A stretch of 64,000 nucleotides of DNA, taken from Lysobacteraceae bacterium (GTDB lineage Bacteria; Pseudomonadota; Gammaproteobacteria; Xanthomonadales; Rhodanobacteraceae). This document shows, in pieces, positions 1 through 64,000 of the stretch. The stretch is taken from positions 62,001 through 126,000 of the forward strand of contig SEHB01000002.1 in assembly GCA_004143945.1 (NCBI GenBank), written 5' to 3'. Every line of letters starts with the position of its first letter. Within the stretch, counting starts at the first letter, position 1. The notes beneath the pieces are model-generated. The model saw nothing but the letters and a program-made list of their open reading frames with translations. It had not been told where the DNA came from and ran no database searches. The position numbers were made by a program, and so were the translations under genes.

Positions 1-851
1 ACGTGCACACGTCGCTGATCGAGGCGCTCCAACCACTGGCCGCGGCGGGACACACGGTCTACTTCTACGACCAGCACGGCTCGGGCCTGTCCGATCGCCT
101 GCGCCGACCCAAGGACAGCGGATTCAACGACCAGGTCGACGACCTGCACGAGATCGTCGAGACTCACCTCGGCGCGGGCCGCGTGAACCTGATCGGGCAT
201 TCGCACGGGGCGCGCATCGCGGCGCACTACGCGGCGCGGCATCCGGAACGCGTGGCGCGACTGGTCCTGAGTTCGCCCGGGAACCTCGAGCCTGCGTTGC
301 AGGACGACAGCGGGCATTCGCTCGCGGATTCGCGCTATCCGGTTCCGCGGGGACTGGAGTTCCGCTCCCCGGATGCGGAGCAGTACCGGAGCGACACCGC
401 GTTGTCGGCGATGCCCGCGAAGGTGATCCTCGCGCAGGCCATCGCGCTCGCGTTCAACGTGAAGACCGCCGCCGACTCAGAGGTGGACGCGGCGCTCAAC
501 ACGCTGGCCGCGCGCTTCACGCGCAACATGGTCTGCGATCCCGCGCGCGTCCAGCCCGAGGAAGGCGGCGCGGGCCTGTACGTGCGCACCGGTGCGAACT
601 GGTTCGGCGACGTCGCCGATCCGCGACCCGCGATGCGTCGCTTCCGCGGCCGCGTGCTCGTGCTGCAGGGGCAATGCGACTTCATGCCGTACGCGGACGC
701 CTACGAGTATGTCGACACATTCGCGCACGCAAGCTACCGCTTCATCGCGGGTGCCGGGCACATCCTCTGGTGGGAACGACCGGAGGTGTATGCGCAGGCC
801 GTCAGGGACTTCTTCACGGCAGATCCGCAGGAGACTTCCGGTGGGCAATGA
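1..851 (+). CDS. Alpha/beta hydrolase, 5'-truncated by the window edge
   Basis: The open frame runs in from the left edge; a GTG at position 3 is probably internal, because the usual N-terminal HGGPG oxyanion-hole region of this family lies before it. The visible 282 residues contain YFYDQHGSGLSD, which resembles the DQRGSGRS motif of proline iminopeptidases, the nucleophile elbow GHSHG near residue 67, an acidic residue in GQCDFMP and a C-terminal GAGHILWW histidine, so the Ser-Asp-His triad looks complete. The fold assignment is secure. The substrate (peptide, ester or other) is not determined by the sequence. It converges on the DUF971 gene, with 12 bp between the stops. Confidence 0.85.
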   Translation, partial: VHTSLIEALQPLAAAGHTVYFYDQHGSGLSDRLRRPKDSGFNDQVDDLHEIVETHLGAGRVNLIGHSHGARIAAHYAARHPERVARLVLSSPGNLEPALQDDSGHSLADSRYPVPRGLEFRSPDAEQYRSDTALSAMPAKVILAQAIALAFNVKTAADSEVDAALNTLAARFTRNMVCDPARVQPEEGGAGLYVRTGANWFGDVADPRPAMRRFRGRVLVLQGQCDFMPYADAYEYVDTFAHASYRFIAGAGHILWWERPEVYAQAVRDFFTADPQETSGGQ

Positions 852-863
852 CGCAACGACGCG

Positions 864-1214
864 TCACGCAGTCCGCGAAGCCCCGGCCACGGCCAGCGCA
901 TCGAGATAGAGCTGCCAGTTGCGCGCGTGGTCGCGACCGAGCGCATGCAGCAGTTCCCACGAGTAGAGCCCGGACGCGTGGCCATCCGAGAAGCGCAGCA
1001 GCGCCGCGTAGTGCCCGACCGGCTCGACCGCGTCGATGTTGACGTCGCGTTTGCCGGTGACGAGCACGCGCTGGCCGGGTCCATGGCCCTGCACTTCAGC
1101 GCTCGGCGAATGCACGCGCAGGTATTCCGCGGGCAGCCGGAAATGCGTGCCGTCATCGAAGGCGACCTCGAGCACGTGCGAGGCGCGGTGCAGGGTGATC
1201 TCGGTCGGGAACAT
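864..1214 (-). CDS. DUF971 family protein (GBBH-like N-terminal domain)
   Basis: 116 residues starting MFPTEITL. The body fits the DUF971/GBBH-like N-terminal family, a small zinc-ribbon-like fold of unclear role: TEITLHRASHVLEVAFDDG, then an L-x-x-E-Y-LRVHSPSAEVQGH stretch, then the VEPVGHYAALLRFSDGH and GLYSWELLHALG motifs. In Xanthomonadales and related gammaproteobacteria this gene is often found close to hslU, as here, which supports the call. The open frame extends upstream, but the added residues are low complexity and overlap a GGGAATGG-type repeat, so the ATG at 1214 is preferred. No good Shine-Dalgarno sequence is visible. Confidence 0.85.
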   Translation of the reverse strand: MFPTEITLHRASHVLEVAFDDGTHFRLPAEYLRVHSPSAEVQGHGPGQRVLVTGKRDVNIDAVEPVGHYAALLRFSDGHASGLYSWELLHALGRDHARNWQLYLDALAVAGASRTA

Positions 1215-1223
1215 GGGTGGAGC

Positions 1224-1247
1224 CGGGAATGGGGAATGGAGAATGAG
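1224..1247 (+). repeat. GGGAATGG-type dispersed repeat, copy 1
   Basis: An iterated GGGAATGGGGAATGG purine-rich tract lies directly upstream of the DUF971 start. The same family occurs twice more between hslV and hslU (3693-3717 and, inverted, 3754-3780). Confidence 0.7.
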
Positions 1248-1359
1248 GTGTGGAGCGCGGCGCAGCAGGGTGCGCCTGAAATGCTCGCTCAGTGGCGTGC
1301 GTGGCTGCGCGCGGACCGCGCCGACACTCCGCGCCTCGCCTTGAGCGCCCGCGAGTGCG

Positions 1360-1974
1360 TCAGTGCAGGGTATCGGTCGCGGGTGCGCGTGGCGCGAGCG
1401 GGTCTGCGGGCGAACCCGCGACCTGCCACAGCGCCTCGAGGTAGCCCGAGCCGAAGCCGATCGAACCGATCGCCTCGAACTCGTAGGCGCCGGTATCCGG
1501 ATACCACTGCGCGTTCGGGTCGAGTTCGCGCAGCACCAGCGCGTCGCGTTCGACATCGGTGAGCTGGCCGACGTAGCTGATCTCGCCTTCGTCGTCCTCG
1601 ATCATGTTGACCGAGATCAGCGGCGCGCAGGCCATCGCGGAGCGCGCGATCGCGGCCCAGTCGTCGAGGCCGAAGCCGTCCGGCACGCGCAGTTCCTCGC
1701 CACGCAGCGCGAGCGCGCGGTCGACGAACTCGCGCGAGGGATCGGCCTCGATCGCGCTGATGTCGGCGATCGCGAGCGCGACGTAGCCGTCGAAACGGAT
1801 CGAGTCGCCGACCTCGGCCACGAGGCAGTACTCGCGCGACAACGCGATGACGTAGCCGTGGATCACGCCGGGCTGCAGCTGCTCGCGGCGGATGCGCAGC
1901 GGGATGCGCTGCTCGAGCGCTTCGCGAAGTTCGGCGCGCGCGCCGCGCGCCTTGAATGGAACGACAGTGGTCAT
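1360..1974 (-). CDS. Conserved hypothetical protein
   Basis: 204 residues beginning MTTVVPFKARG. I do not recognise a named family. The product is soluble, rich in Asp and Glu, with no signal peptide or membrane segment. It contains LRIRREQLQPGVIHGYVIALS, then EVGDSIRFDGYVALAIADISAIE, which reads like a small beta-barrel or LSm/SH3-like module near the N-terminus. The ATG at 1974 is chosen because upstream residues are proline/arginine-rich and repeat-derived. It is flanked by DUF971 and the repeat cluster upstream of hslU, and looks monocistronic. Coding is supported by strong GC3 bias and plausible composition. No function is proposed. Confidence 0.6.
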   Translation of the reverse strand: MTTVVPFKARGARAELREALEQRIPLRIRREQLQPGVIHGYVIALSREYCLVAEVGDSIRFDGYVALAIADISAIEADPSREFVDRALALRGEELRVPDGFGLDDWAAIARSAMACAPLISVNMIEDDEGEISYVGQLTDVERDALVLRELDPNAQWYPDTGAYEFEAIGSIGFGSGYLEALWQVAGSPADPLAPRAPATDTLH

Positions 1975-2079
1975 GTGCGTATGGTCGGCCACAAGGGGAG
2001 CAGGTGCAAGGCATGCCCCACCGGGCATGCGCGGATCGAATCGCAGCCGCGCAGGTGCAACGCACGGAGTTTCCACCCA

Positions 2080-2123
2080 CCGTTCGCGCTGAGCGCAGCG
2101 GCGACAGCCACGGAGTCGAAGCG
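2080..2123 (+). repeat. REP-like repeat, family A, direct orientation
   Basis: Begins CCGTTCGCGCTGAGCGCAGC and ends GGAGTCGAAGCG. It is paired with an oppositely oriented copy at 2151-2191. Confidence 0.75.
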
Positions 2124-2150
2124 TCCGCACGCGACATCCCGGCCAGCTGG

Positions 2151-2191
2151 CCCTTCGACTCCGGCCTTCGGCCTGCGCTCAGGGCGAACGG
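2151..2191 (-). repeat. REP-like repeat, family A, inverted copy
   Basis: The plus strand begins CCCTTCGACTCCGGCCTTCG and ends CAGGGCGAACGG. It is identical over 41 bp to the copy at 2287-2327, and the internal CCGGCCTTCGGCC can fold into a hairpin. Confidence 0.8.
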
Positions 2192-2212
2192 CAAGGGTGC
2201 GCCGCAGGAACT

Positions 2213-2258
2213 TCCGTTCGCGCTGAACGCAGCGCCCGCAGGACGCGGAGTCGAAGCG
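2213..2258 (+). repeat. REP-like repeat, family A, direct orientation
   Basis: Begins CCGTTCGCGCTGAACGCAGC and ends GCGGAGTCGAAGCGC. It is the second direct copy, paired with 2287-2327. Confidence 0.75.
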
Positions 2259-2286
2259 CCGCGCTGGTGACGACCTCACGATCTTG

Positions 2287-2327
2287 CCCTTCGACTCCGG
2301 CCTTCGGCCTGCGCTCAGGGCGAACGG
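2287..2327 (-). repeat. REP-like repeat, family A, inverted copy
   Basis: Exact 41-bp match to 2151-2191. It lies just downstream of the hslU stop codon and could act as a 3'-end hairpin for the hslVU transcript. Confidence 0.8.
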
Positions 2328-2345
2328 CTTGGAGGGGCCCGTCAA

Positions 2346-3683
2346 TCAGAGAATGTAACGCGACAGATCCTCGTCGCGCACCAACCCGCCGAGGTGTGCA
2401 TCGACGTACGCCGCGTCGATGCGGTAATGCTGCCCGCCCTTGTCCGATGCCTCGTAGGAGATCTCGTCGAGCAGGCGCTCGAGCACCGTGTGCAGGCGCC
2501 GCGCGCCAATGTTCTCGGTGCGCTCGTTGACCTGGAACGCGATCGCCGCGAGGCGCTCGATGCCGTCCTCGGCGAACTCGAGCGTGACGCCCTCGGTGCC
2601 GAGCAGCGCGGTGTACTGCTTGGTCAGCGCGTGCTGCGGCTCGGACAGGATGCGGCGGAAATCGTCGGCGGTGAGCGCCGCGAGTTCGACGCGGATCGGG
2701 AAGCGGCCCTGCAGCTCCGGCACGAGGTCGGACGGCTTGGCCAGCGAGAACGCGCCCGAGGCAATGAACAGGATGTGGTCGGTCTTCACGATGCCGTACT
2801 TGGTCGAGACGGCCGAGCCCTCGACCAGCGGCAGCAGGTCGCGCTGCACGCCCTCGCGCGAGACGCCAGCGCCGCTCCACTCGCCGCGCTGCGCGATCTT
2901 GTCGATCTCGTCGATGAACACGATGCCGTTCTGCTCCGCGTTCGCGATCGCCTGCGACTTGATCTCCTCGTCGTTGACGAGCTTGCCGGCTTCTTCCTCG
3001 ACCAGCAGCGGCCGCGCCTGCGCGATGCTGAGCTTGCGCACCTGGGTCTTCTGCCCCGCGAGCGACTGGAACATGCCGCGCAGCTGGCTCGTCATTTCCT
3101 CCATGCCCGGCGGTGACATGATCTCGACGCCGAGGTTCATCGCGACGTCGAGTTCGATCTCGCGCGCGTCGAGCGCGCCCTCGCGCAGCTGCTTGCGCAG
3201 CTTCTGGCGCGTGTCGGCCTCGCGCGCATCGGGCACGTGCGGTTCGTTCGCGAAGCCGACGCCCTGGCGGCGCGGCAGCAGCGCATCGAGGAGGCGGTCC
3301 TCGGCGCGGTCCTCGGCCTGCGAGCGCACGCGCGCCTTGGCCTGCTCACGCGCCATCTTGACCGCAGCGTCGGCGAGGTCGCGCACGATCTGCTCGACAT
3401 CCTTGCCGACGTAGCCGACCTCGGTGAACTTGGTCGCCTCGACCTTGATGAACGGCGCGTTCGCGAGCGCCGCGAGCCGGCGCGCGATCTCGGTCTTGCC
3501 GACGCCCGTCGGTCCGATCATCAGGATGTTCTTCGGCGTGACCTCCTCGCGCAGCCCGGGGTCGAGCTGCATGCGCCGCCAGCGGTTGCGCAGCGCGATC
3601 GCGACCGCGCGCTTGGCCGCGTTCTGCCCGATGATGTAGCGGTCGAGTTCGTTGACGATTTCGCGCGGGGTGAGTTCGCTCAT
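2346..3683 (-). CDS. hslU: ATP-dependent protease ATPase subunit HslU (ClpY)
   Basis: 445 residues, matching the family length of about 443. HslU is the AAA+ unfoldase that feeds substrates into the HslV peptidase in the cytoplasm. Visible features are the N-terminal [20 protein letters not shown], Walker A GPTGVGKT at about 57-64, the VGYVGKDVE segment, the intermediate (I) domain in the middle with [13 protein letters not shown], Walker [13 protein letters not shown], sensor-like [12 protein letters not shown] and the C-terminal EDLSRYIL tail that docks into HslV. The start is the ATG at 3683; longer upstream frame is repeat and hslV sequence. It follows hslV with a 74-bp gap holding an inverted repeat pair. 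Confidence 0.98.
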
Positions 3684-3692
3684 GGCTGCGCC

Positions 3693-3717
3693 GGGAATAG
3701 GGAGTGGGGAATCGGGA
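3693..3717 (+). repeat. GGGAATGG-type dispersed repeat, copy 2
   Basis: Purine-rich GGGAATAGGGAGTGGGGAAT tract in the hslV-hslU gap, facing the inverted copy at 3754-3780. The two could form a stem-loop in the hslVU mRNA. Confidence 0.75.
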
Positions 3718-3753
3718 TGGCTGAAGCGGATGTCGGGACGATGGCCTGGACGA

Positions 3754-3780
3754 TTCCCTATTCCCCATTCCCCGTTCCCA
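3754..3780 (-). repeat. GGGAATGG-type dispersed repeat, inverted copy that supplies the hslV 3' end
   Basis: Plus-strand GATTCCCTATTCCCCATTCC followed by CCGTTCCCA. Read on the minus strand it encodes the last residues of HslV (GTGNGE) and its TAG stop. Confidence 0.75.
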
Positions 3781-4309
3781 GCTCTTCGATGGAGACGTTG
3801 TGGTTGGTGTAGATGCAGATGTCGCCCGCGATGCCGAGCGCCTTCTCGACGATCGCGCGCGGATCGAGTTCGGTGTGTTCGAGCAGCGCCTTCGCGGCGG
3901 CGAGCGCGAACGGGCCGCCCGAGCCGATCGCGATCAGGCCGTTCTCGGGTTCGAGCACGTCGCCGTTGCCCGAGATGATCAGCGAGGTGCTGCGGTCGGC
4001 GACCGCCAGCAGCGCTTCGAGGCGGCCGAGCCGGCGCTCGGTGCGCCAGTCCTTCGCGAGTTCGACCGCGGCGCGCGTGAGGTTCGCGCCGTGCTTCTCG
4101 AGCTTCTGCTCGAACAGCTCGAACAGCGTGAACGCATCGGCGGTCGCACCCGCGAAGCCCGCGAGCACCTGGCCGTTGCCGAGGCGACGGATCTTGCGCG
4201 CATTCGCCTTCATGACCGTGTTGCCGAGCGTGACCTGGCCGTCGCCGCCGATCACGACGCGATCGCCGCGGCGTACGGACACGATGGTGGTGGCGTGGAA
4301 GCTGTCCAT
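3758..4309 (-). CDS. hslV: ATP-dependent protease proteolytic subunit HslV (ClpQ)
   Basis: 183 residues. HslV is the threonine peptidase of the HslUV complex. After a short propeptide (MDSFHA) comes [10 protein letters not shown], whose first Thr is the N-terminal nucleophile exposed by processing, then [53 protein letters not shown] and [10 protein letters not shown]. The FHA-TTIV arrangement is typical of Xanthomonadales HslV. The C-terminus after SIEEL is GTGNGE, which is encoded by a GGGAATGG-type repeat that also gives the stop codon, so the native family tail appears to have been replaced. It is first in the hslV-hslU operon, with a candidate heat-shock promoter at 4337-4364. Confidence 0.97.
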
Positions 4310-4336
4310 GGGCGGCCCTGCGTGGCGGAATGGCCG

Positions 4337-4364
4337 AGATAGGGCCCGCGCGACCCGAATGCAA
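4337..4364 (-). promoter_or_regulatory. Candidate sigma-32 (heat-shock) promoter of hslVU
   Basis: On the minus strand TTGCAT is followed after 14 nt by CCCTATCT, close to the sigma-32 consensus CTTGAAA and CCCCATNT. The -10 element ends 28 nt before the hslV ATG. HslVU is heat-shock controlled in other proteobacteria. This is a by-eye match and has not been scored. Confidence 0.45.
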
Positions 4365-4389
4365 CCCGCGTGCATTCCTTGCAACCCGG

Positions 4390-4430
4390 CCCTTCGACGC
4401 CGGCCTCCGGCCTGCGCTCAGGGTGAACGG
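4390..4430 (-). repeat. REP-like repeat, family A, inverted copy
   Basis: Diverged copy (CCCTTCGACGCCGGCCTCCG) of the 41-bp repeat at 2151 and 2287. It is paired with a direct copy at 4469-4513 in the xerC-hslV gap. Confidence 0.75.
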
Positions 4431-4468
4431 CACGGGTGCGCCGCATGGACACTGCCGCATGGAACTTC

Positions 4469-4513
4469 CCGTTCGCGCCGAGCGCAGCGGCCGCAGGCCG
4501 TGAAGTCGAAGCG
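4469..4513 (+). repeat. REP-like repeat, family A, direct orientation
   Basis: Begins CCGTTCGCGCCGAGCGCAGC and ends AAGTCGAAGCGC. With 4390-4430 it makes the third inverted pair of this family. It sits 45 bp downstream of the xerC stop. Confidence 0.75.
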
Positions 4514-4557
4514 CCCGCCCGCGATACGCGCGATCCGCGCGCTACGCGCGAACACGG

Positions 4558-5466
4558 CTACTTCCGCCGCGCCCGCGGATGCGCCGCGTCGTAAACCTTG
4601 GCGAGGTGCTGGAAGTCGAGGTGGGTGTAGATCTGGGTGGTTCCGATGTCCGCGTGGCCGAGCAGTTCCTGCACCGCGCGCAGGTCGCCCGAGGATTCGA
4701 GCAGGTGGCTCGCGCAGGAATGGCGCAGCAGGTGCGGATACACGCGCTTCCAGACCCCCTGCTCCTGCGCGCGCTTGCGCAGCCTCGCGCGCACGCCGTT
4801 CGGCGTCAGCGGCGCGCCGCGGCGGCCGCGCACGAGCGGGTCGTCGTCGCCGCAGCCATCGTGCGCGCGCAGGGCCGCGAGCGCTTCGAGCGCCTTCGTG
4901 CCGACCGGCACGATGCGTGTCTTGTTGCCTTTTCCGGTCACGCGCAACGTGCCTTCGTGCGCATCGAGGTCGCGCCAGCGCACGCTGCACAGTTCCGCCA
5001 CGCGCAGGCCGCTCGAGTACAGCAGTTCGAGCAGCGCGCGATCGCGCACCGCATCGGCGTCGTCGCCGGGCACTTCGACCAGCTGCGCCATCTCGTCGGC
5101 ATCGAGCACCTGCGGCAGCTTGCGCTTGAGCCGCGGCGCACGCAGGCCGACCGCGGGATTGGTGGCGACCTCGCCTTCCCGCGCGAGCCAGCGGAAGAAG
5201 CTGCGCCAGGCCGATGCGGTCGCGCGCAGCGTCGCGGGTGCATGGGCGTGACGACGGTGGAGTTCGGCCAGCAGCGACTGCGCCTGGTCGGCGCGGAAGT
5301 CGCGCCAGTGCGCGAGCGCTGACTGCTCCGCGTGCGCCGAGAGCGCCGCCAGCGCGTGAGCATAGTGTTCGACCGTGCTCGGCGAGCAGCGGCGTTCGTC
5401 GCGCATCCACGCGAGGTAGCGGTCGACCGCGCCGCCGAGCCCGTCGACGCCCGCGGCCGCGCCCAT
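4558..5466 (-). CDS. xerC: Site-specific tyrosine recombinase XerC
   Basis: 302 residues. XerC works with XerD at the dif site to resolve chromosome dimers before cell division. The N-terminal SAM-like core-binding domain covers about 10-100. The catalytic domain shows the full set of tyrosine recombinase residues: Arg155 (SSGLRVAEL), Lys182 (GKGNKTR), His245 and Arg248 (PHLLRHS), His271 (LLGHADIG) and Tyr280 (TQIYTHL). The ATG lies one base after the stop of the DUF484 gene, in the common gammaproteobacterial order dapF-DUF484-xerC, so the genes are almost certainly cotranscribed. XerD is the alternative, but this neighbourhood is diagnostic for XerC. Confidence 0.96.
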   Translation of the reverse strand: MGAAAGVDGLGGAVDRYLAWMRDERRCSPSTVEHYAHALAALSAHAEQSALAHWRDFRADQAQSLLAELHRRHAHAPATLRATASAWRSFFRWLAREGEVATNPAVGLRAPRLKRKLPQVLDADEMAQLVEVPGDDADAVRDRALLELLYSSGLRVAELCSVRWRDLDAHEGTLRVTGKGNKTRIVPVGTKALEALAALRAHDGCGDDDPLVRGRRGAPLTPNGVRARLRKRAQEQGVWKRVYPHLLRHSCASHLLESSGDLRAVQELLGHADIGTTQIYTHLDFQHLAKVYDAAHPRARRK

Positions 5467-5467
5467 C

Positions 5468-6151
5468 TCAGCCCGGCGCGAAGCGCGCGAGCGCGGTCGA
5501 GATCGCCTCGCCGATGAGTTTCAGGAACACCGTGCCCATGCCCGGATGGAAGCGGTTCGGATCATGGCTGCCGATCGCGAGCATGCCCGCCGTGCCGATC
5601 GGCAGCAGCACCGCCGACTGCACCTCACCGGACGACCCACCGAACAGTGCATCGAGCTTGTCCTGCTGCAGTCGCCCGCACAGGGGCTCGGCGCGCTTGA
5701 GGAATTCGCTGAACGCCGGGAACGCGGGCGCGCCGGCCGGCTCGGCGATCAGCCATTCGGCGGCCGGCAGCTGCGGATCGGCGCGGAACAGCACGAGGCG
5801 CACGAGATCGGTGTGGAAATCCTCGGTCAGCGCGGCGACCACTGCGCTCGCGGTTTCCGGCAAGGAGTGCGCGCGCATCAGCGCGAGGGTCAGCGTGTGC
5901 ACGCGCACCATCAGCGCCTCGTTCTCGTGCGCGATCTCGACCAGCTCGTGCAGGCGCCGCGCGAGGTCGCGGTTCTTGTCGCGCAGCACGTCGAGCTGGT
6001 AGCTCGCGAGCGACGCGGCCTGGCCGTGCTCGCGCGGCAGCACGAGCGCGATCGCGATGTCCGGGAACTCGCCGAGGAATTCCGGGTGCTGGCGCAGGTA
6101 GCTCGCGACTTCCATCGCGTCCAGGCCTTCCCTGATGCTGAGTTCACTCAT
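5468..6151 (-). CDS. DUF484 family protein (GAF-like)
   Basis: 227 residues. The start MSELSIREGLDAMEVASYLRQHPEFL is the hallmark of the DUF484 family, which has an N-terminal helical part with a coiled coil (about 50-85, the LDVLRDKNRDLARRLHELVEIAHENE region) followed by a GAF-like domain with LLPIGTAGMLAIGSHDPNRFHPGMGT and FLKLIGEAISTALAR. The biochemical role is unknown. It is almost always found between dapF and xerC, as here; the stop is one base before xerC and the start is 24 bp after the dapF stop. Confidence 0.93.
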   Translation of the reverse strand: MSELSIREGLDAMEVASYLRQHPEFLGEFPDIAIALVLPREHGQAASLASYQLDVLRDKNRDLARRLHELVEIAHENEALMVRVHTLTLALMRAHSLPETASAVVAALTEDFHTDLVRLVLFRADPQLPAAEWLIAEPAGAPAFPAFSEFLKRAEPLCGRLQQDKLDALFGGSSGEVQSAVLLPIGTAGMLAIGSHDPNRFHPGMGTVFLKLIGEAISTALARFAPG

Positions 6152-6175
6152 GACGGCTCATCCTCGCGGCTGCGT

Positions 6176-7021
6176 TCAGCGCTGCGCGCCATTGTCGCCG
6201 AACTCGCCCTCGAACACGAAGGTCGCCGGACCCGTCATCCAGACCGGCGCGCCGGGTCCCTCCCACTCGATGCGGAGCGCGCCGCCGGGCAGCGCGACGC
6301 GCACCTCGGCATCGAGCCTCCCGCGCCGACGCAGCACCGCGACCGCGGCGCAGGCGCCGCTGCCGCAGGCGAGCGTCTCGCCGACGCCACGCTCCCAGAC
6401 GCGCAGGCGGATCGCATCGCGCGCGAGCACTTCGGCGAAACCGACATTGCAGGATTCGGGAAACGCGGGCGCCGTTTCGATGCGCGGCCCGAGCTCGGCG
6501 ACTGCAGCCTGCGCTACGTCGGCGACCTCGAGCACCGCATGCGGATTGCCCATCGACACCGCGCCGACGCGCAGCGGCATGCCGCCGGCCGCGATCGTGT
6601 ATTCGTCCTGCGCATCGGGCGCGCCGGCGAGCAGCGGAATCGCGGCCGGCTCGAAGCGCGGCTCGCCCATGTCCGCGCGCACGTCGCCATCGGGCAGGAG
6701 TTCCACCGTGACCGGTCCGGATGGACTCTCCAGACGCGTGCGACCGACCCCGATCGCACCGTCGCGCGCGAGCCAGCGCGCGACGCAGCGCAGGCCGTTC
6801 CCGCATTGCCCCGCGCGCGTGCCGTCGGTGTTCCAGATGCCGTATGCGTACGCGCAGGCATCGTCGCGCGCTCGCTCGATCGTCAGCAACTGGTCGAAGC
6901 CGACGCCGAAGTGGCGGTCGCCGAGCAGGCGGATCCCATCCGCGTCGAGCGGCAATGCACGCTCGCGGCAATCGACGACCACGAAGTCGTTGCCGAGTCC
7001 GTGCATCTTGCTGAAGCGCAT
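6176..7021 (-). CDS. dapF: Diaminopimelate epimerase
   Basis: 281 residues, within the family range of about 275-285. DapF interconverts LL- and meso-diaminopimelate for lysine and peptidoglycan synthesis in the cytoplasm. The two catalytic cysteines are in GQCGNGLRCVARW and ETLACGSGACAAVAV. The N-terminus MRFSKMHGLGNDFVVVD and the internal SMGNPHAVLEV are classical family motifs. Its ATG is 6 bp after the lptM stop, the usual lptM-dapF pairing, and it is followed by DUF484 and xerC on the same strand. Confidence 0.97.
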   Translation of the reverse strand: MRFSKMHGLGNDFVVVDCRERALPLDADGIRLLGDRHFGVGFDQLLTIERARDDACAYAYGIWNTDGTRAGQCGNGLRCVARWLARDGAIGVGRTRLESPSGPVTVELLPDGDVRADMGEPRFEPAAIPLLAGAPDAQDEYTIAAGGMPLRVGAVSMGNPHAVLEVADVAQAAVAELGPRIETAPAFPESCNVGFAEVLARDAIRLRVWERGVGETLACGSGACAAVAVLRRRGRLDAEVRVALPGGALRIEWEGPGAPVWMTGPATFVFEGEFGDNGAQR

Positions 7022-7027
7022 CGCGCG

Positions 7028-7168
7028 TCAGCCGGTGGCGGCGGCCGGGGGCGTGTCCGGCGCAGGCCGCACCAGCGGACCCTTGTTGCCGCAGGCCGAC
7101 ACCAGCAGCGCAGCCAGCAGCACGAGCGCAATACGCGCGGACAACGTAGGGGTGGCGAAGGGGGACAT
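7028..7168 (-). CDS. lptM: LptM (YifL) family lipoprotein
   Basis: A 46-residue ORF read directly from the sequence. A short N-terminus and hydrophobic segment (IALVLLAALL) lead to the lipobox LVSAC, with the lipidated Cys at position 26, followed by GNKGPLVRPAPDTPP. The C-G-x-K-G-P-L sequence after the lipobox is the signature of LptM/YifL, a small outer-membrane lipoprotein that assists LptD disulfide maturation in Escherichia coli. Its place directly upstream of dapF is the conserved position. A TATACT hexamer 26 nt upstream is a likely -10 element. Confidence 0.9.
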   Translation of the reverse strand: MSPFATPTLSARIALVLLAALLVSACGNKGPLVRPAPDTPPAAATG

Positions 7169-7193
7169 GCGCGGCTCCGGACGTTCCGGCGCG

Positions 7194-7199
7194 AGTATA
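7194..7199 (-). promoter_or_regulatory. Likely -10 box of the lptM-dapF-DUF484-xerC operon
   Basis: TATACT on the minus strand, 25 nt upstream of the lptM ATG. No strong -35 hexamer was identified. Confidence 0.5.
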
Positions 7200-7235
7200 G
7201 CGGTCGTTCACGCGCGTAGCCGGTATGCTCTGCGC

Positions 7236-7925
7236 ATGTCCCTGACTCCATTCCTCGCGACCGCGTTCGGCCTCGCCGCCCTGCTCGTGCTGTGCGCGCT
7301 GCTGACGATGCGCGGTGCGTCACGCTCCTGGCGAGCGCGTCACCGCGCGGGCGCGACGGGGCGGTTCATCGTCGGCCTGGTGCTGGTCGCCTGCGCGGGC
7401 TTCGCGGCGATCGTCGGCACCGCGCTGCTCGGCTACCGCCGGCTCGCGGCGGAGGCGCTGGTTGCGACGCTGGACACGCGCGCGCTCGATGCGCAGCGCT
7501 TCGTCGTCGGCGTCGCGTTGCCCGACGGCACGCGGCGCGAGGTCGAGATCCGGGGCGACGACTGGCAGCTCGATGCACGCGTGATCAAGTGGAAGACCAC
7601 CGCAGTCGTGCTCGGCGCGCCGCCGCTGTACCGGCTCGAGCGCATCGGCGGGCGCTGGCGCTCGATCGAGCAGGCGCAGTCGGGACCCTACACCGTGCAT
7701 GCGCTCTCGGATCCCGCGACCTCGATCGACCCGTGGCTGCTGCTGCGCGGATTGCCGGACCGCATCGACATGATCGACGCAGACTACGGCAGCGCCGCCT
7801 GGCTGCCGATGGTCGACGGCGGTCGCTACACGGTTACGCTCGCCGCGAGCGGCGGCCTCGTCGCGCGCCCGGCCGATGTGCCCACGGCCGAGGCGCTGCG
7901 CGCGGCGGGCTGGTTCGCGCCTTGA
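7236..7925 (+). CDS. Hypothetical membrane protein
   Basis: 229 residues. Two hydrophobic segments near the N-terminus (about 5-25 and 43-68) are followed by a soluble domain containing DGTRREVEIRGDDWQLDARVIKW and YRLERIGGRWRSIEQAQSGPY, probably exposed to the periplasm. I do not recognise a characterised family. Similar genes in Xanthomonadales have at times been labelled as efflux-pump-related, but nothing here supports transport. It is divergent from lptM and overlaps the next gene at TTGA, so the two are likely translated from one mRNA. Confidence 0.65.
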   Translation: MSLTPFLATAFGLAALLVLCALLTMRGASRSWRARHRAGATGRFIVGLVLVACAGFAAIVGTALLGYRRLAAEALVATLDTRALDAQRFVVGVALPDGTRREVEIRGDDWQLDARVIKWKTTAVVLGAPPLYRLERIGGRWRSIEQAQSGPYTVHALSDPATSIDPWLLLRGLPDRIDMIDADYGSAAWLPMVDGGRYTVTLAASGGLVARPADVPTAEALRAAGWFAP

Positions 7926-8413
7926 GCGCGCCCGAACCCGATCCCGCGCCGGCATTGCCACGTGCGCGCCTGCGCTGGGCGTGGTGGCTGCTCGCGTGGG
8001 TCGCGCTCGCGCTCGCTGCGATCGGCGTCGTGCTGCCGGGCCTGCCGGCGGTGCCGTTCGTGCTGCTGTCCGCATTCGCCGCGGCGCGTGGCTCGCACCG
8101 CCTGCATGCACGCCTGCTCGCCGACGCGCGCACGGGTCCGATGATCCGCGACTGGCAGGCGCATGGCGCGGTCAGCCGGCGTGCGAAATGGCTCGCGACG
8201 GTGATGATGGCAGCGAGCGGCGCGCCGCTGCTCGCGTTCGCGTCGCCCAGGTGGGCCGCGATCGGCATCGCATGGATGGCCGCCGTCGCGCTGTGGCTCT
8301 GGCTCCGACCCGAGCGCCCGACCGCACCAGAAGTTCCGGAACCCGATGCGGAAGCGGAAGCGGAAGCGCTTTCGACGCGGGGCACACGGAGAACAAGCCC
8401 CTCAGTCGATTAG
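7922..8413 (+). CDS. DUF454/YbaN family inner-membrane protein
   Basis: 163 residues when started at the TTG that overlaps the previous stop. The core LRWAWWLLAWVALALAAIGV, VLPGLPAVPFVLLSAFAAARGS and GPMIRDWQAHGAVSRRAKW is the DUF454 (YbaN) pattern: four short membrane segments with the conserved G-x-x-LP-x-LPT/A-x-PF motif. The function is unknown. No in-frame ATG precedes the first membrane segment, so the TTG start is an inference from coupling. The last 20 or so residues (EAEAEALSTRGTRRTSPSVD) are low complexity and lie in one arm of an inverted repeat at 8364-8463, so the C-terminus may have been extended by that element. Confidence 0.75.
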   Translation: MSAPEPDPAPALPRARLRWAWWLLAWVALALAAIGVVLPGLPAVPFVLLSAFAAARGSHRLHARLLADARTGPMIRDWQAHGAVSRRAKWLATVMMAASGAPLLAFASPRWAAIGIAWMAAVALWLWLRPERPTAPEVPEPDAEAEAEALSTRGTRRTSPSVD

Positions 8414-8463
8414 CTGTTGCCCTTCTCGGTGTGCTCGGTGTGCTCCGTGTCGAAAGCGCTTCG
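8364..8463. repeat. Imperfect inverted repeat spanning the YbaN 3' end
   Basis: The left arm GAAGCGCTTTCGACGCGG (8364 on) matches the reverse complement of the right arm, whose plus strand ends GTGTCGAAAGCGCTTCG. Between them is an iterated TCGGTGTGCTCGGTGTGCTC. Related CTTCGCGTGCTTCGCGTGCT sequence occurs at about 46730-46750. It probably belongs to a dispersed palindromic family and could also serve as a transcription end between the two convergent genes. Confidence 0.55.
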
Positions 8464-8502
8464 TCCTGACGTTTCGTGGCCCACTCCCTCGCCGTGCGCG
8501 CG

Positions 8503-9021
8503 TCACGCGAGAGGCTTCTCGTAGCGGATCGCGTCCTCGCCGTCTTCGTAGTAGGCAGGAATTTCGGCGATGCGTTGGAAGCCGCTGCGTTCATAGAGGC
8601 GTTGCGCCGCACGGTTGTCGCGGCGGACTTCGAGGCGCAGGCGGTCGCAGCGGCGACGGCGCGCGATGCGCTCGACCGCCTCGAGCAGGCGCGCGCCGAG
8701 TCCGTGGCCGCGTTCGCGTTCGGACACCGCGATCGAATAGAGGCGCGCGACGCCGCTGCCGCTGCGGAAGAACACGACCGCGGCGCCCGCGATCCGTGGC
8801 CCGTGCGCGCCGACCAGCACCCACGCGCTCGCGCTGTGCAGGTGATGGCGCCACTGGCGCAGGCTCAGGCGATCGCCCGCGAAGCTCGCGTTCTCGAGTT
8901 CGACCAGCGCCGCGAGATCCGCGGGCGCTGCGCGTCGCACGAGCAGGCTTTCGCTCGCGGCGGTCGCAAGGGTGGATTCGGGCGCGGGCACGGCCGCGCA
9001 GCGTAGGCCCTCGCGCCGCAT
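8503..9021 (-). CDS. GNAT family N-acetyltransferase
   Basis: 172 residues with the start taken at the ATG at 9021. The GNAT core is clear: LLVRRAAPADLAALVELENASF at the N-terminus, then IAGAAVVFFRSGSGVARLYSIAV, the acetyl-CoA pyrophosphate-binding loop ERERGHGLGARLLEAVE (Q/RxxGxG/A type), CDRLRLEVRRDNRAAQRLYERSGF, and EDAIRYEKPLA. The substrate is unknown; it resembles RimI-like protein N-acetyltransferases. It is divergently placed next to a RimK-family ligase. In other proteobacteria a GNAT protein, often fused to a C39-peptidase-like domain, neighbours the same RimK family, so a shared pathway is plausible. The C39 part is absent here. Confidence 0.85.
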   Translation of the reverse strand: MRREGLRCAAVPAPESTLATAASESLLVRRAAPADLAALVELENASFAGDRLSLRQWRHHLHSASAWVLVGAHGPRIAGAAVVFFRSGSGVARLYSIAVSERERGHGLGARLLEAVERIARRRRCDRLRLEVRRDNRAAQRLYERSGFQRIAEIPAYYEDGEDAIRYEKPLA

Positions 9022-9190
9022 GCGGCAACGGATTGCGCGCGCGCCGTTCACGCCGGCTTCATCCGCGCGCGACGCCCTGCCCGAACGCGCGCGAACGTGG
9101 CAGACTCCGCCGCCACGCCATGCGCCCGCACGCCTTCCATCCGACCGACCCACGCACGCGCGCACCGCGCTCCACCGACGGTGTCCGCAC

Positions 9191-10675
9191 ATGAGCCGCC
9201 TGCTGATCGTGGTCGAAAAGGCGTCGGACTGGGGTTCCTACTACCCGTCCGACAATGTCGTCACCGCGCAGGACTACCTCAAGGAACCGATCGGCAACGA
9301 GGATGAGCGCACGCAGGTCATCAACCTGTGCCGCAGCTACAAGTACCTCGGCACCGGCTACTACGTGTCGCTGCTCGCGGAGGCGCGCGGACACAAGGTG
9401 ATCCCGTCGGTGCGCGCGATCAACGACCTGCGCCGGCGTTCGCTGTACGGCCTCGACATCGAGGACCTCAACGCGCGCCTCGGCAATTTCCTGCCGGCCG
9501 GCGGGCGCGACACCACCGATCTCGGCATCCTCGTCTATTTCGGCGAGACCTCGTATCCGTCGCTCGAGGACCTCGCGCGCCAGGTGTTCGAGCTGTTCCC
9601 GTGTCCGATCCTGCGCATCGAGTTCGAGCGCGAGCGCGTCTGGCAGATTGCCGCGATCAAGCCGACCGGGTTGCACACGTTGTCCGACGAGCAGGAAGAC
9701 GCGTTCGCGCAGTCGCTCGACAAGTTCTCCAAGAAGCTCTGGCGCAAGCCGCGCGCGCGCCGCAAGTTCCGCTTCGACCTCGCGATGCTGGCCGACCCGG
9801 CCGACCCGATGCCGCCATCGAACAAGCGCGCGCTCAAGGCGTTCGTCGAGGCCGGAGCCGAACTCGGCATCGAGGTCGACCCGATCGCGAAGAACGACTA
9901 CAGCCGGCTCGCCGAGTACGACGGCCTGTTCATCCGCGAAACCACTGCGCTCGACAACCACACCTACCGCTTCGCGAACAAGGCCGAGAAGGAGGACATG
10001 GTCGTCATCGACGACCCGGGCTCGATCCTCAAATGCACCAACAAGATCTACCTGCACGACCTCATGAAGTCGCGCAAGCTGCCGACGCCGCGTACCGAGA
10101 TCCTCTACCGCGACGACGCGAAGAAGCTCGCGGGCCTGCCGGAACTGCTCGGCTTCCCGATCGTGCTGAAGATACCGGACGGTTCGTTCTCGCGCGGCAT
10201 CGTCAAGGTCGAAGACGCGGCACAGCTGCGCAAGGCGGCCGATGACCTGTTCCAGCACACCGCGCTCGTGCTCGCGCAGGAGTTCATGTTCACCGACTTC
10301 GACTGGCGCATCGGCATCCTCAACCGCGAGCCGCTGTACGCGTGCAAGTACTACATGTCGCGCGGGCACTGGCAGATCTACAACCACGGCGCCAAGGGCA
10401 CCGCGAAATCCGGTGGTTTCGAAACGCTGCCCGTGCGTTCCGTGCCCGCCGAGGTGCTCAAACTCGCGCTGAGGGCGACCGCGCCGATCGGCGACGGCCT
10501 GTATGGCGTCGACCTCAAGCAGGCGGGCGAGCTCACCGTGATCATCGAGGTCAACGACAACCCCTCGATCGATGCCGGCGTCGAAGATGCCTACCTCGGC
10601 GACGACCTGTATCGGCGCATCATGGACGAGTTCCTGCGCCGCATGGAGCGCAAGAGGCTCGGACTTCGCGCTTGA
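9191..10675 (+). CDS. RimK family ATP-grasp ligase with RLAN domain
   Basis: 494 residues. An N-terminal RimK-like ATP-grasp-associated (RLAN) domain covers roughly 1-200 (MSRLLIVVEKASDWGSYYPS, YLGTGYYVSLLAEARGHKVIPS). It is followed by an ATP-grasp fold with IDDPGSILKCTNKIYLHDLM, FPIVLKIPDGSFSRGIVKVE and a C-terminal magnesium-binding VIIEVNDNPSIDAGVED. This is the long RimK family, distinct from ribosomal S6 glutamate ligase. It most likely joins an amino acid to a carboxylate on a peptide or protein, but the substrate is unknown. It is divergent from the GNAT gene, and the 169-bp gap probably holds both promoters. Confidence 0.9.
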   Translation: MSRLLIVVEKASDWGSYYPSDNVVTAQDYLKEPIGNEDERTQVINLCRSYKYLGTGYYVSLLAEARGHKVIPSVRAINDLRRRSLYGLDIEDLNARLGNFLPAGGRDTTDLGILVYFGETSYPSLEDLARQVFELFPCPILRIEFERERVWQIAAIKPTGLHTLSDEQEDAFAQSLDKFSKKLWRKPRARRKFRFDLAMLADPADPMPPSNKRALKAFVEAGAELGIEVDPIAKNDYSRLAEYDGLFIRETTALDNHTYRFANKAEKEDMVVIDDPGSILKCTNKIYLHDLMKSRKLPTPRTEILYRDDAKKLAGLPELLGFPIVLKIPDGSFSRGIVKVEDAAQLRKAADDLFQHTALVLAQEFMFTDFDWRIGILNREPLYACKYYMSRGHWQIYNHGAKGTAKSGGFETLPVRSVPAEVLKLALRATAPIGDGLYGVDLKQAGELTVIIEVNDNPSIDAGVEDAYLGDDLYRRIMDEFLRRMERKRLGLRA

Positions 10676-10707
10676 ACGCGCGCAACGAAACCGACGCCGC
10701 GTTCGTC

Positions 10708-10713
10708 TAGACT
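10708..10713 (+). promoter_or_regulatory. Candidate -10 box (TAGACT)
   Basis: CTAGACTGC lies 31 nt before the ATG at 10745. The same CTAGACTGC occurs upstream of 34005, and TTAGACTGG upstream of 49907, at nearly the same distance. Confidence 0.45.
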
Positions 10714-10744
10714 GCGCGCCCCTGCAGTTTCGCCGAAGCGACGC

Positions 10745-12982
10745 ATGACCCGCACGACGCTCGTTCCGGTCGCGATCCTCCTGTCGTGCGCCGCAGCCTT
10801 CATCGGCGTGCCCGCGTGGCAGTTGCTCGCCCACGGACCGTTTTCGTGGCACGTGCAGCAACCCGCCGCGTGGCAGGGCGCGCTCGAGGGTGCGGTGGTC
10901 GCCGCGATCGCGGCGACCGCGTTCGTGTTCGCACAGCGCAACCGCTGGCTGCTCGTGCTGCCGGCGCTCGCATTCGCGCTGTATCTGCGCCGGCACGCGG
11001 TCGACATCCCGCTGCTGCTGGATCTGTTCTACATCGAGGTCATCATTGGCCTCGGCGCGTTCATCCGGCGCCGCTTCAGGCTGACGCCACCGACGGATGC
11101 CGCGGGCTACCTGCAGGCGTTCACGCTTGGATTCCTCGCATGGAGCCTGCTCGCGTGGAGCGCGTCGGCCTGCGGTGCAGGCTCGATCGGTGCGCTGCGC
11201 GCCCTGACGCTGCTGCTCGCGCTGCCGGCGGCGTCCGGCGGCCACGCGCCGTTCGTCCTGCATGCATGGCGGAGCCTGCGCGCTGCCGCACCCCTGGATC
11301 GCGGCTGGTACGCGCTGTTCGCGACCTGGTTCGCGATGCTGTACGCACGCAGCAAGGTCGCGTTCGGCCACGACTCGCTCTGGTACGGACTGCGCGCGGA
11401 AAGCGTGCTGGTCCCGGGCTACTCGATCTTCGAGCCGCTCGGGCTGGTGTCGCCGGTGCACTATTTCCCCAAGCTCCACGAACTCTTCACGCTGCCGATG
11501 GCCGGCATCGGCGATGCGAGCGTGGTCTCCGGCCTCACGATCTGGCTCTACGTGCTCGTCCTGCTCGCCTGCGGCGTGCTCGCCACGCGCCTCGGCCTGC
11601 CCGCGCGCGCGCGGCTGCCGACGTTGCTGCTGGTCGCGACGCTGCCCGCGCTCGCGAATGCGACGACGCCGAAGCCCGACGTCGCAGCACTGCTGTTCGT
11701 GCTGCTCGCGACGCTCGCCGCGGGCGCGTTCGCACGCACGTTCGCGCTGCGCGACGCCGCCTGGCTCGTCGCCTGCGGCGCGCTCGCCTGCCTCGCCAAG
11801 CTCACCGCGATCCCGTATGTCGGCGTGCTCGTGCTCGCGACGATCGTCGCGGCCTGGCGCCTGCGCGGCACCGCGCCGGCCGCCGCGATCGACCTGCGCG
11901 AAACGCGCCTCGCGATAGCAGCCTGCGCGGCGGCGCTCGGGGTCGCCGCGCTGGTCACCGCGCGCACCGGGTGGCTCACGGGCATGCCGACGATCGGTCC
12001 GGACGCGTTGTTCAGGCTCTGGACCCGACTCGGGTTCGAACTGGCCGAACCCGCGGGCACGCTCGAATGGACGTATCCGCAGGTCTGGAGCGACATCCCC
12101 GCACTGCTGGCCGACTGGTGGTTCCGCCCGCAACGGATGCCGCACATCGTGGTCGGTTGGACCGGCAACGTGTGGCTGTGGGCGGCGCTCGGCGCACTCG
12201 CGTTGCGGCTGACCGCGCGCCGCGACGCGGTGCGGCCGCCGCGTGGCGATGGGCCGACGACGTGGCTGCTGCTGGCGCTCGCCGGGACCGGCGCGGTGCT
12301 CGCGATCGGTGTGCGCTACCACGCGCGCGGCAGCGACGGGAACTATTTCCTGTATGCGTTGCTGCCCGCGATGCTGCTTTCGCTCGCCGCGTTGTTCCGC
12401 GCCGGCGCATCGCGACCGCGCGTGCTGATCGTGGCGCTCGCGTGCCTGCCCGCGTTCGCTGCATTTCAGGCCGGTTACGCGTTCGTCAGCGGCGGCTGGA
12501 CGGCGGGCACGCGCGCATTCGACTTCGATCTCGGGCGCAACTGGAAAGGCCTGCGCAAGCAACGCCCCGGCGTGCTCGCCGCGGCCGGCCTCGGCGTGAT
12601 CGGCGCGCGGCTGCAGGCGGAACCCGATTCCGCGCGCAGTGTCGGATACGCGCGCGAGCCTGCGAGCTTCTGGCTCCCCGGGCGATTCGAGCACCTCGTG
12701 ACGGTCGGGTTCTCGCGTCCCGAATACCTCGCCGATCGCGACGCGTTCACCGGTTTCCTGCGCGCGCAGTCGATCCGCTTCCTGATCCTGCCGCTGCCGG
12801 GCGCACGCGCGTCCGATGAGGAGGTCGCGCCCGCGGCGCGCGCGGCATGGGACCTGCTCGCGGCGCAACCCGGGGTCGAACGCATCGCGGACCGCGACTA
12901 CGCGATGCTCGACCTGCGCGACTGGCTCGCGGCCGAGCCGCCAAGCGATCGCGCCGATATGCGCCGCGCGCCACTGCGCTGA
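10745..12982 (+). CDS. Large polytopic membrane protein, possible GT-C-type glycosyltransferase
   Basis: 745 residues with about a dozen hydrophobic segments spread over residues 5-590 and a soluble C-terminal part of about 140 residues. An acidic loop after the fifth or sixth segment contains FGHDSLWYGLRAESVLVPGYS and then SPVHYFPKLHELFTLP, which resembles the first periplasmic loop of GT-C glycosyltransferases. A conserved family could not be named with certainty. GT-C enzymes use lipid-phosphate sugars, and the nearby DprE1/DprE2-like pair could make such a donor, so a link is possible but unproven. A TAGACT element lies just upstream. Confidence 0.65.
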   Translation: MTRTTLVPVAILLSCAAAFIGVPAWQLLAHGPFSWHVQQPAAWQGALEGAVVAAIAATAFVFAQRNRWLLVLPALAFALYLRRHAVDIPLLLDLFYIEVIIGLGAFIRRRFRLTPPTDAAGYLQAFTLGFLAWSLLAWSASACGAGSIGALRALTLLLALPAASGGHAPFVLHAWRSLRAAAPLDRGWYALFATWFAMLYARSKVAFGHDSLWYGLRAESVLVPGYSIFEPLGLVSPVHYFPKLHELFTLPMAGIGDASVVSGLTIWLYVLVLLACGVLATRLGLPARARLPTLLLVATLPALANATTPKPDVAALLFVLLATLAAGAFARTFALRDAAWLVACGALACLAKLTAIPYVGVLVLATIVAAWRLRGTAPAAAIDLRETRLAIAACAAALGVAALVTARTGWLTGMPTIGPDALFRLWTRLGFELAEPAGTLEWTYPQVWSDIPALLADWWFRPQRMPHIVVGWTGNVWLWAALGALALRLTARRDAVRPPRGDGPTTWLLLALAGTGAVLAIGVRYHARGSDGNYFLYALLPAMLLSLAALFRAGASRPRVLIVALACLPAFAAFQAGYAFVSGGWTAGTRAFDFDLGRNWKGLRKQRPGVLAAAGLGVIGARLQAEPDSARSVGYAREPASFWLPGRFEHLVTVGFSRPEYLADRDAFTGFLRAQSIRFLILPLPGARASDEEVAPAARAAWDLLAAQPGVERIADRDYAMLDLRDWLAAEPPSDRADMRRAPLR

Positions 12983-13293
12983 ATCCGCGCCTGCGCATGC
13001 AGGCGCGTCGCGACCCGCACTGAGGCGCCAGCCACCTGCCGCCGCAGCAACCACGCAAGGTTCAGCAGGGGGGCGCCGACGAGCCAGAAGGGCAGCGTCG
13101 CCCCGAGTTCGAGGCCCGCGGGTGAAGCCGGGAGCATGGCGAGGGCGAGGCTGCCACAGCCGAGCCAGCCCAACAGGCCGACCAACGCGAACGGGGCGGC
13201 GGGCGCCGTAGCGGGGCGTGGCGCGGACGCGAGCGGTGCGCGCACGGGCGCGCGGGGCGAGGACGGCGGAACGACGAGGTCGGCGACGAACAT
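12898..13293 (-). CDS. Small hypothetical membrane protein
   Basis: 131 residues beginning MFVADLVVPPSSPRAPVRAP, a proline/alanine-rich N-terminus, followed by two hydrophobic segments (FALVGLLGWLGCGSLALAML and LGATLPFWLVGAPLLNLAWLL) and a basic, serine-rich tail. The last 85 bp overlap the 3' end of the convergent gene at 10745-12982. No family is recognised. The two clear membrane segments support coding, but the overlap and biased tail leave doubt about the exact end. Confidence 0.5.
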   Translation of the reverse strand: MFVADLVVPPSSPRAPVRAPLASAPRPATAPAAPFALVGLLGWLGCGSLALAMLPASPAGLELGATLPFWLVGAPLLNLAWLLRRQVAGASVRVATRLHAQARIQRSGARRISARSLGGSAASQSRRSSIA

Positions 13294-13571
13294 GGTGGAC
13301 TCCGGGAGTGACTCGCTTGCGGCGTACGGGGCCGCGTCGCGGGCCACGATCCGGTGCACGCATCTCAGCGGCTGCGACCGCGCGCAGCGCGCGGCCGTGT
13401 CCGGCCTCGCATGCCATAATCGGCGCGATTCGATGGAGCACGCGTGGCACACCAGAGCCTCCTGCACGCCGGCCCGCGCGCGACGACCACGCACGCACGC
13501 GCGGGCCTGCCCGGACCGCAGCGCACCACCCGCGCCATGCGACGGGCCGCCGCCAGCGCGGCCAGTCCGCG

Positions 13572-14936
13572 ATGACGCGCGCGAGCGACGCGCGCGGGCA
13601 CGCGGTCGCGCGCGTCGAACTCGAAAGCTTCGATCGCCAGGTTCGCGCCGCGTGCGAAGTCCAGCATCCCGACCGCTATCGCCTGCTCGATGCGTTGCGC
13701 GCGGACGAACCGCGCATCGCGCGGGGTGGCGGCGTGTCGTATGTCGCAGCGAGTTTCGGTGACGGGGCGACCACCCAGCACCTCGCGGCCTTCGATCGCC
13801 TGCTCGGCTTCGATGCGGAGCACGGCCGGCTCGTGGTCGAAGCCGGCGCACGCGTTGGCGACGTGCAGCGCTTCGCGCTCGCACACGGCTGGTACCTGCC
13901 GGTCACGCCGGGCCATCCGCGCGCGAGCATCGGCGGCTGCATCGCCGCGGACGTGCATGGCAAGAATCCCGCGCGTGACGGCACCTTCCGCGCATGGGTG
14001 GAATCGATCGCGCTGCATCGGCCCGGTCGCGGCATCCTGGTCGCCGATCGCACGCGCGAAGCGCGCCTGTTCGAGGCGAGCTTCGCGGGCTTCGGCCTCA
14101 CCGGCACGATCGTGCACGCGACGCTGCGGCTCGCGCGGCCTCCCGCCGCGCTGGTGCTCCGTCGCGTGCCGGTGGCCAGCCTCTCCGACGCCGCGCGCGT
14201 GTTGCGCGAAGCCGGCAACGCGCCGGTGCTGTACGGATGGCACGACGCTCGCGCCACGCAGTTCGGCCGCGGCGTGATCCGCATCGGCCTCGCGAGCGAT
14301 GGCGCGGATGTCGACAGCGAGGACGTCGACGCCGGACGTGCGCGATCGCGCGTGCGCGACCTGCCCGAACGCATCGCGCCGCTGCCGTTCGCGCTCTGGA
14401 ACCGCGCCGGCATCGCGCTCGCGAACGGTTGGTTGCGACGGCGCTGGTGCCGCGCCGGACAGGCGCCGCTCGCGCTGGTCGACGCACTGTTCCCTCTCAA
14501 CGATGCGCGCACGTATTTCGCGGGCTACGGGCGCGCAGGCATGGTCGAGGCGCAGTGGCTGCTGCCGCATGCGCGGTTCGAGCCGTTCGCGGCGGCGCTC
14601 GCCGACGCCGTCGCGCGCGCGCAACCGCGGATCGCGCTGGTCGCGAGCAAGCTGTTCGCGGGCGAGGCGAGCGACCTTCGCTTCGACGGCAGCGGCATCG
14701 CGCTCGCGCTGCACCTGCCGGCGCCGACCGAATCGCGCCAGCGCGCGTTCCTCGAGACACTCGCGACGATCGCGACCGCGCACGGCGGACGGCCGAACCT
14801 GATCAAGGATTCGAGCCTCGATGCCGATGCAACGCGCGCCGCGATCGCGGGCTTCGAGGAGGCGCGCGCTCGCCTGCGCGCGCATGACCGCGCAGGCGTG
14901 TACCGCTCCGAGCTTTCGCGCAGGTTGCGCCTGTGA
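13572..14936 (+). CDS. DprE1-like FAD-dependent oxidase
   Basis: 454 residues. This resembles decaprenylphosphoryl-beta-D-ribose 2'-oxidase (DprE1): a glycine-rich FAD loop ARGGGVSYVAASFGD at about 52-66, VVEAGARVGDVQRFALAHGWYLPVTPGHP, and the diagnostic GGCIAADVHGKNPARDGTF. A C-terminal IKDSS matches the Lys-containing KDS motif of DprE1. The residue equivalent to the benzothiazinone-reactive Cys of mycobacterial DprE1 appears to be replaced, since no Cys occurs in the C-terminal third. The gene overlaps the DprE2-like reductase by 4 bp (GTGA), the same pairing as in Actinobacteria. The expected role is the oxidation half of a 2'-epimerisation of a polyprenyl-phosphate pentose; the actual substrate is unverified. 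Confidence 0.8.
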   Translation: MTRASDARGHAVARVELESFDRQVRAACEVQHPDRYRLLDALRADEPRIARGGGVSYVAASFGDGATTQHLAAFDRLLGFDAEHGRLVVEAGARVGDVQRFALAHGWYLPVTPGHPRASIGGCIAADVHGKNPARDGTFRAWVESIALHRPGRGILVADRTREARLFEASFAGFGLTGTIVHATLRLARPPAALVLRRVPVASLSDAARVLREAGNAPVLYGWHDARATQFGRGVIRIGLASDGADVDSEDVDAGRARSRVRDLPERIAPLPFALWNRAGIALANGWLRRRWCRAGQAPLALVDALFPLNDARTYFAGYGRAGMVEAQWLLPHARFEPFAAALADAVARAQPRIALVASKLFAGEASDLRFDGSGIALALHLPAPTESRQRAFLETLATIATAHGGRPNLIKDSSLDADATRAAIAGFEEARARLRAHDRAGVYRSELSRRLRL

Positions 14937-15667
14937 CCGCGCTCGTCGTCGGCGCATCCAGCGGCCTCGGGCGCGCGCTCGCGACCGAGCTCGCGCGCAA
15001 CGGCCACGACCTGCTGCTGGTCGCCTCGGACCCTCGCGACGTCGAAGCGGTCGCGGCCGACCTGCGCCTGCGCCACGGCATCGATGCGCGCGCGCTCGCA
15101 CTCGATCTTGCGCGCGAACCCGACCCGGTCGCGCGCATCGCGACCCTGCTCGACGCGATGCCGCGGCCGCTCGACGCGCTTCTGCTGCCGATCGGTTGGT
15201 CGAGCGCGGCCGACGACGGCACGCTCGACGCCGCGCGCATCGGCGAACTGGTCGCGATCAACCTGCACGCGCCGCTCGCGATCGTGCACGGTTTGCTGCC
15301 GCGGATGCGCGAGGCGCGCGGCGTGGTCGTGCTGTTCGGCAGCATCGCGGCCGCGCGCGGGCGCAGCCGCAACATCGTCTATGCGGCCTGCAAGCGCGCG
15401 CTCGAATCGCTGCAGGAAAGCCTGCGCCACGCGCACGCGTCGGGCCAGCTGCGCGTGCACCTGTACCGACTCGGGTTCCTCGCGACGAACCTGACCTGGG
15501 GCCTGCGCCTCCCCGCCGCGGCGGTCGAACCCCACGAGGTCGCACGCATCGTCATCGCGCGGCTCGGACGGGGCTCGGCGAGCTGGTACCTGCCGCGGCG
15601 GTTCGCGCTGCTCGCGGCGGTCGTGCGCGCGCTGCCGTGGCCGATCTATCGGCGCATGAAGTCCTGA
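14933..15667 (+). CDS. DprE2-like short-chain dehydrogenase/reductase
   Basis: 244 residues from a GTG start that overlaps the upstream stop. It is a classical SDR: the NAD(P)-binding loop GASSGLGRALATELAR at residues 7-22, an LLPIGW segment where NNAG normally lies, active-site Ser in LFGSIAAARG and the Y-x-x-x-K pair in IVYAACKRALESL. The C-terminus SWYLPRRFALLAAVVRALPWPIYRRMKS is hydrophobic and basic, typical of membrane-associated DprE2-type reductases acting on polyprenyl-linked sugars. Tight coupling to the DprE1-like oxidase strongly suggests that it reduces the keto intermediate. Confidence 0.8.
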   Translation: MTALVVGASSGLGRALATELARNGHDLLLVASDPRDVEAVAADLRLRHGIDARALALDLAREPDPVARIATLLDAMPRPLDALLLPIGWSSAADDGTLDAARIGELVAINLHAPLAIVHGLLPRMREARGVVVLFGSIAAARGRSRNIVYAACKRALESLQESLRHAHASGQLRVHLYRLGFLATNLTWGLRLPAAAVEPHEVARIVIARLGRGSASWYLPRRFALLAAVVRALPWPIYRRMKS

Positions 15668-15677
15668 CGCACCGCGC

Positions 15678-18600
15678 TCAGTCGGGCGCGCGCGCGGGTC
15701 GGCGCAACGTCTGGCGCACGCCCGGCACGCGACTCGCCGGCATCAGGCCGAGCTCGCCCGCGACGTCGACATAACCCAGCAACGCCGCGACGTCGGCCGC
15801 GCTGCGACCGAATGCATCCTGCGCGTCGATGCTCGCACCGTGCGCCTTGAGCAGGCGCGCGCAACCGAGCAGTCCGTGCAGCGCGCAGGCATGCAGCACG
15901 CCGACGCCGCGCCGGTCCTGCGTGTGCACGCTCGCACCCAGTTGCAGCAGGTATTCGGCGAGCGAACGGATCTGCTCCGCATCGCACGCGGTGCCCGGCT
16001 GCGCGCGCGCCCCGAGCAGCACGAGCAACGCGTCCTGGCCCTCTTCGTTGCACGCGTCGAGGCGCGCACCGGCCTGCAGCAGGCGTTCGAGCACCGCGCG
16101 CACGCGTGCGCCGTCGCCGCCGCCGAACGCGTGCTGCGCGAGCGCCTGCAGCGGCGTCACGCCCGCTTCGTCGGCCGCGTCCGCGCGCGCGCCCGATTCC
16201 AGCAACGCATCGACGATCGCGGGTTCGCCGAGCGCGGCCGCGAGGGTCAGCGCGCTGCCGCCACCCGCGATCGGCAAGTCGGCCGGCACGTGCCGTTCGA
16301 GCAGGGTGCGCACGACCGCTTCGCGACGCGCCGCCACCGCGGCAGCGAGGCAGTGCATGCCAGAGCGCGAGACGCAGCGCGTGTCCGCGCCCGCGTCGAG
16401 CAGGTGCACGACCAGCGCCGCGTGGCCGGAACCGGCCGCACGGATCAGGGCCGTCGCGCCCTGCGCATCCGTCGCGTCGATCGGCAGGCCGAGTTCGAGC
16501 AGGCGCGCGACCGCTTCGAGGTCGCCGGCGGTGGCTGCTGCGACGAGATCGGAAGGTTGCAGGCGGCGGCGCGGCAGGCGCCAGCCGGTCCAGCCGAGCC
16601 AGCGCGCATGTGCGGGATCGGTTCCGAGCGCGAGCCCGAGTGGCGTCTCGCCGACCGCGGTCGCGAGTTCCGGATCGGCGCCCGCGGCGACCAGGGCCTG
16701 AAGCAGCGGCACCGCGACGGCATCGGCGCGCACGACCGCCAGATGCAGCGCGCCGCGGCCGTGCGCATCGCGCGCATTCGGGTCCGCGCCGCGATCGAGC
16801 AGCGCGCGGACCAGCTCGACGTCGCCGACCGCGACCGCGAGGTGCAGCGCGCTGCGGCGCTGGTCGGCGCAGCCGCACCAGTCGGCGCCGCGCTCCAGCA
16901 GCTCATGCGCGAGCGTGCGCGTGTGCGCGTCGTTCGGGTCGCCGCCGCCGGCGAGCACGCGCGCGAGCAGGCCTGCGCCGCCGGTCGGCGCGCCGCGCGC
17001 GAGCAGTTCGCGCAGCGCGACGCGACTCGCGGGCAGGCGTTCGACCAACGCATCGAACAAGGTCGATCCGTTCGAGACGCGCGCGGCCGGATCGAGGCCG
17101 TGATTGGCGAGCCAGTCACGCGCGGCCGCATGCCCGGGGTCGGAGAGGTCGAGCCAGAGGTCGGCGAGCGCCTCCGGGGGCCACTGCGCGAGTACGCCGA
17201 CGAACTCCGCCGCGACGTTCCAGTGGCCGAAGCGCAGCGCATCGAGCAGATGGTCCGCATGCGCTTCCTGGCCCGCGATGCCCGCGCCACCGAGCGTGCT
17301 CGGCAACGGATACTCGGGATCGAGCAGGGCGACGATGTGCCAGCGGCCCGCGCTGGCCGCATGGTCGAGCGCACGCTTGCCGTCGCCGCCGACGCAGGCG
17401 CGATCGGCGCCGAGCGTCAGCAATGCGCGCACCGCGTCTTCGTTCGACTGGCGCGACTGGCACGCGATCATCAACGCGGTGCGGCCGCTGCCGTCGATGC
17501 GGTCGAGTTCGGGCTTGCGCCGGCCGATCGCGTCGATCGCGGCGACCACGCCCGAGCGTGCCGCTTCCATCAGCGCGGTGGTGCCGCGATCGTCGGCAAG
17601 GTCGACCGAAGCACCTCCGGCGAGCAGTGCCTCGACGATACGCGCATGACCCGCGAGCGCGGCGGTCATCAGCGCGGTGCGCTCGAGCGGGGCGCGCGCG
17701 TCGACCGCCGCGCGCCGGCGCAGCAGCAGCTTGACGCCCGCCGAGTCGTCCTCGGCGACGCCCGCGGCCTGCACGATCGCGGGTTGCGCCGACGGCGGAT
17801 GCGGGTGCGCGCGGCGCTCGAGCAGGAATTCCGCGATGGCCCAGTTCGCGTTCCCGCAGGCGATCGCGAGCGGCGTGCAGCCGGCCGCGTTCACCGCATC
17901 GATGTCGGCGCCCGCGTCGACGAGCAGGGCCGCGATGACCGCATCGATGCCGCGCGCGGCGTGATGCAGCGGCGTATTGCCTTGCGCATCGGCGGTGCGC
18001 GGGTCGGCGCCGTTGGCGAGCAGCGTCGTGACCGCCTCGGGCCGGCCTTCGTAGCTGTCGCGCGTCGCCGCGACCAGCGGCGTGACGCCGCCGACCGCGC
18101 GATTCACGTCGACGCCGCGTGCGATCAGCGCGCGCAGCAGGCGCAGGTCGGGCAGCGTCGCGGCGACCAGCAGCGCGCTGCGCTGGTCGCGCTGGCCCGG
18201 TGGCGGCAACGCGTTCGGATCGCCGCCGCGCTCGAGCGCGGCGAGCGCGAGGTCGACCTGGATCGAGTGCACCGCGCACAGCAGCGTGCCGTCGAGCTCG
18301 CGCTGGCTGATGCCGGTCGGGAGCACCGGCGCGGCGACCGGTGCGATGTCCGGACCCGCCTCGTCGCCGGGCGCACGCGCGCGCCGGCTGCGCGCATCCG
18401 CGAGCAACGCGCGCAGGCAGCGGTTGACGAGCAAGGCGTGCGCGAGCGGCGACAGCACGAGCGCGTACAACGCGAGCAGCGCGAGGCGTGCATCGGTATC
18501 GAGCACGATGCCGAAGCCGGCGAGCGAGAGCGCGCCGAGCGCGAGCAGCAGCAGCGCGATCCCCGCGGGCAGGCCGTAGGCGAGCAGCAGTTCATGTTCG

Positions 18601-19085
18601 CGCGTGAGGTGGCGCGCGAACGCGAGCGAGCGCCGCAGCACGGCCGAGAGCCACGATGCGCGCGCGCTGTCGTCGGGGTAGGCATCGTCCCACACGAACG
18701 GCAGCGCGAATGCGGGCCAGATGCGCCATAGCACGAACAGGCTCGCCGCGAGCGCGGCCGACAACGCGAGCGCGGCCGGCAGCGAGCCGTCGTGCGCCAG
18801 CCACCAGACCGGCGCGAACAGGATCGCGGCGACCAGCGCGCAGGCTGCGGTCGACATCACGAAGTACGGGGTGCCGCGCAGCGCGGCCGTGCGCCGCGCC
18901 GATGCGTCGGGATCGAAGCCCGCGGCGCGCGAGACCGCGACCATCACGAACATGTTGGCGCCGAGGATCGGAATCAGCGCGAGCGCATGCGGAACCAGCG
19001 CCGCGAGCGCGAACAGGACTGCGGCCGGTACGAGCGGGGGCAACATCGCCGACAGGGTGTTGCGCACGGAACCGCGCTTCGGCAT
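15678..19085 (-). CDS. Membrane-anchored ankyrin-repeat protein
   Basis: 1135 residues from ATG 19085 (a GTG directly before it is also possible). The first 215 residues hold about six hydrophobic segments (for example VPAAVLFALAALVPHALALI and IALLLLALGALSLAGFGIVL). The rest is roughly 20 ankyrin-type repeats of about 33 residues, recognisable as TPLHHAA, TALMTAALAGHARIVEALL, SALHLAVAVGDVELVRALLDRGADPN and similar, with a degenerate stretch in the middle. Ankyrin arrays mediate protein-protein contacts, and the topology suggests a large scaffold at the inner membrane. A long non-ankyrin gap around residues 600-680 separates two arrays. The partner is unknown. It converges on the DprE2-like gene, with 10 bp between the ends. 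Confidence 0.9.
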   Translation of the reverse strand: MPKRGSVRNTLSAMLPPLVPAAVLFALAALVPHALALIPILGANMFVMVAVSRAAGFDPDASARRTAALRGTPYFVMSTAACALVAAILFAPVWWLAHDGSLPAALALSAALAASLFVLWRIWPAFALPFVWDDAYPDDSARASWLSAVLRRSLAFARHLTREHELLLAYGLPAGIALLLLALGALSLAGFGIVLDTDARLALLALYALVLSPLAHALLVNRCLRALLADARSRRARAPGDEAGPDIAPVAAPVLPTGISQRELDGTLLCAVHSIQVDLALAALERGGDPNALPPPGQRDQRSALLVAATLPDLRLLRALIARGVDVNRAVGGVTPLVAATRDSYEGRPEAVTTLLANGADPRTADAQGNTPLHHAARGIDAVIAALLVDAGADIDAVNAAGCTPLAIACGNANWAIAEFLLERRAHPHPPSAQPAIVQAAGVAEDDSAGVKLLLRRRAAVDARAPLERTALMTAALAGHARIVEALLAGGASVDLADDRGTTALMEAARSGVVAAIDAIGRRKPELDRIDGSGRTALMIACQSRQSNEDAVRALLTLGADRACVGGDGKRALDHAASAGRWHIVALLDPEYPLPSTLGGAGIAGQEAHADHLLDALRFGHWNVAAEFVGVLAQWPPEALADLWLDLSDPGHAAARDWLANHGLDPAARVSNGSTLFDALVERLPASRVALRELLARGAPTGGAGLLARVLAGGGDPNDAHTRTLAHELLERGADWCGCADQRRSALHLAVAVGDVELVRALLDRGADPNARDAHGRGALHLAVVRADAVAVPLLQALVAAGADPELATAVGETPLGLALGTDPAHARWLGWTGWRLPRRRLQPSDLVAAATAGDLEAVARLLELGLPIDATDAQGATALIRAAGSGHAALVVHLLDAGADTRCVSRSGMHCLAAAVAARREAVVRTLLERHVPADLPIAGGGSALTLAAALGEPAIVDALLESGARADAADEAGVTPLQALAQHAFGGGDGARVRAVLERLLQAGARLDACNEEGQDALLVLLGARAQPGTACDAEQIRSLAEYLLQLGASVHTQDRRGVGVLHACALHGLLGCARLLKAHGASIDAQDAFGRSAADVAALLGYVDVAGELGLMPASRVPGVRQTLRRPARAPD

Positions 19086-19123
19086 CACGTCTCTCGTTCA
19101 GGCGGCCACGATCGCACCGGTCG

Positions 19124-19129
19124 AGTATA
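19124..19129 (-). promoter_or_regulatory. Likely -10 box of the ankyrin gene
   Basis: TATACT on the minus strand, 38 nt before the ATG at 19085. The -35 is poorly defined. Confidence 0.45.
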
Positions 19130-19195
19130 ACGAGGGTCGCCACGCTTGCACGAAGCCGCGCGCCGGCGTTGCCGATGTCGCGGCCGCGTTGCAGT

Positions 19196-19456
19196 TCAGC
19201 CAACCACGAAGGCGTCGGGCGAACCCTGGCGCGGCGGGAACTGCACGTGGAACCCGCGTTCGACGAGCGCGTCGCGCAGTTCGTCCGCGCCGATGCGCGC
19301 GAGGCGGCGGCCGGGCACGAGTTCGAGTTCGAGCACGAACACCAGCGGGCCGAGCGCGGCCGCGAGCTCGCGCGGCAGAACCCCGCTGTCGTCGCGCCCA
19401 CGCAGGAACACGTAGGTGTCCGCGCGGGCGCTGCTCCTGTAGACGAAACACTGCAT
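19196..19456 (-). CDS. YcgL domain-containing protein
   Basis: 86 residues. MQCFVYRSSARADTYVFLRG, followed by LPRELAAALGP and a C-terminal GFHVQFPPR, matches the YcgL family (E. coli YcgL begins MICAVYRSPKRDQTYLYV). The function is unknown in detail; the fold is a small alpha/beta domain. The ATG at 19456 gives the expected family length. The frame continues upstream into the protease gene but not as family sequence. It lies 49 bp downstream of the protease gene on the same strand. Confidence 0.88.
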   Translation of the reverse strand: MQCFVYRSSARADTYVFLRGRDDSGVLPRELAAALGPLVFVLELELVPGRRLARIGADELRDALVERGFHVQFPPRQGSPDAFVVG

Positions 19457-19505
19457 GCATCGCGACCGATCGGGGACCGGTGGCGACCCTAGCATGCACG
19501 CGGCG

Positions 19506-20984
19506 CTACGGCTCGAATCCGTCCACGAAGATGCGGTCGTCGGGACCGGCGGCCGGATCGATGCCGGGCAGCGTGGTGGCGCCGGTGGAAGCCGGGTCGA
19601 GCCAGTCGCGCAGGCGCGTGGCCGCACTCGCACCCTGCCACGCGACCGAGAACTTGCCGTAGCAGTCGTACCCCGCATTCGGCACGCTGCCCGAGCACGC
19701 CGCGCTGCCACCGGACAGGGTGCCGAGGATCAGGTTCTGGTGGCCGCTCGCATCACCCGCGGGCACGAAGATCGCCGAGCCGGACGAGCCGCCTTCGGTG
19801 GTGCCCTGCGCGTACGGCGATCCCGTGCGCCAGTGGCTGCTGGTGCCGCCCGAGCCGATGCAACTGTTCATCGTGGTCAGGCCGTTGTCGTCTTCGGTGA
19901 TCGCCTTGACCCATCCGCTCGGATGGTGGATGCCGATGCTGCCTGCGGGCGTGATCCCACTCGCGTCCCAGCCCGCGTAGTAAACCTGGTAGGCGGTCGG
20001 CGGCAGGCTGTTGAGTTCGACCAGCGCGACATCGACGTCCGCGCGATGCGCACGCAGCGTCGCGCCACCCGATTGCGTCTGCGCGGTCGAACCGCCCCCG
20101 TGCTGGTCGCAGGTCGGCGACTGGTAGTTCCAGATCAGCGACATCGACGTCGCTTCCGATTGGGTGCTGATGCAGTGGTTGGCGGTCAGGAAGTAGGGCT
20201 TGAGGTCCTGCGCGGTGTTGTTGACGAGCGTCCCGGTGCACAGGTAGGTGCCGCCACTCTGGAAATAGAACTTCGCGACCGCGCGGATCTCGTCGCGATA
20301 GTCGTCGCCGAGCGCGCAGACCACGTCGATGTTGCAGGTGCCTGACGGACCCGCGCCGAACAGTTGCGTGCCGTCGGCCGCGTCGACGTTGCGATAACCC
20401 GTGCCGACCGTCGACAGCACCAGCGCATCATGCGCCAGCGTCGCGCCGGCGGGCACGTGCAGTTCGAGCGCAAGTTCGGAACCTGCGATCGGCGCCAGCC
20501 AGAGCTGGCCGTCCGGCGTGCGGTCGGCCGCGCCGTAGGCACCGTCGTAGCGATGGCGGCCTTCGTCGATCACGTGCAGCGTCGCGCCCGCGGGCAGCTC
20601 GAAGCGCGAAAACCCGAAGCGCAGGTCGGTCGCGTTCGGAGAATGCACCACGAGGCGCCAGAGCCGGCTGCCGTCGGCGAGCTCCGCCCATACGCCATCG
20701 CGCGTGCTCGAGGCCGTGACCGCCTGGCCGACCGCAACGCGCAGGCGCTTTTCGGCGGCGCCGTTGGCGGCGCGCTGCGCGTCCATCGCGCGCGCATCGG
20801 CCGCGAGCTCGCGCGCTGCATCGACCGCCGGCAGCTCCAGCACCGGCGCCGACGCGAGCTGCGGCGGCAGCGCATGCCCGAACGAATACGGAGGCTGCGT
20901 TTCGCGTGCGGGCAGCGGCGACATCGAGAGCAGCAGCATGGCCGCGGCGCATGGCCCGGCCCAGCGAAGGAAACGACGTGACAT
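19506..20984 (-). CDS. Secreted lysyl-endopeptidase-like serine protease with DRIFVDGFEP C-terminus
   Basis: 492 residues with a signal peptide ending near SPLPARE (about 26). After a propeptide-like region (30-210) comes a trypsin-fold domain like Achromobacter protease I: GTCNIDVVCALGDDYRDEIRAVAKF, His270 in FLTANHC, Asp318 in ADVDVALVEL, and Ser401 in TEGGSSGSAIF. Paired cysteines fit an extracellular enzyme. The extreme C-terminus is DDRIFVDGFEP, the motif shared with five other secreted proteins in the window. Cleavage specificity for lysine is likely by family but unproven. It lies between the GGDEF gene and ycgL. Confidence 0.9.
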   Translation of the reverse strand: MSRRFLRWAGPCAAAMLLLSMSPLPARETQPPYSFGHALPPQLASAPVLELPAVDAARELAADARAMDAQRAANGAAEKRLRVAVGQAVTASSTRDGVWAELADGSRLWRLVVHSPNATDLRFGFSRFELPAGATLHVIDEGRHRYDGAYGAADRTPDGQLWLAPIAGSELALELHVPAGATLAHDALVLSTVGTGYRNVDAADGTQLFGAGPSGTCNIDVVCALGDDYRDEIRAVAKFYFQSGGTYLCTGTLVNNTAQDLKPYFLTANHCISTQSEATSMSLIWNYQSPTCDQHGGGSTAQTQSGGATLRAHRADVDVALVELNSLPPTAYQVYYAGWDASGITPAGSIGIHHPSGWVKAITEDDNGLTTMNSCIGSGGTSSHWRTGSPYAQGTTEGGSSGSAIFVPAGDASGHQNLILGTLSGGSAACSGSVPNAGYDCYGKFSVAWQGASAATRLRDWLDPASTGATTLPGIDPAAGPDDRIFVDGFEP

Positions 20985-21061
20985 GGGAACCTCCTGCCTG
21001 CGCCGGACGGCGAACGCGGGAATGTATTCGTCCGCTCGCGACGCGGCATCCGGCACACGGA

Positions 21062-23641
21062 CTACGGCATGCCCGCCCCGGGTCGGGCCGGTGCGTGCGC
21101 ATCCGGCGCATGCCCGTCGGCGGCGAGGCGCGCGGTGTCGCGGCCGGCCGCCTTCGCATCGTACAGCGCGTGGTCGGCGAGCTGCATGAGCTCGGCCGGC
21201 GCGAGCGCGCCGCCCTGCACGACCGCGACGCCGATGCTCGTGCTGACATCGCGCGGCCCCGAGACGAGGTCGAATGGCTCGCGAATCGCGCGCACGAGGT
21301 CCATCGCGAGCGCATGCGCCGCGTCGGCACCCGCAACGCCCTCGAGCACGATCACGAATTCGTCGCCCGCGAGCCGCGCGACGAAATCCTGCTTGCCGAC
21401 CCCGTCGTGCAGGCGCCACGCGAACTCGCGCAGCACCTCGTCGCCGCCGGCATGCCCGAGCGTGTCGTTGATCGCCTTGAAGTGATCGACGTCGATGAAC
21501 ATCAGCGCGAGCGACTGGCCCGACGCGCGCGCGCGCGCGATCGCCTGCGGCAGGAACTCGTCGAACTGGCGCCGGTTCGGCAGCGCGGTCAGCGCATCGA
21601 ATCGCGCGAGCCGGTGCAGCTCCTGCTCCACGCGCCGGATCGAGGTCATGTCGACGGTCAATGCGTAGAAGCCGTCGACGCGCCCGTCGCGATGGCGCTG
21701 CGGCACGTAGAGCGCGTGCGCGTTGCGTTCGCCCTCGGGACCGGCGAGGTCGAAGTCGAATTCGACGCGCTCGCCCGCGAGCGCCGCGCGGAAGCACCCG
21801 AGTTGTCGGTCGTAGGCGGCTTCACCGAGCATTTCGCGCAGCGGGCGGTCGATCAGTTGCGCGACCGGCCGGCCGAGCCAGGCTTCGTGCGTCGCGTTGC
21901 AGAAGCGCACGATGCCATTGGCGTCCACGAAGGAAATCAGCACCGGCAGGTTGTCGGTGATCGTGCGCAGGCGCGCCTCCCCCTCGGCCTGCTGGAGTTC
22001 CGCCCATTTGCGCGCGGTGATGTCCATCACCATCGCGTAGAACCCGGTCACCTCGCCGGACTCGGCGCGGTCCGGCACGAAGCTGGCCTGGAAATACAGC
22101 GGGACGCCGTGCTCGAAGTGCTCGCCGTCGAAGCGCACCGAGTCGCCCGCGAGGGCCTGCGCGACCGGCCCGCGCATGGTCGCGTACATGGAGGGATCGA
22201 GCGACTCGCTGAGGGTCCTGCCCAGCAGCGCGGCCGGCTCCACGCCGAGCGCCTTGCGGAAGTACGCATTGGTGAACGTGAAACGCTCCGAACCGTCGAC
22301 GCGCGCGACCAGCGCGGGCAGGCTGTCGGATACCGCGCGCAGCGCGCGCTCGCTGTCCTGCAGCGCCTGCTCGGCCTGCTTGCGCCGCGTGATGTCGCGG
22401 ATCACGCGCACGATGCCGTCGCTGCCGCCGTCGGTCGCGGGAACGCGCCGCGTGAGGCTCTCGACCCAGACGTAGTGGCCGTCCTTGTGCAGGCAGCGAT
22501 AGGTGAGCCGGCTTGCGGTGGCGCCCGCGGCCACCGCGGCCAGCTCGTGCTCGAACGCAGCGCGATCGTCCGCATGCACGATGTCGCGCGGCTCCTCGCC
22601 GACGAGTTCCTCCGGCGTCCAGCCGAGCATCTCGGTGACCGACGGCGACACGTACAGGCGCGTTCCATCCGGGGATGCGCGCACGATGATGTCGCTGGAA
22701 TGGTCCGCGAGTGCGCGATAGCGGCGTTCGCTGTCCTGCAGGATGCGTCGCAGCTTGCGCCGCTCGGCGAGCGCGACGCCGATCGGAAACGCGGTCATTG
22801 ACGCGACCGCGACGAAGAACTGCAACGCGAGCACGCGCCCGTGCCCCGGAATCTCCGCGAGCGTGAACGGACCGTGACCCGATACCGTAGCGATCACGCC
22901 GGTCACGCTGACGAGCACGACGCCGATCGCCGCGCCCGCGAAGCCGAGCTTGAACACCACGTAGAGCAGCGGAGGGAAGATCGCGAACAGCAGCGGCGCG
23001 CGGTGCACGAGGAAGACCCCCGCGCTGACGCTCGCGAGCAGGCCGAGCGCGAGCAGCGTGGTACGCAGCCGTCCGCGCGAAAGCATCCGCGCGACCACCT
23101 TGCGTTGCGCGACCAGCACCAGCGGCGTGGCGATGATGATCCCGAGCGCGTGCGCGGCATACCAGGTCGCGAATTCCTCCCACGGCGGCTGCGACTTGAC
23201 CACAAGGAACGCGATCGCGGCGAGGATGCCGGAAGCGAGCGGCGAGAGCACCGCCGCGAGCACGCCCGAGCGCGTGTGCAGCATGAGTTTCTCTGGATCG
23301 AGGTCGGTGCCGGCCACGCGGCGGATGCCACCCGCGCCGAGCAGCAGCTCGACGAGGCTCGCGAGCACCAGGCCGCTGGCCAGCGCCGGTGTCTGCCCGA
23401 CCAGAAGTCGCGCAGCGAGCATGCCCAGCCCACCCGCGAGCACGACCCGCCACCACCGTTGCGTCGGGGTGCGCAGCAGGATGCCGAGCAGGATTCCGTT
23501 CGCGTACCAGATCGGCGCGACGCTCAAGCGATCGGACGCGAGCGCGAGGCCGGCGAACGTGGTCGACGCGACGAGGACGACGAGGGCCGCGAGTCCCGCG
23601 ATCGCCGGAGCGACATCGAACCTGGTGTCCTGCGCCTTCAT
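21062..23641 (-). CDS. MASE1-PAS-PAS-PAS-GGDEF diguanylate cyclase
   Basis: 859 residues from ATG 23641, chosen over an ATG 42 bp upstream because MKAQDTR directly precedes the first membrane segment. The N-terminal 300 residues form a MASE1 sensor with about eight membrane segments. Three PAS domains follow (starting near YRALADHSSDIIVR, LRAVSDSLPALVAR and LRTITDNLPVLISF), then a GGDEF domain with FDALTALPNRRQFDEF and FIDVDHFKAINDTLGHAGGD. The active-site signature reads RLAGDEF, an AGDEF variant that is often still active, and the RxxD inhibitory site is absent (GKQD). The role is synthesis of cyclic di-GMP in response to an unknown signal. Confidence 0.93.
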   Translation of the reverse strand: MKAQDTRFDVAPAIAGLAALVVLVASTTFAGLALASDRLSVAPIWYANGILLGILLRTPTQRWWRVVLAGGLGMLAARLLVGQTPALASGLVLASLVELLLGAGGIRRVAGTDLDPEKLMLHTRSGVLAAVLSPLASGILAAIAFLVVKSQPPWEEFATWYAAHALGIIIATPLVLVAQRKVVARMLSRGRLRTTLLALGLLASVSAGVFLVHRAPLLFAIFPPLLYVVFKLGFAGAAIGVVLVSVTGVIATVSGHGPFTLAEIPGHGRVLALQFFVAVASMTAFPIGVALAERRKLRRILQDSERRYRALADHSSDIIVRASPDGTRLYVSPSVTEMLGWTPEELVGEEPRDIVHADDRAAFEHELAAVAAGATASRLTYRCLHKDGHYVWVESLTRRVPATDGGSDGIVRVIRDITRRKQAEQALQDSERALRAVSDSLPALVARVDGSERFTFTNAYFRKALGVEPAALLGRTLSESLDPSMYATMRGPVAQALAGDSVRFDGEHFEHGVPLYFQASFVPDRAESGEVTGFYAMVMDITARKWAELQQAEGEARLRTITDNLPVLISFVDANGIVRFCNATHEAWLGRPVAQLIDRPLREMLGEAAYDRQLGCFRAALAGERVEFDFDLAGPEGERNAHALYVPQRHRDGRVDGFYALTVDMTSIRRVEQELHRLARFDALTALPNRRQFDEFLPQAIARARASGQSLALMFIDVDHFKAINDTLGHAGGDEVLREFAWRLHDGVGKQDFVARLAGDEFVIVLEGVAGADAAHALAMDLVRAIREPFDLVSGPRDVSTSIGVAVVQGGALAPAELMQLADHALYDAKAAGRDTARLAADGHAPDAHAPARPGAGMP

Positions 23642-23925
23642 CGTTCGGCGGTCCCCTGCGTCGGTGCGGCCATCGGCGGCCATGCGTTGCGAACGGATCG
23701 CCCGCGCGGCGCGCCTCCTGTGGCGCCGCTCGCGGGTCGCAGCACAAGCTTAGCCGTTGCGGCGCGCGATGACGAAACGGGCGATGAACGCCGGCATCGG
23801 CGCGCGGCGTGCATGGCGTCACGCGACGGCCCTCGATGACGTCGGCCGAACTCACGAGGCGCGCGCGGGGCTGGCCCGCTAGGATGCACGTTCGCGCGAA
23901 CGCAAAGGACCGGGGTGCAGCACGC

Positions 23926-24459
23926 ATGGCCATCGACGATGCAGGCTCGGCAGGCGATCCGTCCCGACTCGAGGCACTGCACCCCCGGTTGTACGAACAC
24001 CTGCGCGAACTCGCTCGCCGCGCGCTCGCCGGCGAGCGCGCCGCGCAGACGCTCGGCACCACGGCCCTCGTGCACGAGGCGTGGCTCGGATTGGGCTCGA
24101 CCGACGCGGGATTCGAGAGCCGCGCGCACTTCCTCGGCTACGCGGCGACCGCGATGCGCCACATCCTGGTCGACCATGCGCGGCGCAAGTCTGCGATCAA
24201 GCGCGGCAGCGGCGCGGTTCCGCTCGACCTCGATGCGATCGACATCCCGGTGGAACAGGCGGCGACCGAGATGCTCGCGCTCGACGCGGCCCTCGATCGC
24301 CTGCAGGCGCTGGAGCCGCGTGCCGCGCGCGTCGTCGAGCTGCGCTTCTTCGCCGGTCTCTCGATAGAGGAAACCGCCGACGCGCTCGGCGTGGTGCCAC
24401 GCACCGTCGTGCGCGACTGGACGCTCGCGCGCGCGTTCCTGCATGCCGAGCTCGGATGA
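23926..24459 (+). CDS. ECF-type RNA polymerase sigma factor
   Basis: 177 residues. Region 2 is seen as LHPRLYEHLRELARRALAGE and LVHEAWLGL with AMRHILVDHARRKSAIKRG, and region 4 as LEPRAARVVELRFFAGLSIEETADALGVVPRTVVRDWTLARAFL. The sequence fits the ECF group that is commonly encoded next to serine/threonine kinases in Xanthomonadales and Planctomycetes. No anti-sigma factor is present. Its stop overlaps the kinase ATG (ATGA), so the kinase is probably its direct regulator. The regulon is unknown; the adjacent secreted beta-helix gene is a candidate target. Confidence 0.93.
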   Translation: MAIDDAGSAGDPSRLEALHPRLYEHLRELARRALAGERAAQTLGTTALVHEAWLGLGSTDAGFESRAHFLGYAATAMRHILVDHARRKSAIKRGSGAVPLDLDAIDIPVEQAATEMLALDAALDRLQALEPRAARVVELRFFAGLSIEETADALGVVPRTVVRDWTLARAFLHAELG

Positions 24460-27341
24460 TGACGCACGCGATCGAACGTCGATGGGCCGAGCTCGTTCCG
24501 TTGTTCGAACGTGCCGGTGCGCTGCCGCCGGAGCAGCTCGACGCATTCCTGGATGGCCTGGACGACGCGGAGCTGCGTGACGCGCTGCGTGCACTGCTGT
24601 CGGGCACCACGCGCACCGGCGCGCTCGACCGCGACAGCGGCGCGTACGCGGCGCGACTCATCGATGCGGGCGGCGGCCTCGAGGGCAGCCTGCTCGGCCC
24701 GTGGCGCGTCGGCGCCCTGATCGGAAGCGGCGGCATGGCGAGCGTGTTCGCGGCCACGCGCGCGGATGGCGCGTTCGAGCAGCAGGTCGCGATCAAGGTG
24801 CTGCGGCACGGCCTGCACGACGCGTGGGAGCGCGAGCGCTTCCTGCGCGAGCGCACGCTGCTCGCGCGCCTCGAGCACCCGGGTATCGCACGCGTGCTCG
24901 ATGGCGGGCTGACCGCTCGCGGCGTGCCGTGGTTCGCGCTCGAGTTCGTCGATGGCGAGCCGGTCACGCGCCATTGCGACCGCCTGCGACTCGGTGTCGA
25001 CGCGCGCCTGCGCCTGTTCGAAGGCCTGTGCGCGGCGGTCGACCACGCGCACCACAACCTCGTCGTGCATCGCGACATCAAGCCTTCGAACGTGCTCGTC
25101 ACGCGCGAGGGCAGCTACAAGCTGCTCGATTTCGGCATCGCCAAGCTCATCGACGAGGCGGGCCGCGACGACGACACGCGCACCGGCCTGCGTCGCCTCA
25201 CGCCGGCCTACGCGGCGCCCGAGCAGTCGCAAGGCGGCGACGTGACCACGGCGACCGACGTGTACGCGCTCGGGGTTCTGCTGCACGAGTTGCTCGCGGG
25301 TACGCGGCCGCTGCGGCGCGCCGACGGCACGCTGCAACCGATGTCGGGCGCGATCGCCGGCACGCCTGCGGACGCCGCCGCGGCGGCGCGCTCGAGCAGC
25401 GCGCGCGGGCTGCGCTCGCGCCTCGCCGGCGAGCTCGACCTGATCGTCGCGAAGGCGCTCGCGCACGGCCCCGCGCAGCGCTACCCCGATGCGGCGGCGC
25501 TCGCAGATGACCTCGTGCGCCACCGCGAGGGGCGACCCGTACGCGCGCGGCCGGATGCGCGCGGCTATCGCCTGCGCAAGTTCATTGGCCGCCATCGTCG
25601 CGGCATCGCGGTCGCCGCGATGTTGCTCGCCTCGCTGCTGGGCGGGCTCGCGGCGACCCTGTGGCAGGCCGGCGATGCACGCCGGCAAGCCGCGCGCGCG
25701 GACGCCGCGCGCGGGTTCGTGCTGTCGCTGTTCGAGGGCGTGACGCCCGACGAGGCGCGTGGTCGCACGGTGTCGGCACGCGAGCTGCTCGACCGCGGTG
25801 CCCAGCGACTCGCCGCGAGCTTGAGCGACGAGCCGCGACTGCACGCCGAACTCGCGGCGCAGCTCGCGGCGGCGTATCGCCAACTCGGCGACTACGCGCG
25901 CGCGGCCGAGCTCGCCGGCCAGGCGCGCGAGGCCGCGGACGCGCCGGCCGAACGCGCGCGCGCGCTGCTCGAACTCGGCCGCGCGCATGCGGCGCAGGGC
26001 CGGCCCGATGCCGCCACGCGCGACCTGCGCGACGCGCTCGCGTCGGCGCCGCCGCAACTCGCGTTCGAGATCCGCCTGCGCCTCGCCGAACTCGCGGCCG
26101 ACAGCGGCGACGCGGACGCACTCGCGCTCGCCCGCACGACCCTCGATGACGCGCGCGCGGCCGGTGATGCGGCGCAGGTCGCCGACGCGCTCGCGGTGCT
26201 CGGCGGCATCCATTTCCGCCTGAGCGAACTCGACGCCGCGGCCGCCGCGCTGCGCGAGGCGCTCGAACTGCAGCGCGCCGCGCGCGGCGAGGCGCACACC
26301 CGCGTCGCACAGGCCGGCCACGATCTCGGCGTCGTGGTGTTGCAGCAGGGCGATGCGAAAGCCGCGGCGACCTTGTTCGAACGCGCGCTCGCGCTGCGCC
26401 GCGAATTGCTCGGCGACGAGCATCCCGATGTCGCCGACAGCCAGTTCAACCTCGGCATCGCATTGCGCCGGCTCGGCGAGGACGCGCGCGCGGATCGCCT
26501 GGTCCAGCAGGCGGTCGCGATGCAGCGCCGCCTGCTCGGCGATGCACACCCGCTGGTCGCGAGCGGGCTCAACTCGCAGGCGTTGCATGCGTTCCAGCGG
26601 GGCGATACCGCCGGCGCGATCGCGCGCCTCGGCGAGGCGCTCGAGGTCGCGCGCCGCGCCTACGGCGACACGCATGCGACCGTGGTGACGATGCGCAACA
26701 ACCGCGCGGCGATGCTGCGCGCGTCGGGCCGCCTCGACGAGGCGCTGGTCGAGGCGCGCGAAGCCGCGCGTGCGGCGGGCGCCGGGCTCGGCGAGGCACA
26801 CCACCTGACCGGCGTGGCGCGCCTCGGCCTCGGCGCGGTGCTGGCCGAACGCGGCGAACGCGACGCGGCACTCGAGCAGTTCACGCTCGCGCATCGCGTG
26901 CTCGTCGCCGCGCTCGGCGCCGGTCACCAGGACAGCGTCGTCGCTCAAGCGGCGCTCGCGGACGGATTGCACGCGAGCGCTCGCATCGGGGAAGCCGCGG
27001 CGCAGGCCGAGGCGGCGCTGGCAGCGGGCGTCGTCGCTTTCCCGGCCGGCCACCCGCGCGTCGGCAAGTTGCGCCTGGTCGCCGCACGGATCGCGACCGC
27101 GCGCGGCGACTGCGACGCGGGCCGCTTCGCCACCGCCGCGACCGAACTCGCGCGCGGCGGAAACGCGCTGCGCGCGGACCTCGCGTGGGCCCGACTCGGC
27201 GAGGCCGCCTGCCTCGAAGCGGCGGGTCGCGCGGACGATGCGCGTGCGCGGCGCGCCGATGCGCGCGACCTGATAGCGGGACTGCCGTACGTGCCGCCTG
27301 CGCTGGCTCGGGCGGCCGGGGATCGCGAGGCGGGTCCTTGA
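24456..27341 (+). CDS. Ser/Thr protein kinase with transmembrane segment and TPR sensor region
   Basis: 961 residues. The Hanks-type kinase domain (about 85-350) has a glycine loop IGSGGMASVF, VAIKVL lysine, HRDIKPSNVLV catalytic loop, DFGIAKL and an APE-like AAPEQSQGG, so it should be active. A hydrophobic span RRGIAVAAMLLASLLGGLAA lies near 383-402. The C-terminal 550 residues are tetratricopeptide-type helices (YARAAELAGQAREAAD, DLGVVVLQQGDAKAAATLFERALALRR and others) expected outside the membrane. It is translationally coupled to the ECF sigma factor. Such pairs control transcription by phosphorylating the sigma factor; the input signal is unknown. Confidence 0.93.
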   Translation: MMTHAIERRWAELVPLFERAGALPPEQLDAFLDGLDDAELRDALRALLSGTTRTGALDRDSGAYAARLIDAGGGLEGSLLGPWRVGALIGSGGMASVFAATRADGAFEQQVAIKVLRHGLHDAWERERFLRERTLLARLEHPGIARVLDGGLTARGVPWFALEFVDGEPVTRHCDRLRLGVDARLRLFEGLCAAVDHAHHNLVVHRDIKPSNVLVTREGSYKLLDFGIAKLIDEAGRDDDTRTGLRRLTPAYAAPEQSQGGDVTTATDVYALGVLLHELLAGTRPLRRADGTLQPMSGAIAGTPADAAAAARSSSARGLRSRLAGELDLIVAKALAHGPAQRYPDAAALADDLVRHREGRPVRARPDARGYRLRKFIGRHRRGIAVAAMLLASLLGGLAATLWQAGDARRQAARADAARGFVLSLFEGVTPDEARGRTVSARELLDRGAQRLAASLSDEPRLHAELAAQLAAAYRQLGDYARAAELAGQAREAADAPAERARALLELGRAHAAQGRPDAATRDLRDALASAPPQLAFEIRLRLAELAADSGDADALALARTTLDDARAAGDAAQVADALAVLGGIHFRLSELDAAAAALREALELQRAARGEAHTRVAQAGHDLGVVVLQQGDAKAAATLFERALALRRELLGDEHPDVADSQFNLGIALRRLGEDARADRLVQQAVAMQRRLLGDAHPLVASGLNSQALHAFQRGDTAGAIARLGEALEVARRAYGDTHATVVTMRNNRAAMLRASGRLDEALVEAREAARAAGAGLGEAHHLTGVARLGLGAVLAERGERDAALEQFTLAHRVLVAALGAGHQDSVVAQAALADGLHASARIGEAAAQAEAALAAGVVAFPAGHPRVGKLRLVAARIATARGDCDAGRFATAATELARGGNALRADLAWARLGEAACLEAAGRADDARARRADARDLIAGLPYVPPALARAAGDREAGP

Positions 27342-27412
27342 TGTCCTGAAAGTCCGCCGTCCTGCGCCTTGCACGGACATCCACCTCCGGATGCCACCTG
27401 CGAAGGCGCCCC

Positions 27413-29461
27413 ATGACATTGCGAACCCGGTTTCTGCTCGGCTGCGCACTCGGCCTGCCCATGGTCGCCGACGCGGCGACCCGCACCTGGCCCGGCGATC
27501 CGGGCTGCAGCGGCACGCTGCAGGCGTGTGTCGACGCGGCCGCCGACGGCGACCGAATCGAGATCGCGACCGACGTGCCGATCACCGAGTCGATCGCGCT
27601 GCACGCGCGCAGCCTCACCCTGACCGCGGCGGACGGCTACAAGCCGCAGTTCCTCGGCGTCGGCATCATCGCGAACGACTCGGGCGGTGGCGGCGCCGAC
27701 ATCGACGTGCGGCTGAGCCGCCTGCGCTTCACCAACGGCTACGTGACCGCCACCTACGCGAGCCCGGGCCACGCGAACTTCGAGTTCCGCGAGCTGGTGC
27801 TGACACGCGCGCCCGGCGCGACTGGAGCCGGCATCACCGTGATCGCGTACGAAGGCACGGTCGAGGCGATGCTCTACGACAACCGCGTCAGTGGCCTGCC
27901 ACTCGGCATCAACGGCGCGCTCGTCGAGCTCGCGGCGCAGGGTGGCACGCTCGATGCGCGTGCGTACTACAACCACGTGTCGAGCACGGGCCCAGGCACG
28001 GTCGAAGGGGCGGGCCTGTTCGTCAACGTCGCGCAGGGTGGCGGCGGCAGCGTGAAGCTGCACGCGAACCAGGTCCGCGGCAGCTTCATGCGTTCCGGGA
28101 TCTTCATCTCCGAGGGGCTGTTCTCCCCGACGCCGAGCAGCTTCGATGCGCGCGTCTACAGCAACGTGGTGATCGGCACCGGCGGCGGTCGCGGCATCGA
28201 CGTGACGCCGTCGAACGGCAGCATCGACGTGCAACTCGTCAACAACACCGTGACGCGCGTGCAGAGCGCGATGTCGTTCACGAACTGGGATGGCGGCGCG
28301 AGCCCGGTCGTCGACGCGCTGGTCAGGAACAACCTGCTCAAGGCGCCGACCGCGATGTTCGTGAATCCCTCGCTCGTGGCCGGCGTCGACGACGACTACA
28401 ACCTGCTCGACGGCGCGACGGTCAACTTCACGCCGGGGCCGAACTCGCTGGCCGGGCCTGCCGGGCTCGTCAGCGACCAGCAGCCGCGGCCCGCGCCGGG
28501 CTCGCCCGCGATCGATGCAGCCGATACCGCGACGCTCGGACTCGGGATCATCTTCAACGCGCTGCCCTCGACCGACGCGGACGGCCTGCGCCGGATCAAG
28601 CGCGTCAGTGCGAGCGCCGCCGACATCGGTGCGTTCGAGGCGGGCGACGTGATGGTGCTGCACGCGGCCACGCCCGACACGATCGGCGCGCACATCAGCC
28701 GCATCGACCACCCCGCGCTCAACGGGCGGCCTGCCGCGGACCTGTTCGCGACGCCGAACTTCGACGGCGACGGCAGCAACCCGAACGTGACCCACCCGCA
28801 TCCCTACGGGAGCTGGTACGACGGCACGCGATGGACGCTGTTCAACGAAGACCTCGCGCCCATGCCGGCCTACGTCGACTTCAACGTGTTCGTTCCGGCG
28901 ACCGGGAGCGGCGTCTTCCGCCACGCCGCGAACGCGGCCAACACGTCGGGCTGGGCCACCCAGCTCGACCATGCGAGCGTCAACGACCTCCCGGACCGCA
29001 TCGTGCTGGCGACGCAGAACTTCAGCGCAGGACCCGCCTACAACGCGCACCCGATCGGCGTGTTCTATTTTTCCCTCGGTGGTCCGGGCTCATGGCTGAT
29101 CGCCAACCTCGACCTCCTGCCCGCCGTCGACATGACCGAAGGCGCCGGCTTCAGCGTGTACGCGCAGGAGCCGAGCCCGAACGCGTTCCGCGTGACCGCG
29201 AGCCCCGGCAATCTCGACGGGGCGGCCCTGCGGCTGGACCACCCACTGCTCGACGGCATGCCGTGCGCGCGCCCCGTAGCCACGCGCATGTTCGACGGCA
29301 GTGCAGTGACCACGCACTTCGACCTCGACTATGCCGAGGGCCACTGGCACGTGTTCGGCTTCTCGCCGATTCCGGCGGGAACGCAGTTCAACGTGCTCGT
29401 CGATCCCGCACAGGTCGCGGCCTGCAGCGACATGATCTTCGCGGACGGCTTCGGCGACTGA
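27413..29461 (+). CDS. Secreted parallel beta-helix protein (choice-of-anchor Q-like) with IFADGF C-terminus
   Basis: 682 residues. The signal peptide MTLRTRFLLGCALGLPMVADA is followed by an N-terminal right-handed beta-helix region with repeated short strands (GDRIEIATDVPIT, LRFTNGYVTATYASPG, YSNVVIGTGGGRGIDVTPSN). Around residue 365 comes PGSPAIDAADTA and later SASAADIGAFE, the pattern of choice-of-anchor Q proteins. A C-terminal region with two similar halves of about 110 residues (each with HP-LNG/LDG-x-P and a V-x-ATxxFDG stretch) follows, and the end is CSDMIFADGFGD. No catalytic residues are recognised. It lies 71 bp downstream of the kinase gene and could be part of that regulon. Confidence 0.8.
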   Translation: MTLRTRFLLGCALGLPMVADAATRTWPGDPGCSGTLQACVDAAADGDRIEIATDVPITESIALHARSLTLTAADGYKPQFLGVGIIANDSGGGGADIDVRLSRLRFTNGYVTATYASPGHANFEFRELVLTRAPGATGAGITVIAYEGTVEAMLYDNRVSGLPLGINGALVELAAQGGTLDARAYYNHVSSTGPGTVEGAGLFVNVAQGGGGSVKLHANQVRGSFMRSGIFISEGLFSPTPSSFDARVYSNVVIGTGGGRGIDVTPSNGSIDVQLVNNTVTRVQSAMSFTNWDGGASPVVDALVRNNLLKAPTAMFVNPSLVAGVDDDYNLLDGATVNFTPGPNSLAGPAGLVSDQQPRPAPGSPAIDAADTATLGLGIIFNALPSTDADGLRRIKRVSASAADIGAFEAGDVMVLHAATPDTIGAHISRIDHPALNGRPAADLFATPNFDGDGSNPNVTHPHPYGSWYDGTRWTLFNEDLAPMPAYVDFNVFVPATGSGVFRHAANAANTSGWATQLDHASVNDLPDRIVLATQNFSAGPAYNAHPIGVFYFSLGGPGSWLIANLDLLPAVDMTEGAGFSVYAQEPSPNAFRVTASPGNLDGAALRLDHPLLDGMPCARPVATRMFDGSAVTTHFDLDYAEGHWHVFGFSPIPAGTQFNVLVDPAQVAACSDMIFADGFGD

Positions 29462-29527
29462 GGCCCGCCGCCGCGGGTCGCCGGCAGGCCGGTGGCCCGC
29501 AGTCCGCCCGCGTGGCGCCGCGAGTCG

Positions 29528-29533
29528 TACACT
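29528..29533 (+). promoter_or_regulatory. Candidate -10 box upstream of the LOG-family gene
   Basis: TACACT, 22 nt before the ATG at 29556. The -35 is not clear. Confidence 0.35.
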
Positions 29534-29555
29534 CGACGCTTTCGGAGCGGCGCCC

Positions 29556-30143
29556 ATGCGGATCTGCGTCTACTGCGCTTCCAGCGAGCATTGCGACCGC
29601 GTCTACCACGACGCCGCGCACGCGCTCGGCCGCGCGCTGGCCGAGGCGGGTTGCACGGTGGTGTACGGCGGCGGGGCGGTCGGGCTCATGGGCGCGCTCG
29701 CGAACGGCGCGCTCGAAGCGGGCGGCGACGTGGTCGGCGTGATCCCGCGCTTCATGACCGAAGTCGAGTGGCAGCATCCGGGCGTCGCCAACCTCGAGGT
29801 GGTCGAGGACATGCGCGAGCGCAAGCACCGGCTGCTGACCGGCTCGGACGCGGTGGTCGCGTTGCCCGGTGGCTGCGGCACGCTCGAAGAGCTGTTCGAA
29901 GCGATGACGCTCAAGCGACTCGCGCTCTACTTCAATCCGATCGTGCTGCTGGACACCAACGGCTTCTACAAGCCGCTCGATGCATTCCTGTCGCAGGTCA
30001 TCGAGCAGCGCTTCATGAATCCCGAGCACCGCGCGTTGTGGACGATGGTCGAGCGCGTCGAGGACGTGTTGCCGGCGATCCGGCGGACGCCGCGCTGGAG
30101 CGAGGACGCGCGCGATTACGCGGTGGTCAGGCGCAGCCGCTGA
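29556..30143 (+). CDS. LOG family protein (TIGR00730)
   Basis: 195 residues. MRICVYCASSE, GCTVVYGGGAVGLMGALANGAL, DMRERKHRLLTGSDAVVALPGGCGTLEELFEA and the nearby EAMTLKRLALYFNPIVL match the Rossmann-like LOG/lysine-decarboxylase-related family, including the PGGxGTxxE motif. Members hydrolyse nucleoside 5'-monophosphates, with plant and some bacterial enzymes releasing free cytokinins. In bacteria the physiological substrate is often unclear. The end converges with the tfoX-like gene, only 3 bp apart. Confidence 0.93.
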   Translation: MRICVYCASSEHCDRVYHDAAHALGRALAEAGCTVVYGGGAVGLMGALANGALEAGGDVVGVIPRFMTEVEWQHPGVANLEVVEDMRERKHRLLTGSDAVVALPGGCGTLEELFEAMTLKRLALYFNPIVLLDTNGFYKPLDAFLSQVIEQRFMNPEHRALWTMVERVEDVLPAIRRTPRWSEDARDYAVVRRSR

Positions 30144-30146
30144 GGC

Positions 30147-30584
30147 TCAGTCGAAGCGGCTGAGTTCGCGCTCGCCGTCACCGAAGCCGCTGCTGCCGGC
30201 GTCCGCGTCGGGGTCGTCGAACAGGCTCATCGGCGCCGACTCGGCATCGATCGTCGCGTCGGTTGCGCGCGCCGCGGGCTCGCTCGCGGCCTTCTGCTTC
30301 TCCCAGCGCGTGCGGATCGGATTGGCCGATTCGGCCGACTCGAGCGCCGCGAGCAGTTCCTGCTTCTGGTCCTCGGGAAGGTCCGCCCAATGGCAGTCCG
30401 CGAGTGCACCGGCCATCGAATAGAGCAGGTTCAGGCTCGGGCGGAAGCCCGCGCGCTTGACCTTGAGGAAGGCCTCGACCGGGCCGAGGCGCGCGAGGTC
30501 CTCGGTCGTGCGCACGCCGACCTGGCGCAGCCAGGCCGCCGACTTCGGGCCGACATTGCGGATCTTGACGTCGCGTGAGCTCAT
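30147..30584 (-). CDS. TfoX C-terminal domain-containing protein
   Basis: 145 residues. The N-terminal 80 residues (KIRNVGPKSAAWLRQVGVRT, LGPVEAFLKVKRAGFRPSLNLLYSMAGALADCHWADLP) form the helical TfoX/Sxy C-terminal domain, with a helix-hairpin-helix-like GPKSAAWL. The TfoX N-terminal domain is missing and the rest is a low-complexity acidic tail ending GDGERELSRFD. Stand-alone TfoX-C proteins are common in Xanthomonadales; a link to competence regulation, known for full TfoX, is not assured. It follows the fRMsr gene on the same strand after 109 bp. Confidence 0.88.
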   Translation of the reverse strand: MSSRDVKIRNVGPKSAAWLRQVGVRTTEDLARLGPVEAFLKVKRAGFRPSLNLLYSMAGALADCHWADLPEDQKQELLAALESAESANPIRTRWEKQKAASEPAARATDATIDAESAPMSLFDDPDADAGSSGFGDGERELSRFD

Positions 30585-30693
30585 CGTGTCCTCCGGATCG
30601 TGTGGAACGCGCGATCGAACCGCCGGCCCTGGCCGCCGGCGCCGGGTGCGAAAGGCAGGGCATGACCGCACCCATGCGCGCTCGTGCTCATGC

Positions 30694-31185
30694 TCATGGC
30701 TGCGCCAGCGAATCCATGAACACCGCGCACAGCTGCTCCATGCCGGCGCGGTCGTCGGCATCGAAGCGCGCGATCGACGGACTGTCGACGTCCCAGACGC
30801 CGAGCAGGCGCCCGCCGCGGTCGACCAGTGGCACGACGATCTCCGATTGCGAGGCCGCATCGCAGGCGATGTGGCCTTCGAACGCGTTGACGTCGCGCAC
30901 GACCTGCGTCTCGCGCGTCGCCGCCGCGGTCCCGCACACGCCCTTGCCGATCGCGATGCGCACGCACGCGGGCTTGCCCTGGAACGGGCCGACCACGAGC
31001 TCGCTGCCGTCGAAAAAGTAGAAACCGCACCAATTGAGGTCGGGCAGCGCGTGCCAGACCAGCGCGGCGAAGTTCGCCGCGTTGGCGACGCGATCGTGCT
31101 CGCCCTCGAGCAGGCTGCGCGCCTGGCCCGCGAGTTGCGCGTATTGCTGCGGTTTGCCGCCGGCGAGCGTGATGGTTTCGAACAT
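30694..31185 (-). CDS. msrC: Free methionine-(R)-sulfoxide reductase (GAF type)
   Basis: 163 residues. This is the GAF-fold reductase of free methionine-R-sulfoxide. Cys74, Cys84 and Cys108 show the same spacing (10 and 24) as the three catalytic cysteines of the E. coli enzyme, in GKPACVRIAIGKGVCGTA and HIACDAAS. LPDLNWCGFYFFDG and EIVVPLVDRGGRLLGVWDVDS are further family motifs. It protects against oxidation in the cytoplasm using thioredoxin as reductant. TTTAGC/CTAAAC-like sequence just upstream may be part of its promoter. It is probably cotranscribed with the downstream TfoX-C gene. Confidence 0.95.
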   Translation of the reverse strand: MFETITLAGGKPQQYAQLAGQARSLLEGEHDRVANAANFAALVWHALPDLNWCGFYFFDGSELVVGPFQGKPACVRIAIGKGVCGTAAATRETQVVRDVNAFEGHIACDAASQSEIVVPLVDRGGRLLGVWDVDSPSIARFDADDRAGMEQLCAVFMDSLAQP

Positions 31186-31244
31186 CGCGCGAGTTTAGCA
31201 GCCGCGCGCGCTACCATGTCGGCCGGGAGTTCGCGGGGGAAACC

Positions 31245-31988
31245 ATGGCGACGACGATCGAACGCGCGGCCGACGGATTCCGGCGCCGCGGGCAACAGGT
31301 CACGCGGCTGGAAACCTTCGTCGACGCCGCGTTCGCGTTCTCGCTGACCCTGCTCGTGATCGTGTTCGACGACCTGCCGGACAGCGTGGCCGAGTTGCGC
31401 ATGGCGCTGCGGCACGTGCCGACGTTCGGGTTCTGCTTCGTGATCCTCGCGATGTTCTGGTCCGCGCACAACCGCTGGAGCCGCCGCTTCGGGCTCGACG
31501 ACGCGCGCTCGACCCTGCTCAGCCTCGGCTTCGTGTTCGTCGTGATGATCTACGTCTATCCGCTGCGCATGGTCGCGTCCGGCGCGATGGCGTTCTTCAC
31601 CGGCGGATGGGCGCCGACCGGATACGTGCTCGATCCCGCGCGCGCGATGCTCGACCTGCAGACGATGTTCATCGTCTACGCGCTCGGCTTCGGCACGCTG
31701 TCGCTGCTGCTGTGGCGGCTCAATGCGCATGCGCTGCGCGTGGCCGACCGGCTCGGCCTCGACGCAATCGAACGCCACGAGACCGGCAACGAGATCGGCG
31801 TGCACGCGATCCTCGCGCTGAGCGCGCTGGCCAGCCTCGCACTGAGCCTCGCGATGCTCGCGCTGTTTCCGCCGGGTCGCCCGCCGGGCTGGATCGCGTC
31901 GCTGCCCGCGTGGGTATATGCGTTGATCGGCCCGGCCATCGGCCTCTACATGCGGCGGCGCACGCGCCTGCGGCCGGCGGCCGCCTGA
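31245..31988 (+). CDS. TMEM175-family (DUF1211) membrane protein, putative potassium channel
   Basis: 247 residues with about six hydrophobic segments. RLETFVDAAFAFSLTLLVI is the family signature in the first segment (R-x-x-x-F-x-D-A-x-FA-S-TLL), and VILAMFWSAHNRWSR carries the conserved His/Trp region. Bacterial TMEM175 proteins form potassium-selective channels, but this member has a single six-segment copy and a poorly conserved second half, so transport is likely rather than proven. The TGA stop is directly followed by the bioD ATG, with no gap, so the two genes are cotranscribed. Confidence 0.82.
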   Translation: MATTIERAADGFRRRGQQVTRLETFVDAAFAFSLTLLVIVFDDLPDSVAELRMALRHVPTFGFCFVILAMFWSAHNRWSRRFGLDDARSTLLSLGFVFVVMIYVYPLRMVASGAMAFFTGGWAPTGYVLDPARAMLDLQTMFIVYALGFGTLSLLLWRLNAHALRVADRLGLDAIERHETGNEIGVHAILALSALASLALSLAMLALFPPGRPPGWIASLPAWVYALIGPAIGLYMRRRTRLRPAAA

Positions 31989-32660
31989 ATGCACGGCGTG
32001 TTCGTCAGCGGTACCGACACCGGCATCGGCAAGACCTGCGCGAGTGCGGCGCTGCTGCATGCATTGCGCGCGCGCGGCCTGCGCGCAAGCGGGATGAAGC
32101 CGGTCGCGAGCGGCTGCCGCGCGACGCCGCAGGGCCTGCGCAACGAAGACGCGGAGGCGCTGCTCGCCGCGAGCGACCCGGCCCCGCCCTACGCCGACTG
32201 CAATCCGTACGCGCTGGCGGAACCGATCGCGCCGCACATCGCCGCGCGCCTCGCCGGCGTCGAGATCGACATCGGCGTCGCGCGCGCGGCCTGCGCGCGC
32301 ATCGCCGCGAATGCGGATCGCGTCGTGGTCGAAGGCGTCGGGGGCTGGGCCGTGCCGTTCTCGGCGCAGTCGATGCAGGTCGACCTCGTGCGTGCCCTCG
32401 CCCTGCCGGTCGTGCTGGTGGTCGGGCTGCGGCTCGGATGCCTCAACCATGCGTTGCTGAGCCACGCCGCGATCGCCGCCGACGGTTGCGTGCTGGCGGG
32501 ATGGATCGCGAATCGCATCGATCCGGCGATGCCGTTCGCGGAGAGCAACCTGCATGCGCTGCAGGCGCGCATCGATGCCCCGCTGCTCGGCGTGATCGAG
32601 CATGCGCATGCGTTCGACGCGCGCGTGGCCGCGCGACTGCTCGACGTCGATGCGCTTTGA
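31989..32660 (+). CDS. bioD: Dethiobiotin synthetase
   Basis: 223 residues, matching the family. BioD carboxylates 7,8-diaminononanoate with ATP to form dethiobiotin, the penultimate step of biotin synthesis. The P-loop FVSGTDTGIGKT is at about 5-16, followed by GMKPVASGC, the substrate loop NEDAEAL, VVEGVGGWAVPFS and WIANRIDP. The start codon abuts the TMEM175-like gene and the end overlaps the next gene by 11 bp. The other biotin genes are not in this window, so bioD is separated from bioA/B/F/C here. Confidence 0.97.
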   Translation: MHGVFVSGTDTGIGKTCASAALLHALRARGLRASGMKPVASGCRATPQGLRNEDAEALLAASDPAPPYADCNPYALAEPIAPHIAARLAGVEIDIGVARAACARIAANADRVVVEGVGGWAVPFSAQSMQVDLVRALALPVVLVVGLRLGCLNHALLSHAAIAADGCVLAGWIANRIDPAMPFAESNLHALQARIDAPLLGVIEHAHAFDARVAARLLDVDAL

Positions 32661-34008
32661 CGCTTCGCGCGGCTGGCCCTGGCTGCTCGCCCTGGCCGGC
32701 TTCGCATTCGATGTCGCCGCATCCTGGCCCGGCCAGGTCTCGTTCGATTCGGCGTACGCGTGGTGGCAGGCGCGCGGCGGCGAGAGCAGCACGCTCGTTC
32801 CGCCGGCGTTCGTGCTCGCGTGGCGCGCGAGCCTCGCTTTCGCCGATGGTCCTGGCGGCATGCTCGCGCTGCAGCTCGCGTTGTTCTGGAGCGGGCTTGC
32901 GCTGGTCGCGCAGGCGCTCGACGCGCGCGCGTTGCGCGGCGTCACGTGGTTCGTGCTGGTCGGCTTCGCGCCGGTGGTGCTCGTGCTGCGCGCGCACGTC
33001 TGGACCGACGTCGCATTGTTCGCGGCGCTCGCGTTCGCGAGCGGCGCACTTGCACGGGTCGCCGCGGGCGGACGCCGCCACTGGTTGCTGCCGGCTGCGC
33101 TCGCGCTCGGCTGGGCCACGCTGTTGCGCCACAACGCGTTGCCCGCGACGGTGCCGCTGATCGCATGGGCCTCGGTACTCGCGCTGCGCGGCGAACGCGC
33201 CCGATGGCGCGTGTTCGCGTTCGCATCGACGCTGCTGCTGGTGTTCGTGGCTGCCGGGCGTCTGCTCGATGCACAGGCGGCGCGGTCGGTGCCGGTGTGG
33301 CCTTCGCTCGCGCAGTTCGACCTCGCCGCGATCTCGGTCGCGACCGATCGCCTCCACCTTCCTGCGTTCATGCACGGGCCCGCGCTCGACGTGGCCGACC
33401 TGGCGCACGCATTCCGGCCCTGGAGCAACACGCCGATGCTGCAAGGCACGCACGGCGGGCTGCGCGATCCGTTCGATCCGCCGTTCGACGCGGCCGAACT
33501 CGCGGCGTTGCGGTCGGCCTGGTTCGATGCGATCCGCGCCGAACCGCGCGCATGGCTCGCGCACCGCTGGCGCCTTGCGCGCGCGCTGTTCGGCCAGCGC
33601 GCGCCGGAGTGGCCGCGCGAGCTCGCATTCGTCGACGGCGTGGTCCCGTTCCGCGACAACCCGCCGGTGCACGCCAACGATGGCCCCGTGCATCGGCTCG
33701 TGGCCGCGTTCGCACGGCGGCATTACGCGGGTATCGGCCTCGCCGCATGGCCCTGCCTCGCGGCGGGCCTGCTCGCATTCCCGTTCGCGTGGCGCAGGCG
33801 CGCCCGGATCGACGGGCGCCTCTGCCTCGTGCTGCTCGCGAGTGCGTGGCTGTATGCGCTGCCGCTCGTCGTGCTCGCGCCGGCGGCGGAGCTGCGCTAC
33901 CTCGGGTGGCCGTGCGTCGCGAGCCTGATGGCCGCGGGATCGGTGTTGATCGGGTCTTCAGCACGCGCTGCTAGACTGCCGCGAGACCCATGCGAGGATC
34001 GCCCATGA
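32650..34008 (+). CDS. Polytopic membrane protein, GT-C-like
   Basis: 452 residues with about ten hydrophobic segments. Near the N-terminus, WPGQVSFDSAYAWWQARGG follows the first segment, an acidic loop like those of GT-C glycosyltransferases (the DSAY Asp is a candidate catalytic residue). LLRHNALPATVPLIAW, characteristic of a family of uncharacterised bacterial membrane proteins, follows at about 175. A periplasmic region of about 120 residues sits before the last segments. The sugar donor and acceptor are unknown. The ATG lies inside the bioD 3' end and the last bases overlap the next gene (ATGA). Confidence 0.7.
   Translation: MRFDASRGWPWLLALAGFAFDVAASWPGQVSFDSAYAWWQARGGESSTLVPPAFVLAWRASLAFADGPGGMLALQLALFWSGLALVAQALDARALRGVTWFVLVGFAPVVLVLRAHVWTDVALFAALAFASGALARVAAGGRRHWLLPAALALGWATLLRHNALPATVPLIAWASVLALRGERARWRVFAFASTLLLVFVAAGRLLDAQAARSVPVWPSLAQFDLAAISVATDRLHLPAFMHGPALDVADLAHAFRPWSNTPMLQGTHGGLRDPFDPPFDAAELAALRSAWFDAIRAEPRAWLAHRWRLARALFGQRAPEWPRELAFVDGVVPFRDNPPVHANDGPVHRLVAAFARRHYAGIGLAAWPCLAAGLLAFPFAWRRRARIDGRLCLVLLASAWLYALPLVVLAPAAELRYLGWPCVASLMAAGSVLIGSSARAARLPRDPCEDRP
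33972..33977 (+). promoter_or_regulatory. Candidate -10 box (TAGACT)
   Basis: CTAGACTGC, identical to the element at 10707-10715, 28 nt before the ATG at 34005. It lies inside the 3' end of the upstream coding region. Confidence 0.4.
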
Positions 34009-34352
34009 GCGTGCAACGCTACATCTTCTCGATCGACGACCTGCCCCGCGCGCGCGGCGAGTCGCACGAACTCTCGTTCCAGGGAGGGTCGCCCGACACG
34101 TTCGCCGAACTGCTCCAGCAGTCGCTGCGCGAGCCGTCGCTGTGGCAGCGATGGCGCTCGATGCAGGCAGATCCAGACGCCGTCGATCCGGCGCTCGGCG
34201 CGAACGATCCGGCGGCGACCGTCGAGGCGCATCAGTCCGACGTGCACGTGACCGTCCATGTGCGCACATCCCTGCCGCACGCCATCATCCAGCACCGCAT
34301 GACCTTGCTGATCGGCAAGCACTGGACGCTGCGCGACGTCAGCGCCGGCTGA
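34005..34352 (+). CDS. Small conserved hypothetical protein
   Basis: 115 residues starting MSVQRYIFSIDDLPRARGES. The product has no signal peptide or membrane segment. It contains SPDTFAELLQQSLREPSLWQRWRSMQADPD and ends with MTLLIGKHWTLRDVSAG, which looks like a small alpha/beta domain. I do not recognise the family; similar short proteins are annotated as hypothetical in Xanthomonadales. Its start overlaps the stop of the upstream membrane protein gene, and a TAGACT promoter-like element is just upstream, so it may have its own transcript. Confidence 0.6.
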   Translation: MSVQRYIFSIDDLPRARGESHELSFQGGSPDTFAELLQQSLREPSLWQRWRSMQADPDAVDPALGANDPAATVEAHQSDVHVTVHVRTSLPHAIIQHRMTLLIGKHWTLRDVSAG

Positions 34353-34663
34353 CGCGCCCACCCGATCGCCGGCCGCACGCGCGCACGTGCCGCACCCGCG
34401 CCGGGTGCGGCATCGCGAGAGGCCACCCGTCGACTCCGAATCCCTCGCGAGCCATGCGGGGCGCGGCGCTTTTTGCTGTCGCGCCACCCATGCGCCGCCG
34501 TATGCGTGATGCGCCCCGCGTCGGGACCATGGGATGGGTTGTATTCCGCCCGTGGGCGTAGTACACCTCAGGCTTCCGTCAGTCACGATCCGGCAGGCCA
34601 GGTGCCTGCAGGGTCTCTGCGCGGATGCGAAAACCTTCGGTTCCACCTGGGGAGTCAACACAG
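34353..34663. other. Intergenic region upstream of the BNR/GEVED protein gene
   Basis: 311 bp without a gene. It holds a perfect hairpin at 34388-34412 and an otherwise unremarkable leader. GGGGAG at 34650-34655 is the ribosome-binding site for 34664. No clear promoter pair could be fixed. Confidence 0.5.
34388..34412. terminator. Hairpin without T-tract downstream of the 34005 gene
   Basis: An 11-bp perfect stem (TGCCGCACCCG / CGGGTGCGGCA) with a 3-nt loop, 36 bp after the stop at 34352. It lacks a T-tract, so it may be a processing or pausing structure rather than a true intrinsic terminator. Confidence 0.4.
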
Positions 34664-37600
34664 ATGAAGTTGCGCAAGACATACGCCGCGCTCGCGTGCG
34701 GCATCCTGCTCGCGCTCGGCGCGGGCCAGAGCATCGCCGCGGGCGCCGCGGATCCCAAGCAGGAAGACCCTGCCGTCATCGTGCAGTCGCGCGGTGTCGA
34801 TCCTTCGGTCGACTATGCGAGCCTGGTCCGCTTCGGACCCTGGGACGACCGCAATTACGCGCTCACTGCAGCCGACCTCGCGCTGCTGCCGGAGAACGAT
34901 CGACCGGTGCGCGGCGTGCCGGCGTTCTACAAGGTGCAGAAGCGCAAGGAAATGGCCGCGGAAGGCAATCCGATCGAGAAATACTATCCGCGCGAGACCG
35001 ACAAGGAATTCGTGCACCGCTACGGCGGGCTGATCCAGAACGGCAAGCTGATCCGCCGTGGCCTCGGCGTCTACACGCATCCCGATGCCGAGAACCCGCC
35101 GCCGAACCTGATCTACGCGACCGATCCGCTGCCGCACGCGGTGCCGATCGAGGGCGAAGGCCCGATGGCGATCGGCAACAACGAGACCGGCATCGAGTAC
35201 AACCCGGTCGATCCGGACATCGTGATCGCCGGCTCCAACGGCCCCGGCGGCCAGAGCATGAATTACTCCAATGACGGCGGCGTGACGTGGTTCTCCGCCG
35301 GCACCTTGCCGAGCAGCTGCTGCGACCCGGCGTCCGACTGGTCGTCGGACGGCACCGTCGCCTATACCGCGACGCTCGGCGGCAGCGGCAGCTTCCGCAA
35401 CGTCGTGTACCGCTCGACGAACTTCGGCCAGAGCTGGGGCTCGCCGGTCACGGTGTCGGCGGGCAGCTCCGACAAGGAATACATCCACGTCGACCAGTCC
35501 GCCTCGTCGCCATACCAGGATTACGTCTACACGACCTGGCACCAGGGCAACGTGATGTACTTCGCGCGCTCGACCGACCGCGCGCTGACGTTCCAGACGC
35601 CGATCGCGTTCTCCTCCGCTGCGCGCGGCATCGGCAGCGACATCACGACCGACAGCGCGGGACGCATCTACTATGCGTGGCCGAGCACGAGCAACCATCC
35701 GACTTCGGCCGTCTGGGTCGTCACGTCCAATGACGGTGGTGCGACGTTCTCCGCGCCGGTGCAGGCGTATGACCTGCATGGCGAATTCGACTTCGCGATC
35801 CCGTCGATGGAATCGCGTCGCGCGTTCATCTACGTCTCGGCCGACGTCGACCGTTCCGGCGGCACGCACGACGGCCGCGTCTACCTCGCGTTCACCGACG
35901 AAGCGCCGAACAGCCCGGGCAACGGCAACGGCTCCGCGGCCAACTCGCACGGCTGGGTGCAGGTGGTCTATTCCGACGACCAGGGCGCCACCTGGCAGGT
36001 CGCGGCGACGCCGCATTCGACTGCCGACCAGGCCACCGTCGACCGCTACCACCCGTGGCTCGACGTGGATGACAACGGCGTCGTGCATATCGGCTTCTAC
36101 GACACGCGCAATTCGACCAACCGTACCGGCGTCGACTTCTACTACGTCTACTCGGCCGATGGCGGCGCGACCTGGACCAACGAGACGCGCGTCTCGGCGA
36201 TCGTCTCGCAGAACATCACGAACGGCCAGGAGTGGGGTGACTACAACGGCCTGTCCGTCTCGCGCGCGAACACCGTCGCGATGAGCTGGACCGACAACCG
36301 CATCCCGTCGGGCGGCAGCTCGCCGCAGCAGAAGTCGTTCGTCGGCCGCGTGACCAATGTCGCCGGTGGTCCGAACTACCAGCTCGGCGTCACCGCTGCG
36401 GGCCTGTCGGTCTGCGCCGGCCAGCCGGTGCCGCCGGTTCCGTTCACCGCGCGTGCGTTCGGCGGCTTCTCCGATCCCGTGATGCTGAGCTTCCCGGGCA
36501 TCAACGCGACCGTGTTCCCGACCTCGACGGCGACGCCGAACCCGATCACCCCGGCCGACCCGGCCGCGGCCGGCACGATCAACCTGAGCACGTCGCCGTC
36601 CGCGACGCCGGGCACCTATTCGGTCACGCTGTTCGGCACCAACGGCGGTGGCAGCGCGGTCGAGCGTTCGGCCGAGTTCGACGTCACGGTCGCGAGCGGC
36701 ATTCCGGCCGCGGCGACGCTGACCGCACCGGCGAACGGCGCGACCGGCGTGCCGACGCTCCCGGCATTCTCCTGGAGCGGCAACGCGGCTGCAGTGACCT
36801 ACACGATCCAGGTCGCGACCGACGCGGGCTTCACCAACATCGTCGCCACCGATACCGTCGAGGAGACGAGTTGGACGCCGACGGCGGTGCTGGTCCCGAT
36901 GACGCAGTACCACTGGCGCGTGCGTGCGAACAGCCCGTGCGGCGACAGCGGCTGGTCGTCGACGTTCTCGTTCACGACCGGCGTGACGTTCCCCGAGCCG
37001 TACTGCGACTGGGACGTGACCCAGGACATCGAGCCGATCACGCGCGTGACCTACGCGGGCATCAACAACGCGTCCAGCGCGGCCGTGAATGGCTCGCCTG
37101 CGCTGGAGGACTTCACGGCGATCGTGGGCAACGTCACTGCGGGTTCGAGTGCGTCGATGGCGGTGCAGGGCAACACGGCGGGCAACTTCACGACCGTGGT
37201 CACGACCTTCATCGACTGGAACCGTGATGGCGACCTCACCGACGCCAACGAGTCGTATCCGATCGGCAACATCGTCAACTCGACCGGCAACGACGGCCAG
37301 CAGGCGGTCAACACGATCGCGGTCCCGGCCGGCGTGACCGACGGCCCGGTGCGCATGCGCGTGACCAAGAAGTACAACGCCGCCGCGACGCCGTGCAACA
37401 CCGACGGGTACGGCCAGGCCGAGGACTACACGTTGATGGTCGGCGCCGGCGGCACGACCTACACGGTCGGCGGCAGCGTCACCGGCCTCACCGGCAACGG
37501 CCTCGCCCTGAGCCTCAACGGCAGCGAAAACCTGCCGCTGGTCGCCGACGGCGTGTTCACGTTCTCGACCGCGCTCAACACCGGCGCCAGCTACGCGGTG

Positions 37601-38296
37601 ACGATCGCGAGCCAGCCCGCGGGCCAGACTTGCTCGGTCGCCAACGGCAGCGGCACCATCGCGGGCGCCAACGTGACCAATGTCGCGGTCACCTGCATCA
37701 CGACGGTCGGCGACGTGATCTTCGCGGACGGCTTCGATGGCGAGGTGGTCACGGTGTGCGAACCGCTGCAGCTGTTCCAGGACACGAGCTTCGAAGCGAC
37801 CTCGGTCAGCGGAGGGTCCAACACGTTCTGGGACTCGGGTTCGACCACCGGCGACAGCGTGTTCTGGAACTCGGGTGAAGTGCGCACCGGCACGTACGCG
37901 GTCTGGATGGGCGGCTACGGCGGTGGCGCACCGGAGACGATGCACGCCGAGCAGTCGGTCGTGTTCACGGGCGCGACCCGCCACCTGAACTTCTGGCGCA
38001 TGAACGCGCGCCAGGGCGGCGGCGTGAGCGAGGTCAAGTTCATCGTCGACGGCACCACCGTGCACACCGACTCGACCATCGCGCTGCCGGCCGAACTCGA
38101 TTGGGTCAGCCAGTCGGTGGACCTCAGCGCGTACGCGGACGGCCAGTCGCATACGGTGCGCATCCAGTACGACCACAACGGTACCGGCCAGGATGCGAAC
38201 TACTTCCTCGACGATGCGACGCTCGACTGCGAGGCGGCTCCGGCCGGCCTTCGCAGCGCGGCGCGCGGGGCGGGCGCGGTGCAGAAGCAGCACTGA
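34664..38296 (+). CDS. Large secreted BNR-repeat / GEVED-domain protein with internal IFADGF motif
   Basis: 1210 residues with a signal peptide ending near GQSIAAG. Residues about 175-560 hold sialidase-like BNR/Asp-box repeats (NYSNDGGVTWF, RSTNFGQSWGS, TSNDGGATFS, YSDDQGATWQ, YSADGGATWT), suggesting a beta-propeller. A fibronectin-like stretch (GIPAAATLTAPANGATGVPT) at about 680-770 is followed by a GEVED-type domain (FIDWNRDGDLTDANE and GYGQAEDYTLMV). The motif GDVIFADGFDG occurs near residue 1020, but about 185 further residues follow, forming a jelly-roll-like domain (DTSFEATSVSGGSNTFWDSG and YFLDDATLDC). No sialidase catalytic set is visible. It is monocistronic, with GGGGAG 9 nt before the ATG. 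Confidence 0.85.
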   Translation: MKLRKTYAALACGILLALGAGQSIAAGAADPKQEDPAVIVQSRGVDPSVDYASLVRFGPWDDRNYALTAADLALLPENDRPVRGVPAFYKVQKRKEMAAEGNPIEKYYPRETDKEFVHRYGGLIQNGKLIRRGLGVYTHPDAENPPPNLIYATDPLPHAVPIEGEGPMAIGNNETGIEYNPVDPDIVIAGSNGPGGQSMNYSNDGGVTWFSAGTLPSSCCDPASDWSSDGTVAYTATLGGSGSFRNVVYRSTNFGQSWGSPVTVSAGSSDKEYIHVDQSASSPYQDYVYTTWHQGNVMYFARSTDRALTFQTPIAFSSAARGIGSDITTDSAGRIYYAWPSTSNHPTSAVWVVTSNDGGATFSAPVQAYDLHGEFDFAIPSMESRRAFIYVSADVDRSGGTHDGRVYLAFTDEAPNSPGNGNGSAANSHGWVQVVYSDDQGATWQVAATPHSTADQATVDRYHPWLDVDDNGVVHIGFYDTRNSTNRTGVDFYYVYSADGGATWTNETRVSAIVSQNITNGQEWGDYNGLSVSRANTVAMSWTDNRIPSGGSSPQQKSFVGRVTNVAGGPNYQLGVTAAGLSVCAGQPVPPVPFTARAFGGFSDPVMLSFPGINATVFPTSTATPNPITPADPAAAGTINLSTSPSATPGTYSVTLFGTNGGGSAVERSAEFDVTVASGIPAAATLTAPANGATGVPTLPAFSWSGNAAAVTYTIQVATDAGFTNIVATDTVEETSWTPTAVLVPMTQYHWRVRANSPCGDSGWSSTFSFTTGVTFPEPYCDWDVTQDIEPITRVTYAGINNASSAAVNGSPALEDFTAIVGNVTAGSSASMAVQGNTAGNFTTVVTTFIDWNRDGDLTDANESYPIGNIVNSTGNDGQQAVNTIAVPAGVTDGPVRMRVTKKYNAAATPCNTDGYGQAEDYTLMVGAGGTTYTVGGSVTGLTGNGLALSLNGSENLPLVADGVFTFSTALNTGASYAVTIASQPAGQTCSVANGSGTIAGANVTNVAVTCITTVGDVIFADGFDGEVVTVCEPLQLFQDTSFEATSVSGGSNTFWDSGSTTGDSVFWNSGEVRTGTYAVWMGGYGGGAPETMHAEQSVVFTGATRHLNFWRMNARQGGGVSEVKFIVDGTTVHTDSTIALPAELDWVSQSVDLSAYADGQSHTVRIQYDHNGTGQDANYFLDDATLDCEAAPAGLRSAARGAGAVQKQH

Positions 38297-38319
38297 TACC
38301 CACCTGACGGTGTGAAGAC

Positions 38320-38349
38320 AGAGGCCTCCTTCGGGAGGCCTCTTTTTTT
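38320..38349 (+). terminator. Rho-independent terminator
   Basis: A perfect 10-bp stem (AGAGGCCTCC / GGAGGCCTCT) with a TTCG loop followed by a run of T, 24 bp after the stop of the BNR/GEVED gene. It is a textbook intrinsic terminator. Confidence 0.95.
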
Positions 38350-38513
38350 GGCCATCCGATGGCCTTGCGTTGCCGGCGCACCCAGCCGGCGTTGCGCGTC
38401 GGGCGATCGACGCGCTCGCGCGGGCGCGGCACGCGGCACGCGGCAGGCTGCCGCACGGCATCGCCACGCGATCGAGCGTAGGATCGAGGAGGCGCGGCAG
38501 ACGGAGCATCGGC

Positions 38514-39779
38514 ATGCGTTTCCGCACCTGGCAGGCCCCCCTGGTCCCGGCCATCGCCAGCTACGCGGTGGTCGCGGCGGCCGTCCCCGCGGCGACGTGG
38601 TGGTCGACGGCGACGCTGAGCCTCGCGTGCGGTGTCGCTGCGCTCGCGCTGATGGCGACCGCCGCGATCCTCGCCGCGCGCTGGCCGCTCGTCGAAGGCG
38701 CGTTCGGCGGTCTCGACCGCGTCTACCTCGCGCACAAGTGGATCGGCATCTGGGCGCTCGGGCTCGCATCGGTGCACCTGGTGCTCAAGGCCGGGATGCC
38801 CGCGTGGCAAGCCGCCGCGATCGTCGCGCTGCCGCCTGGCGCGACGCGCTTCGTGCGCCAGCTGTCGTACGTCGCCCTGATGTTCATCGTCGTGCTCGCG
38901 CTCAACCGCAACATCCCGTACGGGCGCTGGCGCGGGTGGCACAAGACGTCGGGGCTGCTGTTCCTGGTCGTGGTCGCGCACGCGTCCAGCATCAAGTCGC
39001 CGATCACGCTCGCAAGCCCCGCAGGCACGTGGATCGCCGTGCTCTGCGCGCTCGGCATCGGTGCCGCGCTTTACAAGCTGCTGCTGTATCCGCTGTTCGC
39101 GCGCCACGCGGCGTACCGCGTGATCGCGGTCTCCGCGAGCGACAACACGCTGCACATGACGCTCGCGCCCGTGCGCGAGCCGATCGCGTTCGCCGAGGGC
39201 CAGTTCGGCTTCCTGCGCATGAACGAGCAGGGACTGCGCGAACCCCATCCCTTCACGATCGCGAACGGGCGCAGCGCGGACGGCCACGTCGAGTTCGTGA
39301 TCCGCGCGCTCGGCGACTACACGAACACGCTCGTGCAGTCGACCCGACCGGGCATGGTGGCGGACATCTACGCGCCCTACGGCCGCTTCCGGCGCCGCAC
39401 CGGCGCGGTCCGCGAGGCCTGGATCGGTGGCGGCGTCGGCATTTCGCCGTTCATCGCGTGGTTGAAGGACCCCGAGGCGACCGGTTTCGAGCGCGTGACG
39501 CTGTTCTATTTCTACACGCCCGGGCGCGAATTCCCCGCCGTGGACGTGCTGCAGCAGATGGCGCACGCGCGGGGCGCGGAATTCGTCGCGGTCGCGGGCG
39601 GACCGCTCGATCCGCGCTTCACGCATCGTTTCGCGCAACTCGCTCGCGATGCGGGTCCGGACGGCATCGACATCGCCGCATGCGGACCCGCCGGCCTGCT
39701 CGACGCGGTTCGACGGCAGATGCGCGAGCAGCGCATCCCCGAATCACGCCTGCAGCACGAGTATTTTTCTTTCCGCTGA
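38514..39779 (+). CDS. Ferric reductase-like transmembrane flavocytochrome
   Basis: 421 residues. The N-terminal half has six membrane segments with two His pairs suited to bind two b-type hemes (LAHKWIGIWALGLASVH and GWHKTSGLLFLVVVAHA). The C-terminal half is an FNR-type domain: an FAD-binding PHPFTI motif (RxYS/T type), GGGVGISPFIAWL for NAD(P)H binding, and DIAACGPAGLLDAV with the C-terminal SRLQHEYFSFR. This is the ferric reductase / NADPH-oxidase fold, moving electrons across the membrane. It may reduce iron, but bacterial NOX-like or respiratory roles cannot be excluded. The terminator before it shows that it has its own promoter. Confidence 0.88.
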   Translation: MRFRTWQAPLVPAIASYAVVAAAVPAATWWSTATLSLACGVAALALMATAAILAARWPLVEGAFGGLDRVYLAHKWIGIWALGLASVHLVLKAGMPAWQAAAIVALPPGATRFVRQLSYVALMFIVVLALNRNIPYGRWRGWHKTSGLLFLVVVAHASSIKSPITLASPAGTWIAVLCALGIGAALYKLLLYPLFARHAAYRVIAVSASDNTLHMTLAPVREPIAFAEGQFGFLRMNEQGLREPHPFTIANGRSADGHVEFVIRALGDYTNTLVQSTRPGMVADIYAPYGRFRRRTGAVREAWIGGGVGISPFIAWLKDPEATGFERVTLFYFYTPGREFPAVDVLQQMAHARGAEFVAVAGGPLDPRFTHRFAQLARDAGPDGIDIAACGPAGLLDAVRRQMREQRIPESRLQHEYFSFR

Positions 39780-39846
39780 GCGGAGCGACGAGACCGCACG
39801 ACGCCGTGATCGCGATGGACCGTCAGCGGATCGATCGCAGCCGGCG

Positions 39847-41211
39847 TCAGTACGCGAACTCGCGGAATACGCGATCGATGTCGCCGTTCCATTCGCCATG
39901 GAACAGTTCGAGCTTGCGCTCCGCCGGGGTCTGGTTCGCGTCGACGATCTGCAGCAACGCATCGAGGAACATGCGCTCGTCGATGCCGGCCGGGCTCAGC
40001 CGCGCGCGGCGCTGCAACCCGTGTGCGGCGATGGCGAGTGCCTCGCCCGCGAGGTCGCGCACGCTGCCGCCGCGGAACGGCAGCTTGAGGGCCTGGCGCG
40101 GCACGCCATCGCGCAAGGCATGGCGCTCCGCGTTGCTGAAATCCTTGACCAGGTCCCATGCAGCGTCGAGTGCGGTCGCATCGTAGAGCAGGCCGACCCA
40201 GAACGCGGGCAGTGCACAGAGCCGGTTCCACGGTCCGCCATCGGCGCCGCGCATCTCGAGGAACTTCTTGAGGCGGACCTCGGGGAATGCGGTCGTCGTG
40301 TGGTCGGCCCAATCGCGCAGCGTCGGCTGCTGGCCCGGCAGCTCGTCGAGTCCGCCCGCCATGAACGTGCGGAAGGAGCGCCCGGCGAGGTCGACGTAGC
40401 GACCATCGCGGTAGCTGAAGTACATCGGCACGTCGAGCAGGTAGTCGACCCAGCGCTCGTAGCCGAAGCCCTGCTCGAACACGAAGTCGAGCATGCCGGT
40501 GCGATCAGGATCGGTATCGGTCCAGATGTGCGAGCGGTAACTCTGGTACCCGTTCGGCCGGCCTTCGGTGAACGGCGAGTCGGCGAACAGCGCGGTCGCG
40601 ATCGGCTGCAAAGCGAGCGCGACGCGGAACTTCTTCACCATGTCCGCTTCGTCGGCGTAGTCGAGGTTGACCTGCACCGTGCAGGTGCGCGTCATCATGT
40701 CGAGGCCGAGCTGTCCGACCGTGGGCATGTAGCGGCGCATGATCGCGTAGCGGCCCTTCGGCATCCACGGCATCTCGTCGCGCTGCCACTTCGGCTGGAA
40801 GCCCATGCCGAGGAAGCCGAGCCCGATTTCGTCGGCGACCTGCTTGACCTCGGCCAGGTGCGTGGCGACTTCGCAGCAGGTTTCGTGGATCGTCTCGAGC
40901 GGCGCCCCCGAGAGCTCGAGCTGCCCCGCGGGTTCGAGCGTGATCGAGGCGGCGCCCTTCGCGAGCGCGATGAGCTTGCCGTCCTCCTCGACCGGCTGCC
41001 AGCCGAAGCGCGTCATGCCCTCGAGCAGTACGCCGATGCCGCGCTCGCCTTCCCAGGTCGGCGGACGCAGGTCGTCGAGACGGAATCCGAACTTCTCGTG
41101 TTCGGTGCCGATGCGCCATGCGGTCGCCGGCTTTTCGCCGGACGCGATGTACTCGACGAGTTCGGCGCGTCCGCCGATCGGGGTTTCCTTGACGGCGGAC
41201 GGTCCTGACAC
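39847..41211 (-). CDS. gshA: Glutamate-cysteine ligase, plant type
   Basis: 454 residues. The enzyme makes gamma-glutamylcysteine, the first step of glutathione synthesis. The sequence is of the GCS2/plant type found in Xanthomonadales and alphaproteobacteria: WRIGTEHEKFGFRLDDLRPP, GQLELSGAPLETIHETC, LGMGFQPKWQRDEMPWMPKGRY, MPTVGQLGLDMMTRTCTVQVNLDY and ALFADSPFTEGRPNGYQSYRS. The start is a GTG at 41211 because a perfect AGGAGG lies 7 nt upstream and family homology begins there. It lies between a ferric-reductase-like gene and a secreted protein gene; the second glutathione gene is not in this window. Confidence 0.95.
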   Translation of the reverse strand: MSGPSAVKETPIGGRAELVEYIASGEKPATAWRIGTEHEKFGFRLDDLRPPTWEGERGIGVLLEGMTRFGWQPVEEDGKLIALAKGAASITLEPAGQLELSGAPLETIHETCCEVATHLAEVKQVADEIGLGFLGMGFQPKWQRDEMPWMPKGRYAIMRRYMPTVGQLGLDMMTRTCTVQVNLDYADEADMVKKFRVALALQPIATALFADSPFTEGRPNGYQSYRSHIWTDTDPDRTGMLDFVFEQGFGYERWVDYLLDVPMYFSYRDGRYVDLAGRSFRTFMAGGLDELPGQQPTLRDWADHTTTAFPEVRLKKFLEMRGADGGPWNRLCALPAFWVGLLYDATALDAAWDLVKDFSNAERHALRDGVPRQALKLPFRGGSVRDLAGEALAIAAHGLQRRARLSPAGIDERMFLDALLQIVDANQTPAERKLELFHGEWNGDIDRVFREFAY

Positions 41212-41218
41212 GGGGTTG

Positions 41219-41224
41219 CCTCCT
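41219..41224 (-). promoter_or_regulatory. Ribosome-binding site that fixes the gshA GTG start
   Basis: A perfect AGGAGG on the minus strand, 7 nt upstream of the GTG at 41211. No ATG nearby is better placed. Confidence 0.8.
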
Positions 41225-41339
41225 GGGGGAGGCAGCACTATGGGGCCTTGGTCGGGCGCTTCAAAGGGTGGCGTTGCGGGTTGCGACGGCACTTGCGCCC
41301 CGCGCGGCAGGATGCCGTGCGGGGCACGCGCGTCATGCA

Positions 41340-42452
41340 TCAGAGCCCAGGCAACTCGAAGCCGTCGGCGAAGATCAGGTCGCCGAGGGCAACTGTCGTC
41401 GTGATCGTCGCCGTCGCCTGCACCAGCGGATCGCCCAGGGACGTCGCGGTCACCGTCATCACATCGCTGTCGCCGAGTTCCGCACTGATCGGCGCCCCGT
41501 GCCCCACGTCGAACGTGGCGCTGCCGCCCGCGGGCACGACGATCATCGTCACCGAGGGGGTTGCCGACCAGCTGCTGCTGGTCGGAACGGCCGTGATGTC
41601 GTAGGTGTCGTCGGTCAGGCCCGTGTTCTCGATCGTGACCGGATAGATCAAGACCATCCCAGGTGAGGTGGTGCCTGCTGCCGGCGCGTCCAGCGTCACG
41701 GCGAAGTCGACGGCTTGCGTAACCGATATGTCGTCGTAATACACCGGCGACGCACCATTCGCGAAGAGGTCGATCGCGCCGATCTCGAGCGTGCCTGCGC
41801 CCGAGACTTCCTCGGTCCAGGTACCCGAATACAGCAACTGGTCGTCGTAGTAGAACGACTGGGTGTCGGCGTCGAGATCGATCTCCACGCGGATCGGAAC
41901 CCACGCGTCGGTGACGAACGGCAAGCTGCCACCGGACGCGCCGCCGTCGTTGATGAGATTTCCGGTCGCGCTGTCGAACTGCACCTGCACCGACCAGTTG
42001 AGGTTGGTGCCGGCGTCGTTGTAGACGTTCTGGATGATGAAGTACGACTGCCCCGTGAAGCCGGTCGGGATGTACTGCATCGCACGGACCACCCAGGCTC
42101 CGCTGGCCTGGTCGAATTCGTGGACCACGTCGCTGGTGGCCGTCACGTTGAGCGAGTTGGACGGGCTCGAACTGAACGCGTCATCGACGAATGCGCCCGC
42201 ATTCGGATCGTTGGCCCAGCCCTTCCAGCCGTTCTGGCCGTGCACGTTGCTGCCGACCGTGTAGCTGTCGAAGTTTTCGAAGAAGTCGCTTCCGCGTGGT
42301 TGCTCGCCACGTAGCGCAGGCAGGCTCCGCGAGATGCCGTCCCCGTCGTGGTGGCCGGTCGGGCGTGCCTTTGCGTGCGGGATGCAGAGGCCGGCGCTCG
42401 CGACCAGGGCTGCGACGAGCAGGCCATGAACCAGGGTGTGCTGCGATGCCAT
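41340..42452 (-). CDS. Secreted concanavalin-like protein with IFADGFE C-terminus
   Basis: 370 residues. A signal peptide (MASQHTLVHGLLVAALVASAGLC) is followed by a jelly-roll or lectin-like domain (FFENFDSYTVGSNVHGQNGWKGW, WVPIRVEIDLDADTQSFYYDDQLLYSG, YYDDISVTQAV) of about 190 residues, then a beta-sandwich domain of the alpha-galactosidase-associated type (MVLIYPVTIENTGLTDDTYDI). The C-terminus is ALGDLIFADGFELPGL. No catalytic residues are apparent, so it may bind a ligand or act structurally. It lies between gshA and engB as a single gene. Confidence 0.85.
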   Translation of the reverse strand: MASQHTLVHGLLVAALVASAGLCIPHAKARPTGHHDGDGISRSLPALRGEQPRGSDFFENFDSYTVGSNVHGQNGWKGWANDPNAGAFVDDAFSSSPSNSLNVTATSDVVHEFDQASGAWVVRAMQYIPTGFTGQSYFIIQNVYNDAGTNLNWSVQVQFDSATGNLINDGGASGGSLPFVTDAWVPIRVEIDLDADTQSFYYDDQLLYSGTWTEEVSGAGTLEIGAIDLFANGASPVYYDDISVTQAVDFAVTLDAPAAGTTSPGMVLIYPVTIENTGLTDDTYDITAVPTSSSWSATPSVTMIVVPAGGSATFDVGHGAPISAELGDSDVMTVTATSLGDPLVQATATITTTVALGDLIFADGFELPGL

Positions 42453-42595
42453 CGTCTTGTCCTCCGAGGGAGTTCAACCGTTGGATACCGCCGCGCCGGG
42501 CTCCGGGCCGTGCAGGCCGTGGGTCGATCGACCGGGTGCGAGGACACCGGCGGCCCGACCTGTATAGCACCCCGCGTGCCTCGACGCACGCCCGG

Positions 42596-43240
42596 TCAAG
42601 TGCCGGAAGGCACCCCCTGGTCCGTGGGCGAGCGGGTGGCGCCGAACAGCCACTCCGCGAGCAACGCGCGCGCCTCGTCGAGTCCGGTCTTCGCGGTCGC
42701 GGAGAACAGCTGCGCGCTCGCGCCCGGGAAGTGCGCCTCGAGGTGCCGATGCACCGCCGACAGCGTACGCAGGCCTTCGCTGCGCGAGAGCTTGTCGGCC
42801 TTGGTCAGCAGGCAATGGCAGCGCCGGCCGCTGGCGGCGCCGAACGCAAGCATGTCGAGGTCGAATTCCTTGAGGGGATGGCGCGCGTCCATCACGAGCA
42901 CCAAGCCCTGCAATGACTCGCGCGTGCGCAGGTAGGTGTCGAGCACGCCGCGCCAGTGCAGGCGCATCGCTTCGGGGACCTTCGCATACCCGTAGCCCGG
43001 CAGATCGACGAGGCGCCGCGCGGGATCACCGACCGGAAACACGTTGAGCAACTGCGTGCGCCCGGGCGTCCTCGAGGTCCGCGCCAGGCCATGCTGGTCG
43101 CAGATCGCGTTGATCGCACTCGATTTGCCCGCGTTGGATCGGCCGGCGAACGCGACTTCGGCGCCGCGGTCGGGCGGCAACTGGTCGAGCCGGTTGGCGC
43201 TGGTCAGGAATTGCGCCTGGCGGAACGGATGGTTCTTCAT
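42596..43240 (-). CDS. engB: Ribosome biogenesis GTP-binding protein EngB (YihA)
   Basis: 214 residues. EngB is a small essential GTPase for 50S subunit assembly. All G-motifs are seen: G1 GRSNAGKS at 33-40, G2 in TSRTPGRT, G3 DLPGYG, G4 TKADKL and G5 SATAKTG. The ATG at 43240 gives MKNHPFRQAQFLTSANRLDQLP, the usual N-terminus in Xanthomonadales. It is divergent from the cytochrome c4 gene, the standard arrangement in pseudomonads and xanthomonads. Confidence 0.96.
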   Translation of the reverse strand: MKNHPFRQAQFLTSANRLDQLPPDRGAEVAFAGRSNAGKSSAINAICDQHGLARTSRTPGRTQLLNVFPVGDPARRLVDLPGYGYAKVPEAMRLHWRGVLDTYLRTRESLQGLVLVMDARHPLKEFDLDMLAFGAASGRRCHCLLTKADKLSRSEGLRTLSAVHRHLEAHFPGASAQLFSATAKTGLDEARALLAEWLFGATRSPTDQGVPSGT

Positions 43241-43328
43241 CGGAAATCCATGTCGGTGCGGCTCGCTGTCGCGGCTGCGCGGGCGGGCGGGGGCGGCGCG
43301 CGTTCCGCGCGGGCGGCCAACGGCGGGT

Positions 43329-43358
43329 TTGACCGCTTTTGGGCGCGCGGGGGATAAT
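43329..43358 (+). promoter_or_regulatory. Predicted sigma-70 promoter of the cytochrome c4 / dsbA cluster
   Basis: TTGACC at 43329-43334 and GATAAT at 43353-43358 with an 18-bp spacer. The predicted transcript begins about 67 nt before the cytochrome ATG. Confidence 0.6.
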
Positions 43359-43431
43359 TCCGCGATTGCGCAGACGGCGTATCCCGCGCCGCCATTGCAG
43401 CCGCCATCCCAAGAATCTGCGGAGCGAGTGT

Positions 43432-44202
43432 ATGAGCTTTCGGCGCGTCCATGTTCACTGTCTGCTGGCGCTGTGCGCGCTGGTCTCCGGCATGGCGTTC
43501 GCGCAGGCGCCCGCAGATCCTGCAGCGCCCGCCGCGGATCCCGCGACCGCGCCGGCGGATGCGGCCGTCGCTGCGGCCGCACCTGCACCGGTCCCGCTGG
43601 ATCCGGCCGACGCATTGCTCGTCGGAGACGCGGCCGCGGGCGAAACCAAGTCCGCGGTCTGCGCCGCTTGCCACGGCATGGACGGCAATTCGACCGATCC
43701 GCAGTATCCCAAGCTCGCAGGCCAGAACGAGGCGTATACCGCGCGCCAGCTCTCGCTGTTCAAGCACATGCATCGGCAGAATCCAATCATGCTCGGATTC
43801 GCGAGCACGCTGAGCGCGCAGGACATGCACGATCTCGGCGCGTTCTACGCGACCAAGTCGCCCTCGCCCGGCGTCGCCGACGACGCACTCCTCGCGCGCG
43901 GGCAGGCGCTGTACCGCGGCGGCGATGCGGGCCTCGGCGTCCCGGCGTGCATGGCCTGCCACGGCCCGGCGGGCGGCGGCATGGCCGGCGCGGGCTATCC
44001 GCACCTCGGCGGCCAGTGGACCGACTACGTGTCGGCCAAGCTTACGGAATGGAAGAACGGCACGACCTGGGGCAGCGACCTCAAAGCGAAGATCATGCCG
44101 GACATCGCGGGCCGCCTCAGCGAAGCCGACATCGCCGCGGTCGCATCCTACGTCGAAGGCCTGCACGCGGCGCAGTCGGGAACCCGCACGGCCGCTCCGT
44201 GA
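43432..44202 (+). CDS. Cytochrome c4, diheme
   Basis: 256 residues with a signal peptide ending at GMAFA. A Pro/Ala-rich linker of about 35 residues precedes two cytochrome c domains with heme-binding CAACH at 77-81 and CMACH at 173-177. The LAGQNEAYTARQLSLFK and PHLGGQWTDYVSAKLTEWKNG segments are repeated homologous parts. Met ligands are likely in NPIMLGFA and AKIMPDIAG. It carries electrons in the periplasm, probably to a terminal oxidase. A GGAG precedes the ATG by 8 nt. The linker is longer than in many c4 proteins. Confidence 0.96.
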   Translation: MSFRRVHVHCLLALCALVSGMAFAQAPADPAAPAADPATAPADAAVAAAAPAPVPLDPADALLVGDAAAGETKSAVCAACHGMDGNSTDPQYPKLAGQNEAYTARQLSLFKHMHRQNPIMLGFASTLSAQDMHDLGAFYATKSPSPGVADDALLARGQALYRGGDAGLGVPACMACHGPAGGGMAGAGYPHLGGQWTDYVSAKLTEWKNGTTWGSDLKAKIMPDIAGRLSEADIAAVASYVEGLHAAQSGTRTAAP

Positions 44203-44296
44203 TCCAAGCCCCGGGTTGCGACCGCATTCAGCGGCCGCGACCGAGACTGCGCGCCGCCTGGTGCGGCGCGCGCCCGCGATTCGACCGGAGATCCTG

Positions 44297-44971
44297 ATGT
44301 CCAAGCGACTTGCCGCCCTGCTGTTCGGGCTTTCCCTGGCCGGCGCAGCCAGCGCCGCCGACTCCTTCGTGGCCGGTACGCACTGGTTCCCGGTCGAGCC
44401 GCCGCAGCCGACGACGACCGGCGACAAGGTCGAGGTCGTGGAGGTGTTCTCCTACGCCTGCCCGGCCTGCAACTTCTTCGAACCGACGATGCGCAAGCTC
44501 GAGGCTGCGCTGCCGGCGAATGCCGCGCTCGTGCACCTGCCCGCATCGTTCCGGCCCGACGAGGACTGGCCGGTGTTCCAGCGCGCGTACTACGCCGCCC
44601 AGGCACTCGGCATCGTGGAGCGTTCGCACAAGGCGATGTTCGGCGCGGTCTGGAACGACGACGGCGCGTTGCGCATTTCGGATCCGAAGACGCGCCGGCC
44701 GCTGAACCCGATGCCCTCGATCGAGGACGTCGCGAAGTACTACACGCAGTACGGCGTCAGTTACGAGGACGCGCTCGGCGCCGCCAATTCGTTCGCGGTC
44801 AACGCCAAGATGAAGCGCGCCGATGCGATGCTGCGCGCCTATGGCGTGGATTCGACGCCGACCCTCGTCGTCGCCGGCAAGTATCGCCTGACCGCGCAGT
44901 CGGCCGGCGGCGCCGACAAGATCGTGCCGCTCGTGCTGTTCCTCATCGAGAAGGAAAGCGCGGCCAAGTGA
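44297..44971 (+). CDS. dsbA: Thiol:disulfide interchange protein DsbA, CPAC active site
   Basis: 224 residues with a signal peptide cut near ASAAD. The thioredoxin-fold active site is VFSYACPACNFF, that is Cys55-Pro-Ala-Cys58 rather than the common CPHC, and the cis-proline loop is VDSTPTLVV. The helical insertion lies in between. It introduces disulfides into periplasmic proteins. The stop overlaps the region before a second dsbA-like gene on the same strand. The CPAC centre should be less oxidising than CPHC, which may mean a specialised role. Confidence 0.93.
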   Translation: MSKRLAALLFGLSLAGAASAADSFVAGTHWFPVEPPQPTTTGDKVEVVEVFSYACPACNFFEPTMRKLEAALPANAALVHLPASFRPDEDWPVFQRAYYAAQALGIVERSHKAMFGAVWNDDGALRISDPKTRRPLNPMPSIEDVAKYYTQYGVSYEDALGAANSFAVNAKMKRADAMLRAYGVDSTPTLVVAGKYRLTAQSAGGADKIVPLVLFLIEKESAAK

Positions 44972-45015
44972 CCGCGTCGAACCTCATCCGCCACCTGGCC
45001 CACGGGAAGACGACC

Positions 45016-45678
45016 ATGTTGAAGCACCTTGCCATCCTGCTCGCCGGCGCACTCGCCGCGACCTCCGCGCTCGCGGCCGAACCTGCCGCTGCCCCGGCAT
45101 GGGAGGCGGGAAAGCACTATTTCCCGATCGAGCCCGCACTCGCGACCGCGAGCGGCGACAAGATCGAGGTGCTCGAGGTGTTCTCGTACGCGTGCTCGCA
45201 TTGCGCGAACTTCCAGCCGTATGCCGAGCGCCTCAAGCAGTCGCTGCCCGACTACGCGAGCTTCGAATACATGCCCGCGATCTTCAACGCGCAGTGGGAA
45301 CCGTACGCGCGCGCGTTCTACACCGCGCAGTCCCTCGGAGTGCTCGACGCGACGCACCAGGCGCTGTTCGATGCACTGCACCGCGACCATGCGCCGATCC
45401 GCTCGCTCGACGACCTCGCGGTGTTCTATTCGCAGCATGGCGTCGAGCGGCCCAAGTTCCTCGCGGCCTCGGGTTCGTTCGAGGTCGAGAGCAAGCTGTC
45501 GCGCTCGATGCAGGTCGTGCGCGACGCGGGCGTGGACGGGACGCCGACGCTGATCGTCAACGGCAAGTACCGCACCAGCGGCGCGAGCGCCGGCGGCTAT
45601 GCGCAGATGGTCGACCTGGTGGGCTGGCTCGTCGAGAAGGAACATGCGGCAGCCGCCAAGGCGGCGAAGGCGAAGTGA
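45016..45678 (+). CDS. dsbA: Thiol:disulfide interchange protein DsbA, second copy, CSHC active site
   Basis: 220 residues from the ATG at 45016; an earlier in-frame ATG-like start would add residues before the signal peptide. The signal peptide (MLKHLAILLAGALAATSALA) is followed by EVLEVFSYACSHCANFQPY with the Cys60-Ser-His-Cys63 centre and the cis-Pro loop DGTPTLIVNG. It is a paralogue of the preceding DsbA, about 44 bp downstream. The two differ in the dipeptide between the cysteines, so their redox potentials should differ. A lysine/alanine-rich tail ends it. Confidence 0.93.
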   Translation: MLKHLAILLAGALAATSALAAEPAAAPAWEAGKHYFPIEPALATASGDKIEVLEVFSYACSHCANFQPYAERLKQSLPDYASFEYMPAIFNAQWEPYARAFYTAQSLGVLDATHQALFDALHRDHAPIRSLDDLAVFYSQHGVERPKFLAASGSFEVESKLSRSMQVVRDAGVDGTPTLIVNGKYRTSGASAGGYAQMVDLVGWLVEKEHAAAAKAAKAK

Positions 45679-45825
45679 TGCGTGGTGGCGCGCGGCGGGC
45701 GGCGCGTGCCGCCGCCACGCGCGCCTGCACGCCGGCCGCTCGCGACGTGCGCGCGCGCAGATGCCGTCGAACCGCCGTCTGGCGGCTGAGCATCTGCTCA
45801 GGAAGCGCATGCTAGCCTCGTCTGC

Positions 45826-46671
45826 ATGAGCCAGACCGGCGTCCCGCCCGATCCCGAACTCGGCAGCAGCTCGCGCAGCCTGCAACTCCTGAGCTGCAAC
45901 ATCCTCGCGGGCGGCAGCATGCGTGGCTACCGCGATTACGTCACGCAGAGCTGGAAGCACGTGTTGCCGCACGGCAAGCGCGAGAATCTCGACGGACTCG
46001 CGCGCGTGATCGGCGCATTCGACCTCGTCGGGCTGCAGGAAGCCGACGCGGGCAGCCTCCGCTCGGGCTTCCTCAACCAGACCCAGTACCTCGCGGAAGC
46101 GGCCGAATTCCCGTACTGGACGCACCAGCCGAACCGGCGCGTGTCGCGCCTCGCGACTTCGAGCAACGGCCTGCTCGCGCGCTGGCAACCGAAGGAAGTG
46201 CTCGACTATCCGCTGCCGGGCCGCATTCCGGGACGCGGCGCGTTGTGGACGCGTTTCGGTGACGGCGCGAACGAACTCGTCGTCGTGATCGCGCACCTCT
46301 CACTCGGCCAGGCCGCGCGCGCGCGCCAGCTCGCCTTCCTCGCCGAGCTCATCGACAAGCATCCGAACGTGGTGCTGATGGGCGACCTCAACTGCGCCGC
46401 GCACGGGCGCGACCTCGAACGCCTGTACGAGCGGACCTCGTTGCGCCCGCCCGACGATTCGCCCGCGACCTTCCCGAGCTGGCGACCCACGCGCGCGCTC
46501 GACCACATCCTCGTATCCGACTCGATGCAGGTCGAAAAGCGCTGGGTCGTGCCGCACCCGGTCTCCGACCACCTCCCGATCGCCGCGAGCGTGCGCCTGC
46601 CGGAATCCCCGCCTGCAGCCGACCCCGGACGCGAGGCCGACGCTGCAGTGAAACCGCAACGCAAGGACTGA
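45826..46671 (+). CDS. Endonuclease/exonuclease/phosphatase family protein
   Basis: 281 residues, no signal peptide. The metal-dependent EEP fold is shown by LQLLSCNILAGG (N-terminal Asn), DLVGLQEADAGS (catalytic Glu), VVVIAHLSLG, NVVLMGDLNCAAHG (Asp/Asn pair) and the C-terminal VSDHLPIAASV (Asp-His). Members act on DNA, RNA, phosphoinositides or other phosphodiesters; the substrate is unknown here. The position beside dsbA is conserved in Xanthomonadales. A TAGCCT at 45812-45817 is a weak promoter candidate. Confidence 0.88.
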   Translation: MSQTGVPPDPELGSSSRSLQLLSCNILAGGSMRGYRDYVTQSWKHVLPHGKRENLDGLARVIGAFDLVGLQEADAGSLRSGFLNQTQYLAEAAEFPYWTHQPNRRVSRLATSSNGLLARWQPKEVLDYPLPGRIPGRGALWTRFGDGANELVVVIAHLSLGQAARARQLAFLAELIDKHPNVVLMGDLNCAAHGRDLERLYERTSLRPPDDSPATFPSWRPTRALDHILVSDSMQVEKRWVVPHPVSDHLPIAASVRLPESPPAADPGREADAAVKPQRKD

Positions 46672-46804
46672 AGCACGAGGCGCAGCAAGCGTACGAACCC
46701 AGGACGTTTCGAATGCGGGCGCTTCCACTTCGCGTGCTTCGCGTGCTTGATGTTTCAGTCTTGCCGCTTCTGCTTCGGCCACTGGTTCCGCTACAGCGTC
46801 TCGC

Positions 46805-46832
46805 AAAAAAGGGGGCCGCCGAAGCGGCCCCC
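46805..46832 (-). terminator. Rho-independent terminator of the TonB-receptor gene
   Basis: On the minus strand a 9-bp GC-rich stem (GGGGGCCGC / GCGGCCCCC) with a short loop is followed by six T. It lies 30 bp beyond the stop of the TonB-dependent receptor. A tract of nine C residues (plus strand 46834-46842) lies between the stop and the hairpin. Confidence 0.85.
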
Positions 46833-46862
46833 TCCCCCCCCCTCCCCGATCGTTGCGCGTCC

Positions 46863-49718
46863 TCAGAAGCGGATGCTGGCCTCGACATAGCTGAAGCGGC
46901 CCGGCAGGTCATAGGTCGACGCGTCGTAGCCGTTGAGCGAGCAGCTCAGGCACAGCGGCGGCTCCTTGCCGAACACGTTGTTGATGCCGCCCGCGATCGT
47001 GAGCTTCAGGTCGGTCGGCGCGGTCCAGCTTGCGCGCAGGTCATGGTAGGTCGTCGCACCGAGGTGGTGGGTGTCACCCGGCCCGTCGCACACGGGGAAA
47101 CCGGTGGCGCCCGCGCACTGCTCGGTGAGATCGGACAGGTAGCGCACGGCCCAGCCTGCCGACCAGCCCGCGAGATTCCAGTTCAGCCGTGCGGTCGCGC
47201 GCCACTCGGGCATGCCGCTGTCGGCGACCTCGATGCCGGGTTCGCGCGGCTCGGCGAGGCCCGAGTCGGTCGCGACTGCCCGGAAGCTGTCGAGCCAGGT
47301 CAGCTGCAGGCCCGCACCGAAGGAGCCGATGCCGGTCTCGTTGCCGAGCCAGTTCACGCCGAAGTCGATGCCCCGGGTCTCGACGCGCCCGAGGTTGAAC
47401 AGCGTGTTGTCGAAGTGGTTGATGTTTCCGCCCGAGGAACGCCCGATGCCGTCGCAGAACACCGGATCCAGCGTCGCGACGCAGCGCTCGAGCTGGGTCT
47501 GCGCATCGGATGCCTGGATCGCATCCCTGATGCTGATCCTGTAGTAGGTCAGTTCGAGATCGAGCTTCTGCGACCACGAACGGTTCGCCGCCCAGTCCGG
47601 GCTGTAGATCGCGCCCGCGGTGAAGCTGGTGGCTTCTTCGGGTCGCAGGTTCGGGTTGCCGCCGGTCACGACCGAGATCTGCGAGTTGGCCTGTTCGAAA
47701 TTCTCGGGATCGGGCACGCCGAGCGCCGCGCAGTTGGTCGCGGTCTGGCCGGTGGCCGCGTTGCAGGGGTCCTGGATCTGCGCATCGAAGCGCGAGAAGG
47801 TTCCGAACAGTTCGCCGATCGACGGCGCGCGGAATCCCTCGGCCCAGGTGCTGCGCAACGTGAAGTCGTCCGAAACCTGCCAGCGCAGTCCGAACTTGTT
47901 GTTGGTGGTGCCGCCGAAGTTCGAATAGTCCGAGTAGCGCGACGCGATGCTGAGGTCGAGGCGCTTGACCGCGGCCATGTCCGCGAGCAAAGGCACGTTG
48001 AACTCGAGGTAGTACTCGTTGACCGAATACTCGCCTTCGGTCGGTCCCGAAGGCACGCCGTTCGACTCGCCCGCGGTCACGATCGAATCGGGCGTGTAGT
48101 AGCCACTCTGCTTGCGATGCTCGTAGCCAGCCGCGAACGCGAGCGCTCCGGCCGGCATCTGGAACAGGTCGCCCGAGATGTTCGCGGTCCAGTCGGTCAG
48201 CTTCTGCTGGCTGCGATCGGTCTCGGTGAACAGGATGTAGTCGAGCATTTCGCGCGTGATCGAACCCGGTCCGCCGAACAGGTTCAGCGGCACGCAGGGC
48301 GCGGTGCATTCGTCGACCGGGCCGAGCGCGCGCTGGATGTGCGCGATGTTGTAGGTGCCGTTGACGGTCTGCGTGGCCTTGTTCTCGGCGCTGACGAAGT
48401 TGGCGTCCCAGAAGAACAGGCGTTCGCCGACGTTGAAGTCGCCCTTGAGGCCGGTGCTGAAGTAGCTGGTATCGACATCCTGAGCGAACACGCGTGGCCC
48501 GCCCTCGACGGGACGGCGCGTGATGAACGAACCTTCGGGCGCGATCGTCCCGAACGGGTTGTACGGATTGCTCGCGTCGATGCCGACGAAATCGGCGAGA
48601 CCGCCGCTGCCCGCTTCGGAGCCGAGGAAGATCGGCTCGGGCGCGGCCTGGTTGACCGACTCGCGCCGGGTGTAGGTGCCCTTGAGGTTCCAGCTGATGC
48701 GGTCGGTCAGGCGATAGGTGCCCTGCGCGAACAGCGACTTGCGCTCGGATGGCGTGAGCAGCAGGTTGTACGGCGCGAAGTTGAAACGCTCGGCGTTCGA
48801 CCACGGACGGAAACCGCCCTGGCCGTCGCCGGAGAGGTTGCAGAAGGTCGCGCCGCCATCTTCGGGACACAGGCCGCCGAAGTCGTTGGTCGGGTCTCCC
48901 GGCGCGAACGTGAAGCGTCCATTCGGCGTCGCCGAACTCCAGCTGCCCGGATTCACCTGGCCGCCGATGCCGGGGGTCGCGTAGCGCGAGTTTTCCCAAT
49001 CACCCGAACTGATCCCGTCCTGGTCGTAATAGCTGACGTCGACGAAGAAGTCGTAGCGCTCGCCCTGTCCGCCGAGCGACACGTTCGCCTGCTGGGTCGA
49101 GCCGTCGCCCGTGGAGTAGTCGCCGAAATAGAGGCGCGCGGCGCCGCCGTCCTGGCTCTTCTTCGTGATGATGTTGATCACGCCCGCGATCGCGTCGGAA
49201 CCGTACAGCGAGGATGCGCCGTCGGTGAGGATCTCGATGCGGTCGACTGCGCTCGCGGGCAGTGTGTTGAGGTCGACCGCGGCGGAAACGCCCGAGGCCG
49301 ACGACTCGCTGACCCAGCGCAGGCCGTCGACGAGGATCAACGTGCGCTTGGCGCCGAGGTTGCGCAGCGAGACCGTGGTCGAACCCGATCCGACGCCGCC
49401 GCCGTCGGGCGGGAAGCCGAAGTTGCCGGCCGAGTTGAACTTCGTGTTGATCGAGGAGCCGCTGACCGAGAGACGCTGGATCACGTCGCCGATCGAACCC
49501 AGGCCCGTCGCTTCGATATCCGCCGCGGTGACGACCTGCACCGGCGACTGGCCTTCGATCTCCGCCTTCTTGATTCGCGACCCGGTGACTTCGATCGCTT
49601 CGAGCATCTGGGTGTCGTCGCCGGCCCGGTCCTGCGCCAGCACCGGAGCGGAGAGGGTGACCGCACACGCGAGCGCGAGCGCGCGATGCAGCGGGTTGAG
49701 CTTGCCGGGGGCGTGCAT
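46863..49718 (-). CDS. TonB-dependent outer-membrane receptor
   Basis: 951 residues from the ATG at 49718, fixed by a GAGGAGG ribosome-binding site 8 nt upstream. The signal peptide ends at SAPVLAQ. A plug domain follows (MLEAIEVTGSRI, GQSPVQVVTAADIEATG, NTLPASAVDRIEILTDGASSLYGSDAIAGVINIITKK), then a 22-strand-type barrel and a C-terminal aromatic residue (YVEASIRF). It belongs to the large Xanthomonadales group with GSRI and DGASSLYGSDAIAGVINI, often linked to complex carbohydrate or peptide uptake. No partner gene is adjacent, so the substrate is unknown. Confidence 0.95.
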   Translation of the reverse strand: MHAPGKLNPLHRALALACAVTLSAPVLAQDRAGDDTQMLEAIEVTGSRIKKAEIEGQSPVQVVTAADIEATGLGSIGDVIQRLSVSGSSINTKFNSAGNFGFPPDGGGVGSGSTTVSLRNLGAKRTLILVDGLRWVSESSASGVSAAVDLNTLPASAVDRIEILTDGASSLYGSDAIAGVINIITKKSQDGGAARLYFGDYSTGDGSTQQANVSLGGQGERYDFFVDVSYYDQDGISSGDWENSRYATPGIGGQVNPGSWSSATPNGRFTFAPGDPTNDFGGLCPEDGGATFCNLSGDGQGGFRPWSNAERFNFAPYNLLLTPSERKSLFAQGTYRLTDRISWNLKGTYTRRESVNQAAPEPIFLGSEAGSGGLADFVGIDASNPYNPFGTIAPEGSFITRRPVEGGPRVFAQDVDTSYFSTGLKGDFNVGERLFFWDANFVSAENKATQTVNGTYNIAHIQRALGPVDECTAPCVPLNLFGGPGSITREMLDYILFTETDRSQQKLTDWTANISGDLFQMPAGALAFAAGYEHRKQSGYYTPDSIVTAGESNGVPSGPTEGEYSVNEYYLEFNVPLLADMAAVKRLDLSIASRYSDYSNFGGTTNNKFGLRWQVSDDFTLRSTWAEGFRAPSIGELFGTFSRFDAQIQDPCNAATGQTATNCAALGVPDPENFEQANSQISVVTGGNPNLRPEEATSFTAGAIYSPDWAANRSWSQKLDLELTYYRISIRDAIQASDAQTQLERCVATLDPVFCDGIGRSSGGNINHFDNTLFNLGRVETRGIDFGVNWLGNETGIGSFGAGLQLTWLDSFRAVATDSGLAEPREPGIEVADSGMPEWRATARLNWNLAGWSAGWAVRYLSDLTEQCAGATGFPVCDGPGDTHHLGATTYHDLRASWTAPTDLKLTIAGGINNVFGKEPPLCLSCSLNGYDASTYDLPGRFSYVEASIRF

Positions 49719-49726
49719 GAAACGAA

Positions 49727-49733
49727 CCTCCTC
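49727..49733 (-). promoter_or_regulatory. Ribosome-binding site that fixes the TonB-receptor start
   Basis: GAGGAGG on the minus strand, 8 nt upstream of the ATG at 49718, supporting it over the ATG at 49748. Confidence 0.8.
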
Positions 49734-49755
49734 AGGGTGGGAAGCCATTGCCAGC

Positions 49756-49776
49756 CACTCCCTTGCGGCGGGAGTG
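49756..49776. promoter_or_regulatory. Inverted repeat in the TonB-receptor leader
   Basis: Arms CACTCCC and GGGAGTG with a 7-nt centre, 38 nt upstream of the receptor ATG and next to an AT-rich stretch. A CTTGACAC sequence (minus strand) directly abuts it, so this could be an operator over the -35/-10 region or an mRNA hairpin. Confidence 0.3.
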
Positions 49777-49870
49777 TCAAGAAAATGTAAAACATTGGTT
49801 GAAATTTCGCTAGCTTTGTTGTTCGATCCTGCGCGCTGGCGCGCAATCGGCTGCGCCGAGGGGCTGGCGT

Positions 49871-49876
49871 TAGACT
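49871..49876 (+). promoter_or_regulatory. Candidate -10 box (TAGACT) of the slt gene
   Basis: TTAGACTGG, 30 nt before the ATG at 49907, like the elements at 10708 and 33972. Confidence 0.45.
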
Positions 49877-49906
49877 GGTCACCCCTTCCCCACAGCGCAC
49901 CCCTGC

Positions 49907-51964
49907 ATGCCGTTTGCCCGAGGTCGTTTTCGCCTGGCCCCCGCGCTCGGCGCCGTGCTGGTCGTGTTCGCCGCCGCGGCGCCGCCGCTTGCGGCGTCCG
50001 ACCGCGCGAGCGAGCGCAACGCGTTCCGCGCCGCGCTGGCGGCCGCCACGCGCGGCGCGGACTCCGACTGGCGCAAGCTCGCCGCGGCCGTCGACAGCGA
50101 CTACCCGCCCTACCCGTACATCGAACTCGCCGCGCTGCGCAGCGACCTCAAGCACGTTGCGCCGGAAGCGATCGAGCGCTTCCTCGCACGCTGGCCCGAC
50201 ACGCTCGCGGCCGCGGACCTGCGCTCGGCCTGGCTGCGCGAACTCGCGCGACGCGGCGACTGGACACGCGTGCGCGCGACCTACGCCGGCAGCGAGGAAC
50301 GCGACCTGCAGTGCCACGCCTTGCAGGCTCGGCGCGTCGCCGGCGAAACGCTCGACTTCGCGCGCGACCTCGAACCCGTGTGGCAGGGCAGCCAGCGTCT
50401 TCCCGACGCCTGCGCCGCGGTGATCGCAGATGCGCGCGCGAGCGGCCTCATCGATGATGCTCAGGCGTGGGCGCGACTCGCGCGCGCGGCCGAGGCCGGC
50501 CAGGCCGACGCGGTGGCCCAGGTGGCCGGATGGCTCGACGGCACGGTTCGCGTCGAGGCGGACCGCGTGCTCGCGGCGCTGCGCGATGCGCCCGCGAGTT
50601 TCGCCAAGGCGAAGACCTGGCCCGACACGCCACGCACGCGCGATGCGCTGGCCTGGGGCCTCGCGCGCCATGCACGCCGCGACAGCGCCGCGGCCGAAGC
50701 GGCATGGGCGGATCTCGCCGCACGCTTCAAGTGGGACGGAGCCCAGAAAAACCGCATCCTCAATGCGATCGCGCTGTATCGTGCGACGAGCTATTCGCCC
50801 GATGCGCTCGCACGGCTGAAGGCGCTGCCGCAGGAGGCCGATGACGACGCGACCCGCGAGTGGCGCGTGCGCGGCGCGCTCGCATCGGCCGATTACGCAG
50901 GCACGCTCGAAGCACTCGAGCGGATGTCCGACGGGCAGAAGGCCGACCCGCAATGGCGCTACCTGCGCGGGCGCATGCTGATGAAGCTCGGCCGCGACGC
51001 GGAAGCGACCGCGCTGCTCGGCGAGGTCGCGCGCGAGGCGACGTTCCACGGCTTCCTCGCGGCCGACTGGGTCGGGCGCCCGTACGCGATCTGCCCGGAC
51101 ACGCTCGCGGCCGACGCGCCCGCGGTGGCGCGACTCGAGCGCCAGCGCGATCTCGCGCGCGCGTTCGAATTCCGAGAACTCGGCATGCTGCGCGAAGGCC
51201 GGCGCGAGTGGGACTTCGCGATGGCCAAGCTCGATCCCGCGCAGCAACGGCTCGCGGCCGACCTCGCCTACCGTCGCGGCTGGTACGACCGCGCGGTGTT
51301 CGCGTTCTCGGCCGCTCCCGCGACGCGCCGGCTGTACGAACAGCGCTTCCCGGTCGCGATGGAACACCAGGTTCGGCGCGACGCGCGGGAAGCCGGCATC
51401 GATCCTGCGTGGGCCTACGCGATCATCCGCGCCGAGAGCGCCTGGATGGCCGACGCGCGCTCGCACGCGGACGCTTACGGCTTGATGCAACTGCTGCCGG
51501 CCGTCGGCAAGCAGGTCGCGAAGTCGGCGGACGTCGCGTGGAGGGGCGTCAATGGCCTGTTCGATCCCGAATACAACGTCAAGCTCGGCACGCGCTTCCT
51601 CGGCCAGATGGCGCGCGAGTTCGACGGCAGCCCGTGGCTCGCGAGCGCGGCCTACAACGCGGGTGCGCGGCCGGTGCGGCGCTGGCTCGACGCGCGCGCG
51701 AATCTGGAACCGGACTTCTTCATCGAGACGATCCCGTATCGGGAGACGCGCGAGTACGTCGCACGCGTGCTCGCGTTCGCCGTGATCTACGACTGGCGCC
51801 TCAACGACACGGTGCTGCCGCTGTCCTCGCGCATGCCCAGGATCGGTCAGCCGACGCGTTCAACCAGCCCCGCGGCGCCGCGCAAGCGCGTGGCATGCGA
51901 AGCAGACCCCGCTTCGCAGCAACCGGCAACGGCGACGAGCGCGACCGCTCGCGGCGAGCGATGA
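49907..51964 (+). CDS. slt: Soluble lytic murein transglycosylase (Slt70 family)
   Basis: 685 residues with a signal peptide (cut near APPLAAS). The first 480 residues are the helical superhelix of Slt70 (YPYIELAALRSDLKH, FLARWPDTLAAADLRSAWLRELARRGDW). The C-terminal lysozyme-like domain has the catalytic Glu510 in AIIRAESAWMADARSHADAYGLMQLLPAVGK and SAAYNAGARPVRRWL. It cleaves peptidoglycan glycan strands to 1,6-anhydro products in the periplasm. The low-complexity C-terminal tail (after about residue 640) is longer than usual and ends in ATARGER. Its stop overlaps the antiporter ATG (ATGA). Confidence 0.93.
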   Translation: MPFARGRFRLAPALGAVLVVFAAAAPPLAASDRASERNAFRAALAAATRGADSDWRKLAAAVDSDYPPYPYIELAALRSDLKHVAPEAIERFLARWPDTLAAADLRSAWLRELARRGDWTRVRATYAGSEERDLQCHALQARRVAGETLDFARDLEPVWQGSQRLPDACAAVIADARASGLIDDAQAWARLARAAEAGQADAVAQVAGWLDGTVRVEADRVLAALRDAPASFAKAKTWPDTPRTRDALAWGLARHARRDSAAAEAAWADLAARFKWDGAQKNRILNAIALYRATSYSPDALARLKALPQEADDDATREWRVRGALASADYAGTLEALERMSDGQKADPQWRYLRGRMLMKLGRDAEATALLGEVAREATFHGFLAADWVGRPYAICPDTLAADAPAVARLERQRDLARAFEFRELGMLREGRREWDFAMAKLDPAQQRLAADLAYRRGWYDRAVFAFSAAPATRRLYEQRFPVAMEHQVRRDAREAGIDPAWAYAIIRAESAWMADARSHADAYGLMQLLPAVGKQVAKSADVAWRGVNGLFDPEYNVKLGTRFLGQMAREFDGSPWLASAAYNAGARPVRRWLDARANLEPDFFIETIPYRETREYVARVLAFAVIYDWRLNDTVLPLSSRMPRIGQPTRSTSPAAPRKRVACEADPASQQPATATSATARGER

Positions 51965-53754
51965 GCGTGTCACCAGCGCTGCAACTCGCCGCGCTTGCAG
52001 CGCTCGGCTTCTGTGCGCAATGGCTCGCGTGGCGCATGCGCCTGCCCGCGATCCTGTTCCTGCTGCTGCTCGGGCTCGTGCTCGGCCCCGGCCTGGACTG
52101 GCTCGATCCGGACGCGGCGATGGGTCCGCTGCTGTTCCCGTTCGTCACGCTCGGCGTCGCGATCATCCTGTTCGAAGGCGCGGCGAGCCTGCGTTTCGAC
52201 GAGCTCGCCGGCGTCGGCGGCACGGTCTCCCGCCTCGTGACGGTCGGCGCGCTGGTCACCGTGCTGGTGCTTGCGGCGGCCGCGCACTGGATCGCGGGAC
52301 TGCCGTGGGAACTGGCCGCGCTGTTCGGCGCGCTGACCTGCGTGACCGGCCCGACCGTGATCATGCCGATGCTGCGCAGCGTGCGGCCGAACGCGCGCAT
52401 TTCGAACGTGCTGCGCTGGGAGGGCATCGTCATCGATCCGCTCGGCGCGCTGTTGGCGGTGCTGGTCTACGAGGCGATCGTGTCGCATCAGGATGGGCAT
52501 TCGCTGCGGGTTTTCGGTTTCACGATCCTCGCCGGCGCGGGCTGCGGCGCGGTCGGCGCCGCGGTGCTCGCATTCCTGCTGCGCCGCAACTGGCTGCCCG
52601 AATACCTGCAGACCTACGGCACCTTGTCCGTGTTGCTGCTGACGTTCACCACCTCGAACGAGCTCGCGCACGAATCCGGCCTGCTCGCGGTGACCGTGAT
52701 GGGCATCGTGCTGGCCAACCTGCGCGGCCTCGCGATCGAGGAGATCCTTTCGTTCAAGGAGCACCTCAGCACGTTGCTGATCAGCGCGCTGTTCATCCTG
52801 CTCGCGGCGCGCCTGCGATGGCCGCTGCCCCCCGGTGCCTTGCTCGCGGGCGTGTTGATCCTCCTCGTCGCGCAGATCGTCGCCCGGCCGCTGGCGGTGC
52901 TCGCGAGCAGCGTCGGTGGTTCGCTGTCCTGGCGCGAGCGCGCGCTGGTCGCATGGATCGCGCCGCGCGGCATCGTCGCCGCGGCGGTCTCCGCGCTTTT
53001 TTCGCTGCGCCTCGAGTCGCAAGGCATCGAAGGTGCCGACATGCTGGTGCCATTGACGTTCGCGCTGATCATCGGCACGGTCGTGCTGCAGAGCGCGACC
53101 GCGGGCCCGCTCGCGCGTTGGCTCGGTGTCGCAGAGCCGGAGCCGCGCGGCGTGCTCGTGATCGGTGCGAACCGCGTCGCGCGCACGGTCTCGCAGGCGC
53201 TCGTCGAGCAGGGTGTGCAGGTGCTGGTCGCGGACGACGACTGGCCCGACATCCAGGCTGCGCGCATGGCCGGGCTGCCGGTCTGGTATGGCGATCCGCT
53301 CAGCGAACACGCCGAACGCACGCTGCCGCTCGATGGACTCGGCCGGCTGTTCGCGATGTCCACGCGGCGGGAGCACAACAGCCTCGCGTGCGTGCGCTAC
53401 CGACCCGAGTTCGGGCGTCACCGCGTCTACCGCCTGCGCGTGCTCGAGGTGGCCGCCGATGGGGATCGGCGTCGAGAACAGTCCGAGACGATCCGCGCCG
53501 ACCGCCTGTTCGGCAAGGATGTGACGCTCGGCGCGTTCGAACGCAAGCTCGACGAAGGCTGGCGCATCAAGAGCACGCGCCTGTCCGAAACGTTCGGAGT
53601 CGATGCGTTCCGCAAGACGCATGGCGCGGATGCACTCGTGCTGTTCTGCGTCGATGAACAGGGTCGCCTGCGTGTCGCGAGCGAAGCGCGCAAGCTCGAG
53701 GCGAAGCCGGGTTGTTCGCTGACCGCGCTCGTGCCGCCCGCAGCGGCGACCTGA
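51961..53754 (+). CDS. CPA1-type cation:proton antiporter with TrkA-N domain
   Basis: 597 residues. The N-terminal 390 residues carry about 12 membrane segments of the Na+/H+ (K+/H+) exchanger fold, including LLFPFVTLGVAIILFEGAASL, GALTCVTGPTVIMPMLRSVRP and EGIVIDPLGALLAV, where the Asp of the ion site is present. The C-terminal part has a Rossmann TrkA-N-like domain (VLVIGANRVARTVSQALVEQGVQVLVADDDW), probably binding NAD(H), and a further soluble domain. The GIVID sequence differs from the ND pair of electrogenic NhaA-type proteins. It overlaps the slt stop by 4 bp and converges on the collagen-like gene. The transported ion is uncertain. Confidence 0.9.
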   Translation: MSVSPALQLAALAALGFCAQWLAWRMRLPAILFLLLLGLVLGPGLDWLDPDAAMGPLLFPFVTLGVAIILFEGAASLRFDELAGVGGTVSRLVTVGALVTVLVLAAAAHWIAGLPWELAALFGALTCVTGPTVIMPMLRSVRPNARISNVLRWEGIVIDPLGALLAVLVYEAIVSHQDGHSLRVFGFTILAGAGCGAVGAAVLAFLLRRNWLPEYLQTYGTLSVLLLTFTTSNELAHESGLLAVTVMGIVLANLRGLAIEEILSFKEHLSTLLISALFILLAARLRWPLPPGALLAGVLILLVAQIVARPLAVLASSVGGSLSWRERALVAWIAPRGIVAAAVSALFSLRLESQGIEGADMLVPLTFALIIGTVVLQSATAGPLARWLGVAEPEPRGVLVIGANRVARTVSQALVEQGVQVLVADDDWPDIQAARMAGLPVWYGDPLSEHAERTLPLDGLGRLFAMSTRREHNSLACVRYRPEFGRHRVYRLRVLEVAADGDRRREQSETIRADRLFGKDVTLGAFERKLDEGWRIKSTRLSETFGVDAFRKTHGADALVLFCVDEQGRLRVASEARKLEAKPGCSLTALVPPAAAT

Positions 53755-53790
53755 GAACCGCGCACGCGCGGGATCCGGCGCGACGCGCAG

Positions 53791-53824
53791 CGTGGGTCGC
53801 CGCCGCACCGCAGCGTGACCCACG
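53791..53824. terminator. Inverted repeat between convergent genes
   Basis: CGTGGGTC and GACCCACG with an 18-nt loop between the antiporter and collagen-like genes. It could form a bidirectional hairpin, but no T-tract is present. Confidence 0.3.
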
Positions 53825-53866
53825 ATCCTCGTTCATGCGAACCCGCGCATGCGCGCGGCGCCTGCC

Positions 53867-55345
53867 TCAGTTCCCGTACAAGCCCGCCGCCTGCGCGTGC
53901 GCCGCGATCTGCGCTTCGCTCAGCGCCTGACCGTAGAACAGCGCGACGTGGCCGAGCGTTGCATACACGAACGGGCGATCGGCGCCGGGTTCCGATGCGA
54001 CGTAGACCTTCGGGTTGGACAGCGCGAACGGGAAGCCGAACATCGACTGCACCTGCAGCAGCCGCGCGTTGATGTAGAAACGCACCTGGTTCGCGCTGGC
54101 GTCGAGCACGGCCGCGATGTGGTAGGCCTGCCCCGCAGTCAACCCGGAAAGATCGACGCGCGTGTCGTTGCCGACCTGCAGGCGCGGCTGCAGGTTGGAC
54201 ACGCCGAACACGACGAACGGAATCGCGGGCGCGTCGTCCCCGATGAAGAGGATCGGCTGGAATCCCGCACCATTGGTCTGCGGGCTGTACACCGCCTCGA
54301 CCGTGAGCGAGCCGATCGGGTTCGAGAGGCCGGTCGGATTGCCGACTGCCGATGCCTTGCCGTTGCCCTCGTTCATGCGCAGGTAGTTCGCGTTGCTGGT
54401 CGGGAACAGCCGACTCCAGCCGGGCCGCAGCGTGAAGCTGGAACCGCTCAGCGTGACGTCGATGTCGGCCGATCCGATGTCGTCGAACACGGTCGCTGCA
54501 GGCGACTCGTCGAGCTTGTAGTAGAGGGTCGGGTTGTCCGCGAGGATCATCGATTCCAGGCTCGGCGCTGCGCCGCCCGGCGCAAGCGCGACCCAGGTGT
54601 TGTTGTAGCGCGCATAGAGCTGGCCATCGGCAGGCGCGTCGGCGAAGGTGCCTCCTGCAGGCCCCTGCGGTCCTTCAGGACCAGGGTCGCCCGGCACGCC
54701 TTGCGGACCCGGATCGCCCTGCACGCCTTGCGGACCCGGGTTGCCCTGCACGCCTTGCGGACCTGGATCGCCCTGCACGCCTTGCGGACCCGGGTTGCCC
54801 TGCACGCCTTGCGGACCTGCATCGCCCTGCACGCCTTGCGGACCTGCATCGCCCTGCACGCCTTGCGGACCTGGATCGCCCTGCACGCCTTGCGGACCCG
54901 GATCGCCCTGCACGCCCTGCGGCCCCGGAATGCCCTGCGGTCCGGGGTCGCCCTGCGGACCCGGCGGACCCGCATTGCCGTCGAGCGCGAATTGCGCCAC
55001 CGGCGTCGTCGACACCGCCTGGCGCGGCGACAGCGGCACGCCGTTCACGCGCACCTCGAGCCAGCGCTGGTCGCCCGTGAACGCGCCCGGGAAGCTCAGG
55101 CTCACGGTGAACAGGCCGTCGGTGACCGGGAACGCGGGCTCGCTGATCGGAGACCCGACCTGCGACCCGCCGGTCTCGGCGTCGTACAGCATGAACATGA
55201 GGTCGACCGCGCCGTTCAACGGCTGGCCGTCCTGTTGCAGCCGGGCCTGGTACGTGAAGTCCGGCAACTGCGCGACCTGCGCGAGCGTCGGCGCCGCGAA
55301 CACGGCCAGGCAACCCCACAGTGCGATGCGCAGCAGGCTCTTCAT
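53867..55345 (-). CDS. Secreted collagen-like protein with C-terminal LamG-type domain
   Basis: 492 residues. A signal peptide ([22 protein letters not shown]) is followed by a conserved N-terminal beta domain ([40 protein letters not shown]). Residues 123-230 are 36 uninterrupted Gly-X-Y triplets, mostly as a 9-residue unit GPQGVQGDP repeated about eight times. The C-terminus resembles a laminin-G/concanavalin domain ([54 protein letters not shown]). The collagen part should trimerise, giving a stalked surface or secreted fibre. Its ATG overlaps the upstream gene stop (ATGA). It lacks the IFxDGFE tail that its partner has. Confidence 0.9.
54656..54979 (-). repeat. Collagen-encoding tandem repeat (27-bp unit)
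   Basis: The segment encodes 36 Gly-X-Y triplets, dominated by a 27-bp unit (plus strand CGCCTTGCGGACCC...) repeated with only a few base changes. Such repeats are prone to change in copy number. Confidence 0.9.
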
Positions 55346-55671
55346 GGTTGGCAGTCCTCGAATCCATTGCGGAACAGGCGGTCGCCGGCGACGGGCATCG
55401 CGAGGAAGCCCGCATCGAGCGCGTAGCCGCCCCCGGTGGCGCGACCGGCGACCGGCTCGGCGACGGTTGCGTCGAGCAGGAAGCACGGACTGGCCGCGCG
55501 CGTGACGCCACCGCCCGCGATGACGTGCTGGGATACGAGCACGGGTTGGCCTCGCCGAGGCGCATTCGTGTCGGCCGTGCTCGTCGCGGCCGAGGCCACG
55601 CCGAGCAGCAGCAGCGCAGAAGCGATCGCGCGATGGCGCGAGACGCTCGCGCGCGTTCGGATGTCAGGCAT
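55342..55671 (-). CDS. Small secreted protein with RLFRNGFE C-terminus
   Basis: 109 residues starting [21 protein letters not shown] signal peptide-like segment ([19 protein letters not shown]) is followed by a short region containing [43 protein letters not shown], the repeated pattern seen at the end of many xanthomonad secreted proteins, and the C-terminus [15 protein letters not shown], the window-wide motif with an Asn in place of the usual Asp. Two cysteines, one in the tail, may pair. Its stop overlaps the start of the collagen-like gene (ATGA), so the two are translationally coupled and probably work together. Confidence 0.8.
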
Positions 55672-55745
55672 CGATCGAGCCCCCTGTGGACCCCGGCTGA
55701 TCGTCAACGATACCGCTGTTCGGCCGGCTTGTCGCTTCGGCGCAC

Positions 55746-57002
55746 TCAGGAATGCGCCGCCGCGCGTTGCAGCAGCAACGCGCGCTCGCGATCGTTGCGC
55801 GCCATCGCGGCCGCACGTTCGAATTCCGTGCGCGCCTCCGCGCGCCGACCGAGCCTGCCGAGCAGGTCGCCGCGCACGCTCGGCAGCAGGTGGTAATCCT
55901 TGAGCGCGGGTTCGCCGAGCAGGCGATCCACCGCATCGAGGCCCGCCGCCGGCCCCGAGTGCATCGAGAGCGCCACGGCGCGGTTCAGTTCGATCACCGG
56001 CGACGGCGCCACCTGCGCGAGCGCGTCGTAGAGCGCGACGATGCGCGCCCAGTCGGTGTCCTCGGCGCGGCGCGCGCGCGCATGGCAGGCCGCGATCGCC
56101 GCCTGCAGCGCGTACGGACCGGGCGCGCGACCGATGCGCTCGATGCGCTCTAGCACACCGAGGCCGCGCCGGATCAGCAGGCGGTCCCACTGGCTGCGGT
56201 CCTGTTCGAGCAGCAGCACCGGCTCGCCATCGGGTCCGCGGCGCGCGCCGAGGCGCGAGGCCTGGATTTCCATCAACGCGACGAGGCCGAGCACTTCGGG
56301 TTCGCCCGGCGCGAGGCCAGCGAGCACGCGACCGAGCCGCAACGCGTCTTCGCACAGCTGCGGACGCGTCCAGTCGGCGCCGGTGCTCGCCGCGTAGCCT
56401 TCGTTGAAGATCAGGTAGATCACGCCGAGCACCGCAGGCAGTCGCTCGTCGCGTTCGGCGCCGCGCGGAACCTCGAAGGGCACGGCTGCGTCGGCGAGCG
56501 TCCGCTTCGCGCGCACGATGCGTTGCGCGATCGTCGGCTCCGGCACGAGGAACGCGCGCGCGATCTCGGCCGTGGTCAGGCCGCCGAGCATGCGCAGCGT
56601 CAGCGCGACGCGCGACTCGACCGGCAGCACCGGGTGGCACGCGGTGAACACGAGCCGCAGCAGGTCGTCGCCGATGTCGTCGTCGAGCATGTCGGTGGCA
56701 TCCGCCGGGTGCGCGGCCTCCAGCCTGTCCGGGTCATGGCCGAGTTGCTCGTGCTTGCGCACGATCAGCTGTTCGCGCCGCAACCGGTCCACCGCACGGT
56801 GCTTCGCGGTCGCCATCAACCACGCGCCGGGATTGTCGGGCACGCCGGCCTTCGGCCAGTTCTCGAGCGCGGCGACCAATGCGTCCTGCGCAAGGTCCTC
56901 GGCCAGTCCGACATCGCGCAGCATGCGTGCGAGCGCGGCCGTCACGCGCGCAGCTTCGATGCGCCATACGGCTTCGATGGTCCTTGCGATGTCCGGCGCC
57001 AT
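55746..57002 (-). CDS. ECF42-type RNA polymerase sigma factor
   Basis: 418 residues. The N-terminal 180 residues hold sigma regions 2 and 4 (GLAEDLAQDALVAALENWP, LMATAKHRAVDRLRRE, ALTLRMLGGLTTAEIARAFLVPEPTIAQRIVRAKRTL). The 230-residue C-terminal extension (DUF6596-like, NEGYAASTGADWTRPQLCEDALRLGRVLAGL and TPR-like helices) is diagnostic of the ECF42 group. ECF42 genes are paired with DGPF/YCII proteins, as here, where the YCII gene lies 54 bp upstream on the same strand. The start is the ATG at 57002; a GTG two codons earlier is also possible. Confidence 0.93.
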   Translation of the reverse strand: MAPDIARTIEAVWRIEAARVTAALARMLRDVGLAEDLAQDALVAALENWPKAGVPDNPGAWLMATAKHRAVDRLRREQLIVRKHEQLGHDPDRLEAAHPADATDMLDDDIGDDLLRLVFTACHPVLPVESRVALTLRMLGGLTTAEIARAFLVPEPTIAQRIVRAKRTLADAAVPFEVPRGAERDERLPAVLGVIYLIFNEGYAASTGADWTRPQLCEDALRLGRVLAGLAPGEPEVLGLVALMEIQASRLGARRGPDGEPVLLLEQDRSQWDRLLIRRGLGVLERIERIGRAPGPYALQAAIAACHARARRAEDTDWARIVALYDALAQVAPSPVIELNRAVALSMHSGPAAGLDAVDRLLGEPALKDYHLLPSVRGDLLGRLGRRAEARTEFERAAAMARNDRERALLLQRAAAHS

Positions 57003-57056
57003 GGGCACGGATCACACCATTGCGTGCGCGCGTGCGCAAGCCATGCGGTTGCGCAT

Positions 57057-57431
57057 TCACGTGCGCGCCGGCGGCGCATCGCCGGTTTCCACGAGCGGGC
57101 GGACCACGATGCGGGGCTGCGCGTCCGCGAATGGGCCGATGCAACGGCGTGCCCATTCGATCGCCTCCTCGAGCGATCGCACCTCGACCAGCCAACAGCA
57201 TTCGACGACGCCGTCGCTCGGCGCTGGCCCGGCGTCGACGCGCGCGCCACGCGAATCCGACAGCCACACGGTGGCCCCGTGCGCGGCCGGCCGCAGCCGT
57301 GCGGTTTCGAGCAGCACGCCTGCATCGAGCAGCCGCGCGCCGTAGCGCGCGAGCGCGGCAGTGGCGACGGCGTCGTCCGCGCGGTCGCGCGCGGCGGCGT
57401 CGCCCGCTTCCAACATCAGCATGAATCGCAT
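57057..57431 (-). CDS. YCII/DGPF domain-containing protein
   Basis: 124 residues. MRFMLMLEAGDA and the C-terminal WLVEVRSLEEAIEWARRCIGPFADAQPRIVVRPLVE match the YCII-related DGPF family. The central DGPF-like motif is modified here (DAGPAPSDGVV). These small proteins are encoded beside ECF42 sigma factors and are thought to be involved in their signalling, but the ligand is unknown. It is the first gene of a two-gene unit with the sigma factor. Confidence 0.9.
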   Translation of the reverse strand: MRFMLMLEAGDAAARDRADDAVATAALARYGARLLDAGVLLETARLRPAAHGATVWLSDSRGARVDAGPAPSDGVVECCWLVEVRSLEEAIEWARRCIGPFADAQPRIVVRPLVETGDAPPART

Positions 57432-57694
57432 GGTGCCGGTTTCCGTGGCGCGGCTGCGCGCCGTCGATGCGAGCGACGAACCACGGTGGCTCGATTCGAC
57501 ATCCAGCGCGTTCGAGACGCATGTCGGCGCGTGCTTTCCGCATGCGGCATGCGGGTCGCGGCGCGCGTTGCCTGAACGCTTCACACGTAAAAAAAGCATT
57601 GTTCATCGCGGGGTTGGGCGTGGATCGCCAATCTGGTCCCACGTGGTCACCGGACCACCGGCGCTCGCAGCGCCGTCAACTGGAGGAGAACACC

Positions 57695-58051
57695 ATGACG
57701 ACCCGTACCACGAACCTCACCACCCTGATGCTCGCCTCGGCGCTTTCCTTCGGCGCGGCGTCGTTCGCGACCGCGCAGCAGCCCACCGCGACGCCGGTGA
57801 ACAACGACACCAACGTCGATTCCGAGCAGCCCGTGACCGATGCGTGGATCACGACCAAGGTCAAGACCGAGCTCGGCATCACCGAAGACGTCAAGGCGAT
57901 GGACATCGACGTCGACACCAAGGACGGCATGGTCACGCTGACCGGCGTGCTCCAGGACGAGACGGCCGTGAAGAAGGCCGTTGCCGCGACCAAGAGCGTC
58001 AAGGGCGTGCGCAGCGTCGACGCAAGCGGCCTGAAGGCTGCGGCGCACTAA
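57695..58051 (+). CDS. BON domain-containing periplasmic protein
   Basis: 118 residues with a signal peptide (cut near SFATAQQ). The BON domain follows: VTDAWITTKVKTELGITEDVKAMDIDV, DGMVTLTGVLQDETAVKKAVAATKSVKGVRSVD. BON proteins (such as OsmY) are linked to envelope and osmotic stress. A GGAGGAG ribosome-binding site lies 7 nt before the ATG. It is the first gene of a stress cluster with CsbD and an ElaB-like protein, divergent from the YCII/ECF42 unit. Confidence 0.93.
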   Translation: MTTRTTNLTTLMLASALSFGAASFATAQQPTATPVNNDTNVDSEQPVTDAWITTKVKTELGITEDVKAMDIDVDTKDGMVTLTGVLQDETAVKKAVAATKSVKGVRSVDASGLKAAAH

Positions 58052-58070
58052 CTCCGCAACATCCCATCCA

Positions 58071-58095
58071 CGGCGGTTCCATCCCGGAACCGCCG
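58071..58095 (+). other. Perfect hairpin in the BON-csbD intercistronic gap
   Basis: A 10-bp stem (CGGCGGTTCC / GGAACCGCCG) with a 5-nt ATCCC loop, directly before the csbD ribosome-binding site. It has no T-tract and could control translation or mRNA processing. Confidence 0.6.
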
Positions 58096-58110
58096 CAGCA
58101 GGAGCAGACC

Positions 58111-58308
58111 ATGAACGAAGATCGCATCAAGGGACAGTGGAAGCAGCTCGCCGGCCGCATCAAGGAGAAGTGGGGCAAGCTGACCGATGACGACCTGACC
58201 ATCGCCGAGGGCAACAGCCAGTACCTCGCCGGCAAGGTCCAGGAACGCTACGGCGTGGCCAAAGACGAGGCCGAGCGGCAGGTCAAGGAATTCGACCGCA
58301 CGCTGTAA
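58111..58308 (+). CDS. CsbD family stress-response protein
   Basis: 65 residues. MNEDRIKGQWKQLAGRIKEKWGKLTDDDL followed by AEGNSQYLAGKVQERYGVAKDEAERQVKEF is the CsbD pattern of small, charged, largely helical proteins. In other bacteria they are controlled by general-stress factors and accumulate in stationary phase or osmotic stress. The molecular activity is unknown. The ribosome-binding site is AGGAG, 7 nt before the ATG. Perfect hairpins lie on both sides of the gene. Confidence 0.95.
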   Translation: MNEDRIKGQWKQLAGRIKEKWGKLTDDDLTIAEGNSQYLAGKVQERYGVAKDEAERQVKEFDRTL

Positions 58309-58320
58309 GCAAGCGACGTG

Positions 58321-58343
58321 GCGCGGCGGCACAGCCGCCGCGC
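58321..58343 (+). terminator. Perfect GC hairpin downstream of csbD
   Basis: A 10-bp stem (GCGCGGCGGC / GCCGCCGCGC) with an ACA loop, 12 nt after the csbD stop. No T-tract follows, so partial termination or 3'-end protection is more likely than strong termination. Confidence 0.45.
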
Positions 58344-58404
58344 TGGCCAGGGCGGGGGCACGCGGTCATCGCGTGTCCCCGCCGACGTTCACCACACGGA
58401 TGGA

Positions 58405-58761
58405 ATGACGATGATGTCGACGACCACGCTCGAGAATCTCGGCTCCCGCCTCGCCAGCGCGCGCGGGCTGCTGGGCGAAGCATTGCAGGAATCGCGTGAA
58501 GCGGCGCTCGAACACGGCAGCCGCGGTCTGGACGGCGCGCGCGAGCTCGGACTGGAAGCGTGGCAGGGCGCACGCCGCGGCGGCAAGGCCGCCGAGCGCG
58601 CACTTGCGGCGCACCCGTGGGAAACGCTCGTGCTCGCAGGCGTCGCCGGCATCGCGATCGGCTGGATCGTGCGCTACGCCTGGCCCGCAAGAACCGCACG
58701 TCGCGTCCCGGCCGTCGCCAAGCGCCGCAGTGCGGCCAACGGCGCGCGTCGCAAGACCTAG
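58405..58761 (+). CDS. ElaB/DUF883-like membrane-anchored protein
   Basis: 118 residues from ATG 58405; ATGs at 58411 and 58414 are alternative starts. A helical amphipathic part (LENLGSRLASARGLLGEALQESREAALEHGSRGLDG) leads to AAERALAAHPWETLVLAGVAGIAIGWIVRYAW, a single C-terminal membrane segment, and a basic tail. This matches the ElaB/YqjD/DUF883 group, C-tail-anchored inner-membrane proteins made in stationary phase that bind ribosomes in E. coli. It completes a stress cluster with the BON protein and CsbD. It ends overlapping the convergent sulfotransferase gene. Confidence 0.8.
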   Translation: MTMMSTTTLENLGSRLASARGLLGEALQESREAALEHGSRGLDGARELGLEAWQGARRGGKAAERALAAHPWETLVLAGVAGIAIGWIVRYAWPARTARRVPAVAKRRSAANGARRKT

Positions 58762-60353
58762 GACAGGGCCGAGAGCGCGTCGCGGACGCCTGCGAGGCGT
58801 TCACCGTACGCGGCGCTGCGCGACGCCGCCGGCTTCAGCGGCTCGCGTACCTGCGCGGCGCTCGGCGTGCGGATCGCCCGCGGCGCCTCATGGAATGCGA
58901 GGCATTCGGACGCGAACGGCAATCCGCACGACGCGAGCAACTCGGCGATCTGCTGCTCGGGCGCGGCCTGCAGGTGCTCGAGCGATTGCACGCGCAACCG
59001 GTTCGGGGTCCGCGCCGCCCATTCACGCATGAATCGATCGTACTCGCGCCAGTACGCGGCAAGCTCGCCGAGGTCGTAGGTGTAATCGGCGAGGCCCGGC
59101 GCGAACAGCTGCGTGTAGCAGGACCAGCAGGTGTCGACCGCATCACGCCGCGCATCGATGATCTGCGCGTCCGGCAGCATCGCGCGGATCGCGCCGAAGT
59201 AGAGCCAGTTTCCCGGTAGTTTGTCGGTGCTGCGCGGCCGCCGCTCGCGCCAACGCGCGGTGCGCGCGAGATAGTCGGCGCCGAGGCGCGTCCAGTCAGC
59301 TTCCGTTGCCTGCGTGCACCACCGCGGGAACGGGATGCCGAGGCGCGCGGATTCCTGCGCGAGCACCGCGGGCAGGTCCGGCAGTTCGCTCGCACCCTCG
59401 ACTGCCGGATGCGCCGCGAGCACCTGCTCGACGAGGGTCGTGCCCGAGCGGGGCATCCCGACGATGAAGATCACTTGCCCACCCTGCGGCTTCGCGCTCG
59501 CACCGGGCACGGCGAACGCGGCGCGCATCGCCTCGACTTCGAGGCTGAAGCGCGCGGCCTCCCACTTCGCGCTGCGCCGGCGCCAGGCGTTGGCGGCTTC
59601 GAACGCGCGCCAAGCCTGCGGGTAACGCCCGGCCTGCTCGAGCGCGAGGCCGAGCGCGAAGCCGAGCACACCCCGCGCTTCGCTGCCTTCGGGTGCAGCC
59701 GCATGCGCGCGCTCGAGCGCAATCATCTCGCGCGGATCCAGCCGCACGGTCTTGAGGTCGACGAGGCTGAACCACGCTTGCCATGCGCGCGGACCGCCAG
59801 CCGCGATCATGCGCCGGTAGTGGCGCGCGGCCTCCGCGGTCCGGCCGGTCGCCGCGAGGCCACGCGCGAGCAGCAGGTGCACGAGCGGATGCGCGGGCTG
59901 CAATGCGAGCACGCGCATGCCCGCGGCGATCGATGCCTCGTGCAGCGCGTGGCGGTCGTACTGCACGCCCGCGCGCATCCACGCCTCGGCATCCTGCCCT
60001 GCGTGCGCGCAGGCTTCCTCGAGCATCGCGACCGCCTCGCGTCCGCGTTGCATGTCGCCAAGCAGTTCGGCCAGTTGCACCCGCACGATCGCGTCCTCGG
60101 GTCGCGCCTGCAGCGCCGCGCGATGCGCGGCCTCGGCCGACGCGAGGCGCCCGCGCCGATGCTCGACCAGGCCGTGCAGCCGCAGCGTCTCGGGGTGCAC
60201 GGGCGCGAGCGCGAGTGCGCCCGCCATCCCGCGCTCGGCCGCATCGAGGTCGCCGCGCTGCAGGTGCAGCGCGACGTCGCGCAGGATCGCCGCCGCGCTC
60301 GCGGAAAGACCTTGCAGCCGCTGCGCCTGCTGTTGCCTGGCCGAGTCGCCCAT
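58758..60353 (-). CDS. TPR-containing sulfotransferase
   Basis: 531 residues from the ATG at 60353 (a start 21 bp earlier is possible). The N-terminal 270 residues are tetratricopeptide repeats (VALHLQRGDLDAAERGMAGALALAP, LRLHGLVEHRRGRLASAEAAHRAALQARP). The sulfotransferase domain has the 5'-phosphosulfate loop IFIVGMPRSGTTLVEQVLA and a 3'-phosphate site in AQIIDARRDAVDTCWSCYTQLF. It would transfer sulfate from PAPS to an unknown acceptor. TPR-sulfotransferase fusions are frequent in Xanthomonadales. It lies between the ElaB-like gene and glnA. Confidence 0.92.
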   Translation of the reverse strand: MGDSARQQQAQRLQGLSASAAAILRDVALHLQRGDLDAAERGMAGALALAPVHPETLRLHGLVEHRRGRLASAEAAHRAALQARPEDAIVRVQLAELLGDMQRGREAVAMLEEACAHAGQDAEAWMRAGVQYDRHALHEASIAAGMRVLALQPAHPLVHLLLARGLAATGRTAEAARHYRRMIAAGGPRAWQAWFSLVDLKTVRLDPREMIALERAHAAAPEGSEARGVLGFALGLALEQAGRYPQAWRAFEAANAWRRRSAKWEAARFSLEVEAMRAAFAVPGASAKPQGGQVIFIVGMPRSGTTLVEQVLAAHPAVEGASELPDLPAVLAQESARLGIPFPRWCTQATEADWTRLGADYLARTARWRERRPRSTDKLPGNWLYFGAIRAMLPDAQIIDARRDAVDTCWSCYTQLFAPGLADYTYDLGELAAYWREYDRFMREWAARTPNRLRVQSLEHLQAAPEQQIAELLASCGLPFASECLAFHEAPRAIRTPSAAQVREPLKPAASRSAAYGERLAGVRDALSALS

Positions 60354-60447
60354 GCCTGCGTCGATCCTCCGCACGGCGATGCGCCGCGCGAGGAATTGTG
60401 CGCGAAGCCCTGCGTGTTGGCGACCACCCGCCCGGGCGGCCCCGGTG

Positions 60448-61866
60448 TCAGATCGCGTAGTACATCTGGAACTCGAGCGGATGCGTGGCCGCGCGGAAAC
60501 GCGTGACCTCGGCCATCTTCACCTCGATGTAGGCGTCGATGAAGTCGTCGGAGAACACGCCGCCGGCCTTGAGGAATGCACGATCCTTGTCGAGTGCTTC
60601 GAGCGCCTGGTCGAGCGAGTGGCACACGGTCGGGATGTTCTTTTCCTCTTCCGGGGGCAGGTCGTAGAGGTCCTTGTCCGCCGGCGCGCCTGGGTCGATC
60701 TTGTTCAGGATGCCGTCGAGGCCCGCCATCATCAGCGCGGTGAACGTGAGGTAGCCCGACTGCATCGGATCCGGGAAGCGCACTTCGATGCGGCGAGCCT
60801 TGGGGCTGTGCACGAACGGGATGCGGCAACTGGCGGAGCGGTTGCGCGCCGAATACGCGAGCATCACGGGCGCCTCGAAGTGCGGCACCAGGCGCTTGTA
60901 GCTGTTGGTGGTCGCGTTCGCGAAGGCATTGATCGCGCGTGCATGCTTGAAGATGCCGCCGATGTAGTAGAGCGCGGTCTGCGACAGGCCACCGTAGAGT
61001 TCGCCGGAGAACAGGTTCTGGCCGCCCTTCGCGAGCGACTGGTGCACGTGCATGCCGGAACCGTTGTCGCCGACCAGCGGCTTGGGCATGAAGGTCACGG
61101 TCTTGCCGTGCAGGTGCGCGACGTTGCGCACGACATACTTCATGTTCATGAGCTCGTCGGCCTTGCGCACGAGCGTGTTGAAGCGCGTGCCGATCTCGCA
61201 CTGGCCCGCGGTCGCGACCTCGTGGTGATGCACTTCGACCGTCATGCCGACGGCTTCGAGCACCTTGCACATCTCGCTGCGCAGGTCCTGGAACGAATCC
61301 ACGGGCGGCACCGGGAAATAGCCGCCCTTGATCCCGGGGCGGAAGCCCGCGTTGCCGGCTTCGAAGCGCTTGTTGCTCGACCACGCGGCCTCTTCCGATT
61401 CGATCTCGCAGGACACGCGACCCATTTCGTTCTGGTAGCGCACCGAGTCGAAGATGAAGAATTCCGGTTCCGGGCCGAAGAACGCGGTGTCGGCGAGGCC
61501 CGTCGACTTCAGGAACGCCTCGCCACGCTTCGCGATCGAACGCGGATCGCGCGAGTACGCCTGCATCGTGCTCGGCTCGAGCACGTCGCACTGCAGGACC
61601 AGCGTGCGGTGGCTCATGAACGGGTCCACGAACGCGGTGGCCGGGTCGGGCATCAGCACCATGTCCGATTCGTTGATGCCCTTCCAGCCGGTGATCGAGG
61701 ACCCGTCGAACATGCGGCCGTCCTCGAACAGCGATTCGTCGATCGAATGCGCGGGGTAGCTCACGTGGTGCTGCACGCCGAGCATGTCGGCGAAACGCAG
61801 GTCGACGAACTCGACCTCATGCTCCTTGATCAGGGCGAGGACATCGGCGGGACGGGTGGCGGACAT
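60448..61866 (-). CDS. glnA: Glutamine synthetase type I
   Basis: 472 residues, matching GSI-beta (E. coli 469). Seen: [30 protein letters not shown], the N-terminal [17 protein letters not shown] motif, the ammonia/metal site [29 protein letters not shown], and the conserved adenylylation site DLYDLPPEE near residue 400, so the enzyme should be controlled by GlnE. It makes glutamine from glutamate and ammonia. A GAGG lies 5 nt before the ATG. The upstream region holds a sigma-54 promoter and two NtrC-like sites, indicating nitrogen control. Confidence 0.98.
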
Positions 61867-61901
61867 GGCGACCTCGAGGCGGTAAGGGACGCGAAGGCTC
61901 G

Positions 61902-61918
61902 AGCAACCCGCGTGCCAA
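61902..61918 (-). promoter_or_regulatory. Sigma-54 promoter of glnA
   Basis: TTGGCACGCGGGTTGCT on the minus strand matches the consensus TGGCAC-N5-TTGCA/T almost perfectly, with GG and GC at -24 and -12. The predicted transcript starts about 25 nt before the glnA ATG. Confidence 0.85.
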
Positions 61919-61977
61919 CCCGTCCCGCCCGAGCGGGCGCGCCCGGGCGCGGCGGGAGGCCGGGCGGACGCGGCGCT

Positions 61978-61994
61978 CGCACCATGATGAGGCA
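61978..61994. promoter_or_regulatory. Putative NtrC-binding site, proximal and weaker
   Basis: CGCACCATGATGAGGCA shares the GCACCA-TGATG core with the distal site. Centre-to-centre distance is 23 bp, about two helical turns. It is centred about 95 bp upstream of the predicted glnA start. Confidence 0.55.
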
Positions 61995-62000
61995 CTTGCG

Positions 62001-62017
62001 TGCACCATGATGGCGCA
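62001..62017. promoter_or_regulatory. Putative NtrC-binding site, distal and strong
   Basis: TGCACCATGATGGCGCA is a 17-bp dyad with one mismatch to the NtrC consensus TGCACC-N5-GGTGCA. It is centred about 118 bp upstream of the predicted glnA transcription start, a normal enhancer distance. Confidence 0.7.
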
Positions 62018-62151
62018 TGCAGGTCGTGCGCACTCGCGAGTCTCGTGCAGGGGCTTCAACCCCGAGCCCGCGGCCCCGATCCTCGCGCAGGCAAGCGTTC
62101 GCGGGAACGGGCGAATCCCGACCCACCGGCGGCTCCGCCACCCTGCGCCCG

Positions 62152-62157
62152 TACAAT
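62152..62157 (+). promoter_or_regulatory. Candidate -10 box of uppP
   Basis: TACAAT, 42 nt before the GTG start of uppP. No clear -35. Confidence 0.4.
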
Positions 62158-62199
62158 GCGCGGTCTCCGGCGCAGCCACGCGCCCCCGGAAAACACCAC

Positions 62200-62982
62200 G
62201 TGGACGACCTGATCAGCACGATCCTGCTCGGCATCATCGAAGGCATCACCGAGTTCCTGCCGATCTCGAGCACGGGCCACCTGCTGATCGCCGAGCGCTG
62301 GCTCGGTCGCCGCTCGGACCTGTTCAACATCGTGATCCAGGCCGGCGCGATCCTTGCGGTCGTGCTGATCTACCGCGAACGCCTCTGGCGCCTCGCCACC
62401 GGTCTGCGCGAACGCACGCAGCGCGACTACGCGCTCAAGCTCGCGTACGCGTTCCTCGTCACCTGCGTGCTGGGGCTCGTCGCGGTCCAGTTCGGCTTCG
62501 AACTGCCCGAATCGACCACGCCGATCGCGTGGGCGCTCGTGATCGGCGGCTTCTGGATGCTCGGCGCGGAATGGCTCGCAGCGCGGCGACCCGAGCACAC
62601 CACGATCAGCTGGAACGCGGCGCTGCTGGTCGGCATCGCGCAGGCCGTCGCGGGCGTGTTCCCGGGCACCTCGCGCTCGGCTGCGACGATCTTCATCGCG
62701 ATGCTCGCGGGCACCGGCAACCGCGCCGCTGCGACCGAGTTCGCGTTCCTCGTCGGCATCCCGACGATGTTCGCCGCGAGCGCGTACGAACTCGCGAAGA
62801 CCGCGCGCAGCGGCGCCGCGCACGAGGACTGGGGCGCGCTCGGGATCGGCTTCGTCGTGTCGGCGGTCACCGCGTTCGTCGCGGTCAGGTGGCTGCTCGG
62901 CTACATCCGCACGCACCGCTTCACGCCATTCGCGATCTACCGCATCGTGTTCGGACTGATCCTGCTCGGGCTTCCGGACTAG
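62200..62982 (+). CDS. uppP: Undecaprenyl-diphosphatase UppP (BacA family)
   Basis: 260 residues from a GTG start; no ATG lies nearby in frame. The enzyme recycles undecaprenyl diphosphate for cell wall synthesis at the membrane. Motifs: GIIEGITEFLPISSTGH with the glutamate pair and catalytic Ser/His region at 11-27, and VFPGTSRSAATI (the PGxSRSxxT motif) near 151-162. Seven to eight hydrophobic segments are spread through the protein. It is divergent from glnA across a 333-bp gap that holds the glnA control region and a TACAAT promoter element. Confidence 0.96.
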   Translation: MDDLISTILLGIIEGITEFLPISSTGHLLIAERWLGRRSDLFNIVIQAGAILAVVLIYRERLWRLATGLRERTQRDYALKLAYAFLVTCVLGLVAVQFGFELPESTTPIAWALVIGGFWMLGAEWLAARRPEHTTISWNAALLVGIAQAVAGVFPGTSRSAATIFIAMLAGTGNRAAATEFAFLVGIPTMFAASAYELAKTARSGAAHEDWGALGIGFVVSAVTAFVAVRWLLGYIRTHRFTPFAIYRIVFGLILLGLPD

Positions 62983-63076
62983 GGAGCCGGTCGCCGCGAT
63001 GGGGCATGGCAGGATCGGGCACGGTCTTCCGTGTCCGGATGCGTGCGCCGATCACGGCGCGAGATCCGGAGCCCCC

Positions 63077-63727
63077 ATGCACGCTGCACGTTCGATCCAG
63101 ATTGTTTCCGCATTCGCCGCGCTGGCCTTGGCGCGGCCGGCCGGCGCCGTCGAGTTCTTCGGTCCGACGCCGTACCTGTCGGCGGCCGACACGCCCGCGG
63201 GATTCCCGTCCGGCGTGATGGATGTCGAGGACTGCGAGGACGGCGTGCTGGATCCGCGGCTGATCGTGTTGACCGCGACGATCTTGCCCCCGGGCGGGAT
63301 CACCGACTCGGTCGACGCCGACGACGGCGCGATCGACGGCTCCGGCACGGCCGGCTACTCGCTGTTCGGCTTCCCGCCATTCGAAGTCGAGTTCGTGCCC
63401 CCGCTGCCGACCGCGGCGGGCCTGGTCTGGACCGATGGAGGCACGCCGACCGACGTCACGTTCGAGGCGTTCGGTGCCGGCGGGCAATCGCTCGGCAGCA
63501 TCGGGCCGTTTCCGATCGGCGACAACAACAACGGCGGCGGCACCGACGAGGACCGCTTCTTCGGCGTGCGCGACGACGCAGGCATCCTGCGCCTGCGCGT
63601 CATGCACACGAGTGGCGGCATCGAGATCGACCACATCCAGTTCAATGCCGGCGATCGCATCTTCGATGACGGCTTCGAGGGTGCGCCAGAGGGCAGTCCT
63701 TCCGGCGATCGAAAGACGCGTCGCTGA
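63077..63727 (+). CDS. Secreted hypothetical protein with RIFDDGFE motif
   Basis: 216 residues. A signal peptide (MHAARSIQIVSAFAALALARPAGAVE) is followed by a beta-rich region: VEFFGPTPYLSAADTPAGFPSG, VMDVEDCEDGVLDP, VWTDGGTPTDVTFEAFGAGGQSLGS and GGTDEDRFFGVRDDAGILRLRVMHTSGGIEIDHIQF. Similar proteins with a G-x-EIDHIQ/V-x-F end are found in cyanobacteria and xanthomonads as putative surface or matrix proteins. The motif GDRIFDDGFE is followed by a 15-residue hydrophilic tail ending KTRR. CCGGAG lies 6 nt before the ATG. No enzymatic motif is seen. Confidence 0.8.
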   Translation: MHAARSIQIVSAFAALALARPAGAVEFFGPTPYLSAADTPAGFPSGVMDVEDCEDGVLDPRLIVLTATILPPGGITDSVDADDGAIDGSGTAGYSLFGFPPFEVEFVPPLPTAAGLVWTDGGTPTDVTFEAFGAGGQSLGSIGPFPIGDNNNGGGTDEDRFFGVRDDAGILRLRVMHTSGGIEIDHIQFNAGDRIFDDGFEGAPEGSPSGDRKTRR

Positions 63728-63756
63728 GCGGCCCGCGAGGTCGGCGCCGGCGCGCG

Positions 63757-64000
63757 CTACGGGATGCGTCGCTTCGCGGGCGGCAGACGTTGCAGTACCG
63801 CGGCGCGCAGCTTCGCCGCGAGCAGGTGGAAGCCCGAACTGGTCGGATGCAGTTCGTCGAACCACTGCTCCTCCGAGGCGAGCGTCCCGCGCAGGTCGAC
63901 GTAGTCGAACAGTCCGCGCGACGCGGGCTCGTCGCGGAGCACGCGCAGCACGCGCAGCTCGAAGCCGTCGATGATGCGGCGCGCGAACGCGCGCTGGTCC
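63757..64000 (-). CDS. SGNH/GDSL hydrolase, C-terminal part (truncated by the window edge)
   Basis: The frame is open to the right edge; only the C-terminal 80 or so residues are present. EEQWFDELHPTSSGFHLLAAKLRAAVLQRLP contains the D-x-x-H-P motif of SGNH hydrolases, supplying the catalytic Asp and His. The Ser and Gly/Asn blocks would lie beyond the window. The IIDGFEL sequence in it is part of the fold and is not the secreted-protein C-terminal motif. The substrate is unknown. Confidence 0.7.
   Translation of the reverse strand, partial: DQRAFARRIIDGFELRVLRVLRDEPASRGLFDYVDLRGTLASEEQWFDELHPTSSGFHLLAAKLRAAVLQRLPPAKRRIP

Follow-up and report, generated by a model that had tools for sequence, protein, structure and literature searches.

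A short DGF-type peptide tag on unrelated exported proteins of Lysobacterales and its co-occurrence with one type of type II secretion system

Six tagged genes in one window

The window, by which we mean the whole 64,000-nucleotide stretch of DNA under analysis (70% GC), encodes six copies of a short peptide motif. A six-frame scan of the whole window with the pattern D.[IL]F.[DN]GF returned exactly these six matches, all in long open frames, and no stray match in any other frame (Table 1), in agreement with where an earlier sequence-only reading of this DNA had placed them. The same reading had put five of the six at or within 16 residues of the C-terminus; the distances from the GF pair to the stop codon bear this out, the sixth copy being internal and followed by a further C-terminal stretch of 184 residues.

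Table 1. Tags of the window, with their positions, carrier proteins and distances from the stop codon
Gene	Tag	Coordinates	Strand	Carrier protein	Place of the tag	Residues from GF to stop
19506	DDRIFVDGFEP	19509..19541	-	trypsin-like protease, stop at 19506	last 11 residues	2
29461	SDMIFADGFGD	29426..29458	+	choice-of-anchor Q / DUF7452 protein, 27413-29461	last 11 residues	2
37711	GDVIFADGFDG	37709..37741	+	protein 34625-38296, BNR and GEVED part N-terminal of the tag	internal	186
41340	GDLIFADGFEL	41352..41384	-	protein 41340-42452	followed by PGL and stop	5
55342	11-residue tag	55354..55386	-	small exported protein, start MPDIRTRAS	followed by CQP and stop	5
63727	GDRIFDDGFEG	63650..63682	+	exported protein inside frame 62999-63727	followed by 14 residues and stop	16

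None of the Pfam or NCBIfam families found on the six proteins spans the tail. The protease matches Pfam Trypsin at 19.2 bits, slightly under the cut-off of 20.6; the 41340 protein, described at first as lectin-like, has no Pfam match above cut-off, and the protein in frame 62999-63727 has no match in either Pfam or NCBIfam. The claim that all six proteins carry signal peptides holds for most of them: our own crude predictor accepts the products of the 29461, 37711 and 63727 genes, and by eye a signal peptide beginning at a Met within the frame can be recognised in the 19506 and 55342 genes, the two of the six that the gene caller did not call. The predictor rejects the 41340 product, in which no Lys or Arg precedes the N-terminal hydrophobic stretch.

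The tag in the host genome

At a threshold of E up to 10, a profile built from the six window tails gave 113 matches in the host genome (3.67 Mb), the window six included by construction, or one tag per 32 kb. The E-values of such ten-residue profiles are weak, and relaxed thresholds were used in some of the searches reported here. All but one of the matches (112/113) fit a 10-mer pattern with the consensus [GSDA]-D-x-[ILV]-F-x-[DN]-G-F-[ED]; residue use in these 112 tags (Asp at position 2 in 104, Phe at 5 in 111, Gly at 8 in 110, Phe at 9 in 110, and Glu or Asp at 10 in 108) is to be read with the pattern itself having required [ILV] at position 4, [FL] at 5, [DN] at 7, [GAD] at 8, [FL] at 9 and [EDG] at 10.

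The profile search bears out the C-terminal preference, with 95 of the 112 tags lying no more than 25 residues from the stop: 81 are within six residues (23 ending exactly at residue 10 of the tag and 58 with one to six residues more) and 14 are followed by 7 to 25. A further three are followed by 26 to 60 residues. The description of the motif as a C-terminal tag is thus correct for most copies and fails for the 14 that are internal. In two of these, L044 and the DUF1800-like L081, the tag comes immediately after the signal peptide; in the others it is further in. By eye it likewise comes right after the signal peptide at two loci of other genomes (L171 and L150).

Carrier proteins, export signals and tail properties

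The C-terminal stretches of all 113 host matches, taken up to 430 residues, were compared with NCBIfam and Pfam. Among the best 25 of 69 NCBIfam families the commonest were choice-of-anchor Q (15 carriers), delta-60 repeats (9) and beta-helix repeats (6); choice-of-anchor J and choice-of-anchor B were each matched by two carriers, and some carriers match families named as rhombosortase-, myxosortase-, LPXTG- or T9SS-dependent. The best 25 of 70 Pfam families include beta-helix, FG-GAP, subtilase, Kelch, PQQ, DUF1501, DUF1800 and GH44, among others. This variety agrees with the original description of the ectodomains as unrelated. That the tag is the end of one shared domain, known or otherwise, was considered and rejected: the 113 C-terminal stretches have a mean column identity of 6%, and their consensus still ends in DxIFADGF.

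Signal peptides were sought with the crude predictor on the 79 of 113 tagged genes that could be assessed, the other 34 being cut or not called. It accepted 71 of the 79, as against 34 of 108 untagged neighbours, and by eye seven of the remaining eight also have a Sec or Tat signal, one of them of the Tat type.

The tails proved as devoid of known anchoring features as had been proposed. A transmembrane helix is absent from 94 of 95 C-terminal tails, the last having a 19-residue window above 1.6 in its final 50 residues, and a hydrophobic anchor is thereby rejected; nor is a basic end general, since at least two Lys or Arg residues occur among the last eight in only 11 of the 95. Searched as 60-residue tails against NCBIfam at E up to 1, the 95 matched 24 families, none of which is a lone sorting-tag model and none a T9SS sorting model or C-terminal domain. 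The matches include three whole-protein or domain families named for anchors (rhom_dep_M36, myxo_dep_M36 and MXAN_5453_fam) and weak ones to GlyGly_RbtA (0.017) and CoaP_CTERM (0.11). No model for the tag was among the best 25 of the 31 Pfam families matched by the same tails, and the motif strings occur in no paper of the open-licence PMC literature. The supposition that no named sorting system describes the tag therefore stands for NCBIfam and for the Pfam matches listed. One choice-of-anchor Q protein with a tag was modelled (mean pLDDT 55.8); its tail, residues 362-380, falls below 50, a weak hint of flexibility in that residues 296-348 are also low.

Like the IPTL-, PEP-, GlyGly- and MYXO-CTERM tags, the DGF tag is proteome-wide, is carried by unrelated exported proteins, is mostly C-terminal and is restricted to a lineage. 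Unlike them, it has neither a hydrophobic helix nor a general basic end, may be internal or N-terminal, and matches no sorting-tag model. The C-terminal domains of type IX secretion also provide a soluble C-terminal signal shared by many cargo proteins of one secretion system; they are folded domains, whereas the present tag has ten residues.

Distribution across bacteria

At E up to 0.1 the DGF profile matched 73 of 150 genomes of the order, and in a control across the class, at E up to 0.05, it matched 2 of 321, namely the host and 1 of the 320 others. In this class the tag is nearly exclusive to one order and occurs in most of that order's families, which upholds the claim of lineage specificity for a range that takes in much of the order, yet not evenly: in family f2 (family and genus labels are arbitrary codes, f1 being the host's family) one of 24 sampled genomes is tagged (G091). 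An exact DNA pattern for one common tag form, covering that form only, recovered 77 stretches from GTDB genomes, mostly of Dokdonella and unnamed Lysobacterales, and also from Tahibacter, Pseudofulvimonas, one Wenzhouxiangella, a few Acidobacteriota and one member of the Opitutaceae. Among the 93 motif frames of these stretches, 68 have the stop at most 6 residues away, 15 at most 25 and 9 farther off, and one frame is cut. The Acidobacteriota form of the tag is longer (e.g. IFADGFETGDTSAW).

A short motif in a window of 70% GC might arise by chance, or might be a DNA-level repeat that happens to be read in frame. The single match among the 320 other genomes of the class and the clean frames of the window speak against chance. 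The codons for Gly8 in the 112 host tags (GGC 55, GGG 20, GGT 20, GGA 15) vary synonymously, which points to selection on the peptide and disposes of a DNA repeat or mobile element. We regard the probability of either explanation as negligible, and the tag as a real feature, solidly established as selected at the level of the peptide.

A residue switch in one clade

In genus g23 of family f10, probably Wenzhouxiangella, the tag reads [ILV]F.DRF[EQ]. A DRF profile built from three observed variants found 9 to 30 copies in each of seven g23 genomes at E<=0.5, as against one and none in two DGF-type controls (G031 and G002); among four tag-free genomes, three (G053, G107 and G119) had none and G020 had two weak matches. 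Across the order, at E<=0.3, the profile matched 14 of 15 g23 genomes, one genome of genus g62 (G139) and, weakly, three f9 genomes; two of the g23 genomes (G058 and G144) have two weak matches each. DGF tags number at most one in each g23 genome at E up to 0.1. The DRF tag lies within 16 residues of the stop at 19 of 27 g23 loci read. A change of this kind throughout a clade suggests co-evolution with a reader.

It also bears on the idea that the tag has no reader and is a structural cap or remnant, such as the first strand of a jelly-roll domain. The longer Acidobacteriota form lends this idea some substance, as it presumably resembles the opening strand of beta-sandwich domains. The tag, however, follows beta-helices, propellers, proteases and other folds, its tail is of low confidence in the one weak structure model, and the conservation of Phe and Asp on unrelated folds, together with the clade-wide G8R shift, calls for a common partner; we consider a purely structural role very improbable.

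Co-occurrence with a second type II secretion system

Nearly all genomes of the order encode a type II secretion system (T2SS) secretin: 149 of 150 gave a GspD match with an E-value of at most 1e-20, 143 of them above cut-off. The host's family falls into two groups, in that its tagged genomes have an extra, higher-scoring GspD. Two types of T2SS are thereby distinguished, an Xps type, present in the f1 operons examined whether the genome is tagged or not, and a second, gspC-gspD-gspE-gspF type (type-2 below). In the host, one T2SS locus is Xps-like and the extra one (G000:C3, L287) reads gspC-gspD-gspE-gspF, its families confirmed by model search with GspC at 99.8 bits against a cut-off of 101.6. 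By eye, this locus adjoins ftsE-, ftsX- and rpoH-like genes, and a divergent tagged gene.

The E-values of a type-2 GspC profile are bimodal over the 150 genomes, and the threshold of 1e-20 was set after this had been seen. Within family f1, type-2 GspC is present in 4/4 tagged and 0/20 untagged genomes. Counting DGF and DRF tags together across the order, 77 of 84 type-2 carriers are tagged as against 5 of 66 non-carriers; these figures count G118 as a carrier because of a full-length GspE of the type-2 kind, an assignment open to doubt since two untagged f2 genomes (G131 and G061) have full-length GspE proteins equally similar (57-58% identity), and if it is not moved they become 76/83 and 6/67. 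The association (Fisher p ~1e-27) is uncorrected for kinship, which inflates the test because the independent origins are few; by genus, 30 of 33 carriers and 2 of 31 non-carriers are tagged. Seen from the side of the tag, type-2 GspC itself is present in 76 of 82 tagged genomes of the order. The earlier proposal that the motif might co-occur with type II secretion genes is thus strongly borne out for one T2SS type.

Genomes recruited through the tag DNA pattern (21 of the 77 loci, and five Acidobacteriota and Opitutaceae genomes) gave a similar picture. Type-2 GspC was found in 19 of 20 genomes classed as Lysobacterales or named only as Pseudomonadota or Proteobacteria, two of the matches being partial, and in 16 of 17 once three duplicates of the order sample are set aside; a Tahibacter genome (G488) has none. 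It was found in none of four tagged Acidobacteriota genomes, nor in the one Opitutaceae genome, which has a single tag match.

Several changes along the tree are concordant. G091, the lone tagged genome of f2, is also the f2 genome with a strong type-2 GspC, and G019 of f9 lacks tags, type-2 GspC and any GspD match at E<=1e-20. A related second T2SS occurs in some f2 genomes that have neither type-2 GspC nor tags, among them G131, whose GspD and GspE are 39% and 56% identical and in which no GspC matched. We judge three or four of the concordant changes to be independent (in f1, in G091, in G019 and partly in f8).

Exceptions run in both directions. Two f8 genomes carry genuine tags with no type-2 GspC or full-length type-2 GspE: in G097 three tags lie at the exact C-terminus, and in G063 one tag follows a signal peptide and two others are close to the C-terminus. 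The same two genes were absent from G048 and G059, which have 10 and 9 tags in assemblies 90% and 77% complete. Conversely, seven type-2 carriers have no detected tag, one of them having the variant IFVSGFE. Clustering of tagged genes with type-2 gsp genes was also considered and set aside, as tagged genes are no commoner near gsp loci (3/10 type-2 loci, 0/10 other loci) than the background density would give.

A genome that loses a T2SS would lose that system's substrates as well, so that co-occurrence by itself does not show the tag to be what is read. Two things expected of T2SS substrates are present: tagged genes carry Sec or Tat signal peptides, and the host encodes gspC, gspD, gspE and gspF. 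The reading that we favour, with modest confidence, is that the motif is a linear address tag for substrates of the type-2 T2SS in Lysobacterales, serving recruitment or surface retention.

The reader of the tag might instead be a modification enzyme, a protease or a different route of export that merely shares its ancestry with the type-2 T2SS. Chosen gene families were compared here rather than whole gene contents, and the exceptions in both directions, with the Acidobacteriota tags that occur without type-2 GspC, would fit such a reader. Against it stand the full concordance within f1 (4/4 and 20/20) together with G091 and G019, and tags in internal and N-terminal positions, directly behind the signal peptide included, argue against C-terminal cleavage and weaken the case for a C-terminal proteolytic or transpeptidase signal. 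Another reader thus seems to us rather improbable.

The tag in the anchor slot of choice-of-anchor Q proteins

Choice-of-anchor Q proteins allow the tag to be compared with a known anchor, as IPTL-CTERM is found on the same domain in relatives. Thirty such loci from 30 genomes were read, 20 with a readable C-terminus, and the tag or a close variant ends 18 of the 20. In the G107 protein nothing follows the domain, and in the G076 protein (L256) an IPTL-CTERM-like segment (20.6 bits, cut-off 20.5) stands right behind it, about 130 residues before the stop, and so is no C-terminal anchor. A further nine readable C-termini from genomes without type-2 GspC, or with no or few detected tags, comprise four helix-plus-basic ends, four without a recognisable anchor and one tag variant, IFVSGFE; two of the four helix-plus-basic ends, from G053 of the host's family and from G018, exceed the IPTL-CTERM cut-off. 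The tag thus occupies the position where some tag-free relatives have IPTL-CTERM. This position, the unrelated domains and the 71 of 79 signal peptides support the original suggestion of a lineage-specific tag for export or surface attachment.

The anchor slot also suits the main rival to our reading, in which the tag does not recruit proteins to the T2SS but holds T2SS-exported proteins on the outer surface through a receptor (an outer-membrane protein, LPS or a surface layer), doing the job of the IPTL-, GlyGly- or MYXO-CTERM anchors without a membrane helix. Matches of some tagged proteins to families named for rhombosortase, myxosortase or LPXTG anchoring point the same way. A study of Wenzhouxiangella AB-CW3 describes protease activity that is cell-bound and absent from the medium; its authors presume that it is anchored in the outer membrane and mention the T2SS as one conceivable route (PMC7691419). 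It is this observation that keeps surface retention the main rival. The genome that is probably that of AB-CW3 (G058), however, yields only weak tag matches, two of the DRF type at E<=0.3 and one with another tag profile at E<=1. No receptor was found, and a surface receptor alone would not explain co-loss with one T2SS type, unless the proteins lack another exit. We consider surface retention without recruitment unlikely, if more credible than the other alternatives. One receptor was considered specifically. Rhodanobacter is presumably among the tag-free genera. As a discriminating receptor the NpdA surface layer was rejected, being listed in Rhodanobacter too (PMC10765051).

A possible mechanism

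If the motif is an address tag of the type-2 T2SS, a protein exported by Sec or Tat would fold and display the tag in the periplasm, usually as its C-terminal tail and in some cases in a linker or at the mature N-terminus. A part of the type-2 T2SS, most plausibly GspC or GspD with its periplasmic domains, would then bind the tag non-covalently and hand the protein on to the cell surface; retention there may be a further function of the tag. A reader that binds non-covalently is suggested by the flexible position of the tag and by the residue switch throughout one clade. For this role the type-2 T2SS is the strongest candidate because exported folded proteins are T2SS cargo, and because GspC and GspD are reported to contact a short, exposed loop of a cargo protein (PMC7949064; see also PMC12369372). 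The reading of the tag by the T2SS, the subunit concerned, the flexibility of the tail and the fate of the tagged protein are inferred.

The cargo loop provides a precedent. A 9-residue exposed loop of PelI is a T2SS signal that acts through GspC and GspD (PMC7949064), and the determinant of PelI resembles the tag in being a short, exposed, flexible segment of a folded periplasmic protein with GspC and GspD as partners (PMC7949064, PMC12369372). Loop 3 of PelI and Pel3 and the PDZ-dependent Ig fold of VesB differ from the tag in being composite or domain-borne and specific to one protein, whereas the tag is one linear motif on about 100 proteins. Papers of 2021 and 2025 point out that T2SS cargo lacks a common linear signal and consider structural recognition probable (PMC7949064, PMC12369372). 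Against this background we raise, tentatively and with less assurance than the address tag itself, the further possibility that the tag is a transferable linear T2SS signal, the first common sequence signal for the pathway, and that the change from DGF to DRF records co-evolution of a cargo set with its reader. In an alignment of 50 GspC sequences, no residue-level match to the DGF/DRF switch could be separated from clade history.

Were this so, cargo choice by the T2SS would become directly testable through one motif on about 100 proteins, one T2SS type and a natural variant clade. Even as a tag for surface retention, the motif would be a signal that sorts proteins across the proteome with no membrane helix, and with its help sequence data would reveal part of the surface proteome of an environmental order.

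Variant and lineage-specific forms of the tag

Variation in the tag, a short, mostly C-terminal motif of exported proteins, includes a form with DGF changed to DRF, carried by a genus (g23) that we infer to be Wenzhouxiangella, and the longer C-terminal version of Acidobacteriota, frequently IF.DGFESG[DN].S.W. Acidobacteriota bearing this longer form lack the GspC of the type-2 (gspC-gspD-gspE-gspF) type II secretion system.

Stretches of DNA (L numbers) holding two forms of the tag
Form	Stretches
DRF variant, genus g23	L232, L246, L254, L257-L263, L266-L272, L274-L286
Longer Acidobacteriota tag	L126, L137, L148, L149, L168, L207, L209-L211, L214-L216, L218, L221, L223, L224

Proteins bearing the tag and their relatives

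The DUF1501-like proteins of L064 and L073 are tagged at the C-terminus or at most 2 residues from it, and the gene immediately upstream, assigned by eye as DUF1800-like, is tag-free; one protein of such a pair may be carried along with its partner. The DUF1800-like protein is itself tagged in L081 and L171, immediately after the signal peptide. In L410, L413, L416 and L418, choice-of-anchor Q proteins from related bacteria end in IPTL-CTERM or a similar helix-plus-basic segment. That of L256 bears an IPTL-like segment mid-protein, a layout resembling the midcut-by-XrtH family, to which its match is weak.

Host secretion genes and possible regulators

At the host locus L287 (C3:76000-95000), ftsE-, ftsX- and rpoH-like genes adjoin type-2 gspCDEF. 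Because inspection by eye revealed no pseudopilin genes at this locus, those of the type-2 system may be located elsewhere or be common with the set of Xps, the other type II system. TIGR02999-type ECF sigma factors occur in five host stretches around tagged genes (L037, L052, L076, L085 and L115), and a Ser/Thr kinase gene lies close to tagged genes in the window (23883-27338); these sigma factors and this kinase may act as controllers of tagged genes.
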